DNA from: Linnemannia hyalina
Lineage: Eukaryota > Mortierellomycota > Mortierellomycetes > Mortierellales > Mortierellaceae
DNA: 64,000 bases
Assembly: GCA_019671135.1 (NCBI GenBank)
Contig: JAHRHY010000032.1
Coordinates: 61,474 to 125,473 of the forward strand
Direction of reading: 5' to 3'
Positions within the stretch are counted from its first letter, which is position 1. Every line of letters starts with the position of its first letter. The position numbers and the translations under genes are program-made. The notes beneath the pieces are model-generated. The model was not told where the DNA came from. It did not search any database and saw only the letters and a program-made list of their open reading frames with translations. This document shows positions 1-64,000 of this stretch, piece after piece.

Positions 1-972
1 TGGACTGCCCGCGGGTGACGACTAGTAAATTCGGTGGTTGGGGTTTGGGGGGCATCCGAAAAAATGTCGTCGTCGCTGTCGGAGTTGTCGTCATCCAGAG
101 AGCGGTAAGACCCATTGTTAGGGTTGGTGACACTGCTTGTACCATTCCTGGTTTGGGGTGGTCTAGCTTCCTGAGTAGACTCCTGCAAGGTTGGTGTGAC
201 TGGTGTGGCGGGGTTGACAGGCGCAGTGATTGCGGCAAGTGAGGTGGACTCTATACCTTTCATGGAAGATGAAATCTGCGTATTCTTGCGGCGTTTCTTG
301 CTGTTGCGCTTGCGTTGCTGTCTGAAACCTGCTCCTAGTCCAGCAACAATTTCCTTTGGCAATTCTGGGTGGCTTGGCTTTTCGTCCTTTTCGAACAAAA
401 CATATCCATCCTGAGTATAGACCTTGCGCTTGGGGTGCGCATGGTAGTACATGCCCGATTTCCTTGGGGTTGCCGTATTTGCTGAAAAGCTGGATAATGT
501 CGGTCGGTTTATAGTGCTGGGGGATGCGCCGGAAGTTGACCTTGTATGTTTGGAACTTGGGAGGTGTTGGGGTGATGGGGTTGTAGGTCGTGTCGTTGAC
601 ACTCAGTCCGTGCTGTAGAATAACGGCATAGACCATGGGGTCTGCGGGGAGGACCTCGAAGGTTGTGTGGTTTTGGTATTGCTCAGTGAGGTCGTAGGTG
701 TCCATGAGGATCCTGCTGATCGAAAACTCGGCAGTCACCTTGCGGGGAATGTTGAACATGAGCGTGCCTTTCGAGTTTGTGCGGACATGCAGGTTCATTC
801 CTGGCGGCAAAGACTCATCTTGAAAAATAGTCTCGCATTTTTTGGGATAGTCAGGTAAAGGAGAGTTAGGAGAAGGTGTTGAGGGTGATGATCTGACGAC
901 ATCCGCAAAGGATGTCGCTCTAATGCTGTTTTGGTGGGTCTCGCCCCTCACGTTTGTATCGCCGTGGGACAT
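1..972 (-). pseudogene. ORF1-like RRM-type protein, frameshifted and running off the left edge
   Basis: Reading leftward from the ATG at 972, the frame is open to 163, but the sensible protein changes frame near 450. Before that point it reads as an acidic/Ser-Pro-rich N-terminus and then an RRM-like stretch (key residues VNFRRIP, then DIIQLFSKYGNPKEIG). The following frame continues the RRM-like fold (YTQDGYVLFEKDE) and then a basic, low-complexity C-terminus that is still open at base 1. This arrangement resembles ORF1 proteins of fungal non-LTR retrotransposons, which is inference from layout only; no reverse transcriptase is visible in the window. One single-base frameshift makes it a likely pseudogene. 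It diverges from the permease gene, whose start lies about 730 bp away. Confidence 0.5.
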
Positions 973-1698
973 GGGAAAGAGTTTTTGAATGCCAAGACCT
1001 CCTGTCAGAGTTCCACTCTGATTATGTCACGTGACCATGATCCAGAAACGCCGCCAACTTTCTAGATCATTCTTAACTGACTAATCAGACACTCTCTCGA
1101 ACTATCTAGATGAACCAAGGTGCTAACTTGGTTCCCAAAACGTATAACCTAGTTTAGTCTTCAGTCATTAACTTCAGTCTTTATTAAAAAAACACGTCTA
1201 AAGAAATCGTCCCTCGTTCCCTCGTTTACTCGTTCCTGCGTCCCTCTTGTCAAGTTACCTACCTCCCGTCTTGTTACACCTTCGCACAGACTAACGACCA
1301 ACGATCAGTAACTCAAATTCACGTTACACATGGGGGCAAGGCCTGGGCACGCATCTACAAATGCAGACGCTCACAAAAAACCAAACAGATCCATGTAATC
1401 ACATGTGCACAGACAAGCGCTCAAACAAAACACCAATCAAAGGTCAGCAACACAAGATAGAATAGTGAACCCAGTTTCAAGTATTTGAGTGACTGTACAA
1501 GAAAGGACCCCAGGACCGAGACTTGCGGTCAGGGCAGATTTCCTTTTCTTCGAGCTCTCTCTCTCTCTCTCTCTCTCCACTTCTCTTCCTCTTTACAACC
1601 TTCTCTCTCTTTGTTCAACATCATCCTTCATCTCTCACACCAACAACCTTATCACTCTCACTCATCCAACTCAACCTCAACACCAGCAGCAACGAAAA
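973..1698 (+). promoter_or_regulatory. Intergenic region and 5' leader of the permease
   Basis: No gene is seen here. A TCACGTGA-type E-box core lies near 1026, AT-rich sequence near 1180, and a (CT)n run at about 1555-1580, followed by a C/T-rich leader up to the ATG, as is common in fungal promoters. The whole region is open in the permease frame back to 1489, but the protein encoded there is low-complexity Ser/Leu, so it is read as untranslated leader. Confidence 0.45.
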
Positions 1699-3384
1699 AT
1701 GTCAAAGTACAACGACGACGGGTATGATGATTCCGATACGTACGAGCTCAACCAGATGCAGGACCGCAGCAATGGCAGCCAGAGCGTCCTCCTGATGGAT
1801 GCGTCCCAAGACGGTCTCAAGCGCGACCTTCGGCGCCGCCATATGATCATGATCGCCATCACTGGTACTATCGGTACCGGTCTCTTCCTCACTTCTGGTT
1901 CGACCATTGCTACTGCTGGTCCCGGCGGTGCCCTTCTTGCCTATGCCCTCATCGGTATCTGGCTCATCTTTGTCATGCAGGCCATCGGTGAGATCGCCAC
2001 CCTCCTTCCTCTTCCTGGTGCCTTCAACGTCTGGAGTAGCCGTGTTTTTGACGAGGCCTTCTCCTTCCAGATGACTTGGATGTATTTTCTCAACTGGGCA
2101 TTGACGATTCCCGCACATTTGTCCGCTTCCGCGCTGATTGTGTCGTTCTGGTTGCCCGACGACACGACGTTCCCTTTATGGATTGTGCCTCTGATCATTA
2201 TCATCTTGATGGTCTTTATCAACATTACTGGTGTTAAGACCTATGGTGAGCTTGAGTACTGGTTCTCGATTCTCAAGATTGTCACCATCATCATCTTTAT
2301 CGTCTGCGGTATCCTTGTCGATGCTGGTGCTATTGGTGGCCACACCTACGGATTCGAGAAGTGGAGGATCGAGGGTGCTCCCTTCAAGGGCGGCTTTGTG
2401 GGCTTCACCACCACCCTGATCACGGTCGGTTATGCCTATGGTGGAGCTGAGATAACCGGTCTCACCGCTGCCGAGTCCCGTAACCCGCACAAGCACGTCC
2501 CCAGGGCCATCAACACCGTGTTGATTCGCATCGCCTTCTTCTACATCGCTTCGATCTTCTTGCTCGGATCCATTGTTGCCAACGACGATCCCCTGTTGGT
2601 CAACACCGAGAGTTCCGCTACCCGGGCTCCCTTCACCATCGTTCTTGCCAAGGTCGGTATCAGTGGTGCTGCCAACTACATGAACGTCGTCGTCTTCACC
2701 TCGGTCTTCTCGGCCATCAACTCTGCCTTCTATGTTTCCACTCGCGTGTTGCTATCACTCTCCCGTAACGGCTGGACCCACAACTCGATCGGCTACATCA
2801 ACTCACGCGGTGCACCCGTGGTTGCCATCACCGTTGTCACTGCCTGCTCCTGCCTGTCGTTGATCACCATCTTTGTTGGTTCCGGTGTCGTCTTCCAGTG
2901 GCTCATCTCGTTCATTGGTTCGATTAGCATCCAGGGCTGGCTCTATATCCTGCTCCTCCACTTCCGCTTCCGCTACTGCTGGAAGGCCCAGGGCCGCGCC
3001 ATTAGCGATCTGCCCTATGTCGCCTGGGGCTACCCCTATGGCAACATCCTTGGCGCCTTAATTGGCTGCTGCTGCATCGTTTGCAACTGGTACCTGTCGG
3101 TCATCAACCCTCCTCAGCACCCTGGTGCTGGTGCCTCGGAGGAGCTGATGAATGCGTACCGCAGCAGACGCGACGTGTATATCCAGGGTATTCTGGGTGC
3201 TTGGTTCCCCTGGTTCATGTCTGCGACCCTGTTCTTCTCCTACAAGTACATCTACGGTACCAAGCTCATTAAGGCAGTTGATGCCGATCTCGACACTGGT
3301 CGCTTCATTCCCTCCGAGTCTGACAAGGAGGACTTGAAGCCCCACGGCCCTCGCTGGAAGCGTATCCTCAAGATGTTCGTCTAA
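1699..3384 (+). CDS. Amino-acid permease, APC superfamily, yeast amino-acid transporter type
   Basis: A 561-residue intronless reading frame for a plasma-membrane proton-coupled amino-acid importer. After a hydrophilic, Asp/Ser-rich cytosolic N-terminus of about 55 residues comes the family signature at the first membrane helix (RRRHMIMIAITGTIGTGLF then the SGS turn), followed by roughly twelve hydrophobic helices and a charged tail. The conserved glycine-rich AGPGGALLAY segment and the GEIATLLPLPGAFNVW segment fit the lysine/arginine/general permease group; substrate cannot be told from sequence. I chose the ATG at 1699 because its context (AAAAATGTC) is good and the family N-terminus starts there; the open frame upstream is low complexity. 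Length is normal for the family (550-600) and no damage is visible. The 493-bp element begins 28 bp after the stop codon. Confidence 0.93.
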   Translation: MSKYNDDGYDDSDTYELNQMQDRSNGSQSVLLMDASQDGLKRDLRRRHMIMIAITGTIGTGLFLTSGSTIATAGPGGALLAYALIGIWLIFVMQAIGEIATLLPLPGAFNVWSSRVFDEAFSFQMTWMYFLNWALTIPAHLSASALIVSFWLPDDTTFPLWIVPLIIIILMVFINITGVKTYGELEYWFSILKIVTIIIFIVCGILVDAGAIGGHTYGFEKWRIEGAPFKGGFVGFTTTLITVGYAYGGAEITGLTAAESRNPHKHVPRAINTVLIRIAFFYIASIFLLGSIVANDDPLLVNTESSATRAPFTIVLAKVGISGAANYMNVVVFTSVFSAINSAFYVSTRVLLSLSRNGWTHNSIGYINSRGAPVVAITVVTACSCLSLITIFVGSGVVFQWLISFIGSISIQGWLYILLLHFRFRYCWKAQGRAISDLPYVAWGYPYGNILGALIGCCCIVCNWYLSVINPPQHPGAGASEELMNAYRSRRDVYIQGILGAWFPWFMSATLFFSYKYIYGTKLIKAVDADLDTGRFIPSESDKEDLKPHGPRWKRILKMFV

Positions 3385-3412
3385 AAACAGACTGCTTTAA
3401 TAATCACCTAGC

Positions 3413-3905
3413 GGCCCCTTCATGTGCAGAGGATATAAAAAGGCATATAAAAAATATCCAAAGTCCAAGGAACGGAGTGTTGACTTCCATAACTGGCATA
3501 TCTCTTCATAGTGGGCAACAGAACACAGAATAAAATAGCAATAGACAGCACAAGAATTTTTAAAATGTAATCTCTCCCCTGTATTTCACGACAAAGATAC
3601 AGTTGAGAGTGCAAGTGCTTTAGATGATCACATACAAGAACTACTCAGGCGAATCTTGCAGTGATGGGTACAGTTTAATAGTAGATGAACACATTCAAGA
3701 TATTGGTGAGCGAAAAATAAGAAGACTTTGTTGTTTGGAGAATGTAGTTATGTTTAGTAGGATAATCGCGCAAGGAATGTTACAGTGGTTGTTTTAAATG
3801 GTTGATATCATACATACACTCTCCTCTAATGGACGCGGTGGATATCGTCAAGATCTGCAGAGATGTAACAAACACCATATGATAATTTGGACTTGAAAGG
3901 CCTCC
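3413..3905 (+). mobile_element. 493-bp non-coding insertion element, copy 1
   Basis: The same element occurs at 50877-51370 and, in reverse and split, at 12219-12584 plus 16241-16366. It starts GGCCCCTTCATGT and ends TTGAAAGGCCTCC, so the ends are imperfect inverted repeats. Here it is flanked by CTAGC (3408-3412) and CTACC (3906-3910), an imperfect 5-bp target duplication; the other two copies have perfect 5-bp duplications. A TATA-like GATATAAAAAGG lies near the left end. No protein is encoded. It may be a MITE or an unusual solo LTR; the 5-bp duplication fits an LTR integrase, but the ends are not TG...CA. Confidence 0.8.
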
Positions 3906-4322
3906 CTACCACTGGCTGATAAATTTTTTAACCGAATAGAAGTAAATGGTCTCTTCAAAATGAACACTGAGTGTGTGTAATAGCAACAGAAGGAGGGTAG
4001 CAGACAAGAGCAGAAGGCAGAAACGGATGGTGTTTGTTGTACAGATAGAGAGGGTATTTATGTGTATAATCTCCGTGTGGATAGGGGTAAGGAATGGTGG
4101 GTGAGGAATGGTGGTACAATGGAATAGGGAATAAAGGGTTGAGGTATGTATGTACAATGTTAGTGCATACTATGATCCTGTAACAGTGTGTCTCGAGAAA
4201 CTGTGGCTTTTCCTTCAGGTTGAAGGGTCGGCCTTGATGCACCCAAGCACTTAACAATGCTGGGTTTCTCTACTTGTCCGTTGTTTTCTCACACGTTTCT
4301 TTCTCGATCAAAACAAATGGAC
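3906..4322. other. Intergenic, no gene seen
   Basis: AT-rich host sequence between the 493-bp element and the left end of DIRS-D. The open frames here are short and unlike any known protein. Confidence 0.5.
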
Positions 4323-4470
4323 CATTGTCTACGGTGCCATGTCCATATGTGACTTCTTTTATTCCTTTTTAACCGACGAAAACTAACTAAAAATAATAAA
4401 AGCCCTGGATCCCTCGGTACAAAATGTTCCTTCTCTTCTTTTTTCGTCGCTCACAGGAACACATCCGTAG
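4323..4470 (+). repeat. DIRS-D left inverted terminal repeat
   Basis: Its reverse complement recurs at about 17110-17250; both copies share the AT-rich core around AACCGACGAAAACTAACTAA and the GGATCCCTCGGTACAAAATG segment. Confidence 0.8.
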
Positions 4471-4482
4471 CAGGCGTATCCC

Positions 4483-4721
4483 ATGAGCGACATTCACACC
4501 GACAATGATTTCACCCACCCCTCTCACGATATGGCTTCCGAGGAGGCCACCCACTCTTTATATGACAATTCATCACCTATCCACCCTCCAACAACCATTG
4601 ATCCGCCCAGGATTCAACAACTGGTCGTCACGCACGAACTCCTTCAACTTGTCCCTTCGTTATCAGGAAACGACTTCTTCGCAGCACCTGATGACCCCAA
4701 GCTGGATCACGTTTACACCGC
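4483..4721 (+). pseudogene. DIRS-D gag, N-terminal part, cut by DIRS-A
   Basis: The reading frame starts at the ATG at 4483 and codes for 79 residues of an acidic, His/Thr/Pro-rich Gag N-terminus ending in LDHVYTA. It stops making sense at 4722, where the terminal repeat of DIRS-A begins. The frame resumes at 9093: the last two bases of the broken codon (GC) pair with the A at 9093, and the protein goes on with KLYCAKNPLQQ. Confidence 0.8.
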
Positions 4722-4891
4722 ATTATTCTTCCTTGCCAGGGACTCTAGATGTGTGTGTATCTTTCTTTTATTATTGACCGTGACTTCCGAAAAAATTTGA
4801 AAATGAAAATGAAAATGAAAATGAAAATGAAAATGAAAATGAAAATGAAATAAACAAAGGGGACTCTAGGCTATCTCTTGATCTCTATCTT
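4722..4891 (+). repeat. DIRS-A left inverted terminal repeat with an AAAATG microsatellite
   Basis: Contains an unusual (GAAAAT)n run of about eight units at 4798-4848. The reverse complement is found at 8905-9040, where the run has fewer units, so the array length differs between the two ITRs of one copy. Confidence 0.85.
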
Positions 4892-4943
4892 TCTTTTTCA
4901 CGGCCGGAACACTCTCCCCGAATCTCTGAACGATCCTCCCCCC

Positions 4944-5936
4944 ATGTCCCATGCACCCAATCCTACGGCCCCTGATGTCGACATCGACATTCACACGACC
5001 CTTCGCCTTATGCAGGAGCAAATGCAACAACAGCAGGAGCAGATGCAGCAACAGCAAGCCTTCATGCAACAACAACAAAACCTTTTGCAACAACAGCAAG
5101 CCAGGATTCAGCAACTGGAAACCGAATCTATCGAGCAGGATGGCAAAGTGGTCCACAAGCCTCGAGCGACCACTCTCAAGCTCTATCAAGAACTCATTGA
5201 CGTCTATCCAGCCATTGCGGAACCCAAATTCTTCGATTCCGAACTCCCCAAGAACCACGATGTTTTCGAATGGAACGACTTCCATTATACCGAGGGTATG
5301 GATTACAAGCCTCCCCCGGTTTTGCAGCACTCCGAGGTGTCACTCGCGGACACAGCCAAGCGACACGAGCGAGATTTGGCAACAATCCAAGGATATCTGG
5401 CGCACACGACCCGGTTCTACGACACTTGCGCCCATGAGATTGTCAACTCGGGAAAAGTCGACATGGAACATATACTCAGTTTCCTCAACACGGTACGCAT
5501 CTCCACATCCCACGACGCTTCCAGGATCAGTCGGATGCGAGAAAACCTTTACCTCGACGAACTCGGCATCAAGCATGGCAACGACAAGGAGGAATCTCTT
5601 TTCACTTTGGAATCACTGGCTGCCAAAAAGGCAGCCGCTGATCTGGTTCGAAAGACATACAAGAAATACGAACCTCCCAAGGACAGGACCAAGAAGCCTG
5701 ACAACAAATTTACCAAGGACAAATCTGGAACAGGCGACAAACCCAAGGATCAACAGTCGGGCAAGTCGCAATCCAAGGATAAGTCAGGATACAAATCCGA
5801 CAACGGCAAGTCGGGTTACAAGTCGGGTTACAAGTCGGACGGAGGCAAGTCTGACGGCAAGTCTCGGTACAAGTCTGGTGGCGGTCAAGGCAGGAAGCAA
5901 CCAGACCAGGGAAACGACGGGGAGAAGTCGGATTAG
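4944..5936 (+). CDS. DIRS-A Gag-like protein
   Basis: An intact 330-residue frame. The first third holds a Gln/Met-rich coiled-coil repeat (MQEQMQQQQEQ type), the middle is a globular domain with EWNDFHYTEGMDYKPPP and a basic KKAAADLVRKTYKKYEPP segment, and the C-terminus is a long Lys/Ser/Gly/Asp repeat (KSGYKSDGGKSD units) that probably binds nucleic acid. There is no CCHC zinc knuckle. The start at 4944 is the first ATG that gives a Gag-like protein; the same context is kept in DIRS-B. It is followed by the RT frame 41 bp downstream in another frame, so RT is probably made from a separate start or by reinitiation. Confidence 0.78.
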   Translation: MSHAPNPTAPDVDIDIHTTLRLMQEQMQQQQEQMQQQQAFMQQQQNLLQQQQARIQQLETESIEQDGKVVHKPRATTLKLYQELIDVYPAIAEPKFFDSELPKNHDVFEWNDFHYTEGMDYKPPPVLQHSEVSLADTAKRHERDLATIQGYLAHTTRFYDTCAHEIVNSGKVDMEHILSFLNTVRISTSHDASRISRMRENLYLDELGIKHGNDKEESLFTLESLAAKKAAADLVRKTYKKYEPPKDRTKKPDNKFTKDKSGTGDKPKDQQSGKSQSKDKSGYKSDNGKSGYKSGYKSDGGKSDGKSRYKSGGGQGRKQPDQGNDGEKSD

Positions 5937-5977
5937 TAGGAGGACGACTTCTCCGGTTCCAGGAGGCATGGAGAGAG

Positions 5978-7801
5978 ATGACGGATTCGACCTGGGTCAA
6001 CAACATCATCAAGTCGGGCTACAGCATCATTTTCGACCGACCTCCACCATTGCGCCTACCGCCACTGCACGATCCGTTCAATTCACTAGAGGATCAGATA
6101 GCCATAGACGTAGAAGTCCGTTCTTTATTACAAAAAAGGGCTATCGAAGAATGCAGCGGGAAGGGATTTTACAGTCGTATCTTTACAATTCCCAAGAAAA
6201 CAGGGGATCTACGCCCAGTGTTGAACCTACGTCCACTCAACCAGTGCTTGACAGCACCCAAGTTCAAGATGGAGACCCTCAACAACATTTGCAGGATGCT
6301 CAAACCCGGCGACTGGCTTACGAGTATCGACCTCAGCGACGCATTCCTGCATGTGGCAGTCCATCCGGCATCCCGCAAGTACCTCCGCTTCAGATGGGGA
6401 GCGGCATCATACCAGTTCCGAACTCTGCCTTTCGGACTTTCACTTTCCCCCTTCGTATTCACAAAAATCGTTCGTCCGATTCTCAAGTGGGCGAGGGAGA
6501 AAGGGATCAGGATCTCGGCATATCTCGACGACATCCTCATCGCAGCCAGGACCAAGGAGGAGGCCAAGGAGCACACTCGTCTGGTTCGGGAGCAACTGGA
6601 AAAGCTTGGGTTCCTTATCAAAGTCGCCAAGTCAACACTCGACCCTACCCAAAGTATCGACCATCTTGGGTTCAGGATCAATACCGACAACATGTCCCTG
6701 TCGGTTCCGAGGCCAAAAGTCCGCGACCTGCGCAGGGAAGCGGAGAAGCTGATCAGAGCAGGGACGGTTCAACTTCGGCGGCTGGCGGCGTTTATCGGGA
6801 AGGCGATCGCGATGACAGTGGCGGTCTTTCCGGCTCGACTGAGGACGAGGAATCTGATTCAGGTTCAGAATGCAGCTCTGGCCAAGGAATGCAAGTGGAC
6901 GGACCCAGTTACATTGGACACGGCGGCACTAGAGAATCTCAACTGGTGGCGATCTCATCTGTCGGAATGGAACGGTTAGGGATTCTTGCCTCAGAGGACA
7001 GAGGTCGATGTCTACACCGATGCCTCGGAGGATGCATGGGGAATTGTGATCGAGGACAAGGAAATGTCCAGGACATGGAACGCATCAGAACAACCACACC
7101 ATATCAATTGGAAGGAGCTGCGGGTCATTTGGCACTTGGTCCACCTTCCAGAAATGATCGGGAAGACAATTCATGTTATTTGCGACAACATGACAACAAT
7201 CGCCCAGATCAACAAATTCGGCGGGACGAGATCTCAACCACTACTCGATCTGACAACCAAGGTATGGAACTACTGCATGGCGACGGGCACACGACTCAAG
7301 ACGACATACGTTCCCTCACAGTTCAATCCAGCCGATGCACCCTCCAGGAGGATGGTGACGCAGTTGGAGTGGTCGATCGACACACCATTCTTCCAGCAAC
7401 TCGAGTCGATATGGGGTCACCACCACATCGATTTATTTGCAACAACAACGAACGCCAAAGTTCCTCGATACATCTCATGGAAACGGGAGGAATCCGCTTG
7501 GGGTCAGGACGCATTCAACAGCTGCTGGGCCAACATGAACAGAGTCTACGCGTGTCCGCCGTGGTCGCTGATCAGCAAGGTCCTGCAGAAGATCAAGCAG
7601 GACAAGGTCAAGGCAACGGTCATCACGCCATTCTGGACGAGCGCGCTCTGGTACCCTACGATCACAGCCATGTCAGTCGACAAGCCTCTTCGGATTCCGA
7701 GGAACCAAGTCTTGCCAGCCCCCGGGAACAGCCCACACATCCTCGAAAAGAATCCAATGTGGTCACTCTCAGCATGGAACGTCGACGGCAACAAGCAGTA
7801 G
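5978..7801 (+). pseudogene. DIRS-A reverse transcriptase / RNase H, one in-frame stop
   Basis: One frame of about 607 codons interrupted only by TAG at 6977-6979. The RT domain (first 330 residues) shows SGKGFYSRIFTIPKKTGDLRPVLNLRPLN, the DLSDAFLHV motif, LPFGLSLSPFVFTK and the catalytic AYLDDILIAA near residue 181. The RNase H domain follows (VDVYTDASEDAWG, INWKELRVI, CDNMTTIAQINKFGGTR, FNPADAPSR). The C-terminal part (HHIDLFATTTNAKVPRY and ACPPWSLISKVLQKI) is the conserved extension of DIRS polyproteins that some authors call methyltransferase-like. In DIRS-B the same codon reads CAA, so the stop is a recent lesion of this copy. The end overlaps the upstream part of the recombinase frame. 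Confidence 0.88.
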
Positions 7802-7905
7802 ACAAGGGTGCAGGAACAGGAGTCCTTGCCAAACTATTCGACTCAAGGGCAGCACAAACACGCCGCAAGAGACGAGTTCCCGGACAATAAGCGTTCACCC
7901 AGTGG

Positions 7906-8775
7906 ATGCAGGATCATGGTCGGGACCCTCTCAATCCATCGGCCATGGACCTTATGAACTTTCTCGACTACGGACTAGAAGAGAAAAAGTGGAAGCTCAC
8001 AACAGTTCACACTTACAAGTCGGCCATCCTACAGCTCCTTCCCATCGACAAACAGCTGGAGATCAAGGAAGACGAACTCTTCAAGGATTTTTTGAAGGTG
8101 ATGGGCTCAGGCACCTTCAAGCGACTCCACAACGCCATTGTGGATCTGTCCCCGATCTTGACTGGTCTTCAAGCGCTCGGCGATAACCACAGTATGGACA
8201 TCAAGGACCTCACCGCCAAGACATGCTTCCTCTTGGCTACATGCGGTCTCCTACGCTCGGACGATCTGGCCTGCACGGATGCGTCCCAATGCAGGATCAA
8301 CGGAGACAAGCTGGAACTCATAGTCGTATTCCCCAAGGAACACCGAGGAGGCCAAAGGATCATCAAGACTGTCGTCGTCAAACCACACCCAGTCGAGTAC
8401 TTTTGCCCAGTCAAAGCTTATGTCGAGTATCGGCGACGTACTTCGGACCAGGATCGCTTCGCCAGGACGACACACCCCAAGGCCGAGTCAGTACCTTTCA
8501 CTCCTCTCATCCGAAGAGTGAATAAAGCCAACCTGGGGTTAGGCAGCGAACGGATCTCCAAGTACATCCAGGAGATCATGAAGCTGATGCCACGAGACGA
8601 CACCCAGCCAGCATACAAGGCCCGAGCAGTGGGCACCACAGCCGCGCTGGAGAAAGGAATCCCATTGGACGGCATTGTCACACACGGCAATTGGTCATCC
8701 CCAGCCATTGTGGAAGCGTTCTACAGGATCTCGCGATCCCTTGCGAACAACTTCACCACAGCCATTCTGTCCTAA
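7906..8775 (+). pseudogene. DIRS-A tyrosine recombinase
   Basis: A 289-codon open frame with the C-terminal catalytic domain of a DIRS/crypton-like tyrosine recombinase, which inserts the circular DNA form. The first catalytic Arg is in ATCGLLRSDDLACTD, the Lys/second region in VVFPKEHRGGQRIIK, the second Arg in KARAVGTTAALEKGI, and the nucleophilic Tyr most likely in VEAFYRISR. The same frame is open upstream of an in-frame TAA at 7888-7890 (RRVPGQ-stop-AFTQWMQ). In DIRS-C and DIRS-D the equivalent position is a Gln-rich core-binding segment, so the stop probably truncates the DNA-binding domain. The N-terminal part overlaps the end of RT/RNase H in another frame, as in other DIRS elements. 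Confidence 0.8.
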
Positions 8776-8790
8776 CTCTGGATCCACAGA

Positions 8791-8883
8791 TAGAGTCCCT
8801 GGCAAGGAAGAATAATGGTTAGCGTTGCCGAATGTAATGACGGCTAAAGCCTATTATTCGACAACGCCAGGGACTCTAGATGT
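8791..8883 (+). repeat. DIRS-A internal complementary region (ICR)
   Basis: 8791-8816 is the exact reverse complement of the left end of the element and 8817-8883 that of the right end (9030-9092). The two meet as in a circle junction. The ICR is thought to template completion of both ends during circular cDNA synthesis. Confidence 0.92.
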
Positions 8884-8895
8884 CCCACCCAACCC

Positions 8896-9092
8896 GCCCT
8901 TTCTAGCAAGTAGATAGAGATCAAGAGATAGCCTAGAGTCCCCTTTGTTTATTTCATTTTCATTTTCATTTTCATTTTCAAATTTTTTCGGAAGTCACGG
9001 TCAATAATAAAAGAAAGATACACACACATCTAGAGTCCCTGGCGTTGTCGAATAATAGGCTTTAGCCGTCATTACATTCGGCAACGCTAACC
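8896..9092 (+). repeat. DIRS-A right inverted terminal repeat and right extension
   Basis: Reverse complement of the left ITR through about 9045, then a right-only extension to the end at 9092 whose complement is found only in the ICR. Confidence 0.88.
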
Positions 9093-9815
9093 AAAACTTT
9101 ACTGCGCCAAGAACCCGCTGCAACAATACTCAGCACCAGGTTGGGATCTTCCCTGGCCTGCCAATCAACAAGGCTCCCATTATCACTTTGAACGGGCCCT
9201 CTGCAGGATTCTGGAACGGATTACCGACTCCACTCGGCCTATTGACGAATTCGCAGCGGAGTTTATTACCAGAGGCACTGACGTCACTGTACGAAAGGAT
9301 GTGGCAGAGTTTCTGCACATTGTACGCTCCCAGCAGGCTCTCATTGCCAGAGACATTCAACAGTTACGCCGCGAAAATTTCCTTCGCCCCAAAGGATTGC
9401 AGCCAGCACTAGAGAAGAAAAAGGGCGTTACCATCTCCAAGGACACAATCAATGCTGATATTCAAGCCGCAGAGGAATACGCCAAAGCTCAGCCACCCAA
9501 GAACAACAATACCCAAGGAGGGGCACAAGGAGGAGGCAGAGGCCACAGAGGTGGTCGTGGCCGTGGCGGCGGCGGGCGCTTTTCGGTCAATATCAACAAC
9601 AGCCTCAGTACCAGCAATAGCCACAGTACTATCAGCAACAGCAACAGCCCTATGTTGCGCCGTATCAACAACCAGCGCATTATCAACAACAACCGCCCAT
9701 CGCCTTCCAACCCCAAGGATTCGGCGATTTCAGCGGATTTGGACAGCAACCCCCACAGGGTTTTCGCGGGGGTCACGGCGGACGGGGCCGAGGCCGCGGC
9801 CAGACCTTCCAGTAG
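9093..9815 (+). pseudogene. DIRS-D gag, C-terminal part
   Basis: Continuation of the frame broken at 4721. It codes for a helical domain (HFERALCRILERI, RSQQALIARDIQQLRRENF), then a Gly/Arg-rich RGG-type tract near 9530-9580 and a long Gln/Tyr/Pro-rich and second RGG tract ending in TFQ and TAG at 9813-9815. A one-base shift near 9577 and a TAG within the Gln-rich run show decay. RGG tracts probably bind RNA in place of a zinc knuckle. Confidence 0.75.
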
Positions 9816-10291
9816 GAGGACGCCTTCAGGCCTTTCTCCCGGCCTGGCAGGAGCTTACAGACGATTCTTGGGTTCTCAACGTGGTGGGAGAAGGGTTTCA
9901 AATACCATTTCATACCACACCACCGGTCACCTACCAGCAACAGCGGCAGTCCCCAATGTCGCAGCAGGACGAGACGGCAATCGAGGAGGAGATTCAGGCC
10001 TTACTCGACAAGGGAGCCATCGAGCCCGCAGCAGGCGCTGGCTTTCGCAGCCGCTTGTTTACTATCGTCAAGAAGACAGGAGATCTGAGACCTGTGCTCA
10101 ACCTTCGCCCACTCAATCAGTACGTGGAGCCAGCCTCGTTCAAGATGGAGAGCACCAAGATGGAGAGCACCAAGATGATATGTGCGATGATTCGAAAAAA
10201 GGACTTTTTGACATCCATAGACCTGAAAGATGCTTTTCTTCATGTTCCGATAGCAGCTTCTCACCGTCACTTTTTGCAGTTTGTATGGAAG
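9816..10291 (+). pseudogene. DIRS-D reverse transcriptase, N-terminal part
   Basis: Contains the RT N-terminus (LQAFLPAWQELTDDSWVL, AGFRSRLFTIVKKTGDLRP, LNLRPLNQYVEPASFKM, TSIDLKDAFLHVPI). A short in-frame duplication MESTKMESTK is seen at 10145-10170. The frame is lost at 10292, where a 207-bp solo LTR has inserted between the W-K and N-Q codons before the VYQFKTLPFG motif. Confidence 0.82.
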
Positions 10292-10498
10292 TGCAACAGG
10301 CGAAGACTGGGACAGAGAAGTATAGAACGGGGACGAGAGTTGAAGCAGTGATGATTGATGTTATTACTATGATACAACTAAATATATATACAAAGTCGCC
10401 AACTAGGTTTCTAGGTGTAGTGTCATACAAAGTCAGAGGTGACAGAGGGTGACAGGGAATGACTAACTAGAGAGCAATAGTAAACCTAATATATTGCA
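10292..10498. mobile_element. Solo LTR, 207 bp, inside DIRS-D reverse transcriptase
   Basis: Begins TGCAACAGG and ends AATATATTGCA, so it has TG...CA ends with inverted TGCAA/TTGCA, and is flanked by a perfect 5-bp duplication GGAAG (10287-10291 and 10499-10503). Removing it with one GGAAG restores the RT frame exactly. An AT-rich TATATATAC lies near 10386. No internal retrotransposon sequence remains. It is not similar to the chromovirus LTR at 54761 or the solo LTR at 44922. Confidence 0.82.
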
Positions 10499-11904
10499 GG
10501 AAGAACCAGGTTTACCAGTTCAAGACACTTCCTTTCGGCCTATCATTATCACCCCTGGTGTTCACAAAGGTTCTTCGACCGCTGTTACGGTGGGCTCGTC
10601 GCCGCGGGATCAGGATCACCGCTTATCTCGACGACCTGCTCATCATGGCACGGACAGAGGAACAGTCGCGGAGGAACACACAACTGGTATGGGACAAACT
10701 AGCCGAACTGGGCTTCATCGTCAACAAGGAGAAGTCGTCGATGGAACCTACACAGAAGCTGGATCATTTGGGCTTTTCATTCGACACCCGCAACATGACA
10801 CTCTCCGTCCCCAAGAACAAGCTGCGGGATCTTCGTCGGGAGGCAACGAAGATGCTCAACAAGGGCCACACAACCCTGAGAAGTCTGTCCTCATTCGTTG
10901 GAAAGGCCATGGCAACAACCTTGGCAGTCTTTCCGGCACGTCTCATGACGCGCCACCTTCTCGCCCTCAAGAACTCGGCACTGAAGCGGTCAGGAGCCCA
11001 GTGGACGGATACAGTTATCCTTACGGCCCAAGCGGAGGAGAACTTGTCTTGGTGGATATCGAGCCTGCGCGAGTGGAACGGGACGTCATGGCTTCAAACA
11101 CCACCGGACTTGGATGTGTACACGGATGCTTTCGACAAGGGTTGGGACATCGTCATTGGAGGCAAGACACGGAGCGGCCTTTGGTCCCAGGAGGAGCTTC
11201 AGCAACACATCAACTGGAAAGAGTTACAGACAGTGTTCCTAGCCTTGACATTACCAGAGACCCAGGGGCGCATGGTCAATCTGGCCATCGACAATACCTC
11301 GACAATCGCCTACATCAACAAATTTGAAGGAACGAGGTCAGCACCGTTGATGGAGGCAGCGGACAGGATCTGGCGTCACTGCCTGGTAACCGGAACACGC
11401 CTACAGACGACGTATGTACCTTCGTCATTCAATCCAGCAGACTCACCCTCGCGGCAACTTCAGGAACAACTGGAGTGGAGTTTACACCCTCAGTTCTGTT
11501 AGGATCTGGACCGGTGGTGGGGTCCCCACCAGGTCGACATGTTTGCATCAGCGACCAACACCCAGCTTCCGCACTTCATATCATGGCGCCCACACCCAGC
11601 AGCGATAGCAACGGATGCCTTTCGCCACAGTTGGAGGAGATTGGGGAACCTATACCTATGCCCTCCGTGGAACCTTCTCCCTCAGGTCCTTCAGCGTCTA
11701 TGTCAGGAGAAACTGGACGCAACCATCATCACCCCCTTCTGGCCGTCGGCGTCGTGGTTTCCGACAGTACAAGCAATGGCAATCTGTCCCCCAGTTCCAG
11801 TTCCCCGAGCAGCGGTGCTACCCCCTCCAGGAAGCGCAAGGCTAGTACTCGACAAGAACCCTCATTGGGCTCTCTCGGTGTGGAGAGTAAGCGGGCGCAT
11901 CTGA
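10499..11904 (+). pseudogene. DIRS-D reverse transcriptase / RNase H, C-terminal part
   Basis: Starts with the VYQFKTLPFGLSLSPLVFTK motif, then the catalytic TAYLDDLLIMA at about 10620 and the thumb/connection. RNase H follows (LDVYTDAFDKGWDIVI, INWKELQTVFLAL, AIDNTSTIAYINKFEGTR, SFNPADSPSR). A TAG at 11500-11502 replaces a Gln codon that is intact in DIRS-C; beyond it the same frame continues to 11904 with the WWGPHQVDMFAS and CPPWNLLPQVLQRL extension. The last 430 bp overlap the recombinase frame. Confidence 0.85.
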
Positions 11905-12218
11905 TTCACAAGGGTCTCTCCGAGGAGGCTACGGTCTTCATCTCCGACAACGTCGCCGTTACCAGGACACGACAGCGGTACGAACCAGCACAGCAGGAGT
12001 TTCAGCAGTGGCTCAAGGATGGATCATACGAGCAAGGCGTCAACCCAGCCATCGTCGTCGTCAATTGGCTCTGCCACGTCATGGCCGCCAAGATACTACA
12101 GTGGTCCTCAGTCCTCAATCGAAAAGCGGCAATTCTTGCCTTGTTTCTCCAACCAGAAGTTGTCACGTCCGATCCAGTCTTTCAATCCTTCCTCAAGGCA
12201 GGCCATAGCCTTGGCTTT
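11475..12218 (+). pseudogene. DIRS-D tyrosine recombinase, N-terminal part
   Basis: Ser/Pro-rich linker with a basic PSRKRKAS patch, then the core-binding domain (RYEPAQQEFQQWLKDGSYEQG, VVNWLCHVMAAKILQWSSVL). The frame is cut at 12219 by the reversed 493-bp element and resumes at 16372 in the same frame (GLGF then VDTKH), matching the uninterrupted DIRS-C protein. Confidence 0.82.
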
Positions 12219-12584
12219 GGAGGCCTTTCACGTCCAAGTTATCATATGGTGTTTGTTACATCTCTGTAGATCTCGACAATATCCATAGCGACTATGGGAT
12301 GAGAATGTATATATGATACCAAGCATATAAGACAACCATTGTAACATTTTTTGTTCAACTATCCTACTAAACACCAATCTATTCTCCAAACAATAAAGTC
12401 TTCTTATTTTTCGCACACCAAACTCTTGAATATGTCCATCTACTATTAACCTGTAACCCTCACTGCAAGATTCGCCAGAGTAGTTCTTGTATGTGAGCAT
12501 CTAAAGCACTTGTACTCTCAACTGTATCTTTGTCGTGAAATACAGGGGAGAGATTACATTTTAAAAATTCTTGTGCTGTCTATT
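12219..12584 (-). mobile_element. 493-bp non-coding element, copy 2 (first piece)
   Basis: Reverse copy of the element seen at 3413 and 50877, starting with GGAGGCCTTTCA. Left target duplication GCTTT at 12214-12218 matches GCTTT at 16367-16371. The element is split after CTGTCTATT by DIRS-B; sequence goes on at 16241. Confidence 0.85.
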
Positions 12585-12604
12585 GGATAGCGTTGCCGAA
12601 TGTA

Positions 12605-12756
12605 TTGTGCATTTCACATAAAATGTTTTGTTTTGGCCACTAAACCTCAATTAGCCAGCTATTCAGAACAACATTTTTGTTCCACGTCCATGCAAACCCC
12701 GCTCGCAACTGGATTAGTGGTTAATTTTTTTTACTCATTTTGGTTGAAAGGCACAA
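12605..12756. mobile_element. 152-bp MITE with TA target duplication (Tc1/mariner-like)
   Basis: Interrupts the DIRS-B terminal repeat, where DIRS-A reads AATGTAATGACGG without a break. Flanked by TA (12603-12604, 12757-12758). Terminal inverted repeats start TTGTGCATTTCACATAAAAT on one side and TTGTGCCTTTCAACCAAAAT on the other. No coding capacity. Confidence 0.85.
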
Positions 12757-13065
12757 TAATGACGGCTAAAGCCTATTATTCGACAACGCCAGGGACTCTA
12801 GATGTGTGTATCTTTCTTTTATTATTAGCCGTGACTTCCGAAAAAAAAAAAAAAAATGAAAATGAAAATGAAAATGAAAATGAAAAATGAAAACAAAATA
12901 AAGGGGACTCTAGGTGATCTGTTGATCTCTATCTACTTGCTAGAAAAGGGCGGGTCGGGTGGGACATCTAGAGTCCCTGGCGTTGTCGAATAATAGGCTT
13001 TAGCCGTCATTACATTCGGCAACGCTATCCATTATTCTTCCTTGCCAGGGACTCTATCTGTGGGT

Positions 13066-13230
13066 TCAGAGTTGAGGAAATATGGCTGCGGCGAAGTTGC
13101 TTGTTAGAGATCGCGAGATCCTGTAGCACGCTTCAACAATGGCTGGGGATGACCGACAGCCGTGTGTGTCAACGTCGTCCGGCGGGATCTCCTTCTTTAG
13201 CGCGGCGGTAGTGCTCAAACATCCGGGTGC
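13066..13230 (-). pseudogene. DIRS-B tyrosine recombinase remnant
   Basis: Only the last 50 or so codons of the recombinase remain (STTAALKKEIP ... AIVEACYRISRSL), fused directly to the end of the RT/RNase H frame. Compared with DIRS-A, roughly 800 bp are missing, including the core-binding domain and first catalytic Arg. Confidence 0.8.
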
Positions 13231-13238
13231 TCCCTTCT

Positions 13239-15063
13239 CTACTGCCTGTTGCCGTCGACGTTCCAGGCCGAGAGCGACCACATTGGATTCCTCTCGAGGA
13301 TGTGTGGACTGTTCCCCGGAGCTGGTAAGACTTGGTTCCTCGGGATCCGTAGAGGCTTGTCGACCGACATGGCTGTGATCATAGGATACCAGAGCGCGCT
13401 CGTCCAGAATGGAGTGATGACCGTTGCCTTGACCTTGTCCTGCTTGATCTTCTGGAGGACCTTGGTGATTAGCGACCACGGTGGACACGCATAAACTCTG
13501 TTCATGTTGGACCAGTTGCTGTTGAACGCGTCCTGGCCCCAGGCGGATTCCTCCCGCTTCCATGAGATGTATCGAGGAACTTTGGCGTTCGTTGCTGTTG
13601 CGAATAGGTCGATGTGGTGGTGACCCCATATCGACTCGAGGTTTTGGAAGAATGACTTGTCGATCGACCACTCCAGCTGTGTCGTCATCCTCCTGGACGG
13701 TGCATCTGCTGGATTGAACTGTGAGGGAACGTATGTCGTCTTGAGTCGTGTGCCCGTCGCCATGCAGTGGTTCCATATCCTGGTCGTCAGGTCGAGTAGT
13801 GGTCGAGACCTCGTCCCGCCGAATTTGTTGATCTGGGCAATGGTTGTCATGTTGTCGCAAATAACATGAATGGTCTTCCCGATCGTTTCTAGAAGGTGGA
13901 CCAAGTGCCAAATGACCCGCAGCTCCTTCCAGTTGATGTGGTGTGGTTGCTCCAATGCACTCCATGTCCTGGACATCTCCTTGCTCTCGATCACAATCCC
14001 CCATGCCTCCTCCGAGGCATCGGTGTATGCGTCGACTTCCGTCCTCTGAGGCAAGAATCCTTGACCGTTCCACTCCGAAAGATGAGATCGCCACCAGTTG
14101 AGATTCTCTAGTGCCGCCGTGTCCAATGTAACTGGATCCGTCCACTTGCATTTCTTGGCCAGAGCTGCATTCTGAACCTGAATCAGATTCCTCGTCCTCA
14201 GTCGAGCCGGAAAGACCGCCACCGTCATCGCGATCGCCTTCCCGATAAATGCCGCCAGCCGCCGAAGTTGAACAGTCCCTGCTCTGATCAGCTTCTCCGC
14301 TTCCCTGCGCAGGTCGCGGACTTTTGGCCTTGGAACCGACAGTGACATGTTGTCGGTATTGATCCTGAACCCAAGATGGTCGATACATTGGGTAGGATCT
14401 AGTGTTGACTTGGCGTTCTTGATAAGGAATCCAAGCTTTTCCAGCTGTTCCCGAACCAGATGAGTGTGCTCCTTGGCCTCCTCCTTGGTCCTGGCTGCGA
14501 TGAGGATGTCGTCAAGATATGCCGATATCCTGATCCCCTTCTCCCTTGCCCACTTGAGAATTGAACGCACGATTTTTGTGAATACGAAGGGGGAAAGTGA
14601 AAGTCCGAAAGGCAGGGTTCGGAACTGGTATGACTCCGCTCCCCATCTGAAGCGGAGGTACCTGCGAGATGCTGGATGGACTGCCACATGTAGAAACGCA
14701 TCGCTGAGGTCGATACTCGTAAGCCAGTCGCCAGGTTTGAGCATCCTGCAAATGTTGGTAAGGGTTTCCATCTTGAACTTGGGTGCTGTCAAAGAACTGG
14801 TTGAGTGGACGTAGGTTCAACACTGGGCGTAGGTCTCCCGTCTTCTTGGGGATAGTGAAGATACGACTGTAAAATCCCTTCCCGCTGCAACCTTCGATAG
14901 CCTTTTTCCGTAATAAAGTACGGACCTCTTCGTCGATAGCCGTCCGTTCCTCCGGTGAATTGAACGGATCGTGTAGCGGTGGTAGGCGCAGTAGTGGAGG
15001 TCGGTCGAAAATGATGCTGTAGCCCGACTTGATGATGTTGTTGACCCAAGTCGAATCCGTCAT
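13239..15063 (-). pseudogene. DIRS-B reverse transcriptase / RNase H with one frameshift
   Basis: From the ATG at 15063 the N-terminal RT reads as in DIRS-A down to LRPLNQ; a one-base insertion near 14800 then shifts the frame, and the rest (KFKMETLTNICRMLKPGD through the YLDD motif near 14516, RNase H and C-terminal extension) is open to 13239. The site of the DIRS-A nonsense codon is a Gln here. The protein is otherwise well conserved with DIRS-A. Confidence 0.86.
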
Positions 15064-15104
15064 CTCTCTCCATGCCTCCTGGAACCGGAGAAGTCGTCCT
15101 CCTA

Positions 15105-16052
15105 CTAATCCGACTCCTCCCCGTCGTTTCCCTGGTATGGTTGCTTCCTGTCTTGACCGCCACCAGACTTGTACCGAGGCTTGCTACCAGACTTGCCTCC
15201 GTCCGACTTGTAACCCGACTTGCCGTTGTCGGATTTATATCCTGACTTGTCCTTGGGTTGCGACTTTCCCAACTGCTGGTCCTTGGGTTTGTCGTCTGTT
15301 GCTGACTTGTCCTTGGTAGACTTGTTGTCAGGCTTCTTGGTCTTGTCCTTTGGAGGTTCGTATTTCTTGTATGTCTTTCGAACCAGATCAGCGGCTGCTT
15401 TTTTGGCTGCCAGTGATTCCAAAGTGAAAAGGGATTCCTCCTTGTCGTTTCCATGCTTAATACCGAGTTCGTCGAGGTAAAGGTTCTCTCGCATCCGACT
15501 GATCCTGGAAGCGTCGTGGGATGCTGAGATACGTACGGTGTTGAGGAAACCGAGCGTACGTTTGCCGTGAGCCGAGTCGGATTCCTTATTTTTGATGATC
15601 TCATGGGCGAGAGTGTCGTAGAACCGGGTTGTGTGTGCCAAATATCCTTGGATTGTTGCCAAATCACGTTCGTGTCGCTTGGCTGCATCCGTGAGGGGCA
15701 CTTCGGAGTGTTGCAAAACTGGGGGAGGCTTGTAATCCATACCCTCGGTGTAATGGTAGTCGTTCCAATCGAAAACGTCATGGTTCTTGGGAAGCTCGGA
15801 ATCGAAGAACTTGGGTTCCCCGATGGCTGGATAGATGTTGAGGAGTTCTTCGTAGAGCTTGAGAGTGGTTGCTCAGGGCTTGCAGACCACTTTGCCGTCC
15901 TGTTCGACTGATTCGGCTTCCAGTTGTTGAATCCTGGCTTGTTGCTGTTGTAAAAGGAGTTGCTGTTGCTGCATTTGCTCCTGCATAAGGCGAAGGGTCG
16001 TGTAAATGTCGATATCGACATCGGGGGCCGTAGGATTGGGTGCATGGAACAT
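15105..16052 (-). pseudogene. DIRS-B Gag-like protein with nonsense codon
   Basis: Starts at an ATG at 16052 aligned with the DIRS-A gag start. A TGA near 15872 replaces an Arg codon of the VHKPRATTLKLY segment. The frame is then open to 15105 and includes MDYKPPPVLQHSEVPL and the Lys/Ser/Gly repeat tail, with fewer repeat units than DIRS-A. Confidence 0.82.
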
Positions 16053-16240
16053 GGGGGAGGATCGTTCCGAGATTCGGGGAGAGTGTTCCGGCCGTGAAAA
16101 AGAAAGATAGAGATCAACAGATCACCTAGAGTCCCCTTTATTTTGTTTCATTTTTCATTTTCATTTTTTTTTTTCGGAAGTCACGGCTAATAATAAAAGA
16201 AAGATACACACAGATAGAGTCCCTGGCAAGGAAGAATAAT

Positions 16241-16366
16241 GCTATTTTATTCCGTGTTCTGTTGCCCACTATAAAGAGATATGTCAGCTATGGAAGTCAA
16301 CACTCCGTTCCTTGGGCCTTGGATATTTTTATATGCCTTTTTATATCCTCTGCACATGAAGGGGCC
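16241..16366 (-). mobile_element. 493-bp non-coding element, copy 2 (second piece)
   Basis: Resumes exactly where the element was split at 12584 and ends with CATGAAGGGGCC. Followed by the right target duplication GCTTT at 16367-16371. Confidence 0.85.
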
Positions 16367-16371
16367 GCTTT

Positions 16372-17058
16372 GTTGATACCAAGCACCAGATCTACTCGAT
16401 CGACCCGGTTCTCACTTTCTTTCGGTCCAGCCCCAACAATCAAGCCCTACCATTGACGGAGTTGGCCAAGAAGCTATCATGGCTATTAGGCGTCTGCGGA
16501 TTTATGCGCCCCAAAGACATCTTCTGCACGGATATATCCAAGTCCGACATCGTTGGCGACAAGCTACAGCTGGCAGTCGTTTTCCCTAAGGAAAAACGTG
16601 GCAGAAAGAGGATAATCAAGTGTGTCCACCTTAGTCGACACAAGGACCTGGCGATCTGCCCCGTACAGGCCTATATCGATTACCGCTCACGCACCAAGAC
16701 CGCGGATATCTCGGTGCCGCACCCCAAGGACAAGGCCCACTCTATCGTTCCTCTACTTCGCAACTCCAGGAAGCTTACCGAACAGGTTGTATCCACCACC
16801 ATTTCCGTCTATATGAACACAATCTCTCGGCTGTTCGTCCCCAAGGGTACCAGACCTCCCAAGCTTCGCGCCCTCGGCTCCACTCTCGCGGCTATGGCTG
16901 GAGTTCTCATTCCTGACATCATGGTCCAAGGCAACTGGTCGTCCCCAAGATCTTTGAGAAGCACTATCGTCTTTCTAGTGTCATCTCAAACAATCTGTCT
17001 GTTTCCACGTTGGGGATCCCTCTGGAGTCACATATGGACATGGCACCGTAGACAATGA
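16372..17058 (+). pseudogene. DIRS-D tyrosine recombinase, C-terminal part
   Basis: Continues the frame from 12218. Catalytic domain with GVCGFMRPKDIFCTD (first Arg), VVFPKEKRGRKRIIK, and RALGSTLAAMAGV with the MVQGNWSSP segment. A one-base shift after NWSSP (near 16950) destroys the frame just before the nucleophile: the other frame carries on as IFEKHYRLSSVISNNL, with the Tyr, as in DIRS-C. So this recombinase would lack its Tyr even without the insertions. Confidence 0.83.
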
Positions 17059-17297
17059 TCCACAAGTGTCCTACAGAGGACGGACTACTTGCATTGTCAT
17101 AGGTGCCATGGACATATGTCCCGCCCTCACCACCCTTGCTGTCGAAAAGAAGAGAAGGAACATTTTGTACCGAGGGATCCAGGGCTTTTATTATTTTTAG
17201 TTAGTTTTCGTCGGTTAAAAAGGAATAAAAGTCACACATATGTCCATGGCACCTATGACAATGTAAGTAGTCCGTCCTCTGTAGGACACTTGTGGAT
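17026..17297 (+). repeat. DIRS-D internal complementary region and right inverted terminal repeat
   Basis: 17026-17056 is the reverse complement of the left end, 17057-17120 that of the right end; the right ITR (about 17120-17235) is the complement of 4335-4460, and the right extension ends at 17297. CAT follows the right end and also opens the left end, so each boundary could shift by three bases. Confidence 0.85.
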
Positions 17298-17403
17298 CAT
17301 ACGCCTCCTTGATGCCTAAGACGCAACAACGACGCGACACTAGTGTAGGATGCCATGCTATGGTGTGGTACGCGACACTCTCCCTGCACTCTTTCTTTTG
17401 TCC

Positions 17404-17850
17404 TTATATCTTTCCTACATTTGTCCCTGCCATCAAGAAAAGGTTACTCTTGACCCGTTCTAGATTCTCGACAGCTTCATCGAGGCTGCATTTGATATTG
17501 GTGAGCGTTGGGTCACGATCTTGGAGGCGAGTCTGAGCTGAGATCAGGGAGATAACCGCAGGGTGGCTAGGCGAAGGGATAGGGGCGGGGGGGTAGCGGT
17601 GGAAGTCATCAGCTAGAGATATGAGGGATTGTGAGATGCGGGTGACGGCCTTGAGGCAAGCTTCAATCTCCAGGAGAGCGGTCATGGTCGCAGGCCCTCC
17701 GGAAGTCCAGTATTGGTGGTTGATGCCGTCGCCGGCTTGGATAGAGGCGTAACCAGTTCTCATCTTAGAAATGCGCGTAATGACGTCACCGAGGGAGATG
17801 TAGAGTTGCTTAAGGCGAGCGTTCGGGGAGCGGGGCGACATGGAGAACAC
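17404..17850 (-). CDS. Small protein of unknown function
   Basis: An intact 148-residue frame on its own between DIRS-D and DIRS-C, not repeated elsewhere in the window, so probably a host gene. I do not recognise a family. It is mostly helical: a Ser/Pro/Arg-rich start, an amphipathic helix (LKQLYISLGDVITRISKMRTG), a central stretch with INHQYWTSGGPATMTALLEIEACLKAVTRI, a Pro-rich loop (YPPAPIPSPSHP) and a C-terminal helix (SLDEAVENLERVKSNLFLM). The heptad-like spacing of Leu/Ile suggests a subunit of a coiled-coil or tethering complex, which is only inference. No signal peptide or membrane segment. The DIRS-D right end lies about 106 bp past the stop codon. Confidence 0.55.
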   Translation of the reverse strand: MFSMSPRSPNARLKQLYISLGDVITRISKMRTGYASIQAGDGINHQYWTSGGPATMTALLEIEACLKAVTRISQSLISLADDFHRYPPAPIPSPSHPAVISLISAQTRLQDRDPTLTNIKCSLDEAVENLERVKSNLFLMAGTNVGKI

Positions 17851-18148
17851 GCTGCGCTAATCGGTGGGAGTGGAGCTATGGAGAGGAGCCGGGGAGGTCT
17901 GCTAGGAAGGGTGGAGGGATCCGCCCCTAAGTATGATGACCGCGCACTTTATGTTACTTGTAATTTTTCAAAAGCAGTTCCATCCCTACTGTTTCATATG
18001 AACATTATCGTAAGGTTACCTGCGAGGGTGCTTGCAGGATTTCTGTGAGATGTTGTTGTGATGGTCCGTGTGGAGTTCTTGTGAAGGTTCGTGGGTGGCT
18101 CTTGAGAAAAGGATATGGTGAGTGTTTTTATACTGTGTAATGAAAGGC
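17851..18148. other. Intergenic, presumed 5' side of the small gene
   Basis: No gene or repeat recognised between the start of the 148-residue frame and the DIRS-A-family relict. Confidence 0.45.
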
Positions 18149-18208
18149 GATGCCGAATGTAATGACGGCTGAAGCCTATTATTCGACATCTCCAGGGACT
18201 CCAGATGT
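18149..18208. repeat. Relict of a DIRS-A-family terminal repeat
   Basis: Sixty bases closely match the right terminal extension of DIRS-A/B (GATGCCGAATGTAATGACGG, then GCCTATTATTCGACA). DIRS-C begins immediately after, so DIRS-C may have inserted into an older DIRS-A-family copy that is otherwise gone. Confidence 0.75.
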
Positions 18209-18465
18209 GATCAACGAATGTCCTACAAAGGACGGACTATTCGCATTGTCATAGGTGCCATGGACATATGTGTTACCTTCTTTTTAATTTTGAACCGACG
18301 AAACTAAACTAAAAAATATATATAAAGCTATGGATCCCTCACCCCGAAAATGCTCCTTATCTTCTTTTTCGGTAGCAAACTGGGCGGCGAGGGTGGGACA
18401 TATGTCCATGGCACCTATGACAATGCGAATAGTCCGTCCTTTGTAGGACATTCGTTGATCATTGT

Positions 18466-19995
18466 CTACGGTGCTATGTCCATATGTGGCTCCAGAGGGA
18501 TCCCCAACGTGGAAACAGACAGATTGTTCGAGATGACACTGGAGAGACGGTAGTGCTTCTCGAAGATCCTAGGGGAAGACCAATTGCCTTGAACCATGAT
18601 GTCAGGAATAGGGACACCGGCCATGGCGGCGAGGGTGGAACCGAGGGCGCGAAGCTTGGGTGGCCTGACGCCCTTAGGGACAAAAAGACGCGAGATCGTG
18701 TTCATGTAGACCGAGATCGTAGTGGAACACAAAGGCTTGGCTGGGTTGTTGGAATGACGGAACAGTGGAGTGATAAACTGCTTATCATCTTTGGGGTGCG
18801 GGATCGGGACATCTGCAGCCATGGTGCGCGCACGATAGATGGTGAAGGCGTGAACCGGGCAGACTGCCTGGTCGCTATGCTTGCTCAGGTGAACATACTT
18901 GATGATACGCTGGCGGCCTCGCTTTTCCTTGGGGAAGACTACCGCAAGCTGAAGTTTGTCGCCGATGACGGCTGACCTAGCTACGTCCGTACAGAAAATG
19001 TCGTCGGGACGCATGAACCCACACACGCCTAGCAGCCATGCTAGCTTTCGTGCCAGCTCCACCATGGGGAGCTTATGGTTGTCGAGACCAGACCGGAAAT
19101 GAATAAGGACTGGCTCGATGGAGTAGTGATCGTGCTTGGTGTCAACGATGCCGGAGCTGTGGCCGGCCGCAAGGAAGGACTTGAAAATGGGGTCGTTGGA
19201 TATGACCTCGGGAGATCGACAGAGGGCAAGGATAGCGGTCTTCCTACTCAAGACTGAAGACCACTGCAGCTGCTTGGTGGCCATAGTGTGGTAGAGCCAA
19301 TTGACGATGGGGACAGCCGCATTGACACCCTGATCATAGTGGCCATCCTTGAGCCACTGTAGGAACTCTTGCTGCACGGGTTCGTATCGTAGGCGGGTCT
19401 TGGTAGCGGAGATGTTGTCCGTGATGAAGGCCGTAGCATCCTCAGTGATACCCTCGCGGATTAAGCGTGCCCGCTTATCCTCCACGCCCCCAAATGCCAG
19501 TGGGGATTCTTGTGTAGGATGTGACTTGCGCTTCCTCGAGGAGGAAGCACGCTGGCTCTCGGGATCGGAACTGGAGGGCAGATCGACATGGCTTGGACTG
19601 AGGGAAACCAAGCTGCTGACGGCCAATACGGAGCTATCAGCGTTGCGTCCAGCTTCTCCTGCCTGAGACGCTGCAGAACTTGTGGGATTAAATTCCACGG
19701 AGGACAGATGTAGAGGTTGCCCAATCTCTTCCAACTGTGACGAAGAGCGTCCGTTGCCATTGCTATTGGGTGCGGGCGCCAAGAGAAGAAGTGAGGGAGT
19801 TGCGTGTTGATTGGCGACGCGAACAGATCGACGTGGTGGGGCCCCCACCAATGGTCCAGTGCTTGGAAGAACTGTGGATCCAGGCTCCACTCCAGCTGCT
19901 GTTGCAGTCTCCTGGATGGCGAATCCGCTGGGTTGAAGAGAGATGGCACGTACGTGGTCTGCAGGCGTGTGCCGGTAGCTAGACAGTGTCTCCAC
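18466..19995 (-). CDS. DIRS-C tyrosine recombinase, intact reading frame
   Basis: A 509-codon frame without stops, the best preserved recombinase in the window. The first 180 residues are Ser/Pro-rich with a basic SSRKRKS patch, followed by the core-binding domain (RLRYEPVQQEFLQWLKDG, IVNWLYHTMATKQLQWSSVL) and the catalytic domain. Catalytic residues: Arg in GVCGFMRPDDIFCTD, Lys in VVFPKEKRGRQRIIK, Arg in PPKLRALGSTLAAMAG, and Tyr in IFEKHYRLSS. The N-terminal 170 codons overlap the RNase H/extension frame (19461-20015), so the true start may be internal. Protein could be active, but the element has lost its RT. Confidence 0.8.
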   Translation of the reverse strand: METLSSYRHTPADHVRAISLQPSGFAIQETATAAGVEPGSTVLPSTGPLVGAPPRRSVRVANQHATPSLLLLAPAPNSNGNGRSSSQLEEIGQPLHLSSVEFNPTSSAASQAGEAGRNADSSVLAVSSLVSLSPSHVDLPSSSDPESQRASSSRKRKSHPTQESPLAFGGVEDKRARLIREGITEDATAFITDNISATKTRLRYEPVQQEFLQWLKDGHYDQGVNAAVPIVNWLYHTMATKQLQWSSVLSRKTAILALCRSPEVISNDPIFKSFLAAGHSSGIVDTKHDHYSIEPVLIHFRSGLDNHKLPMVELARKLAWLLGVCGFMRPDDIFCTDVARSAVIGDKLQLAVVFPKEKRGRQRIIKYVHLSKHSDQAVCPVHAFTIYRARTMAADVPIPHPKDDKQFITPLFRHSNNPAKPLCSTTISVYMNTISRLFVPKGVRPPKLRALGSTLAAMAGVPIPDIMVQGNWSSPRIFEKHYRLSSVISNNLSVSTLGIPLEPHMDIAP

Positions 19996-20104
19996 ACTCT
20001 GTCTGCTGCTTCCATCAGTGGAGGTGATCTCGTACCGCCGAACTTGTTGATATAGGAGATGGTGCTGGTGTTGTCGATGATGACTGTCGCATATTCGCCT
20101 AATG
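19461..20104 (-). pseudogene. DIRS-C RNase H and C-terminal extension (partial)
   Basis: Open frame with DNTSTISYINKFGGTR, FNPADSPSRRLQQQLEW, HWWGPHHVDLFASP and CPPWNLIPQVLQRLRQEK. The upstream half of RNase H is separated by the LINE or lost. Confidence 0.8.
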
Positions 20105-20144
20105 TTTTTTTTTTTTTGAGGGAAAAGAGAGGATTTATTGTGGC

Positions 20145-23100
20145 TTAAACAGCCTTGATTGAGTTATTTTGTGCTATGGTTTTGGTGATTTCGCGAAGTA
20201 TGGTGTGGATGATATCGCTACTAGATTGAGTGTGTTGATGAAGAAAAAGAACGGTGTTGGCTGATGAAATACCAATGAGGCAACAAGCCAGCAATTGTGG
20301 GATAGTGATGTTAAATTGGGGTTTGATATCAAAGGTTGGAGGATGGAAAGACAAGACCTTATCAAGGTCATCATCTGACCAAAGTGGTTTGGATGTATGT
20401 TCCTTGAGGATTGTTTGCCAAGCGATGTATTTAGGAGCGCACTGAAAGATGTGATGCGCCTTGTCCTCACGTCGCTCACGACATCCGGCCATGTTACAAT
20501 GAGGATCCTGCTTCCAGATTTTTTGACGTAGAGTTCCGCAAGGAAGCCAATCCCTTTTAAATCTCCACCACGTGGTCCTGGCCCGGTGTGGTATTTTAGC
20601 GCTCCAGAATTGGCGCCACTGTTTCGAGGTTCCCGTCTCTGGTTGGGTTGAGGAGTTTGGGTTTGGTGGTGTGTCTTGCCTCAAAAAGGCTCGAAGGTGT
20701 TTGTTCGTGGCCGATTCCAGAGTGATGGGATTACTGTCGTTTGGGATCAAGACAGATGAGAGGATATGCTGTGCCAATGTATCATCCTGCGTGGTCTTGG
20801 GTGGGTTCGAGAGTGCTTACTGCATACTGTGGCGCATTCGACGACGTTCTTGGTAGGCCTGGATCCCTAGTTCCACTTGAGCAAGGCGGAGCTTGGGGGA
20901 AAGGTGTGTTTTTCTGACCAGTTGGAGGAGCCCATTGTTGTCAGGAGAAAACTGAAAGAGCTCTTCCACTCGGAGTCTGAGGGTCTTGATGGTGGTATCT
21001 GTCGTTTCAAACCACCATTCGATTGGTGAGGAGGCAAGTGTTACAGAGTCCGGCAAGGGATCAGCAAGGGCCAGTGCTTTGAGGGAAGGGAGGAGGGACG
21101 CCGCAGATACCAATCGTTGCAGACCGGGAAACCCTGCCAATAAGGATCTGTACTGTCCGTCCAGGGGTGCTAGGAGGAAGGCAAGGCGGTGAGACGTTTT
21201 GGTCCTCCATCGGATGATATCAAGAATGATGTCCTTACCCCAAGAGACATTAGTGGAGAGAGCATTGCGGATATGCTTGAGTTGGAAAACATGGCATTGA
21301 GTAGCTGGGTCAATAACGCCTAGGCCACCCTTGTCCCTTGGAGTAGTGATCACCTCCCATGATGGCCTTGGTTTAAAGGAGCATACGAATTTGGTGACTG
21401 CAGCCTTCACCTTTCGCAAAAAGTCGAGCGGGGGGTTGACAATCCAGGATAGGTGCCAAAGTTTGGAGAGGATAAGAGAGTTGATGATGGTGGCTCGGCC
21501 CAGGACGGAGAGGGATCGGGAAGAGTGTATGGTTATGGCTGATTGTATCTTCTTCAGAGTCTTGTCCCAGAAGTCTTTTTCCTGATCGCGGTTGAAAAAG
21601 ATAGGGAATCCAAGGTAGATCAAAGCATCGGCGGAGTTGTAGTCATGCCATCGCACGTCCAAATGTTCCAGGTGGGTCTGCAATTCTTTGGAGTAAGAGG
21701 GGGCCATAGGAAAGGCCACAGTTTTGGACAGGTTGACTTTGGCATTGGATGCGCGGCCATAGGTCCGTAGGGTATCCTCCAATGCTGACCATTCGGTTGT
21801 GGAGGAGATGAGAGTCATGAGGTCGTCTGCATAGGCGCTGAGCTTGATGGGATCCGTGCGACCAGGGATTTCAATACCGTGAATAGCCGGGGATCGTTCG
21901 ATAGAGGCAAGCAACGGTTCAAAGGCTAAGTTGAAGAGGAGGGGAGATAGTGGGTCACCCTGGCGAAGTCCTCTTGATTGTGGGAAGGTGTCTGACACAA
22001 AGCCGTTGATATTGAGTGCAATCCTGGTAGAGAAGAAAAGTTGAATAATCGACTCCGTAAGGCATGATGGAAATCCAAGTCGTTTCAAGACCTGTTGAAG
22101 ATAGGTAGGATGCACACGGTCGTATGCTTTTTCCTGATCCAGTAGTACGCCAATATGTCTTGTCCTTCTTGCCTTGCAGTAATCTCGGAGTGTTGAGAGC
22201 ACTAAGCCATTGTCTGCTATATGTCGTCCTGCCGTGAATCCTGTTTGGTGCGATTCTGTCAGCTTGGTCATGTACGGTTGAATCCGTAGGGTAAGGATTT
22301 TGGTGAAGAGTTTGGCATCCGAGTTAATGAGTGAAAGAGGTCTCCAGTTTGCCAGTTTTGTCGCATCGCCCTTCTTGAAGAGGAGGATCATCACTGTCTC
22401 TTGCCAGGATGTGGGGAAAGAGGCAAGTGTCAGCGCATCGTTGATAATTGCGGTGAATAGTTCCTTGATCCAGGGTATGAGGAGGATGTATCGATAGAGC
22501 TCAAAGGGTAAGCCGTCCTTGCCTGGGGCCTTATTAAGGGGCGTCCTGCTCACAACGTGGTCTAACTCATCAGATGTGATAGTCCCTTCGAGTCTGGCGC
22601 GATCCTGGTCAGATAGGGTTGCATGTGGGGGGATGGCATCCAGTAGTCGGTTAGTTGCATTCTGGTCGGAGGGGTCGCAGGAGTATAGGCGCGAGTAAAA
22701 GTCTGTTGCTACTTCCAGACGTTCATTGGTTGAGGTTGTCAAGGCATCGGTGGCAGGATTGTGTAGGTGTGGGACGAGTCGTTTTTTGTTGCGTTGAGAG
22801 ATGGCTCGGAAGAAGTAGGCGGTGTTGCCTTCTCCTTTTTCACGCCATAAGGTTCCCGACCGGAGGGCATAGGCATCCAGTTCTTCCGATGTATGTTGTT
22901 GAAGAGATGTTTCCAAAGCTTCCAGATCCTGAATGATTGCGTCCTTAGTTACACCGGTTGCAAGGGGGAGCTGGGCTAGTTTGTTTTGGCGTTGTATGTT
23001 GAGGTCTCTTAGGGCGGATTGTCGATCCTGTTTCCTTTTGATGGAGGCTGAGATGCAGAAACGTTTGATTTCCATCTTGACCCTGTCCCAGTGTTGGATC

Positions 23101-23927
23101 TTGCTTTGGTGAGGACGGGGTAAGGAGAAGGTCGCCAGGTGGTCGGTGAGATTCTTGATAAAGTCGCAGTTGTTGAGGAGCTGGGTATTCATTCGCCATA
23201 TCCCTCGACCTGTCATGGGGGCGGAGGCGGGGGAGAGTGTCAGTAGTAGCATGTCGTGATCCGAGAAAGGAGATGCGCAGAGTTGCTCAGATTTAGATAC
23301 CTGTGAGAGGAATTGGATAGAGGAGAAAATGTAATCAATGGTATGGCGGACTTTGTTTCCTGCAGGGGTGCAGGTGGGCTTGGGGTTGGTATGAAGTGGG
23401 GTGATGCAGTCTACAAGATGAGTATCAACCCAGTCCTGAAACAGGGGATGAGGACGAGGGTGAGTGTAATGTATGTAGTTAAGATCGCCTAAAAGAAAGG
23501 CCTTTGGGGGAGGGGAGAGAAAGAAAGGGAGGGAGAGACAGTTCAGCATGAATAGCCTTCGTGCTGTCCTGTTGGCTGGGGCATACATAACACAGAATGT
23601 GGCCATAAAAGAAGAAGATGAAGAGGTGACGGTGGTAATAATAATCCTTCCTTGTTCTGCGTAAGAGGTGTTAGAGAAGGAGAGGTCAGGATTGCGAAGA
23701 AGGAGTGCACAGTGGGGGGACCAAACAGAGCTGTGAGTGTTGAGATATTGGTTGTAATTGATCTGATCAGCAGTGGTTGGCGATGTTGGTAGGTTGATTT
23801 CCTGAAGGGCCATTATGTCAAAATCCGTTTGTCGAAGCCAGGTGAAGAAATGAGGTGGACCGGTAGCATTGTTGTTTTGAAGGTGCTGCTTACGTAGACC
23901 TCGCACGTTCAAGCTTGCGATCCGCAT
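20145..23927 (-). pseudogene. LINE ORF2: endonuclease / reverse transcriptase with one nonsense codon
   Basis: A 1260-codon frame interrupted once by TAA at 20817-20819 (RRRMRHSMQ-stop-ALSNPPK). It opens with an AP-like endonuclease (MRIASLNVRGLRKQ, IMALQEINLP, GDLNYIH, and the SDHDMLLLTL motif), then RT (PGKDGLPFELYRY, WRPLSLINSDAKLFTK, GRHIADNGL, QEKAYDRVHP, LRQGDPLSPLLFN and the catalytic SAYADDLMTL). The part after the stop holds the zinc-binding C-terminal domain (WRFKRDWLPCGTLRQKIW, then CNMAGC and HHIFQC). There is no RNase H. ORF2 starts at 23927 with an ATG that overlaps the ORF1 stop as TAATG. Confidence 0.93.
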
Positions 23928-25045
23928 TACTGTGACCGATTGTTTTTAATTGTAGAAGTAGATCTAGTGGCAGGTCTACCTTCTTTGGTGTAGATGTTGT
24001 TGGATGTCTTGGTGATGGTCTTAACTGCTGTGGCGACCGCGGTCTTGGCTACGGAGCGTCTTGCCTTGATCCGCGCTGCTATAGAAGCAGCCATAGCATC
24101 CTCCATGGGGAGGTCGTTGTTGTCGGAGGAAATGGAGTGTTCAGTATTGTAGGTAGCTCTGTCAAGGTCTCCCAGGTTAGCTCCCTCCAAATTGAAATCC
24201 TCATCAAAGACCTCTTCTCCTGTATCCTGAGCCTGATCATGACATTCGGTCATAGTGATGTCATCTTTTGGTGAGTTGGAAGGAGAAACCACTAACTGGG
24301 ACTGATGGGTCACATTGGTAGTGGTCAAAGCGTGGTGGGTGTTTGAAATTGTATCAGGCGGTACAGAAGCAGAAGCAGAGGAAGTAGTGGAGGAAGGAGA
24401 AGAGAAGGAGGTTGAAGAATCAGAAGAAGAGGAATCATGAGAAGAAGAAGAAGAGGAAGCAGAAGAGGAAGAAGAAGAGGAGGAAGTAGAGGAAGTAAAA
24501 GCTGAGGAGGATTCAGCGGAAGAGGTGGAAGTGGGTTGCCCTCTCACAGGCATCTTACCTTTCGCCCTCTTAGCATCTCTAGCCGAGAACCTTGAGCAGG
24601 TGAAGCTGACGTGGCCATTCGCATTGCACGCACTGCATACGATGGCCAAGCGCTTGGGACAATGGAGAAGGAGGTGCCCGTGTCCCTTGCAATAGTTACA
24701 AAAGGGAGAGGCTCCCATCCAACTGATACGGCAAGGAGATTTTTGACGGTTGCCCAAGGAGAGCAAGCGGTCAATCTTGAATTCGTCCGCAGTCTTGTCA
24801 CTCTTGACATAAACAGCGAACTGGCTGCGAGCCTCGTGGTTGCCGTTGGGGGTAGGGAACAGAGGGATCTCGATCTTGATGACTTTGCCCATTCTCTTGG
24901 CGTCCTCAAAGTACCAAGAGCAGAACTGCTCCAGGTGGGTGCCAAAATCAAGGGAAGTCTGGAACTGGTAATCCGTGAAGACGAAACGGGTGATAATGTG
25001 AGGAACAGTCGATGAAAAGGGGGCAAACTGCTTGTCGTCGACGGT
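23927..25045 (-). CDS. LINE ORF1, N-terminally truncated nucleic-acid-binding protein
   Basis: About 373 codons remain. Two CCHC zinc knuckles are seen (CNYCKGHGHLLLHC and CSACNANGHVSFTC), typical of ORF1 proteins that coat the LINE RNA. Upstream is a domain with FCSWYFEDAKRMGKVIKIEIP; downstream a long poly-Ser run (24360-24520), an acidic stretch and a basic tail. The native start is lost to 5' truncation: the first residues in the open frame (PLGEY) are target duplication and DIRS-C sequence. The stop TAA overlaps the ORF2 ATG. Confidence 0.88.
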   Translation of the reverse strand, partial: TVDDKQFAPFSSTVPHIITRFVFTDYQFQTSLDFGTHLEQFCSWYFEDAKRMGKVIKIEIPLFPTPNGNHEARSQFAVYVKSDKTADEFKIDRLLSLGNRQKSPCRISWMGASPFCNYCKGHGHLLLHCPKRLAIVCSACNANGHVSFTCSRFSARDAKRAKGKMPVRGQPTSTSSAESSSAFTSSTSSSSSSSSASSSSSSHDSSSSDSSTSFSSPSSTTSSASASVPPDTISNTHHALTTTNVTHQSQLVVSPSNSPKDDITMTECHDQAQDTGEEVFDEDFNLEGANLGDLDRATYNTEHSISSDNNDLPMEDAMAASIAARIKARRSVAKTAVATAVKTITKTSNNIYTKEGRPATRSTSTIKNNRSQ

Positions 25046-25059
25046 ATATTCGCCTAATG

Positions 25060-25456
25060 GCACCCTAAGATAGATGGAGACAATAGACTAGACTACCCTT
25101 AAGCTACATACCAGGGACAGCATAATAGACTGTACCTGGTGTGCCTAATACAATCCCTCTCTTTGTCTCATCAGTTACTTGTGTACGTATGATAAAACCT
25201 TAATATATCGCAGTTTTTTTGATGAATCCAAACGATTGTTTGATTGTGTCTATCCATCTATCAATCTATTGATACATTGTGCATCTATTGCCTTTGATCA
25301 TCATTTACTACAATTGACTCCGTATTCAACTCGCCGGTTGCTTACATTTGAGTCGCGAACGCCTGATTGCCTTCGGTCGTTTCGCCATTGTTAGTGCATT
25401 GACTTCTCCATCTAGCTAAATTGCAATTTGGAAAAGATCAGTTGCTTTTATTATTA
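25060..25456. other. DIRS-C scrap then unassigned sequence
   Basis: The first 25-30 bases continue the DIRS-C RNase H frame (a V-P just before LGEY). Beyond that no gene or repeat is recognised up to the CTAG that ends the Helitron array. Confidence 0.4.
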
Positions 25457-25468
25457 CTAGAATAGTAC

Positions 25469-25486
25469 CCGCGGCTTCGCTCGCGG
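25469..25486 (-). promoter_or_regulatory. Hel-1 3' terminal hairpin
   Basis: CCGCG and CGCGG arms enclose GC-GAA-GC with one bulged A. The GCGAAGC core is the DNA mini-hairpin known for exceptional stability. In Helitrons this hairpin acts as the rolling-circle terminator. The same hairpin is at 33484-33501 (nA) and 36427-36444 (nB). Confidence 0.88.
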
Positions 25487-25606
25487 AGGTGTTGGGTGAA
25501 AAAAAAAAAAAAAGAAAGCGAAATGGATGTGGTAATATTTATTTCTGTCTGTCACTGTCTCCCTTGATCCCTACCCTCCTTTTTTTTTTTCTTATGTCAT
25601 TTTTTT

Positions 25607-28600
25607 TTAGTCACTCAGGGCAAGAATCTCTGGGTAAACAACATTTGTTGTACAGCCATATGGTGTATCGGGACCCTCCCTCTCAATCAACACATGCACG
25701 TTGTTCTTGTTCGTCACTCGAGATAGGGCAACGTACAGTTGGCCATGGGCGAATACCGGCTTCTTGAGATAGATACCAACGGTGTCTAAAGTCTGACCTT
25801 GGGACTTGTTGATCGTCATTGCAAAGGCGGGTCGGATAGGGAACTGGAGTCGTCGGAACTTGAACGGCATATCGAGGTCAGAAGGGCAGATCGGGATTCG
25901 GGAAAGGAATACTTGATTGCCGGCATGTGTTCCTGTAATGATAGTGGCTCCCAAGACGTACCGTGAGAGCGATGTACATATGAGTCGCGTGCCATTGCAA
26001 AGTCCTTCCTGTGGCATGAGGTTTCGAAGGAGTATGACAGGACAACCCACGGTCAATCTCAGGCAGTGAGGAGGGAGCGAAGACGACTTGAGGCTGTTCA
26101 GAAACTCGATAGGAAACAGAGCGTCCACCCTATCGTCTTCTTTGTCGATGATGGAGTCCTGCGAGAGAAACTCTCTTGATTCCCCTTGTATGGCTGACAT
26201 GATGTGGTTGTTGACTTCATCGACGTTGTCGTTTGTTGGACAGAGCACTGCGCGCTGATTGAGATACTGGGCATTGCCAATATTGTGCTGGAGATCAGGG
26301 TAGACCTTGGCAATGAGATCGCCAATGTTGGCATTGGCTGGCATCACCATCTGGGGTGGAAGTGTGATGGTGGTGGAGATTCTGTGGTCTGGAGACGGGC
26401 CAGGAACAGTACCTTCTCCGACTTGAAGAAGCCAGTTTGCAAACCCGGTCTGTTCCTCGATGTCGGGAGCGTCGGCATTTCTGAGGAGGCGCATGTTGAC
26501 GGAAAGATGAAGGTGTTGAATGTGGTCCCAGAGTGGAGATCGTTTAAAGCAGGCTCCAATGGTTTCCTCTCTGCGGCCTTGCTTAACGACTGGAGGAATC
26601 TGCCTGAAGTCGCCGCCAAAGACCATGAGCTTTCCTCCAAAGGGACGATGTTCGTTCGCAGGGTCCACAGTCTTCATCAGGTCTTTGAGAGTGCGATCTA
26701 CAGCCTCAAAGATATGCCGATGCGTCATCGGAGCCTCGTCCCAGACAACGATCTTGGCCCGGATGAGAAGATTGGCAATTTCTGACCTGTGGTTGACTGA
26801 ACAAACGCTATCCTCGTGGGTAGGGACGGGAATCTTAAAGCGCGAGTGAGCGGTTCTTCCGCCTTGTAGGAGTAATGCGGCGATTCCAGATCCAGCAACG
26901 GCAAGAGCGATATCGCGATTCGACCGGACCATAGACAGGATTAGGGAGTACAGGAAGGTCTTTCCTGTACCTGCAGGACCATCGATGAAGTACGCCTCGG
27001 AAGAGTTCATCTCATAGGAGTGCTTGATTCGGTCGTATGCTTCCCTCTGATTCGCGTTGAGTGACTGCTCCATCATGGCGAAATCTTCTGCGCTGGGCAA
27101 AGGGTAATTCAACTCGTCTGCAATAAATGCATTTACGTTGGGACCATGCTGCTCCAGTATGACGGGCTCGGGCATGCCTTCGTAGTCGTGGAGAGTCTTG
27201 CCGAGGTTCCTCAGGAGAACTTGTAAGTGGATCAAGGCAGCATTTGCACGCTGGTCTGCAAAGGATTGTCGCTGCTCAAGGCTGGTAGCGTCACGTTCCC
27301 TTGGACGGAGATCATCAGACAGTGCATCGCGAAAGGTGGTCCAAAGCTGAGCAGGATTTGTCGGGTTGCAAAAGGCAAGAATCTTTGCAAAAAGGGAGCG
27401 GAGTTGGTATCCCGTTTGGCAGACTGCGGCATCCCGAAGACAGTTCTCCCACTCGCGATCATCTTGAAGCATGCCAAGGGCGATGCAGGCGGCCTTGAAC
27501 GTGGGGTGGACCTCGTTTTCGACTGTTCTTAGGCCCTCAAACGATATAGGACTTGGCACCGAGAGTAGTAGCAACCGCAAATAAAACAGATCGCCTGCGG
27601 TATCATGCACAAAAAAGAGTCGGCCGACTGTACATCCTCTCTCTCTGAGCTTCCATCGCTTTTCCCTCTTGAGGTAAACGTGGGTTTGAGGAAAGTCGTG
27701 GTACTTTGATGGCGGTTCGTCAGGATGGTCGCGGTTATAGTCGAAGAATGCAGTCAGCGTACTGCGCTCCAGTGCGGCTCTCTCTAGGACATCGGCGATG
27801 GGTTCGTCCGAGCGGAAGGCGTGCATGAACTGGCCGGGAAGATGCAAATGCAACCTGGTGACGGATGGATAGGCACTGTGTAGGCGGAATCCGAATATGC
27901 GCCAAGAAGACTCGGAGGCAGAGACATAGCGACCGTCGATGAAATCAATGATCTCGTTGACTTCTGGCACAGGTAGATCTCCGGCTCCGGCTTGAGCTCC
28001 GTCTTGTGCCGGCTGTTGAACCACAACAGTGGCTCGATCATGACCCTTGTAGACGTACTTGTAAAGATACTTGACCGCAGTGGAAGAGGTGCAGCTCTCG
28101 ACATTGATATGGGCACCATACTTTGCAGCCAGATAAGGGTTGTGCGGAACGACCCAACGGTTGTCAATCTCGAAATCTCCCCGGCCATCGATCCTGACTG
28201 TCCTTCCATCCATGCGGCGCCGGTACTGCGGATATCCATTTGGTCCGTTTGTGGTGGTTGCGAGGAAGGGCTTGGGATAGCCTTTGGTACACACGCCGTT
28301 CTCCATGCATGGAGAGTTCCTGTTTGCCGGTCCACATGGGCCATGGATCATGGATTTCACAACAGTCTCATAGGCGGCCGGATGAGTTGCAGGGTCAGGA
28401 ATCTCGGCAGAAATGTATTTGTCGTAGTCCTCAGGCAATCCAGGCTTGTGCTCGGGGCTCATGATGAGCAGAATGTGTGCATGGGGGAGTCCACGCTTCT
28501 GGAACTCAATGACATGAATCATGCCGACGACCTTTCCGAGGACATGGTTTTTCAACAGATCATGCAGGAGTTCCTTCAGCTTGATGTGAAAGACGCGGGT

Positions 28601-28630
28601 CGTGCAGCGAGGATACTCTCGTCCGAAACG
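25607..28630 (-). pseudogene. Helitron Rep / Pif1-type helicase (Hel-1)
   Basis: The open frame from 28555 to 25607 codes for 982 residues. The HUH nuclease motif is present (FQKRGLPHAHILL, His-Ala-His), followed by the Rep tyrosine motif (STAVKYLYKYVYKGHDRA). The helicase shows Walker A DGPAGTGKTFLY (about 26970), Walker B VVWDEAPMTHR, motif III VFGGDFRQIPPVV, then AMTINKSQGQTL and the arginine-finger YVALSRVT. The frame extends upstream as VFHIKLKELLHDLLKN, where a one-base shift near 28615 joins it to the preceding zinc-finger frame. About 350 residues of the usual Helitron N-terminal domain appear to be missing, so this is a near-complete but defective transposase. Confidence 0.9.
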
Positions 28631-29061
28631 GTGTCAAAGATGGTTTCGAGGTAGTCGCAGTTGTTGGAGTGACGCTTCTGGGAATGGCTGATCCTTGCAC
28701 TTGTCGTTTGCTTCCCTTTAAAGTATGGGCAGCGACGACTTGTTGACCTTTGGTGATCGTTTCCACGGCACCTGCTACACCTGCTAATAGGGGAAGAGGA
28801 GGAGGAAGAAGAAGCGATTGCATTGGGTGTGGTGATAGTGCTATTGATGGGAAGCGAGGAAGGAGAGGAGGGAGTGGTAACAGTAGATTTAGTGGCAGCC
28901 GTACGCCTGGTGGTGGTAAGGGAAGAGAACCTGACGGACTTGGTGGGCTGCGACCTTGTTGAGTTCGTCGCTCTAACCCGCTTGTATCCTGTAAAGGCTG
29001 TAGTTGAAGAGGTATCGATACTGGAGGTGGAGGTAAGAGGAGCACGGCGAGTGGAAGGCAT
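28576..29061 (-). pseudogene. Hel-1 N-terminal Rep segment with zinc finger
   Basis: ATG at 29061 (MPSTRRAPL), a Ser/Thr-rich region, then a Cys/His finger (CSRCRGNDHQRSTSRRC) and the start of the Rep domain (DYLETIFDTVSDES). This joins the helicase frame by a single-base shift. The same N-terminus starts the relicts in nA and nB. Confidence 0.7.
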
Positions 29062-29509
29062 GTTGAATGGTGACAGATGTGATGAAAATGAAATTTGGAG
29101 TTGTGGCTGATGAAAGACTGTAGTGTGAGGAATAAAGGAGCAAAAAAAAAAAAAAAAAAAGCACAAAAGCGAGGAAAAGAGTAGCAGCAAGCAAGTTATT
29201 AGAGAAGAAAAGGTTGTTGCTGGAGGATTCTAGAGGTTCTAGAGGACTCCCACTTTGCTTATTTAGCATTTCTTGGTCAGCAGATCCTCCTAGGGGACAC
29301 GCACTTCGCTTTCTGTGGGATACGCATACGCACTTTTGCTTAGTCAACATCAATCAACAACAATGGGAGGTGGAAATTTAGTGGCGTTCGTCAGGCACAC
29401 ACACAGCACACACGATAGACATAATACAATCATGTGATTTAGGAACGATTGATTGATTGTGACTGCGAACTATATCAGGTGATCACTACAGTCGCTTTGT
29501 ATTATTAGA
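29062..29509 (-). promoter_or_regulatory. Hel-1 5' terminal region
   Basis: Non-coding leader of Hel-1. It carries the TC terminus, a conserved subterminal stretch shared with nA and nB, a TCATGTGA palindrome near 29430 and a poly(T) run near 29150. Confidence 0.6.
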
Positions 29510-29515
29510 CTAGAA
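29510..29515 (-). other. Stranded 3' tail of Helitron nA
   Basis: These six bases read TTCTAG on the minus strand. nA at 33478 stops at GGGTACTA, six bases short of the GGGTACTATTCTAG terminus of Hel-1 and nB. The family-2 array lies between the two pieces at an A/T site. Confidence 0.85.
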
Positions 29516-29527
29516 CTAGAAAGGTTG

Positions 29528-29547
29528 CCCGTGGGCGATGCCACGGG
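29528..29547 (-). promoter_or_regulatory. Family-2 3' terminal hairpin (u1)
   Basis: CCCGTGG and CCACGGG arms around a six-base loop. Identical copies at 31064-31083 (u2) and 32266-32285 (u3). Confidence 0.85.
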
Positions 29548-30004
29548 TGCCGGAAGTTGCTGTAAGGGGGTCTGGGGTGAGGGGTGTGGGTCTTGGAAGG
29601 GTCTTTGAAGGGTGTTTGAAGGGTCTTTGAAGAAGACTCGTTTAAAGATAAGGGTGCCACTTGCCTATTACCTTTTTCCTTTTTCAAGTGTAGTGTGACT
29701 GTAAATTTTTCACAACTACCTGTGGCCAATGGCATGCTTGGGGAATGTAGAGCTCATACCTGTGGAGTTTCCTGTTGTGCCATAAAGAATAATATCCCTG
29801 GTCCCAGCTGGGCCCAGCTGACCTCCCTTATTAGATAGTCATCTTAGTAGCTGGGGAGCCATCCCCCTGGCCTTGTTTGTATTCATTATTCTCTCGGATC
29901 ACCCTCACTCGCAGTATATTCAAGATATCCTTGACTACCCTTTGCTCTACATCACGCCAGAGGATTTCTTGCTTTTTAGTAGGCTTGCGAAAAGGCTCGT
30001 TCAC

Positions 30005-31015
30005 AGCATACTGGCGCTTTGCGCTAGATGGCCCAGACGGCCACGCTCCAGCGGTCGCTTCCTTTTGCCGCAGGCGGCAATAGGGATCTGACAGCTACAG
30101 CTTTGCCCTTACGAAGTACTGGGGCTTTGCGCAAGAAAGTTTCTCTGGTTCGGGCTACGCCCTCATATCCTCTTGTCCCGTGCCCGTACGCTCGCTGCGC
30201 TCACAGGATACTGGCGCGCTTTGCGCAAGATACTCTTAATGGCCTTGCCCGTGACCATCGCTCGCTTCGCTTACAAAGTACGGGTGCTTGGCGCAAAAAA
30301 GGTCCTGGTTCGGGCTACGCCCTCACATCATCTTCTCCCTTTCGTACCCGTGCGGTCACAACATACTGGCGCTTCGCGCAAGATACTTTCGATTGTCTCG
30401 CCAGGGCGCGCGCCCGTGACCATTGCTCGCTGCGCTCACATCCTCTTCAAAGCCCCTTGATTCGGGCTACGCCCTCATATCCTCTTAGCCCGTGCCCGTA
30501 CGCTCGCTGCGCTCACAGGACACTGGCGCGCTTTGCGCAAGATACTCTTAATGGCCTTGCCCGTGACCATCGCTCGCTTCGCTTACAAAGTACGGGTGCT
30601 TGGCGCAAAAAAGGTCCTCTGGTTCGGGCTACGCCCTCACATCATCTTCTCCCTTTCGTACCCGTGCGGTCACAACATACTGGCGCTTCGCGCAAGATAC
30701 TTTCGATTGTCTCGCCAGGGCGCGCGCCCGTGACCATTGCTCGCTGCGCTCACATCCTCTTCAAAGCCCCTTGATTCGGGCTACGCCCTCATATCCTCTT
30801 AGCCCGTGCCCGTACGCTCGCTGCGCTCACAGGACACTGGCGCGCTTCGCGCAAGATACTCTTGATGGCCTTGCCCGTGACCATCGCTCGCTTCGCTCAC
30901 AAAATACTGGCGCTTCGCGCAAGACACAGGCGCTTCGCGCTGGCGCTACGCGCAAGATACTGGTGAGGGCCACGGCCCTCACAACATTTTTAGTTCGGGC
31001 TCCGCCCTCACGTGA
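30005..31015. repeat. Array of short hairpin modules in u1
   Basis: Dozens of self-complementary GC-rich motifs are spaced every 15-40 bases: GGGCTACGCCC, GCGCTTCGCGC, GCGCTTTGCGC, GGGCTCCGCCC, GCTCGCTTCGCTC and a longer GTGAGGGCCACGGCCCTCAC. Most have a three-base loop that is GNA on the minus strand (GTA, GAA, GGA). The same modules fill u2 (about 31515-32215) and u3 (about 32740-33440). Confidence 0.8.
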
Positions 31016-31051
31016 TATACAGAAATCGTTATTTTTTTAAAGAGAAAGAGA

Positions 31052-32253
31052 CTAGAAAGGTTGCCCGTGGGCGATGCCACGGGTGCCGGAAGTTGCTGTA
31101 AGGGGGTCTGGGGTGAGGGGTGTGGGTCTTGGAAGGGTCTTTGAAGAAGACTCGTTTAAAGATAAGGGTGCCACTTGCCTATTACCTTTTTCCTTTTTCA
31201 AGTGTAGTGTGACTGTAAATTTTTCACAACTACCTGTGGCCAATGGCATGCTTGGGGAATGTAGAGCTCATACCTGTGGAGTTTCCTGTTGTGCCATAAA
31301 GAATAATATCCCTGGTCCCAGCTGGGCCCAGCTGACCTCCCTTATTAGATAGTCATCTTAGTAGCTGAGGAGCCATCCCCCTGGCCTTGTTAGTATTCAT
31401 TATTCTCTCGGGTCACCCTCACTCGCAGTATATTCAAGATATCCTTGACTGCCCTTTGCTCTACATCACGCCAGAGGATTTCTTGCTTTTTAGTAGGCTT
31501 GCGAAAAGGCTCGTTCACAGCATACTGGCGCTTTGCGCTAGATGGCCCAGACGGCCACGCTCCAGCGGTCGCTTCCTTTTGCCGCAGGCGGCAATAGGGA
31601 TCAGACAGCTACAGCTTTGCCCTTACGAAGTACTGGGGCTTTGCGCAAGAAAGTTTCTCTGGTTCGGGCTACGCCCTCATATCCTCTTGTCCCGTGCCCG
31701 TACGCTCGCTGCGCTCACAGGATACTGGCGCGCTTTGCGCAAGATACTCTTAATGGCCTTGCCCGTGACCATCGCTCGCTTCGCTTACAAAGTACGGGTG
31801 CTTGGCGCAAAAAAGGTCCTCTGGTTCGGGCTACGCCCTCACATCATCTTCTCCCTTTCGTACCCGTGCGGTCACAACATACTGGCGCTTCGCGCAAGAT
31901 ACTTTCGATTGTCTCGCCAGGGCGCGCGCCCGTGACCATTGCTCGCTGCGCTCACATCCTCTTCAAAGCCCCTTGATTCGGGCTACGCCCTCATATCCTC
32001 TTAGCCCGTGCCCGTACGCTCGCTGCGCTCACAGGACACTGGCGCGCTTCGCGCAAGATACTCTTGATGGCCTTGCCCGTGACCATCGCTCGCTTCGCTC
32101 ACAAAATACTGGCGCTTCGCGCAAGACACAGGCGCTTCGCGCTGGCGCTACGCGCAAGATACTGGTGAGGGCCACGGCCCTCACAACATTTTTAGTTCGG
32201 GCTCCGCCCTCACGTGATATACAGAAATCGTTATTTTTTTAAAGAGAAAGAGA
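31052..32253 (-). mobile_element. Helitron family 2, unit u2
   Basis: Second unit of the concatemer, 1202 bp, directly abutting u1 and u3 with no base between CTAG and the next TC. It equals u3 minus a 22-bp deletion in the GGGTCTTTGAAGGGT repeat near the 3' end. Confidence 0.9.
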
Positions 32254-33477
32254 CTAGAAAGGTTGCCCGTGGGCGATGCCACGGGTGCCGGAAGTTGCTG
32301 TAAGGGGGTCTGGGGTGAGGGGTGTGGGTCTTGGAAGGGTCTTTGAAGGGTGTTTGAAGGGTCTTTGAAGAAGACTCGTTTAAAGATAAGGGTGCCACTT
32401 GCCTATTACCTTTTTCCTTTTTCAAGTGTAGTGTGACTGTAAATTTTTCACAACTACCTGTGGCCAATGGCATGCTTGGGGAATGTAGAGCTCATACCTG
32501 TGGAGTTTCCTGTTGTGCCATAAAGAATAATATCCCTGGTCCCAGCTGGGCCCAGCTGACCTCCCTTATTAGATAGTCATCTTAGTAGCTGAGGAGCCAT
32601 CCCCCTGGCCTTGTTAGTATTCATTATTCTCTCGGGTCACCCTCACTCGCAGTATATTCAAGATATCCTTGACTGCCCTTTGCTCTACATCACGCCAGAG
32701 GATTTCTTGCTTTTTAGTAGGCTTGCGAAAAGGCTCGTTCACAGCATACTGGCGCTTTGCGCTAGATGGCCCAGACGGCCACGCTCCAGCGGTCGCTTCC
32801 TTTTGCCGCAGGCGGCAATAGGGATCAGACAGCTACAGCTTTGCCCTTACGAAGTACTGGGGCTTTGCGCAAGAAAGTTTCTCTGGTTCGGGCTACGCCC
32901 TCATATCCTCTTGTCCCGTGCCCGTACGCTCGCTGCGCTCACAGGATACTGGCGCGCTTTGCGCAAGATACTCTTAATGGCCTTGCCCGTGACCATCGCT
33001 CGCTTCGCTTACAAAGTACGGGTGCTTGGCGCAAAAAAGGTCCTCTGGTTCGGGCTACGCCCTCACATCATCTTCTCCCTTTCGTACCCGTGCGGTCACA
33101 ACATACTGGCGCTTCGCGCAAGATACTTTCGATTGTCTCGCCAGGGCGCGCGCCCGTGACCATTGCTCGCTGCGCTCACATCCTCTTCAAAGCCCCTTGA
33201 TTCGGGCTACGCCCTCATATCCTCTTAGCCCGTGCCCGTACGCTCGCTGCGCTCACAGGACACTGGCGCGCTTCGCGCAAGATACTCTTGATGGCCTTGC
33301 CCGTGACCATCGCTCGCTTCGCTCACAAAATACTGGCGCTTCGCGCAAGACACAGGCGCTTCGCGCTGGCGCTACGCGCAAGATACTGGTGAGGGCCACG
33401 GCCCTCACAACATTTTTAGTTCGGGCTCCGCCCTCACGTGATATACAGAAATCGTTATTTTTTTAAAGAGAAAGAGA
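32254..33477 (-). mobile_element. Helitron family 2, unit u3
   Basis: First unit of the concatemer in the direction of transfer, 1224 bp, the simplest version. Its 5' TC at 33477 follows the A of the broken nA tail, so the concatemer as a whole is inserted at a canonical A/T site. Confidence 0.9.
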
Positions 33478-34489
33478 TAGTACCCGCGGCTTCGCTCGCG
33501 GAGGTGTGGGGCAGGTGTGAATTGACAAAAAAGTGGTGGTGGTTGAATATTGCAAAGTTTATTTGTGATTGTCAGTTCCTCATTTCTCTCTCGCTTTTCT
33601 ATTTGATTTTTTTTTTTGCCTTCACTTTTTTTTTCGTTTTGCCCTCCCTTCCTTATTTTTTGACGTCGTATTTCCACAACTCGTGACGGCGCGCCAGGCC
33701 TGACTGATCCAAGCCACGGCCACGGGAAGGAAGTGTGAGACGGACCCCTGGGAGCCCGAATGCCTATAGTTACACAACTTGGGTCGTATGAATGCCATGA
33801 AGTGGCGAGCACCGAGCCAGCCCCCCGCATCCCCAACGCGACCTGTCAGGTGAGATGAGTCGAGATCTCGGGTCAAAGATATTATGCAGCAGTCTCCTTT
33901 CTTTCCTTTAAATGCAATACCATCTTACCATGTAAGTGTTGTACAACCTTCTCGTCCGCCTCACTCAGACCTTGTTTGACAAATCGACTCGTTGCCTTGG
34001 CGGGCCAAATCCTGTCCCTGTCGGTTTCCCTCTCTTGCTCAAACCCGCCTTCTTCTCGAGCTGTTATTTCTTGGGTCTTCCCCTATTCGACCGTCGCCCT
34101 TGCAACGTACGTGCCATATCTCCATACTTCCAAAGTCTTCTATCGCACTTGCAATACCTTTTTTTCTTTTTGCCTCCCTCTGGCAGACGGTCAACGCATG
34201 TCACGGTTCTTTGAGCTGGTACCAAAGGACGTAAAGGCAATGGCATTGTTGAAGGTCCGGATGGTTACAAGAAATAGCCCGGAGAAAAAGGTACCACCTC
34301 TGAAAGGCTTTGTAATTCATCAAGGGAAGCTTCAATGACCGGCGTTTTGACTCTTAGACAGCAGAAAGCGTAGATTGGCGATTGTACGTCCAACACACTC
34401 CTGCGTTTCAAAAGAAATGATTAAATCGGTATCAATAAAAAGAGGGACGGATATAAATTAGCTGTAGGTAATATCGTAGACGGTTACCT

Positions 34490-34798
34490 CTATCCAATGT
34501 AAAGCACACAATGAGAGCATACCACGCTCATCGATCCCATGATCATGTACACTGTGTTGTCCTGATTCTTAACAGCTATTCTATTTCCAAAAACACTTAG
34601 ATCAGCAGGAGCAACAGGAGCAGCAGGGGCAACAGGAGCAGCGGGAGCAGCAAGGACCGTAGAAGGAGTAGGAGCAAGAGATTCTGCAACGATCATGCGC
34701 TGCCTGCTCATAAGGCAATCCGGATGAGTTGTACAATGATGATGGAGTTGTCTGCAAGCATTACAGTTCATAGCAGAGGACTGAGGTGCATCATGCAA
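34490..34798 (-). CDS. Small Cys/His-finger ORF in nA
   Basis: A 102-codon frame with the finger CNACRQLHHHCTTHPDC (C-x2-C-x4-H-x4-H-x2-C), then an Ala/Pro/Val repeat and a VFGNRIAVKNQDNTVYMI tail. A homologous frame with the same finger is in nB at 37480-37788. Similar fingers are found in transposon proteins, but this may be a remnant exon. No known function. Confidence 0.4.
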   Translation of the reverse strand: MHDAPQSSAMNCNACRQLHHHCTTHPDCLMSRQRMIVAESLAPTPSTVLAAPAAPVAPAAPVAPADLSVFGNRIAVKNQDNTVYMIMGSMSVVCSHCVLYIG

Positions 34799-34931
34799 TG
34801 CGATGGCAATAGCTTGCTCATGTTACCTAAATGGGTCGGAATGGTTGGCGCCGGGCTGGAACCATGCGTGGCTGCTACAATCATGCGTGACTGGGACAAC
34901 CTGTGTCAGCCGGCTGTTCTCCTTCAGTAGG

Positions 34932-35249
34932 CGAGGGCTTGGGATCCCGTTTGGCGTAGTAGTAAAGCGTCCTCCTCGCAATTTTGAGGTCCTGGGTTCG
35001 AGTCCTAGGAGAGCGTTTGACTTGGCGCATGATCTCCTCATCTTACACTCAAAGAGTTGAGGGCTCCCCCCTCTTCTACAGCACAAAGTCTTCCCTCAAA
35101 TTCAGAGTCTTGCCGCTGCCCCCTACACATTTCTTTCTCAAGTACCGCCTTTAGAAATAAAAAAAACCCTGGTGGCTTGTTGCACCACTGGGGCTGTTCT
35201 CTCCTTACTGAGCCTTCCTATGGGAAGGTTCAATTTAAACAAAAAAATC
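34932..35249 (+). mobile_element. tRNA-derived SINE in nA
   Basis: Absent from nB at the matching place. Flanked by an imperfect 10-bp duplication (CTTCAGTAGG 34922-34931, CATCAGCAGG 35250-35259; the uninserted nB site reads CTTCAGCAGG). The head has RNA polymerase III boxes: A-box-like TGGCGTAGTAG (34952-34962) and a perfect B box GGTTCGAGTCC (34995-35005). The body is unrelated to known genes and the 3' end is A-rich (AAACAAAAAAATCC). Confidence 0.8.
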
Positions 35250-35560
35250 CATCAGCAGGTCGTCGTTGTCGCTTATGTTACCTAAATGGGCCGGAATGGT
35301 AGGCCTTAGGCTGGAAGCATTCTCCCGGTACCAATGCCTCCGCCGCCTGATCGATGGCCCATCTTCACCCCCTTCACCCTCCCACTGAACCGTTGTCTAA
35401 CTTGTAGTCTCAAACTATTGAACCACGTCAGCAATTGCGGCGTAAGCATCCTCGTCTGAAATAGCATCAAAGCTTGTTTCGCAGTTGTCGTCATTATAAA
35501 TTAGGAGTTGTGCTGCAAAGAGGCGGCAATCCGAGCAATTGTGGTCTGTTTGCCCTAAAA

Positions 35561-35956
35561 TTACCGTTTGTTTTCATTTATAGTAGGGTCAGTGACAACT
35601 TGTCGACCTTTGGTGGCCGTTTCCACGTCCACAATACTTGGCACACCTACTGATGGAGGAGGAAGAGGAGGGAAAAGAGAGAAAAGAGGGGGGGAAAGAA
35701 GAGGAGGAAGAAGAAAAAGAGGAGAAATGAGGAGGAAGAGTAAGGGGTGATGGGATTGAGTTTGGCAGTGATCGTGGTGGTACATTTGGTGGAAAGGAAG
35801 TGCAGAGTGGAGGAAGTAGAGGGCGCGGTAGCAGTAGATCGACCTTGTTGAGTTGGTCGCCTTGGTACGTCTGTATCCTGTAAAGGCCGTAAAAGGAACG
35901 ACATCGGGCGCGGAAGTGGTGGTAAGAGTGACACGGTGAGAGCGAGTGGAAGGCAT
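35561..35956 (-). pseudogene. Relict of Helitron Rep N-terminus in nA
   Basis: Starts at the ATG at 35956 with MPSTRSHRVTL and TAFTGYRRTKATNSTRS, matching the Hel-1 N-terminus at 29061. It soon loses frame in a Pro/Leu/Ser-rich stretch. The zinc-finger coding sequence is still recognisable near 35600. A 30-base poly(A) (plus strand) and an AGGAA repeat lie just upstream. Confidence 0.65.
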
Positions 35957-35973
35957 ACTGGCTACTGACAGAT

Positions 35974-36006
<33 letters not shown>

Positions 36007-37479
36007 AGGAAAGGAAAGGAAAGGAAAGGAAAGGAAAGAAATTATGCTTGCCCGTGAAAGAGAAAGGCTCTCTCCATTCTCCATTTTCGTATTTTAACAT
36101 GCTTAATGCTTACCGGCAGATCTTCTTACCGGCATGGCTCTCATTCCGCAGTCGCATTTTAACATGCTTACCGGCAGATCTGCTTACCGGTATGGCTCTG
36201 ATTGCAACCCTCATCCATCTCTCATTTTTAATTTAATTAACTTTAAACTAAAAAAAACGCACATTTGCACACATACACCAAACACACACCACACACGCAC
36301 ACACACACACATACACATACACACCACACACACATACATTGAGAAAGAGAAAGAAAGAACATCACATGATTTACGTATATCAGGTGATCGGTGCAGTCGC
36401 TTTGTATTAGTAGACTAGAATAGTACCCGCGGCTTCGCTCGCGGAGGTGTGGAGCAAGTGTGAATTGATAAAAAAGTGGTGGTGGTTGAATATTGCAAAG
36501 TTTATTTGTGTTTGTTAGTTCCTCATTTCTCTCTCACTTTTCTATTTCTGTCTTCACTTTTTTTTTTCGTTTTGCCCTCCCTTCCTTTTTTTTTCTTTGT
36601 CAGATTCCACAAATCGTGCCAGCGTGCCAGGCCTGACTAATCCAAGCCACAGCCACGGGGAGGAGGTGTCAGACGGGATCCCTGGGAGCTCGAATGCCTA
36701 TAGATACACAACTTGGGTCGCATGAATGCCATGAAGTGGCGAGCACCGAGCCAGCCCTCCGCATCCCCAATGCGACCTGTCGTGTCTGATGAGCCCTCTG
36801 TCAGTCGAGATCTCGGTCAAAGATTTTATGCAGCAGTCTCCTTTCTTTCCATCAAATACAACACCGTCTTGCCATGAACGTACTCTACAACCCTCTCGTC
36901 CGCCTCATTCAGACTTTGTTTGACAAATCGACTCGTTGCCTTGGCGGGCTAAATCCTGTCGGTTTTCCTCCTTTGCTCAAACCTGCCTTCCTCTCTCGAG
37001 GTGTTATTCCTTGGGTCATTCCCTATTCGACCGTCGCCCTTGTAACGTACGTGCCATATCTCCATCCTCCCAAAGTCCTCTATCGCACTCACAATACTTT
37101 TTTTTCTTTTCGCTTTCCCTCTGCCAGGCGGTCAACGCATGTCGAATGTCACGGTACTTTGTACTGGTACCAAAGGATGTAATGTAAAGGCAAAGACACT
37201 GTTGAAGGTCCGGGTGGTTGCAAGAAATACCTCTGAAATGGCTTTGCAATCCAGCAAGGGAAGCTTCGATGGCTGGCATTTTGACTCTTAGGCAGCACAT
37301 AGAGAAGCGTGGATTAGCGACTGTACGTCCGACACGCTCCTGCGTATTCAAAATAAATAATTAAATCGCGCATCAATAAAAAGAAAGAAGAATGTAGAAT
37401 AGTTGTAGGTATTATCGTAACTGGTTACCTCTGTCCAATGTAAAGCACCCCAATGAGAGCAGACCACGCTCATCAATTC

Positions 37480-37788
37480 CTAGATCATGTACACTGTGTC
37501 GTCCTGCTCCTTAACAGCAGCTACTCTATTCCCAAAAACACGTAGATCAGCGGGAGCAACATGAGCAACAAAGGAAACATGAGTAGCAGGGGTAACATAA
37601 GCAGCAGGGGCAACAGGAGCGGCAGAAGCGGCTGGAGTAGCAAGGACCGTGGAAGGAGTAGAAGCAAGAGATTCTGCAACGATTATGCGCTTCCTGCTCA
37701 AAAGGCAATCCGCATGAGCTGTACAACGGTGACCAAGTTGTCTGCAAGCATTACATCTCGTAGCAGAGGACTGAGGAGCACTATGCAA
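37480..37788 (-). CDS. Small Cys/His-finger ORF in nB
   Basis: Homologue of the frame at 34490-34798: finger CNACRQLGHRCTAHADC, LLSRKRIIVAESLA, then an expanded Ala/Pro/Val/His repeat. The 3' end of the frame differs, but the reading frame has survived in both copies despite repeat-length changes in multiples of three. Confidence 0.4.
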   Translation of the reverse strand: MHSAPQSSATRCNACRQLGHRCTAHADCLLSRKRIIVAESLASTPSTVLATPAASAAPVAPAAYVTPATHVSFVAHVAPADLRVFGNRVAAVKEQDDTVYMI

Positions 37789-38070
37789 TGCGATGGCAAT
37801 AGCTCGCTCACGTTACCTAAATGGGCCGGAATGGGTCGGAATGGTTGGCGTTGGGCTGGAGCCATGCGTGGCTGCTACAATCATGCGTAACTGGGACAAT
37901 CGGCTTTTCTCCTTCAGCAGGTCGTCGTTGTCGCTTATGTTACCTAAATGGGTCGGAATGGTAGGCCTCAGGCTGGAAGCATTCCCCCGGTACCAGTGCC
38001 TCCGCCGCCTGATCGATGACCCATCCTCACTCCCCTCACCCTCTCACTCAATCGTTGTCTGACTTGTAGT

Positions 38071-38214
38071 TAGCCAATCTAATCGATTTATTTGAATTCC
38101 CTATGGTTTGCATTGGGTTTGTGCGCATTCGAGTCGAAAATTTTAATCCGTTTCGAATGCGCACAAATCCTAAGCAAAACATAGGAAATTCGAATAAATT
38201 CGATTAGACGCTCT
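38071..38214. mobile_element. 144-bp palindromic MITE with 9-bp target duplication
   Basis: Flanked by ACTTGTAGT (38062-38070 and 38215-38223); nA has a single uninterrupted ACTTGTAGT. The element folds into an almost complete hairpin: the left arm TCTAATCGATTTATTTGAAT is answered by ATTCGAATAAATTCGATTAG on the right. A 9-bp duplication suggests a Mutator-like transposase; no coding capacity. Confidence 0.88.
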
Positions 38215-38399
38215 ACTTGTAGTCTCGAACTATTGAACCACGTCAGCAATTGCAACGTAAGCATCCCCGTCTGAAATGGCATCAAAGCTTGCTTCGCAGT
38301 TGTTACCATTATAACTTAGGAGTTGTGCTGTAAAGAGGCGGCAATCTGAGCAATTGTGGTCTGTTTACTCTAAAATACCGTTTGTTTTCCTTTATAGTA

Positions 38400-38776
38400 G
38401 GGACAGTAACAACTTGTCGACCTTTGTTGGCCGTTCCCACGTCCACGATGCTTGGCACACCTACTGATGGAGGAGGAAGAGGAGGTAAAAGGGGGGAAAG
38501 AGGGAAAAGAAGAAGAGGAGGAAGAAGAAGAGGAGGAAGAAGAGGAGGAATGAGGAGGAAGAGTAAGGGGTGATGGCATTGAGTTTGGCGGTGATAGTGG
38601 TGGTACATTTGGTGGAAAGGAAGTGGAGAGTGGAGGAAGTAGAGGGAGCGCTAGCAGTAGAGCGACCTTGTTAAGTTGGTCGCCTTGGCCCGTCTGTATC
38701 CTGTAAAGGTCGCAGAAGGAGAGACATCAGGGGTGGAAGTGGTAGTAAGAGTGACACGGTGAGAGCGAGTGGAAGG
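38400..38776 (-). pseudogene. Relict of Helitron Rep N-terminus in nB
   Basis: Same sequence as in nA, but the initiator ATG has become ATA (SIPSTRSHRVTL). Followed by degenerate Pro/Ser-rich sequence and the zinc-finger trace near 38410-38470. Confidence 0.6.
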
Positions 38777-39477
38777 TATGCTGGCTACTGACAGATAAAA
38801 AAAAAAAAAAAAAAAAAAGAGAAAGGAAGGAAAGAAAATATGCTTGTCCGTGAAAGAGAAAGAAAAGTCATCGGCTCTACTCTCTCCATTCTCCATTTTC
38901 GCATCTTAACATGCTTACTGCTTACCGGCAGATCTTCTTACCGGCGTGGCTCTCATTCCGCAGTCGCATTTTAACATGGTTACCGGCAGATCTGCTTACC
39001 GGTATGACTCTGATTGCAACCCCCATCCATCTCTCATTTTAATTTAATTAACTTTAAACTAAAAAAAACGCACACAGCACACACAACACACACAACACAC
39101 ACAAACACTTACACACACACTACACATACACCATACACACCATACACACACCACAACACCACACACACCACAACACCGTGAGAAAGAGAAAGAGGGAACA
39201 TCACATGATTTACGATAAGTCAGGTGATGGAGATAACGATTTTGTATTAGTAGATACTAGCAAGTGGCCGCGGCTACGCCGCGGGCGCTGCGCCGGTTTC
39301 TCGATTCCCAGGCTTTGGTGTGTAAGGGCTAGAGGTGTTGCCGTCCTGGGGTTTTTCCTCATTCATTTTGCATGTGTTTTTTCAAAAGGGGAGAATATTT
39401 ATTAGAAAAAAAAAGTGAGTGTGAACTCTTCCAAAATAAAAATACATTTTTGATTGAATCTATGGTGTGGGGTATGA

Positions 39478-42396
39478 TTACAGGACTCTCTTATAGACAA
39501 CGTTTCTAGTGTATGTGCCCTCAAGCCCGGGGATGCTGCCGTCGATGATAAGAACCTTGACATTTTTTTCGTCTGTGCATCGAGAAAGAGCAACATAAAG
39601 CTGACCATGTGTGAACACAGGAGTAGGGAGATAGAGTCCGACATTTTCAAGGGTCTGACCCTGCGCCTTGTTGATCGTCATGGCAAAGGCAGGCCTGACC
39701 GGGAACTGTCGTCTCTTGAATGTGATCGGGGTGGACTTGTCGTCTGTTGTTAAAATCGGCACTCGTGGGATGAAGACCAAGTCGGTGGCAAAAGGTCCCG
39801 TCAGGATTGTTGCCATGATGCAGCGTGGCCTGAGCCGGCGGACAATCAAGCGAGTTCCGTTGCAGAGTCCTTTTTTTTGGTCCACATTTCGGAGGAGAAT
39901 GATGGGCATACCAACTTTCAGCACCAGCTTGTAGGGTGGTAATCCAGTGGGGTCCAAAGAGTTGAGATACTCTGTAGGACAGTTGGCGACGCCGTTGGTG
40001 TCTGAATCCAGAACGGAGTCTTGGCCAAGGTACTCTGTTGCCTTGCCAGGAAGTAGTGTGGTCGGGAGGTTGTTCATGTAATTGACATCCTTGTTCAGTG
40101 TTGTCAAAATATCGGTGCGCTTGATGTCGTGAGGTGCAAAGTTGCCGATGGAGATATTGGGGTAGATGGTGCGGATAAGTTGGATCTCGTGCTCGTTGCT
40201 GAGATTGGGTCCATGTGGTGTAAAAAGGATGTCGTCTGGAATCCTGATATAATCATCAGAGTCGCCAAGGAAAATGTCTGCTCCTTGCCTTCGCCCACAT
40301 GTAGCAAAAAATCGACGAACGAAAAAGAGCTGCTCTTGTCCTCCATGACTCGCATATTGCGAGTTAGCTTGAGTGTCTTGACCTTGGGCCAAATGGTGCC
40401 AGACATCTTTAGACATGCGCCCTCGATCTGAGACTGAGATCCATTAACAACCACCGGCAAGACCTGTCGAAAGTCACCACCGAACACGACAATCTTTCCG
40501 CCGAAAGGAACCAAGGGTCGATCCATAATATGTCGAACGATCCGGTCCACCGACTCAAAGACATGTCGATGCATCATGGGTGCCTCATCCCAGATGATGA
40601 GGTCGGCCGCATGAATAATGGATCCGACTTGTTGCTCGCGGGTGATATTGCAGGTCGAGTCTTTGAAAACTGGATTGGGGAACTTGAAGACAGAGTGTGC
40701 AGTACGTCCACCGTGAAGGATCAGAGCTGCTATACCGGACGACGCGAGGACAATAACATTCTTTTTCATAACACCACTGATTTGTTCAATTAGTGTGTTG
40801 TAGAGAAAGGATTTGCCGGTACCACCTGGTCCGTCAATAAAATAGAGGTTGGTCCTTCGGGGGCGGATGGGTATGGAGACGGAGGCGATGATTTCGTCAA
40901 ATATTACCCGCTGCTCGACATTCAAGGCTTGAATGTGGGAACCCGCCAGCTTGGCGAGCTCTTCACGTGATTTTTCGCTGTGGTTGGAGGCGGACTTTGG
41001 GATGTAGCGGAGAATGCTGTCGCTGATGTCTTGTGGCATAGTGGGAAAGGCGGCCAGAGAAGGGAGACAGAACCTCTCGCCGTCCTTAGGCTGGACAAAG
41101 TAGATCCGGGCAATCTTGAGGGTGTCCTTTTGATTCCTCTTGTCCCACTTGCGATTGTTTTGGTCGTAGGTGTAATGCTCGCGAATCTCGGCGTATGTAT
41201 ATTTATGTGCGTCCTTGTCCTCTTGGTTCAGCTTAAAGTAGGCCATCAGTTGACTGTCGTTGTTACGGCGGATGACACAAAGTAGATCCGCGTTTTTGTC
41301 AAAGGTGACGTTGTGCTGGCCTATGAGATGGACATGTAGACGTTGCACAGCAGGTGAACGACCGTACAAAGGATATCCAAGGATGCGCCACATGCTCTCA
41401 TGGGAAGAGAGGTATCTCATATCGCGAAATTCGCCAATCTCGATGCGTGAAGGATGCTATTATACAAACGATAGCAAACAAAAAGAGAGTGAGAAAAAAT
41501 AGTAAGCAAGGTGTTGCAATGGTCAGACATCCAGGGAAAAAAATGCGCAAAAAAAGTACCTCCTTGCTTGCTGCATTTTTTTGGGTGTGCAGCGATTGAG
41601 CCTTCAGTGGCGGTGGTGTTATACCCTGTAGCGGTAGCTGTGGCAGTGGCGGCGCTGCTGCTGGTGCTGGTGCTAGTGCTAGTGCTAGTGCTAGTGTTGG
41701 TGCTGGTGGATGCAAAGACGACGATGGGATTGATCAGTGGAGGCAAACAGAAGACCCTTCTTTTTCGAGGGCGATCTTGGCTCTGCTCGGTCCATTGGGA
41801 AAATGAAAAATGAAAAATAGTAATTTGTGTATGTCCATTGATGCTTTGACTTCTGTGCTGCGATACTATTGTTTCTTTTGCTTTGATAGAAATAAGGGGG
41901 CAATGAACAAAAGACATACCTTACGGATGTGCTCGTATAAATATTTCACGGCAGAGACGGAAAACCATATCTCGACATTGAGGTGGGTGTTGAACTTGGT
42001 TGCCAGCCAAAGGTTGTGAGGCACGACCCAGCTATTGTCGATCTCTGTCGGGAGATTATCGGCCAGTTCTATTTAGTTACACCTTCCGGCACAGGCATCC
42101 AAGGTCGCCCTCTTAGTCCCAAAAGACCTGGCAAGATGTTCAAGGTGGCCGACAGGATTCCGGCCATCACACCCACACTTGGTGCACATGCTTCTGGAGG
42201 TGGGAACTGGCGTGCGCGTGTTCGTGATGCTGTTGGAGCCGCAGACGTTGGCGTTGGAATTAGTACCGCTAGTGCTGGTGGTACTGGTGGTGCTGGTGGT
42301 GCTGGTGGTGCTGGTGGTAATGGTGGTGGATGATGGTGCCGCTTCCGATTCCTCATCAGTCTCCTCTTCAACAATCATTCGCCGTCGCTTGTCCAA
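39478..42396 (-). pseudogene. Helitron Rep / Pif1-type helicase, copy 3a
   Basis: Reading from 42396: Ser/Thr-rich start, a Cys cluster (CTKCGCDGRNPVGHLEHLARSFG), then EIDNSWVVPHNLWLATKFNTHLNVE and the Rep Tyr motif SAVKYLYEHIRK. A 463-bp intron (donor GTATGT at 41919, acceptor TAATAG at 41457) follows, and the helicase continues in phase (HPSRIEIGEFRDMRYLSS). Helicase motifs: FIDGPGGTGKSFLY, IIWDEAPMMHR, VFGGDFRQVLPVV, AMTINKAQGQTL, YVALSRCTDEKN. Lesions: TAA near 42074 where 3b has Gln, and a one-base shift after HVGEGKEQ near 40300 that is shared with 3b. The HUH nuclease part is missing. Confidence 0.85.
41457..41919 (-). other. Probable intron in Helitron 3a Rep-helicase
   Basis: GTATGT donor directly after the codons for EHIRK and an AG acceptor in phase 0; the sequence between holds (CTAGCA)n and CAGCAGC repeats. 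An equivalent intron lies in 3b at about 46548-47004. Confidence 0.65.
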
Positions 42397-43479
42397 CTTA
42401 ACCGAGGTTGTCCCAACAATGGGCGGGCGATCGCTATTGATGGTGCCGTTTTGGTAGGCATCGTAAATGTCTATTGAAAAGACATTGTCAAATTGCCATT
42501 CGTCAGCAAATCACTCAGGACGTCAATGAAATCATTGTCGTCATTGAATCCATAGTCTTTGTCCGTGTCCTGACCAGTGACAGGGACGGCGATAGTAGGT
42601 GTATTGTTGCTAGAGACGTTTTTTGCAACCTGCTTCTGCTCTTGCTTCTGCCCCTGCTCCTGCTCCTGCTTCTGCCTCTGCTCCTGCTCCTGCTTCTGGT
42701 CTTGAGTTGAGTTGGTCCTGAAAAAGACCCTTAATCGACGTCCACTTACCTTTGAAGTTGGCGTTGGGGTGGGGAACAACAGTGGCAACCTTGGGCTTGA
42801 AACCCCGGAGGTGTGTATACGCATCCTCAATACGTAATGTTGTCGGGGACAGGGTCATGAACAGGAGCCGTTGAGATCAAGATGCTTCTGCTGTCGATAT
42901 CAGAGGTCATGTTGTTGACGGGGACATCAGGGGTTGGATCAGAGACATTCACGATAGTTGCATTGTCGTTCTACGTATCGTCTGTATTGCAGCGCCTGCG
43001 ATTATTGAGAGTGGTGCGCCCTTTACAATGCGCTGCAGTAGCCGAACCAAGACCTTAGAGCTCAAAGAGGACTGTTGCCTGCGATAAGTAGGAAACAGTA
43101 CTAAAGGTCAGGGATGAACAGAAATGAACATAAATAACATAGTTGCATATAGACACTGACATAGACTTACTTTGGAGCAGCAGCAGAAGAACGGGTTCCG
43201 GTACGGGTATAAAGAGGCGTGGATGGTTTGCGCATGTTGAAGAGGATAAAACTTGAGACTGTAGAAGATATGTCAAAATATGGTCAAGGATTAATGAGAA
43301 TCGATACTGAGAATTATGAGACGCTTACCCTTTTCTAAAAGAGAAATAATACAACCTCTTCACTCTCCTTGTGCCACGACATACCGTTACCCTACTGTTC
43401 ACTGACCATGCTCAGTAGATTGGCGTCTGTGTTCTCTTCATTCTTGTTCTTCCTTGTGGTATGTGTGCTCGCGTCTTCG

Positions 43480-43800
43480 TGTTTGTCCATGCCAAGCTGA
43501 GTCCTCATGTCTGTCCATGCTGAAAAGGATGGTGTATGGTCGAATATGTCAATGGAAAGAAAGAGAGGAATATTTTATTTCACACCTTAGAGGGGGTAAT
43601 ATGCGTACGCAACCCACTCTGATAGTGACGTTCTCACTTTGGTGTTATCATGAGTCTGGTGCATTTTTTTAAAAAAAAAAGGGCCAAGCTGCATCTTCAT
43701 GTCTGTCCATGCCAAGCTGCATCCTCATGTCTGTCCATTCCATGCTGCGTCTGCATTCTCATGTCTCATTTTGTCCATGCCATGCTGGTGGATGTCTTTT
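43480..43800 (+). repeat. Short tandem repeat near the 5' end of 3a
   Basis: Irregular units of about 27 bases built on GTCCATGCCAAGCTG and TCCTCATGTCT, repeated at least five times. The same repeat is at 48549-48869 in 3b. Confidence 0.75.
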
Positions 43801-43913
43801 TTGTTTCTGGTGTCGTTTGTTGCTTGCTGTTGTTGCTATTGTTGTTTGTTGCTTTCTGTTGCAGTTTTTGTTGTTGTAAAAGAAAAGAAGGGGTGGGTTA
43901 AAAAAAAGGGGTG

Positions 43914-43929
43914 ATGTTATCGATAACAT
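43914..43929. repeat. Perfect 16-base palindrome, 5' subterminal in 3a
   Basis: ATGTTATCGATAACAT, about 85 bases inside the 5' end; also at 48983-48998 in 3b. Could be a protein binding site; no partner known. Confidence 0.6.
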
Positions 43930-44383
43930 GATGTCAAGCATGGAGACGCCACGCGGTTGTGCAATTATGCAATTACAGAAAGGTTGTGTATATCATGTGA
44001 TTTATCCCTCGTGGATTTTAGTATACTAGCAAGTGGCCGCGGCTACGCCGCGGACGCTGCGCCGGTTTCTCAATTCCCAGGTTTGGTGTGTAAGGGCTAG
44101 AGGTTGCCGACCAGGGGTCTTTTCTCATTCATTTTGGATGTGTCTTGACTTCAAAGGGGGGAAAATAATATTAGGAATAAAAAAGTGAGCCAGCAAAAAG
44201 GATGAGAGGACTGATCTAAAGAACGGGCGAGCATTGTTCACTCTTTTAACATTCTGATCGATTCTATGGTGTAGGGTATGATTACGGAACTCTCTTATAG
44301 ACATCACTTCTAGTGTATGTTCCCTCAAGCTCGGGGATGCTGCCATGGATCATAAGAACTTTGACATTTTTGATGTCTGCGCA

Positions 44384-47300
44384 TCAAGAAAGAGAAATAT
44401 AAAGCTTACTGTGTGTGAACACAGCAGTAGGGAGATAGAGTCCGACATTTTCAAGGGTCTGACCCTGCGCCTTGTTGATCGTCATGGCAAAGGCAGGCCT
44501 GACCGGGAACTGTCGTCTCTTGAATGTGATCGGGGAGGACTTGTCGTCTGTTGTTAAAATCGGCACTCGTGGGATGAAGACCAAGTCGGTGGCAAAAGGT
44601 CCCGTCAGGATTGTTGCCATGATGCAGCGTGGCCTGAGCCGGCGGACGATCAAGCGAGTTCCGTTGCAGAGTCCTTTTTTTTGGTCCACATTTCGGAGGA
44701 GAATGATGGGCATGCCAACTTTCAGCACCAGATAGTAGGGAGGTAATCCAGTGGGGTCCAAAGAGTTGAGATACTCTGTAGGATAGTTGGCGACGCCGTT
44801 GGTATCTGAATCCGGAACGGAGTCTTGGCCAAGGTACTCTGTTGCCTTGCCAGGAAGCAGTGTGGTCGGGAGGTTGTTCATGTAATTGACATCCTTGTTC
44901 AATGTTGTCAAAATAGCGGTGTGTAACAGGATTGTAGATTGCCTCCTGCTTTTGGCTGCCTTGTTCCTTACTTCCTTGTTAATATCTTGTGTATCTGTCT
45001 TACACACTACCCCTGCTTATTATTACCTCACCATCATCCCTCATACCATAGACGTATAAATACCCTGTCCCTTCTGTACAATAAACCTCATTCCTTCTTG
45101 CCCTTTCCTCTTGTCCCTACACCCTCTTGTCTCTTTCCCTTGCTATCCTCCTTGGCTCTTGTCTTCCTTCCTTGTCCTCACCCTTGCCTCTTCTCTCTTG
45201 CTCTGCTCCTATTACACGGTGCGCTTGATGTCGTGAGGTGCAAAGTTGCCGATGGAGATATTGGGGTAGATGGTGCGGATAAGTTGGATCTCGTGCTCGT
45301 TGTTGAGATTGGGTCCATGTGGCGTAAAAAGGATGTCGTCTGGAATCCTGATATAATCATCAGAGTCGCCAAGGAAAATGTCTGCTCCTTGCCTTCACCC
45401 ACATGTAGCAAAAAATCGACGGAAGAAAAAGAGCTGCTCTTGTCCTCCATGACTCGCATATTGCGAGTTAGCTTGAGTGTCTTGACCTTGGGCCAAATGG
45501 TGCCAGACATCTTTAGACATGCGCCTTCGATTTGAGACTGAGATCCATGAACAACCACCGGCAATACCTGTCGAAAGTCAACACCGAACACGACAATCTT
45601 TCCGCCGAAAGGAACCAAGGGTCGATCCATAATCCGGTCCACAGACTCAAAGACATTTCGATGCATCATGGGTACCTCGTCCCAGATGATGAGGTCGGCC
45701 GCATGAATAATGGATACGACTTGTTGCTCGCGGGTGATATTGCAGGTCGAGTCTTTGAAAACTGGAATGGGGATCTTGAAGACAGAGTGTGCAATGCGTC
45801 CACCATGAAGGATCAGAGCTGCTATACCGGATGACGCGAGGACAACAACATTCTTTTTCAGAACACCACTGATTTGTTCAATCAGTGTGTTGTAGAGAAA
45901 GAATTTGCCGGTGCCACCTGGTCCGTCAATAAAATAGAGGTCGGTCCTTTGGGGGCGGACGGGTGTGGAGACAGAGGCGATGACTTCGTCAAATATTACC
46001 CAATGCTCGACATTCATGGTTTGAATGTGAGGCCCGCCAGCTTGGCGAGCTCTTCATGCGATTTTTCGCTGTGGTTGGAGGCGGACTTTGGGATGTAGCG
46101 GAGAATGCTGTCGCTGATGTCTTGTGGCATAGTGGGAAAGGCGGCCAGAGAAGGGAGACAGAACCTCTCGCCGTCCTTAGGCTGGACAAAGTAGATCCGG
46201 GCAATCTTGAGGGTGTCCTTTTGATTCCTCTTGTCCCACTTGCGATTGTTTTGGTCGTAGGTGTAATGCTCGCGAATCTCGGCGTATGTATATTTATGTG
46301 CGTCCTTGTCCTCTTGGTTCAGCTTAAAGTAGGCCATCAGTTGACTGTCGTTGTTACGGCGGATGACACAAAGTAGATCCGCGTTTTTGTCAAAGGTGAC
46401 GTTGTGCTGGCCTATGAGATGGACCTGTAGACGTTGCACAGCAGGTGAACGACCGTACAAAGGATATCCAAGGACGCGCCACATGCTTTCATGGGAAGAG
46501 AGGTATCTCATATCGCGAAATTCGCGAATCTCGATGCGTGAAGGATGCTATTATACAAACGATAGCAAACAAAAAGAGAGTGAGAAAAAATAGTAAGCAA
46601 GGTGTTGCAATGGTCAGACATCCAGGGAAAAAAATGCGCAAAAAAAGTACCTCCTTGCTTGCTGCATTTTTTTTGGTGTGCAGCGATTGAGCCTTCAGTG
46701 GCGGTGGTGTTATACCATGTAGCGGTAGCTGTGGCAGTGGCGGCGCTGCTGCTGGTGCTGGTGCTAGTGCTAGTGCTAGTGTTGGTGCTGGTGGATGCAA
46801 AGACGACGATGGGATTGATCAGTGTAGGCAAACAGAAGACCCTTCTTTTTCGAGGGCGATCTTGGCTCTGCTCGGTCCATTGGGAAAATGAAAAATGAAA
46901 AATAGAAATTTGTGTATGTCCATTGATGCTTTGACTTCTGTGCTGCGATACTATTGTTTCTTTTGCTTTGATAGAAATAAGGGGGCAATGAACAAAAGAC
47001 ATACCTTACGGATGTGCTCGTATAAATATTTCACGGCAGAGACGTAAAACCATATCTCGACATTGAGGTGGGTGTTGAACTTGGTTGCCAGCCAAAGATT
47101 GTGAGGCACGACCCAGCTATTGTCGATCTCTGTCGGGAGATTATCGGCCAGTTCTATTTGGTTACACCTTCCGGCACAGGCATCCAAGGTCGCCCTCTTA
47201 GTCCCAAAAGACCTGGCAAGATGTTCAAGGTGGCCGACAGGATTCCGGCCATCACACCCACACTTGGTGCACATGCTTCTGGAGGTGGGAACTGGCGTGC

Positions 47301-47463
47301 ACGTGTTCGTGATGCTGTTGGAGCTGCAGACGTTGGCGTTGGAATTAGTACCGCTAGTGCTGGTGGTACTGGTGGTGCTGGTGGTAATGGTGGTGGATGA
47401 TGGTGCCGCTTCTGATTCCTCATCAGTCTCCTCTTCAACAATCATTAGCCGTCGCTTGTCCAA
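44384..47463 (-). pseudogene. Helitron Rep / Pif1-type helicase, copy 3b
   Basis: Same structure as 3a. Differences: the codon that is TAA in 3a is Gln here, so the first exon is open; a one-base deletion near 46015 splits the helicase; the Walker A Ser is Phe (GGTGKF); four codons are lost after ESVDRI; a solo LTR interrupts the frame at 44922; and the motif VI region YVALSR has become YISLS-stop. The HVGEGKEQ frameshift is shared with 3a, so the parent was already damaged before duplication. Confidence 0.84.
44922..45216. mobile_element. Solo LTR, 295 bp, in Helitron 3b
   Basis: Begins TGTAACAGG, ends CTATTACA, and is flanked by a perfect 5-bp duplication CGGTG (44917-44921, 45217-45221); 3a has the uninterrupted site. 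Contains a TATA box (TATAAATA, about 45055) followed by an AATAAA signal (about 45081), giving plus-strand polarity. Not related to the other LTRs here. Confidence 0.93.
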
Positions 47464-47537
47464 CTTAACCGAGGTTGTCCCAACAATGGGCGGGCGATCG
47501 CTATTGATGGTGCCGTTTTGGTAGGCATCGTAAATGT

Positions 47538-48021
47538 CTATTGAAAAGACATTGTCAAATTGCCATTCGTCAGCAAATCACTCAGGACGTCAATGAAATC
47601 ATTGTCGTCATTGAATCCATAGTCTTTGTCCGTGTCCTGACCAGTGACAGGGACGGCGATAGTAGGTGTATTGTTGCTAGAGACGTTTTTTGCAACCTGC
47701 TTCTGCTCCTGCTTCTGCCCCTGCTCCTGCTCCTGCTTCTGCCTCTGCTCCTGCTCCTGCTTCTGGTCTTGAGTTGAGTTGGTCCTGAAAAAGACCCTTA
47801 ATCGACGTCCACTTACCTTTGAAGTTGGCGTTGGGGTGGGGAACAACAGTGGCAACCTTGGGCTTGAAACCCCGGAGGTGTGTATACGCATCCTCAAAAT
47901 ACGTAATGTTGTCGGGGACAGGGTCATGAACAGGAGCCGTTGAGATCAAGATGCTTCTGCTGTCGATATCAGAGGTCATGTTGTTGACGGGGACATCAGG
48001 GGTTGGATCAGAGACATTCAC
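47538..48021 (-). pseudogene. Possible upstream coding segment of Helitron 3b with Gln/Glu repeat
   Basis: Open frames include DYGFNDDNDFIDVLSDLLTNG and an AYTHLRGFKPKVATVVPHP segment separated by a hexanucleotide repeat coding for Gln-Glu/Gln-Lys. 3a has the same at 42471-42960. Probably upstream exons of the Rep gene or of a lost accessory gene. Confidence 0.35.
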
Positions 48022-49260
48022 GATAGTTGCATTGTCGTTCTACGGTTCGTCTGTATTGCAGCGCCTGCGATTATGGAGAGTGGTGCGCCCTTTACAATGC
48101 GCTGCAGCAGCCGAACCAAGACCTTAGGGCTCAAAGAGGACTGTTGCCTGCGATAAGTAGGAAACAGTACTAAAGGTCAGGGATGAACAGAAATGAACAT
48201 AAATAACATAGTTGCATATAGACACTGACATAGACTTACTTTGGAGCAGCAGCAGAAGAACGGGTTCCGGTACGGGTATAAAGAGGCGTGGATGGTTTGC
48301 GCATGTTGAAGAGGATAAAATTTGAGACTGTAGAAGATATGTCAAAATGTGGTCAAGGATTAATGACAATCGATACTGAGAATTATGAGACGCTTACCCT
48401 TTTCTAAAAGAGAAATAATACAACCTCTTCACTCTCCTTGTGCCACGACATACCGTTACCCTACTGTTCACTGACCATGCTCAGTAGATTGGCGTCTGTG
48501 TTCTCTTCATTCTTGTTCTTCCTTGTGGTATGTGTGCTCGCGTCTTCGTGTTTGTCCATGCCAAGCTGAGTCCTCATGTCTGTCCATGCTGAAAAGGATG
48601 GTGTATGGTCGAATATGTCAATGGAAAGAAAGAGAGGAATATTTTATTTCACACCTTAGAGGGGGTAATATGCGTACGCAACCCACTCTGATAGTGACGT
48701 TCTCACTTTGGTGTTATCATGAGTCTGGTGCATTTTTTTAAAAAAAAAAGGGCCAAGCTGCATCTTCATGTCTGTCCATGCCAAGCTGCATCCTCATGTC
48801 TGTCCATTCCATGCTGCGTCTGCATTCTCATGTCTCATTTTGTCCATGCCATGCTGGTGGATGTCTTTTTTGTTTCTGGTGTCGTTTGTTGCTTGCTGTT
48901 GTTGCTATTGTTGTTTGTTGCTTTCTGTTGCAGTTTTTGTTGTTGTAAAAGAAAAGAAGGGGTGGGTTAAAAAAAAGGGGTGATGTTATCGATAACATGA
49001 TGTCAAGCATGGAGACGCCACGCGGTTGTGCAATTATGCAATTACAGAAAATTGGTGTATATCATGTGATAAAGAGACATTGATTTTAATATATGAGATG
49101 AGACTTCAGCGCTCAAAAAAAAAAAAAAAAAAAAAGCCTTTTCCACAACAAAACCAAACCCTATCTTCTTCAAGTTCTTTCCTCTTTTACTACCATCTTC
49201 TGTACACAACCCACTACCCTCAGAAACTACAACAACTCTTCACTTTCCGTATCAACTACA

Positions 49261-50556
49261 ATGCTACCCGATAGTGAGATCCTTACAGCCAACGCGCGCT
49301 TCCAAGCACTGATGGACCGAGTAGCCACACTTGAACAAATAGTTCAGACGGTCGCTCCCTTGCAAGCCAAAGTCACCGAACTCGAGGAGACTGTTCAGAA
49401 GTACCGTGATATGCTGGACTTCATTCTTTCGAACGAAGATTTCTTCACAAGCCTGACCGTCAACCTCAACCCTCGATTACTCAGCCTCGAATCCAACGTC
49501 CAGAAGATGACGTCACAATTACCACCCATCACTCGCGCAGAACTAGGCAAACTATTTTAAGATCACAAAACCGATGTCACCAACACAGTGAGTGCCATCT
49601 TCCAATCAACTACACCTCACTCCAGCAATAGCTCCCCTTCGAGGCCAAAAGTAGCACCCCCCGCAGTCTTCTCCGGCAAGCGTGAAGATTGGAAAGGGTT
49701 TCAGGCTCAGCTGGAACTCTTCTTCGTTGCAAACGAGACCCTCTATCCTAACGACCACGACCGCATTGTGCTGGCTATCTCGCGCCTCGGTGATACTGCA
49801 GCGTTCAAGTACATGCAGAGATACGTTCCGTCCTTCAAGTTGCCTGTCGAGGAGAGACCCGCATGTATTTCTAACCTGGATCAGTTCTTTGCTCTTATGA
49901 GTAAGAACTTTGGAGTCTCCAATGCTCACGTCCTAGCAGAAACCCAACTCCGTCAACTTAGACAGCGCGGTTCTGCCATCGACTATACAAACCGTTTCGT
50001 CAACCTTGCAGCGGATACAGCATGGAATGATAGTGCAATGATTTCACAGTTCCGCCTCGGCCTGAAGGAGTCTGTTCAAGAAGCCATGGCAAACTACCCC
50101 GAGCCACCTACCTTTGCCGAGTTTTCACAATTGGCTATCGACATCGACAACCGACAGTACGGCTATGCAGTGACCCGTTCCGGCAACAAATCTTCCAGCA
50201 CTCCGTCCCGTTCCACCACTGCCCACACTTCTACTACCACTCAAGCCTCATCCACCCCAGCTACCGCGTCCACCCCTGCTACCTCAGCTCCCGCGACCAC
50301 TTCGATGGACATGGATCTCTCGCATGCTCGCCATGGTCCTTTGCCACCGTCTGAGCGTCTTCGTCGTCAAAAGGAAGGACTGTGCACCTACTGTGGTTCA
50401 GCAGATCATTGGCTTGACGACTGCCCCAAGAAACCTGCAAAGCCCTCGTTCAAGAACGCCCCAAAGGCAACAGCCTCGATCTCGGCCCTTCAGCCTACAC
50501 AGACTAGCGACCAGCCCGATGCAATCTCTTTCCAATTGGAAAAAGATTCAGCCTAG
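49261..50556 (+). pseudogene. Chromovirus Gag with one nonsense codon
   Basis: One frame of 431 codons with TAA at 49558-49560. The N-terminal part is a coiled coil (RVATLEQIVQTVAPLQAKVTELEETVQ). After the stop comes the capsid-like domain (FSGKREDWKGFQAQLELFF, LRQLRQRGSAIDYTNRF), a Ser/Thr-rich linker and one zinc knuckle (CTYCGSADHWLDDC). Gag shells package the retrotransposon RNA in the cytoplasm. Confidence 0.85.
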
Positions 50557-50570
50557 ACAGTAAAGTTGGA

Positions 50571-50876
50571 GTGTGTCTGGGCGAGCTGTATAACAAATCT
50601 CCAAATGATCCTCTGCTATCCCCTATTACTATTCCAATCACTCTTCACTTCCAAAACTCCTCACTACCAGTCCATGCAATGATCGACTCAGGAGCAACCA
50701 TCTCATTCATTCATCAAAATCTAGCACAACAGCACAATCTTCCACTAGCACAACACTTACTACAAATATCTCTTGCCAATGGTTCAACACATACCTCTCA
50801 TCACGCCACCACATTGGTTATGCAATCCCACTCACAACACTTTTCCACACACACTTTTCAACTCATTGCACTTGGC
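50571..50876 (+). pseudogene. Chromovirus protease segment
   Basis: Retropepsin-like aspartic protease with the active-site motif MIDSGATISFI (about 50680-50712). The pol frame is cut after IALG by the 493-bp element and resumes at 51376. Confidence 0.82.
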
Positions 50877-51370
50877 GGCCCCTTCATGTGCAGAGGATAT
50901 AAAAAAGCATATAAAAAATATCCAAAGCCCAAGGAACGGAGTGTTGACTTCCATAGCTGATATATCTCTTCACAGTCGGCAACAGAACATAGGATAAAAT
51001 AGCAACATATAGCACAATTTTTTTTTAAAATGTAATCTCTCCCCTGTATTTCACGACAAAGATACAGTTGAGAGTGCAAGTGCTTTAGATGATCACATAC
51101 AAGAACTACTCAGGCGAATCTTGCAGTGATGGGTACAGTTTAATAGTAGATGAACACATTCAAGATATTGGTGAGCGAAAAATAAGAAGACTTTGTTGTT
51201 TGGAGAATGTAGTTGTGTTTAGTAGGATAATCGCGCAAGGAATGTTACAGTGGTTGTTTTAAATGGTTGATATCATACATACACTCTCCTCTAATGGACG
51301 CGGTGGATATCGTCAAGATCTGCAGAGATGTAACAAACACCATATGATAATTTGGACTTGAAAGGCCTCC
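50877..51370 (+). mobile_element. 493-bp non-coding element, copy 3
   Basis: Starts GGCCCCTTCATGT and ends GAAAGGCCTCC, flanked by a perfect TTGGC duplication (50872-50876 and 51371-51375). Removing element and one repeat joins the pol frame exactly. Nearly identical to copy 1 at 3413. Confidence 0.92.
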
Positions 51371-51375
51371 TTGGC

Positions 51376-54300
51376 AATTATGCCATTATTCTTGGCATGG
51401 ACTGGCTCCGCTCACACAACCCATATATCGACTGGGAGAAACGAACCATTACTATGCCATGCCTCCATCAGCACACACTCGACAAGCTTTCCCCCCTTGC
51501 ACAATCAACAATGCCTCGATCCATCCCTGCCTTCCAGGAACAAGACCGAATCCTTCTGCCACCTTCCAAACCCAAATCCACTTTAGTCCCCACCAAGTAC
51601 ACCTCAGGATCCAACCAACTATCCAAATCCGCCAAGAACCGATCAGCAACCAACATCTCCATTATTAGCAATACACAACTCCGTCAGATCCTCAAGACCA
51701 ATCAAGGAGTCGGATACATGCTCGACGTCTCCCGAATCGAAGAACTCGCCAGCGCAACCACCAACGACAACTCTATCCCTGAATCAAAACCCACAGTCCA
51801 ACTGCCCGAGAAATATGCCGAGTATGCTCAGGTATTCTCCAAGATGCAAGCCGACAAGCTACCGCCACATCGACCCTATGATCACAATATCCCTGTGGTC
51901 GAAGGAGCCACCGTGCCATTTGGACCAGTATACAACCTATCACAAACAGAACTGCAAGTTCTACACGAATATATTCAAGAAAACCTTGCAAAAGGGTTCA
52001 TCCGTCGATCCGAGTCTCCAGCTGGCGCCCCCGTCCTTTTTGTTAAAAAGAAAGACGGTTCTCTCCGCCTCTGTGTCGACTATCGAGGCCTCAACAAGGT
52101 GACTGTCCCCAATCGATGCCCTCTGCCACTGATCTCCGAAACTTTCGACCGACTAGGCAAAGCCAAGTATTTCACCAAGCTCGACATGCGAGGAGCATAC
52201 AATCTTCTCCGCATCAAGGAGGGCGACGAATGGAAGACCGCATTCCGCTGCCGCTATGGCCACTTCGAGTATACAGTCATGCCCTTCGGACTAATGAACG
52301 CTCCCGGAACTTTCCAAGCTTTCGCCAACGACGTCCTCCGCGATTACCTAGATGACTTTGTCGTGCTATACATTGACGACATTCTCATCTACTCCGACAC
52401 CCTTGAGGAACATACCGCGCATGTCCGCAAAGTTCTCAGCAAGCTCCAAGACGCTGGTCTATGCTTAAAACTCGAGAAATGTTCGTTCGACAAGGACAAA
52501 GTCGAATTCCTCGGCTTTGTGATCGGAACTGACGGTATTTCTATGGACCCCGCCAAGGTTGCCGCCATTCGCGATTGGCCCACTCCCTCTTCCGTTTCGG
52601 ATGTCCAGTGCTTTCTGGGTTTCTCCAACTTCTACCGTCGTTTTGTACGGAAATACTCCCATATCGCCGCGCCTCTCACCGCGTTACTCAAGAAAAATAC
52701 TAACTTTGTCTGGACCGCTATCGCACAAGCCGCTTTCACGGAGCTCAAGTCACGCTTCATGTCTGGCCCCGTCCTTCGGCATTTCCAACCAGATCGCCCC
52801 TGCATCATTGAAACTGACGCTTCTGACAAGGCCCTCGGCGCTGTCTGCAGTCAGCGTGACCAAGATGGACGCCTACATCCTATCGCTTACTACTCCCGAA
52901 AACTCTTGCCTGCTGAACTCAACTATCAGATCTACGACAAAGAACTCCTTGCCATTGTGTCTGCCTTTAAACATTGGCGACACTACCTGGAATTCTCGCC
53001 CGCTACCACGGAAGTCATCACCGACCACAGAAATCTTGAGTACTTTACCACCACGCGCCAATTGAGCCGCCGTCAAGTCCGCTGGTCTGAAATCTTGTCT
53101 GACTACAACTTTACCATCCGTTACCGCCCTGGCTCCCAGAATGCCGCTGCCGATGCTTTGTCCCGGCGGGACAACCCTGGAGAGGGAGGTGCGGCCCAGC
53201 ACGGCAAGACCGAGATGACCCTCCTACCGCCGATCCAGATTCTGAACACCATCCAGGCCCGGTCACTGCAACCAGAGACGCCAGCGATCCAGGAAAAAAT
53301 CAAGACACTAATCCCCGATGATCTATACTTTGGTCCAATACTCGCCAAGACCGCAAAGTCGAACTCGGACAATGCCCAGTACTCAATTCAAGATGGGCTA
53401 CTCCTGCGGGATGGCCTTGTCTGCGTCCCCGACGATCCCGAACTCAAGAAACAAATCCTTCAAGAATGTCACGACGCCCCAACCGCCGGTCATTTTGGAA
53501 TCACCAAGACCTCAGACCTTGTCAGTCGAACATTTTACTGGCCTTCCATGTGGCGTTACATCAAGGACTACATCAACGGTTGTGACACCTGCCAACGGAC
53601 AAAGTCATCCACTCACAAGCCTTATGGACTTTTACAACCCCTGCCTGTACCCGATCGCCCCTGGACCTCAGTATCGATGGATTTCATCACCCAACTCCCG
53701 CCCTCAAACGGCTATACGGCAATATGTGTTTTTGTGGACCGATTCACCAAGATGGCACACTTTGTCCCCACCTACGACAACATCAATGCACAGGATACGG
53801 TCCGTTTGTTCCTAGAACGCGTATTTTCAGCCCACGGTCTCCCGGATGACATTGTTTCTGACAGAGGCGCCACCTTCACTTCAGCCTTCGTTTCCACCAT
53901 GTTCAAGTCTCTGGGGATCAATCAGAAGCTTTCTACCGCCTACCACCAACGCACCGATGGACAGACCGAGAGAGTAAATTCAATACTGGAACAGTACCTA
54001 CGAGGGTATATCGACTATCAGCAAACGGACTGGAGCACCCTTCTACCGATAGCAGAATTTGCATACAACAACGCAACACACTCAACAACAAAAACAACAC
54101 CATTCTTTGCCAACCTCGGCTACCATCCGAAATTCACCATCACCATCCCAAGAGTCTCGAAGGACAATGTCCCAGCCCAGGAACGCGTCCAGGCCCTAAA
54201 GAACCTCTATGCGGAGATGCAACTCAATATCCACACCGCCATTGAACAGCATGCCAGGAACTTCGACACCAAGGCCCAACCACAACCCAATCTGCAAGTA

Positions 54301-54750
54301 GGAGATCTTGTATGGCTAGACGCCCGGAACCTCCAAACGAACAGACCATGCAAGAAGCTCGACCTTAAGCGCATGGGCCCTTACCGTATTCTCGAAAAAA
54401 TCGGCACTCGATCCTTCCGTCTCGATTTACCACCAACGACCAAGCTACATCCTGTCTTTCATGTAAACTTACTTGAGCGTGCGCATCCAGATACGATCCC
54501 CGGTCGAGCCCCAAAACGACCTCCTCCGCTTGTCGTCTCCGGCGATGAGGAGTACGAGGTTGAGGCCATTTTGGATTCACGGATCAGGCGCAACCACCTT
54601 GAATACTATATACATTGGAGAGGCTACCCCGTATCCGAACGAACCTGGGAACCGGCCGCCTGTGTCAAAAATTCCCCGGACCTTGTTCGCGAGTTCCATC
54701 TGCAACACCCTCACAAACCCAGCCAAAGGCCTCTTGGAACTCGGCCCTAG
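51376..54750 (+). CDS. Chromovirus Pol: end of protease, RT, RNase H, integrase, chromodomain
   Basis: About 1124 codons without a stop. RT: ESPAGAPVLFVKKKDGSLR, DMRGAYNLLRI, MPFGLMNAPGTFQ and catalytic VLYIDDILIYS (about 52370). RNase H: IETDASDKALGAV, YDKELLAIVSAFKHWRHYL. Integrase: HHCC finger (GHFGITKTSDLV, then CDTCQRTKSS), catalytic core with VDRFTKMAH, VSDRGATFT and TERVNSILEQYL (DDE). A C-terminal chromodomain (EYEVEAILDSRIRR, YYIHWRGYPVSERTWEP, about 54550-54660) would guide insertion to marked chromatin. Apart from the 493-bp insertion upstream, this pol looks intact. Confidence 0.93.
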   Translation, partial: NYAIILGMDWLRSHNPYIDWEKRTITMPCLHQHTLDKLSPLAQSTMPRSIPAFQEQDRILLPPSKPKSTLVPTKYTSGSNQLSKSAKNRSATNISIISNTQLRQILKTNQGVGYMLDVSRIEELASATTNDNSIPESKPTVQLPEKYAEYAQVFSKMQADKLPPHRPYDHNIPVVEGATVPFGPVYNLSQTELQVLHEYIQENLAKGFIRRSESPAGAPVLFVKKKDGSLRLCVDYRGLNKVTVPNRCPLPLISETFDRLGKAKYFTKLDMRGAYNLLRIKEGDEWKTAFRCRYGHFEYTVMPFGLMNAPGTFQAFANDVLRDYLDDFVVLYIDDILIYSDTLEEHTAHVRKVLSKLQDAGLCLKLEKCSFDKDKVEFLGFVIGTDGISMDPAKVAAIRDWPTPSSVSDVQCFLGFSNFYRRFVRKYSHIAAPLTALLKKNTNFVWTAIAQAAFTELKSRFMSGPVLRHFQPDRPCIIETDASDKALGAVCSQRDQDGRLHPIAYYSRKLLPAELNYQIYDKELLAIVSAFKHWRHYLEFSPATTEVITDHRNLEYFTTTRQLSRRQVRWSEILSDYNFTIRYRPGSQNAAADALSRRDNPGEGGAAQHGKTEMTLLPPIQILNTIQARSLQPETPAIQEKIKTLIPDDLYFGPILAKTAKSNSDNAQYSIQDGLLLRDGLVCVPDDPELKKQILQECHDAPTAGHFGITKTSDLVSRTFYWPSMWRYIKDYINGCDTCQRTKSSTHKPYGLLQPLPVPDRPWTSVSMDFITQLPPSNGYTAICVFVDRFTKMAHFVPTYDNINAQDTVRLFLERVFSAHGLPDDIVSDRGATFTSAFVSTMFKSLGINQKLSTAYHQRTDGQTERVNSILEQYLRGYIDYQQTDWSTLLPIAEFAYNNATHSTTKTTPFFANLGYHPKFTITIPRVSKDNVPAQERVQALKNLYAEMQLNIHTAIEQHARNFDTKAQPQPNLQVGDLVWLDARNLQTNRPCKKLDLKRMGPYRILEKIGTRSFRLDLPPTTKLHPVFHVNLLERAHPDTIPGRAPKRPPPLVVSGDEEYEVEAILDSRIRRNHLEYYIHWRGYPVSERTWEPAACVKNSPDLVREFHLQHPHKPSQRPLGTRP

Positions 54751-54760
54751 AGGGGGAGGT

Positions 54761-54957
54761 TGTCACGAGACAAGAGCTTGCTCTTGTGACTTCGCCCTAA
54801 CAAATATAAAAGGGCCTTAGATAGCAAATCTATGGCTCTTTACTTGGTATCGCCAATACAACATACGCTTTAACCTATTCCTTATACTCATTTCCTAGTC
54901 CTTGATCAAGGTTCTCTTTATCTACTTCATTCTATTGCTTGGTCTGCTTTCTTGACA
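54761..54957 (+). repeat. Chromovirus 3' LTR (197 bp)
   Basis: Starts TGTCACGAGAC right after the polypurine tract and ends TTCTTGACA. TATA-like AATATAAAAGG at about 54801. No second copy in the window to compare, so the right end is set by the TGTCA/TGACA inverted ends. Confidence 0.78.
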
Positions 54958-55054
54958 GGTCCCCCACCATAGTACTGACTATGCCATCAACTGTTTAACT
55001 GCGCAGATCGGACGGGATGCGGTGGGTTTAGTTGTGTATGGCCGTAACTTAAAA

Positions 55055-55455
55055 GTAAGTGTTTGTCACCAAACATATATCGAATGCCAGGCCTCAAAGA
55101 ACGAACAAAAAAAAAACCCCCCCTCACTCACTGGCGAGGGGAGGAGTTGTCACCAAGCACATTACACATGTCGAATGCCACCCCCCCATGAGGATTTTTT
55201 TTTTTTTTTTCTCACTGGTGAGGAGTTGTCACCAAACACATTACACATGTCGAATGCCACCCTCCCATGAGGATTTTTTTTTTTTTTTTTTTTTCTCCTC
55301 ACTGGCGGGCGAGGAGTTGTCACCACACTACACATGTCAAATGCCACCCTCCCATGAAGATTTTTTTTTTTTTTTTTTTTTTTTTCCTCACTGGCGAGCG
55401 AGGAGTTGTCACCACACTACACATGTCGAATGCCACCCCCCCATGAAGATTTTTT
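55055..55455 (+). repeat. Minisatellite, about 90-100 bp period
   Basis: Four to five units sharing GTTGTCACCA, ACACATGTCGAATGCCACCC, CCATGARGA, a T run of variable length (17-26) and CTCACTGGCGAG. The unit length varies mainly in the T run. From 55485 a second, looser repeat with GGCACGACAC, ACAGGATTTTTTTACA and CTCTGGCACGA follows. Confidence 0.85.
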
Positions 55456-55710
55456 TTTTTTTTTCAAAGGCGAGGGCGTTGAGATTTTTTACATGGTTCG
55501 TACACAGGATTCTAACACGGCTCTGGCACGACACTCTTTACACGGGTCGTGCACAGGATTTTTTTACACCGCTCTGGCACGACACAGGATTTTTTTACAT
55601 GGCGTGGCCATCTTGGTCGCTTCATGTTTTGATGAATGGCCCTTAACAACGCCCACACAAGAAAAAAAAAAAAAAAAAAGAAGAAAGAGAGAGGAGATGT
55701 TGTTCTTTCG
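55456..55710. other. Low-complexity spacer
   Basis: Contains the shorter ACAGGATTTTTTTACA repeats and an A run near 55662. No gene seen. Confidence 0.5.
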
Positions 55711-56110
55711 AACAAATCTATAGAACAATGGGCTTAATCTCAGCAGATCGTAGTAACAAGACTACTCTACTGCTTACAATACCCCGTTCAATTAAAGTCG
55801 TCTGCAATGGATTTATCTCTTCCAATATTTGAAATTAACATTAGCAGGAACCTCACAAAGCCTTTCCGCTCTGCAAGATAACCCCACGTAGTATGATTCA
55901 GGATCCGAGGATCTATTCGTATTCAACTAAAAATCGGAAAAGGCGGTAATCGTCGCGTTCTAGCACGGGTTCTGACTTAGAGGCGTTCAGCCATAACCCA
56001 ACGGATGATAGCTTCGGGCCATTGCCTGCTCAGGCAGGCCCAAATACCAATTATCCGAATGAACGGTTCCTCTCGTACTAAGTTCAATTACTATTGCAAC
56101 AACATTTCAT

Positions 56111-56165
<55 letters not shown>

Positions 56166-56209
56166 ATTAGTGGGTGAACAATCCAACGCTTACTGAATTC
56201 TGCTTCAGT

Positions 56210-56245
<36 letters not shown>

Positions 56246-56284
56246 AACGTCGCTATGAACGCTTGGCTGCCACAAGCCAGTTAT
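55711..56284 (-). rRNA. 28S rRNA 3' fragment (pseudogene)
   Basis: About 570 bases closely follow the 3' end of fungal large-subunit rRNA in reverse complement. Universal landmarks: the sarcin-ricin loop complement (TTCCTCTCGTACTAAGTTCA, about 56067), GTAAAACTAACCTGTCTCAC, GACGGTCTAAACCCAGCTCA and GATAGGAAGAGCCGACATCG. The match breaks at GCCACAAGCCAGTTAT, where normal 28S goes on as CCCTGTGG. The 3' third (55760-55960) has diverged, so this is an old, inserted or rearranged piece, not part of a working rDNA unit. Confidence 0.9.
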
Positions 56285-56710
56285 TATACCCTTAGATATA
56301 TTTTTTTGCACCATTTCTTCAATTCCGCAGTCGATATCACATACCATCTGTCAACCATCCAACCATCCCAACCTACTTGCGTCCCATTGAGCATGAGTAT
56401 CCAAATTACATTTTACATTTGTCCTAAATAGGTCGCTAGAACAATCTTTTCGCCACATTCGAACCACCCAGAGCGAAATATGATAATCAGCCACTTCAGC
56501 CACCAATCTTACCTATCATTAATTTTTTATCAATGTCTAGCCACATGAGAGCACATACAAGGCAAATTTATCTTTTGCTTTGCTATCTTTAAATACTCAA
56601 GTAAGGCAACAGGGCTTACATGTAATCGCCATCCCTAATCTCGTCAGCAGCAGTCAACTACCTATACCTTACTACCCTTTATTTAACTAAGTATCAAAAA
56701 GCAGTCCCCT
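56285..56710. other. Unassigned sequence between 28S fragment and Rep relict
   Basis: AT-rich; no coding or repeat structure recognised. May be leader of the following element. Confidence 0.4.
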
Positions 56711-59265
56711 TTGGACCTACCAAGCCAGGACGAGTCATCTGGAGACGATAGCCCCCTTATTCTTAATCGAACCGAGCAGAGACCCCAAGCGCCTAAACGA
56801 ATTAGAGGCACGCCTCTATATTTCCTACCAAAGACATTCACCAATGAGACCAAGACGGACAAGGAAGTACCGGAAAAACGCTGCGCTGTCTGCTGCAGGC
56901 TCTTATATCCTAAGGATTACTGAAAGCTATCTTTGGCTCACAAGACGAGGATTGAGAACATGTTTCCCAAAGACCGGAGAAACGCTCTAGAACACGGTGC
57001 AACTGTGGATAAAATTGAAAAATAACGTGGCCTTTGCTAAATTATCGCGACTACAACGGAGAGTAGATAAGAACCTCAATATCCATTACCCCAGGGGTAA
57101 GGGAGAAGAATATGTTATTGTATGTGCCAGACACAAATCAAGTGGAGCCCAGAGCCTGAATACAATCATGGACTACGTAAGTTAAATTGTGAATCGCATC
57201 TGATGCACTCACCAACGAATGGAATATGGAACTTATGCTCCTGTAAATGCAAAATCTAGATACGTTTTGTCAACAAGCATTGGATGTATCCAGCTCCTCA
57301 GCCAGACGAACTCCGGAACCTGCATCCAAATGCAGAAGGCTTCCTCTCTTCGATCTTAGTGTTCTGTGAGTTGACCAATTCTCGCAGTAAGCTGACCCGC
57401 ACAACCCGAGCAGGTCATCTTTTCGTGTCAGGCAGAATTGGGCTTTACAGGAATAACGAATATCTAGGAGCCCACGTTGGCACGCGCGGTTTGATCAAGC
57501 TGTCAGACATGAAGGTCGAGATAGACGATGAAGAGAATCAAAAAATATGCAATTCCTGGGACTGGATGAAGCAAAACCACCCGCCGATAAGACAGTTGGA
57601 TGTCGATGAGCCTAGCGACTTGATGAACGCTACGAAGAAAGTAGTTGACCACTTCGCGCATACCATATGGGACCAGTCGGCACCGGTGGTCCAAGAACGG
57701 CAGACGAGTCGAGTTATCTGGACGACATGGTTATTGGAATTCTAGGACGTGATCAGCAACTCATCAAGTTTTCAAACCCATGCCTCCTGGGATATCTCTT
57801 CCCTACCCTCTACCCCAAAGGTCGAGGATTCTTTTCAAAGGATTATGGCGGCATCGAGGGCGATCAGAATCAGAGAATACAATATTATGACGGTAGGCTT
57901 TATACTCATCGTAGGTCTTTAGACATGTGGCTCTAAGGCAGGGCTGTAACTGATCGATACACCTCTTGAAATTATTAGATAATATTGATAAACATTTAGT
58001 GGACAAGAATGATTACCATGAAGAAGATGTTGAAGGATATATATCGCGGTCGAGTTCTGATGGCGAAAAAAGTGACGAGAACGATGAAAGCGAAGGTAAT
58101 TCGGTTTTTTAGGGTCTTCAGGGTTTTTTTAGGGGTTTTTAGGGGACATTTTTTGATCTGGATGCATAGAAGATAAGGTGCCGAAACACCGCAAACGGCT
58201 AACCAACGTGCCATCTTTACCAGACAAAATAGAGGCTGATATTGGACCAGGCGGCGAAACCAAGTACTCCAAGTACACGATCAAGAGCTATGCCAAGTTT
58301 CGCCTGCTGAGTGTGGATAGACGCTGGGGCCGAAATGTCAAGTTTATCCTGATGATGTTCGATTGGATCCAGAAATCTGCCATTTTTAGTTATCAGATGC
58401 GCCTCGCCTCCACCACGACTGCAGGCAGAGCTACTCGAACCTATGACATCTTGGAGCGCTCAAATAATGGACAAAGTATGTTTATCTGAATGGGAAGCTA
58501 AAGGGAGAGTCACCAACCCTATTGCTCGATCAACACTGACTATGCGCGTGCACTGGGTAATAGGGACAAAGTACCGGGAATCTCGCACCGTTGCCATACC
58601 TCCGTTTATCCGAACTGGCGCCCAGTACAAGAATTTACTGTTTCAGAAATTTTCGGCCCTTTTCGAAGAATTTGGCACCCCGGAGTTATTCGGAACGTTC
58701 ACTTGTGACAACCGAAGTGCTGGTCAAGTCGCCCTTGCCGAGCATTTTGGTGGTCCTGGGGCCAATACACATGACGATCCTGTTCTTTTCACTATGCACT
58801 AGAAGAGACAGTGGTTTCGTTTCTGGAACTAGGTTGTGAAGTCCGGAAAGGGTCGACCGGGATGGGCAGAAAGCGAGTTGGAGGAGCACGAGCGTGGTGC
58901 TGAGTATTCGAACTACTGGACCGCGGAACCCCACATACCCACTTTTGTCTCTGGACAAACAACACCATTGAGCAGATGATTGACGACAATATCATCACTT
59001 GCTCAGTGAGTCAAGAGAAAGCAGAGGACAGAGCACTTGTTGCCAAGCACCAGACCCATAAGCATACTGCCTACTGCAAGTCCGAGTACAAGGAGTGTCG
59101 TTTCAATTACCCGAGGCCGCTCAGCAGTCGCACATATCTCAGCGAGGAAGGTCGCTATGTTCTGCAACGAGAACCTGGAGACGAGTGCATCAATGGCTAC
59201 AACATGGAACTACTTCGATTTGGCCGAGTGAATATGGACCTACAGTATGTACTCGCCTTATCTAG
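56711..59265 (+). pseudogene. Decayed Helitron-type Rep gene of a different lineage
   Basis: A series of short frames on one strand spells out the N-terminal two thirds of a Helitron transposase. In order: a Cys motif (EKRCAVCCRLLYPKDY), ELTNSRSKLTRTTRAGHLFVSG, NPCLLGYLFPTLYPKGRGFF, then YAKFRLLSVDRRWGRNVKF with FDWIQKSAIFSYQMR, FGTFTCDNRSAGQ, and later EYKECRFNYPRPLSSRTYLS, GYNMELLRFGRVNMDLQ. At least six frameshifts or stops separate the pieces; some gaps may be introns. The HUH motif region near 58930 (AEPHIPTF) has lost a His, and the helicase is absent. Not close to families 1 or 3. Confidence 0.75.
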
Positions 59266-59510
59266 GTCAATTAAAACGCCAACTCTTTCTCCACACCCCT
59301 TTGTCCATCCCATGCATGCTATCATGAGTCTTGTGTTATTTTGTGTAAGTAAAAAAGCCTGCGCTAGTTTATTTACTTTGTTTTATCAAATGAATGAATG
59401 GAAGGAAAAAATGATAAAAAGGGAGTATTGGGTGCATGAGGAGTTGTACTACTGTTATGCACTAGTTTTATAAAAAAAAAAGGGAAAATGTGGCGTGGAG
59501 TGGGGTCGCT
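59266..59510. other. Spacer, 3' side of the CotH gene
   Basis: AT-rich, no gene recognised; presumably holds the polyadenylation region of the CotH gene on the minus strand. Confidence 0.4.
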
Positions 59511-62500
59511 CTACAACAAGAAAGAAACCAACGACGCAACACCGACCACAACAGCCGCCGCCACCGCGCCACCAGCCATGGACCTCCCGGTAGCAGCACC
59601 ATTCCCGGACGCATTCTCACCATCATCACCACCACCACCACCACCACCACCACCACCACCACCACCACCACCACCACCACCACCATTCTTTCCTGAGCCT
59701 TTGGTCGGCTTGGGAGGAGGATCCACCCTGTTCTGAACTCCAGCCGGGATCTCAAACTTCAACTGCGTCGACACCAAGGTACTCATATCCGTAATCCACC
59801 CCTTGACTGAATAACTCATATGCCCGGTGTCATTGACCAAATTATTGTTAAAGTCATCAAAAGTGAATCCGTTGAATTTTCCGGGTCCCGTGCGGTTAAT
59901 CGAGACATCCCAAAGGTAATCGAGGGATAGCATCTGGTTATAGGCCATGATGCGCGGGAAGAAGGCTTCGGGCTTAAAGACGGTTTGGACGAGCTCTTTG
60001 AGTGTCTGTTCGAAGTGGGGATTGATGGCCGTGTTGTTGAGGATGAGCTTTGAGACGAGGGGGTGGTCGTTGGGCGCGAAGTCTACCCAAGTCTGGTACG
60101 ACAATATAGTCGAGCCCGGGTATCCGTTCCCCAGGGTGCCATCAAAGTCCGTCGGGATCCACTGCCACTTGCCCTGCGCGCCCAGGGTCGGGTTAAAATA
60201 CATGAAATAGTTCGATCCCGACCTCCAGTAGTTGTCAAAGGCGCCCGTAAGGTACTCGAGAGCCATGCAGCGCAGAAAACCATCCAAGTCGAGGCGGGTG
60301 TCGTTCCAGTAGGCGATGGGGTTAGGTGTAGTGGCGGGGTTGAAGTCTTGGAGGTCTTTCATAAATGTGATGAGTTGTTGGAGAGGGTCGGTGATGGGGC
60401 TGTTGCCGATGTTGATGATATCGTAGCCTTCGTCGTAGTTGGCGCTTGTGGGGCCCTTATAGATGAGGTCTGCCTCTATGTTGCCCCCGGGTGCGTTCAT
60501 CTATGTTGTAAACAAGGAGGAATAAAAAGAAAAGATGGAAGAAACGAAGATGTAGGCAGCAATGTAAGCACAGGAGAAAGATGCGAGTAAGAATGAAGAC
60601 GAGAGAGAAAAAAAAACCAGAAGAGAAGCAACAACATACCTGGACCATGGAGCCACTAACAATAGAAGGATAACCACCATGAATAGTCTGCTTAATAAAC
60701 GACTTCCTGATATCATCCACCATCAGGAACAATCCATAAGGCTGGTTATTGACAAACAGCCTCACATACTGCCCCTGCTGAGTCGGGATACCCGCAGAGT
60801 TGAGTAGATCAATATAAGTCTTCTCCCTCAACATGGTCGGATCCGAAGCCCCAGACCTCAGCTTGACGTGTGGCCTCGAAAAGAAGGTCTGGTTGTAATC
60901 GGTGTCAAAGTCAAACCTCCAGGCCTGCTTCCGGTGCTCCTTGGAGGATTTGCCAGAATTGATGAACGAGATGTTGTACTGCGTATAAATCTCGTTATGG
61001 TCGATCCAGCGGAAGGTGACTCGGATGTCGGGTATGTCCTTGCTGCTAGCGGTTGGGTTGGCATTGAGGGTAGCCATCTGGGCGGCGTCAGCGGTGACAT
61101 GGATAGTAGCAATCTCGTCATCGTTAAAGATCTTGGTGTAAGAGGGCCAGGTGGCAAGGTAGGTGTAAGGGATAGGGGGAAGGGCGAACTTGGTGGTGGG
61201 GCGTTCAAAGAACTCGTTGTAGCTGTGAGTGCTGTCAACTTTGGGGAGAGTGCGGGAGAAGGACTCGGTCTTGACGGCGGTTCCCGCGGCGTTGAGCTCG
61301 ACGTATTGGTACGAGACTGAGGAGGTGGCGGTGGGGACGACACCCTTCCAGACAGGGAAGGTGGTTTCGTCAGCGACCAGCTTTGTGATGACGCCGTTGA
61401 TAGAGACTCCGAATGTGTTTGTGGGTGCGGAGGGGTATCCGATCACGTTGAAGGTAACTATCGAGATGGTTGGATGGAAAGGGATGAATATGATGCGCAT
61501 TGTCCCTCTCAAAATGAATGTAAACAAATCGCAAACTGAACGGGAGCAGTAGGTTCCTATATGCGCATGCAAGGGTGTGTGTCTGTGTCTGTGTCTGTGT
61601 CTGTGTCTGTGTCTGTGTCTGTGTCTGTGTCTGTGTCTGTGTCTGTGTCGAGATGTACAAAGAATGTGGCTGATATGTGTATGTTCTTCCTGTGTCCAGT
61701 GGAGGAGAAGGCTGTGAGCCGACTAATTTGGGTAAACATGTGCATGCGAGGAATTCTGAGCCCTAGCCCTAGGCTGGCCCAAATGTTTGTTTACTACACT
61801 TTTTTGCCTTTTCACGTTCATAAAGCCTTCGCCCTCCACCAGGGTGGAATAACAACGGACCGAGTATAAATTATGGATAGTTGTTAGGTTGAGCTGGAGA
61901 GGAGGTGTGGCAGTGTCATGTGAGAGAGTGAGTGAATTTGTATGTGTGGAGAGTAGATTGGTCGTGTGCCATGGTCGTGCCCAACAGTCATGTGCAATGG
62001 TCGTGTGCAATGGGCGTTTGAGTGTGGAGCAAAGAAATTCACGAACAAAAAGGGGGAGGTATTGCATCTTTTCTTCTTGATGGTGTGTGTACAGCACTGC
62101 ATGTATAGTATAGATGCACGAGGTTTGACTCCCATCCCAAGAACAAAGAAAACCAAAGTGTCCAAATAGGAGCCACCTCTTCTCCTTCCCCGCTTCTCCC
62201 TTCCTCTTCCTCTTCTAGTTGTGCCCCTTTTACAGTGTTACTCCACTCCTTTCCTCCTCTTTGACGACTTTACCCCACTTCCGTCCTCCCCTCGTCCAAA
62301 ACGGAAATCCGTAGTGCCGAATGTGAGTCCTCCAGATAAAAAAGCCAGCAAGGCATGACGAGCATGAAGCCTGAAGCATGAAGCATGAGGCCAAGAAAAC
62401 TAGTTCACATTCACAAACAAGCCCGACAATTATCCAAAACACTTCCCCCGCCCCCTATTGTTTCGTCTCGCACGCTTTGTCTTTGCTCATGTCTTTAATT

Positions 62501-63017
62501 TGTCTCTTCCACGTGTGTGGTCAATGGTCGAGTCGCGTATTGTCGACTGAACAAAATTTAGACGAAAGCCGCCTCTGCGTTGAAAATACGCACGAGAAGG
62601 CAAGATGGTGAAAGATGAAGAAGAAAAAAATGAACAAATTTTACTGCGTGTCCCAAAGATCCATGGCACGTTCATGGGCAGGATAGAAATGAAAAAAGAG
62701 ATACTGCAATCTTCGCAAAGAATACGAAAAGGGGTACAGGAAGAGTAACAGAAGGAGACTGAAATAGACTGAGGAGAAAACCGCCGTGAATATAGGCCGA
62801 ATTCTTGGTTGGTTGTTTCAGGGGAAATAGAATGGTGTGGTGTGGTGTTTTGGAAAGGACATTAACTGCCCCAAAAAAAATGAAGGTGTGTGGTAGGTTG
62901 TGGTGCATAGATTTGAGAAAAACATTGATTGAAAAAAACCAAGAAAGACTTACTTTGAGCAAGGGCGGCCGAGGACAAGGCGAGCAGACCCGCCATTGAG
63001 GCAAATACGCGCACCAT
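59511..63017 (-). CDS. CotH-family cell-surface protein, three exons, GPI-anchored
   Basis: Exons at 63017-62954, 61457-60640 and 60500-59511 give 623 residues. Exon 1 is a signal peptide (MVRVFASMAGLLALSSAALAQ) ending at a perfect GTAAGT donor; exon 2 starts after an AG in matching phase with ITFNVIGYPSAP, the usual start of mature fungal CotH proteins. Intron 2 (GTATGT...ATAG, 60501-60639) is in phase 0. The CotH domain, of kinase-like fold, shows HVKLRSGASDPTMLREKTY, GIPTQQGQYVRLFVNNQPYGLFLMVDD and WQWIPTDFDGTLGNG. The C-terminus has a run of about 22 Gly and a hydrophobic tail (SMAGGAVAAAVVVGVASLVSF) typical of a GPI signal, so it should sit on the cell surface. In Mucorales some relatives bind host cells; no such role can be claimed here. 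Intron 1 (1496 bp) is long for a fungus; a start inside exon 2 would lose the signal peptide. Confidence 0.82.
59625..59684. repeat. (CAC)n trinucleotide repeat in CotH exon 3
   Basis: About 20 units code for the poly-Gly run just before the GPI signal. Likely variable in length between strains without breaking the frame. Confidence 0.9.
60501..60639 (-). other. CotH intron 2
   Basis: GTATGT donor and ATAG acceptor, 139 bp, between the codons SMVQ and MNAPGG. Confidence 0.85.
61458..62953 (-). other. CotH intron 1 (proposed)
   Basis: 1496 bp with GTAAGT donor and C/T-rich acceptor tract ending ATAG. Contains a (TGTGTC)n repeat at 61575-61650. No other gene is recognised inside. Confidence 0.65.
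61575..61650. repeat. (TGTGTC)n microsatellite
   Basis: Twelve or so uninterrupted hexamer units inside the proposed CotH intron 1. Confidence 0.95.
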
Positions 63018-64000
63018 TGTTGAATGATTGAGAGTGAGAGAGGGAAGGGTGAAAAGTGTAGGATGAAGAACAAGAAGTAAGGAAGGAAGAGGACGAAAGT
63101 GCACAAGACGAGAGAGAGGCGTTAAGAGGAGGGATCAACCGAGGGCGCAGACAAGGTTGAGTTTTTGGCTGTTGACCTTGCTGAATGCCAGGCGTGAATG
63201 TTGTGTTCAGGAAGTATAAAAAGAATAAAAGAAAAAATGGAAAGGGACGGACAATGAAAGGAGAGGTATGGGTGGTGCAGAAGAAGAAGGGAGAAGAAAA
63301 GAAAGAAAAGAAAAGGAAACGAACGGACAGTGGTTATATTTACAAGGAGCAGTTGAATGTCAGGGCGAAGGGAAGGGGAACAGATGAGGATACGTAAACG
63401 AATAATGATGATGATGATGATAGTGCGGACGCGAAAGTTGGAGATGTGGATGAATGGACAATAAGTGGACAATGAACATGGACATGTACTGGCTGGGCTC
63501 GAACATGGACAGTTCACAACTTAATCCATCGATCACACGATGGCCAGTCTCTCTCTCTCACACATCCCCCCCCCCCCCCCCCCAGGGTTTATCTACTACT
63601 ATTATGAAGAACAACGAGACAGATATCCCAAGAGAGAAAAGTTGTTTATAGTTGTCTTGTCGTTCAACCTTCAACTTTTCAATGCACAAGCACCCTCTGT
63701 TCAATTGCTCATCACTCACAAGAGCCCCTGCATCTTTCCCCTCCCCCTGTTTAGCCCTAAATTAGCCGAAAGTAAGAACACTAACAACCACAACAAGATA
63801 AAAAGAAGAGACAGGGACACGATCGATTTTTTTGGCATAAAACAAAGAGAGTGGGAAAAGAAAATTATGGCAGAAGTGGTAGTGGTCTGTGTGTGTGTGG
63901 AGGGTGTAAACACGACTTTAGTGAACGGATGGATGCGTTGTTTTGGAGAGCATTTAACGCCAGCGCGAAAGAGGATACGTGTTTTTAGTGTATGAGAGAG
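63018..64000 (-). promoter_or_regulatory. CotH upstream region
   Basis: A C/T-rich leader lies directly before the CotH ATG (63018-63115) and a TATA-like TTTTTATACTT near 63220 on the minus strand. Beyond are an (ATG/ATC)n run near 63405 and a poly(C) tract at 63567-63583. No second gene is recognised to the window end. Confidence 0.4.

Follow-up and report, generated by a model that had tools for sequence, protein, structure and literature searches.

How did eight Helitrons of three families come to lie in a single head-to-tail array, in which the terminal CTAG of one unit repeatedly touches the initial TC of the next? The question is posed by a nest on the minus strand of the 64,000-nucleotide stretch of Linnemannia hyalina DNA analysed here (the window), where all eight units listed in a preliminary description are present in the assembled sequence, in the order f3c1, f3c2, nB, nA, u3, u2, u1 and Hel-1. 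That description had set the nest's edge at 49083; the family-3 end instead lies at 49098, and a displaced TCTCA extends the nest, which begins at 25457, to 49103. TC starts and GC-rich hairpin/CTAG ends were borne out at the ends of all eight units, the TC of f3c2 being displaced to 49103-49102. Family 1 comprises Hel-1 (25457..29509, 4053 bp), which starts with TCTAATAATAC, ends with GGGTACTATTCTAG and carries a 982-aa reading frame, and the non-autonomous nB (36415..39254, 2840 bp) and nA (main part 33478..36414, 2937 of 2943 bp). Family 2 comprises u3 (32254..33477, 1224 bp), u2 (31052..32253, 1202 bp) and u1 (29516..31051, 1536 bp), the last with one additional 312-bp internal repeat copy. 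Family 3 comprises f3c1 (44026..49098, 5073 bp, starting with TCTCATATATTAAAATC) and f3c2, whose main part (39257..44025) runs from TATACTAAAATCC through CTAG, has fragmented helicase frames and is separated from nB by a 2-bp TA spacer (39255..39256).

Four CTAG/TC joins are exact at the base level, namely nB/nA (36415|36414), u3/u2 (32254|32253), u2/u1 (31052|31051) and nA tail/Hel-1 (29510|29509). The proposed stacking of the families at A/T sites is likewise seen in two nested insertions. Family 2 entered nA at GGGTACTA/TTCTAG, where u3 now sits, and severed its last 6 bp (TTCTAG, 29510..29515), which are the one displaced CTAG noted earlier; f3c1 interrupts f3c2 after the first five bases of its left end (TCTCA | TATACTAAAATCC), which are cut off at 49099..49103. 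From the exact joins the preliminary description had argued that serial insertion is excluded and rolling-circle read-through implied. This does not follow: the flanking A and the first T of an older element together form an A/T target, so that serial insertion at that element's TC also leaves CTAG/TC. Helitrons are usually held to require only A/T as target. The nest is best read, with good though not complete confidence, as a stack of independent canonical Helitron insertions, each made at or near the left end of an earlier unit.

A census of the 51.5-Mb genome, allowing up to 3 mismatches, detected 149 3' ends (71 of family 1, 48 of family 2 and 30 of family 3). Given these family sizes, and zero matches to reversed-pattern controls in the same genome-wide search, chance matching is excluded as an account of the nest ends. 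The elements have the features of canonical Helitrons (Helitron1): a 5' TC, a 3' CTRR, a hairpin (an inverted repeat recognized by eye) before the end, and insertion between A and T without target duplication. T directly follows 146 of the 149 3' ends, and A precedes all 17 family-2 5' ends that lack a preceding CTAG; the family-1 5' side is weaker, with A at 23/41 such ends and T in its place at 15/41. The 982-aa frame of Hel-1 matches the PIF1 helicase (E=9.5e-78), and its Helitron_like_N match covers just the end of the profile (163-191 in one search, 140-191 of 191 in another); full-length matches to the latter are present elsewhere in the genome.

Of the 149 3' ends, 60 (11/71 in family 1, 34/48 in family 2 and 15/30 in family 3) fall at -5 to +23 bp from a same-strand Helitron left end (LTS), these counts being inflated by events that are partly non-independent through segmental duplication and possibly composite movement. 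At 35 of the 60 the LTS adjoins at gap 0, a number that becomes 31 when only window elements serve as references (C44:2735468, with 6 bp intervening, being excluded), 8 of the 14 LTS references having been derived, with some circularity, from the junction flanks themselves. The flanks were 110 bp long (just 72-81 bp for some ends), and two 20-25 bp matches (C19:270013 and C3:1958222) were dropped as chance. Only four 3' flanks fall inside known Helitron DNA away from an LTS, and LTS sites account for 17 of the 2844 oriented A/T sites across the nest's eight elements. Local clustering combined with random insertion is ruled out as the sole cause, since nearly all matches in known Helitron DNA are at an LTS; binomial figures calculated alongside serve as description only, the events not being independent. 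Only in family 2 does left-end insertion predominate; it accounts for about half of family 3 and is not the rule for family 1, as 60 of its 71 3' flanks match no window element, one of those 60 adjoining a related left end.

The preference also crosses family boundaries. Thirty of the 60 LTS-adjacent ends are heterologous, 10 of them at gap 0, and eight of these 10 joins read CTAG/TC letter for letter; of the other two, C49:2214681 reads CTAG|TATCAT and C13:443050 relies on a self-derived reference. In addition, 7 of 24 family-2 5' ends have GGGTAC[TC]A, belonging to a family-1 right end, immediately before them. Joins between different families could not be produced by read-through of one element, in which the terminator is missed, the circle is traversed more than once and the resulting multimer is inserted. 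Such concatemers would account for the exactness of the joins and for the fact that u3 and u2 differ solely by a 22-bp indel, and Helraiser circles with exact CTAG/TC are on record (PMC5876387). They would not produce the family-2 insertions scattered 2, 4 and 6 bp from LTSs.

The kinship of the units points the same way. Read-through leads one to expect sister units, yet 12 of 16 family-2 array units are nearest to a unit elsewhere, with one tie and three (C22b, C22c and C26u1) slightly nearer to their array neighbour; C22a was omitted from this comparison because its left end was not detected. The unit u2 is identical to C13:513069-514270, a copy without a family-2 neighbour. Nor are the family-1 units sisters: nB and nA share 81-84% identity over their main blocks, and Hel-1 resembles them in little besides the ends. 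The nearest relatives of Hel-1 are on C13, C5 and C12 (99.3-99.5%), that of nA is C5:1715991 (99.66%) and that of nB is C13:504282 (about 99%, the nB identities being diluted by overlapping secondary matches). Unit kinship and heterologous joins rule out read-through for most joins, and as an explanation of the nest it is very improbable. As a point against stacking, some family-2 exact joins could stem from TTCTAG slippage. Homologous recombination of Helitron circles into resident copies would also give exact joins within one family, and circles with joined ends are described for Helraiser (PMC4778049, PMC5876387) and probably for Fusarium (PMC5148889); it could yield neither heterologous joins nor insertions 2-6 bp off an LTS, and in most arrays examined neighbours are not nearest relatives, which leaves this route scarcely credible.

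Chains of at least two units number 25 in the genome. The nest is the longest found, in keeping with the unusual size ascribed to it; it is not unique as a mixed assembly, because contigs C44 and C49 also carry three-family chains. In five of six arrays, with one tie, the greatest nearest-unit distance is held by the 3'-most unit, and the arrays look like stacks with the oldest unit on the 3' side. A few chance adjacencies might instead have arisen once and then been copied as blocks, either by a transposase running from a left LTS to a later terminator or by subtelomeric duplication. Several observations fit such copying: a join of the nB 3' part to nA recurs at C5 and C26 with differing 3' flanks, one locus is present in duplicate on C10 and C50, and of the 77 3' ends on contigs larger than 1 Mb, 50 are no more than 150 kb from a contig end, a zone that makes up 13.6% of those contigs. 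Likewise, C29, C42 and C44 have the 3' flank of an nB copy in common; they offer no clean empty site, because C29 does not match C44 in its 5' flank and C42 begins within the upstream element. Against block copying stand the 42 distinct classes of LTS-adjacent end (by family, LTS type, gap and gap sequence), far above a few founder events, and the fact that LTSs of one kind show different gaps. We consider it unlikely as the main source of the arrays.

Under stacking at left ends, a newcomer would enter in the same orientation at an A/T at or a few bases from a resident LTS, and its CTAG would then adjoin, or nearly adjoin, the resident TC. The 5' (left) edge would be the growing side of the array, with a flanking A once more next to the newest LTS. 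Because a join turns A/T into G/T, a further insertion there would have to use a nearby A/T, such as ACTA|TTCTAG, 6 bp upstream in the right end of family 1, or TCTCA|TATA, 5 bp into the left end of family 3. The cause may be recognition of the LTS by the transposase, which has to recognize and nick it to initiate transposition and may also capture an LTS, or LTS-like DNA, as target. Such capture would extend across families with a common subterminal TCACNTGA, which every one of the eight nest elements has at +28 to +37.

In 22 of 48 family-1 host flanks a TACAAA-like word starts between +4 and +12, versus 1-7/48 in nine same-strand control windows, near the position where the family-1 LTS has TACAAA. 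By contrast, TCACNTGA is no more frequent in these flanks than in controls (1/48 versus 1-3), so it is not a general target. Among copies without an LTS match it is found (7 or 8/8 letters, start +24 to +44) in 4/12 of family 2 and 1/11 of family 3, against 0-1 in four control windows each, and may mark either undetected left ends or a target word. It is conceivable, if somewhat short of an even chance, that these Helitrons are self-homing and that the protein surface which recognizes the LTS for nicking also picks the target, the ideal target being the left end of another Helitron, across families. Equally tentatively, host targets would then mimic the LTS, through TACAAA for family 1 and, in the case of families 2 and 3, perhaps through TCACNTGA.

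Precedents exist in the literature. In the maize r1 region two adjacent different Helitrons are joined CTAG/TC, and the authors propose insertion at a host A and an element T (Du et al. 2008, PMC2267711); that account concerns one pair, leaves the insertion order open and, in the part used, describes no genome-wide target bias. According to the same source, exact head-to-tail joins in Myotis lucifugus (Pritham and Feschotte 2007) were read as tandem repeats since a host A was expected, an argument that, on the present data, need not hold. Helibat/Helraiser elements share TC...CTAG ends and an A/T target with the nest families, some copies are inserted directly beside another Helitron, and their circles also have exact joins (PMC4778049, PMC5876387). 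In contrast, 701 Helraiser retranspositions showed no clustering at donor sites (PMC4778049), which counts against left-end targeting. In Fusarium one FoHeli4 is inserted upstream of a second, 2 bp from its 5' end, and three tandem copies in Metarhizium (M. acridum) were attributed to 5'-end insertion or rolling circle (PMC5148889); unlike the nest families, these are Helitron2-type elements with other termini, and isolated cases. Maize Helitrons, "preferentially inserted near other ones" (PMC3288121), resemble the nest in clustering, the cited part giving no base-level position.

Tandem Helitrons were thus already known, and what appears new is their frequency here and the precision of the joins across families. 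The debate over whether CTAG/TC tandems reflect read-through or serial insertion has, in the sources at hand, been built on single cases; about 150 ends of one genome indicate that in these three families such tandems originate mostly by insertion. This suggests that the left end of a Helitron can itself be a strong target for Helitrons; how a RepHel transposase chooses its target thereby becomes directly testable, and the arrays would offer a clock-like record of family activity. If a shared recognition surface does direct elements to left ends, the arrays would be stacks ordered in time, preserving the succession of active families and giving the elements a safe landing place.

All eight units of the Helitron nest were located, as the preliminary description had them, on the minus strand at 25457-49103 of the window, which is C26:61474-125473; the genome totals 51.5 Mb and is split into 50 contigs (C-numbers). 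They run head to tail as f3c1, f3c2, nB, nA, u3, u2, u1, and Hel-1, with Hel-1, nA, and nB forming family 1, the u units family 2, and the f3c units family 3. Four joins, nB/nA, u3/u2, u2/u1, and nA tail/Hel-1, are exact, i.e., the CTAG of one right (3') end directly abuts the TC of the next left (5') end (gap 0). The family-2 trimer (u3, u2, u1) is inserted at GGGTACTA|TTCTAG, 6 bp ahead of the nA end, which accounts for the displaced CTAG of nA; the uninterrupted form, GGGTACTATTCTAG, occurs at dozens of family-1 ends elsewhere in the genome. Similarly, f3c1 is inserted at TCTCA|TATACTAAAATCC, 5 bp within the left end of f3c2, whose displaced TCTCA lies at 49103-49099 (minus strand), and the uninterrupted form, TCTCATATACTAAAATCC, is found on C44 and C13. 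The 3' flank of Hel-1 (25456-25430, minus strand), TAATAATAAAAGCAACTG, looks like a family-1 left end that has decayed, and given this flank the whole nest may be seated on an older left end.

Hel-1 has a 982-aa frame with a PIF1 helicase match and only the end of Helitron_like_N, and in family 3 the helicase is broken up among short frames. Among the best 120 of 4916 matches, the closest proteins are 80-85% identical and lie on 3.7-4.7-kb contigs; lower matches include proteins of Rhizophagus irregularis (47%) and, at 46% each, Mucor saturninus and Coffea arabica. Just beyond the left edge of the nest are Ty3/gypsy-type retrotransposon frames (49588-54750, plus strand; gag; RT, RNase H, integrase, chromodomain), and sequence near 49224 has 40 genome matches, its own site counted. 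Non-LTR-type frames on the minus strand encode RT and endonuclease at 20817-23927 and, at 13239-14792, RT beside a DNA N6-adenine methyltransferase (Dam) match, which is odd within a reverse-transcriptase frame.

Such an array could arise by serial insertion at left ends or, as the preliminary description preferred, by rolling-circle read-through into a concatemer, the exact CTAG|TC join having been taken to rule out serial insertion. According to PMC2267711, Pritham and Feschotte argued likewise from exact joins in 2007. However, the left edge of a Helitron at A|TC...CTAG|T is itself an A|T, formed by the A in front of the element and the element's first base, and a second insertion there gives A|TC...CTAG|TC...CTAG|T. 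Because this leaves no base between the units, the two models yield identical joins, and the exclusion of serial insertion falls away. In maize, insertion at the left-edge A|T is proposed for one Helitron pair (PMC2267711), and Helitrons are said to insert preferentially near others (PMC3288121). The open-access literature, as far as covered, offers isolated examples of adjacent insertion but no census in which left ends emerge as a common Helitron target.

Right-end patterns of all three families and left-end patterns of families 1 and 2 were searched genome-wide with up to 3 mismatches, and flanking DNA was drawn from the window plus other genome regions. This detected 149 right ends (71, 48, and 30 for families 1, 2, and 3) and 57 family-1 and 24 family-2 left ends, with zero matches for reversed-pattern controls. 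A T directly follows 146 of the 149 right ends, and 60 of the 149 have a same-strand Helitron left end at -5 to +23 bp (11/71, 34/48, and 15/30 by family). The gap is 0 at 35, of which 31 are retained with the window's own elements as the sole reference. Half of the near-left-end cases (30 of 60) join different families, 10 of them at gap 0, and 8 of these 10 are letter-perfect CTAG|TC. Four of the eight go from family 2 to family 3 (C13:702178, C13:754995, C22:35098, C44:2747256) and four from family 3 to family 1 (C13:744076, C19:588353, C44:2742482, C49:2219456). Exact joins thus also occur between families, which counts against read-through. When cases identical in family, left-end type, gap, and gap sequence are merged, 42 classes remain. 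Four right ends face known Helitron DNA elsewhere (2 deeper in nB on the same strand, 2 located 65-77 bp into a left end on the opposite strand), and left-end A|T sites make up 17 of the 2844 oriented sites (0.6%) in the window's eight elements. Flanks matched none of these elements at 85 of the 149 right ends, 2 of which met a related family-1 left end with wider references. Linked joins form 25 chains with at least two detected right ends, and all three families are present in chains on C26 (the window), C44, and C49.

On contigs over 1 Mb with matches, the outermost 150 kb at contig ends, 13.6% of these contigs, hold 50 of the 77 Helitron 3' ends, and the 930-kb C13 holds 26 more; a subtelomeric bias is possible. 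Genome-wide, of the 41 family-1 5' ends lacking a preceding CTAG, 15 have T instead of the expected A before the presumed start, several reading CT|TCTACTAATAC. Three family-2 and family-3 right ends, at C7:1740661 (minus), C13:444268 (plus), and C14:840120 (plus), lead into a shared or similar 3' flank; it has TGTTAA close to its start and ACGTGA farther along, and could be a left end from a fourth Helitron family.

Units within an array are mostly not sisters. Comparisons among 16 family-2 units from six arrays, extended to six additional copies, placed 12 nearer to a unit at another locus and 3 slightly nearer to a neighbor, with 1 tie. The four units of the C5 array are at least 14 changes apart, and three have relatives elsewhere at 1-3 changes. 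In the nest, u2 is identical to a C13 copy (1202/1202), u3 is separated from both by a single 22-bp indel, and between u1 and u3 there are 5 substitutions and a 312-bp repeat; with so few differences, the trimer alone is indecisive between the models. The family-2 units (29516-33477) carry internal repeats about 314 bp apart, with one extra copy (312 bp) in u1 relative to u2 and u3. In family 1, nB and nA align mainly in two blocks, over which they are 81-84% alike, and what Hel-1 has in common with them is limited to its ends and short stretches; close relatives are at C5:1715991 for nA (99.66%), C13:504282 for nB (~99%), and C13:422034 for Hel-1 (99.5%). The 3'-most unit is farthest from its nearest relative in five of six arrays and tied in the sixth, as 5'-edge growth of arrays would predict, in an order test chosen after seeing the data.

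At a CTAG|TC join the boundary is G|T and the A|T is gone. GGGTAC[TC]A of the family-1 right end directly precedes 7 of the 24 family-2 left ends, and in 6 of these 7 another left end comes straight after the displaced tail, which is TTCTAG (single or double) or, in one case, TCTAG; two of these following left ends lack the first TC. Even these family-2 insertions therefore used an A|T close by, just a few bases upstream from a left end. The seventh, C13:756218, directly adjoins a family-3 left end with the tail missing, which could reflect slippage between copies of TTCTAG.

A TACAAA-like word, matching at 5 or more of its 6 letters, starts at +4 to +12, most commonly +7, in 22 of 48 de-duplicated family-1 host flanks that lack a left end; the nine control windows on the same strand gave 1-7 of 48, and the eleven on the opposite strand gave 0-5. 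A ten-letter test scored the family-1 flanks 5.96 versus 5.02 for shuffled ones (s.d. 0.14). The family-1 left end itself has TACAAA at +9. All eight window elements have TCACNTGA at +28 to +37, a word found at 0.05 per kb and strand in the window outside the nest, and no excess of it was found in the family-1 host flanks.

The nB end joined to nA recurs at C5 with a different 3' flank, and composite movement accordingly may well take place too. The position, orientation, cross-family joins, and non-sister units observed in the arrays are most likely explained by capture of left ends as target by the transposase, the protein-level cause that we infer. Initiating transposition requires this enzyme to locate and nick left ends, and it would also take left ends or their look-alikes as target, across families that have a subterminal word in common.
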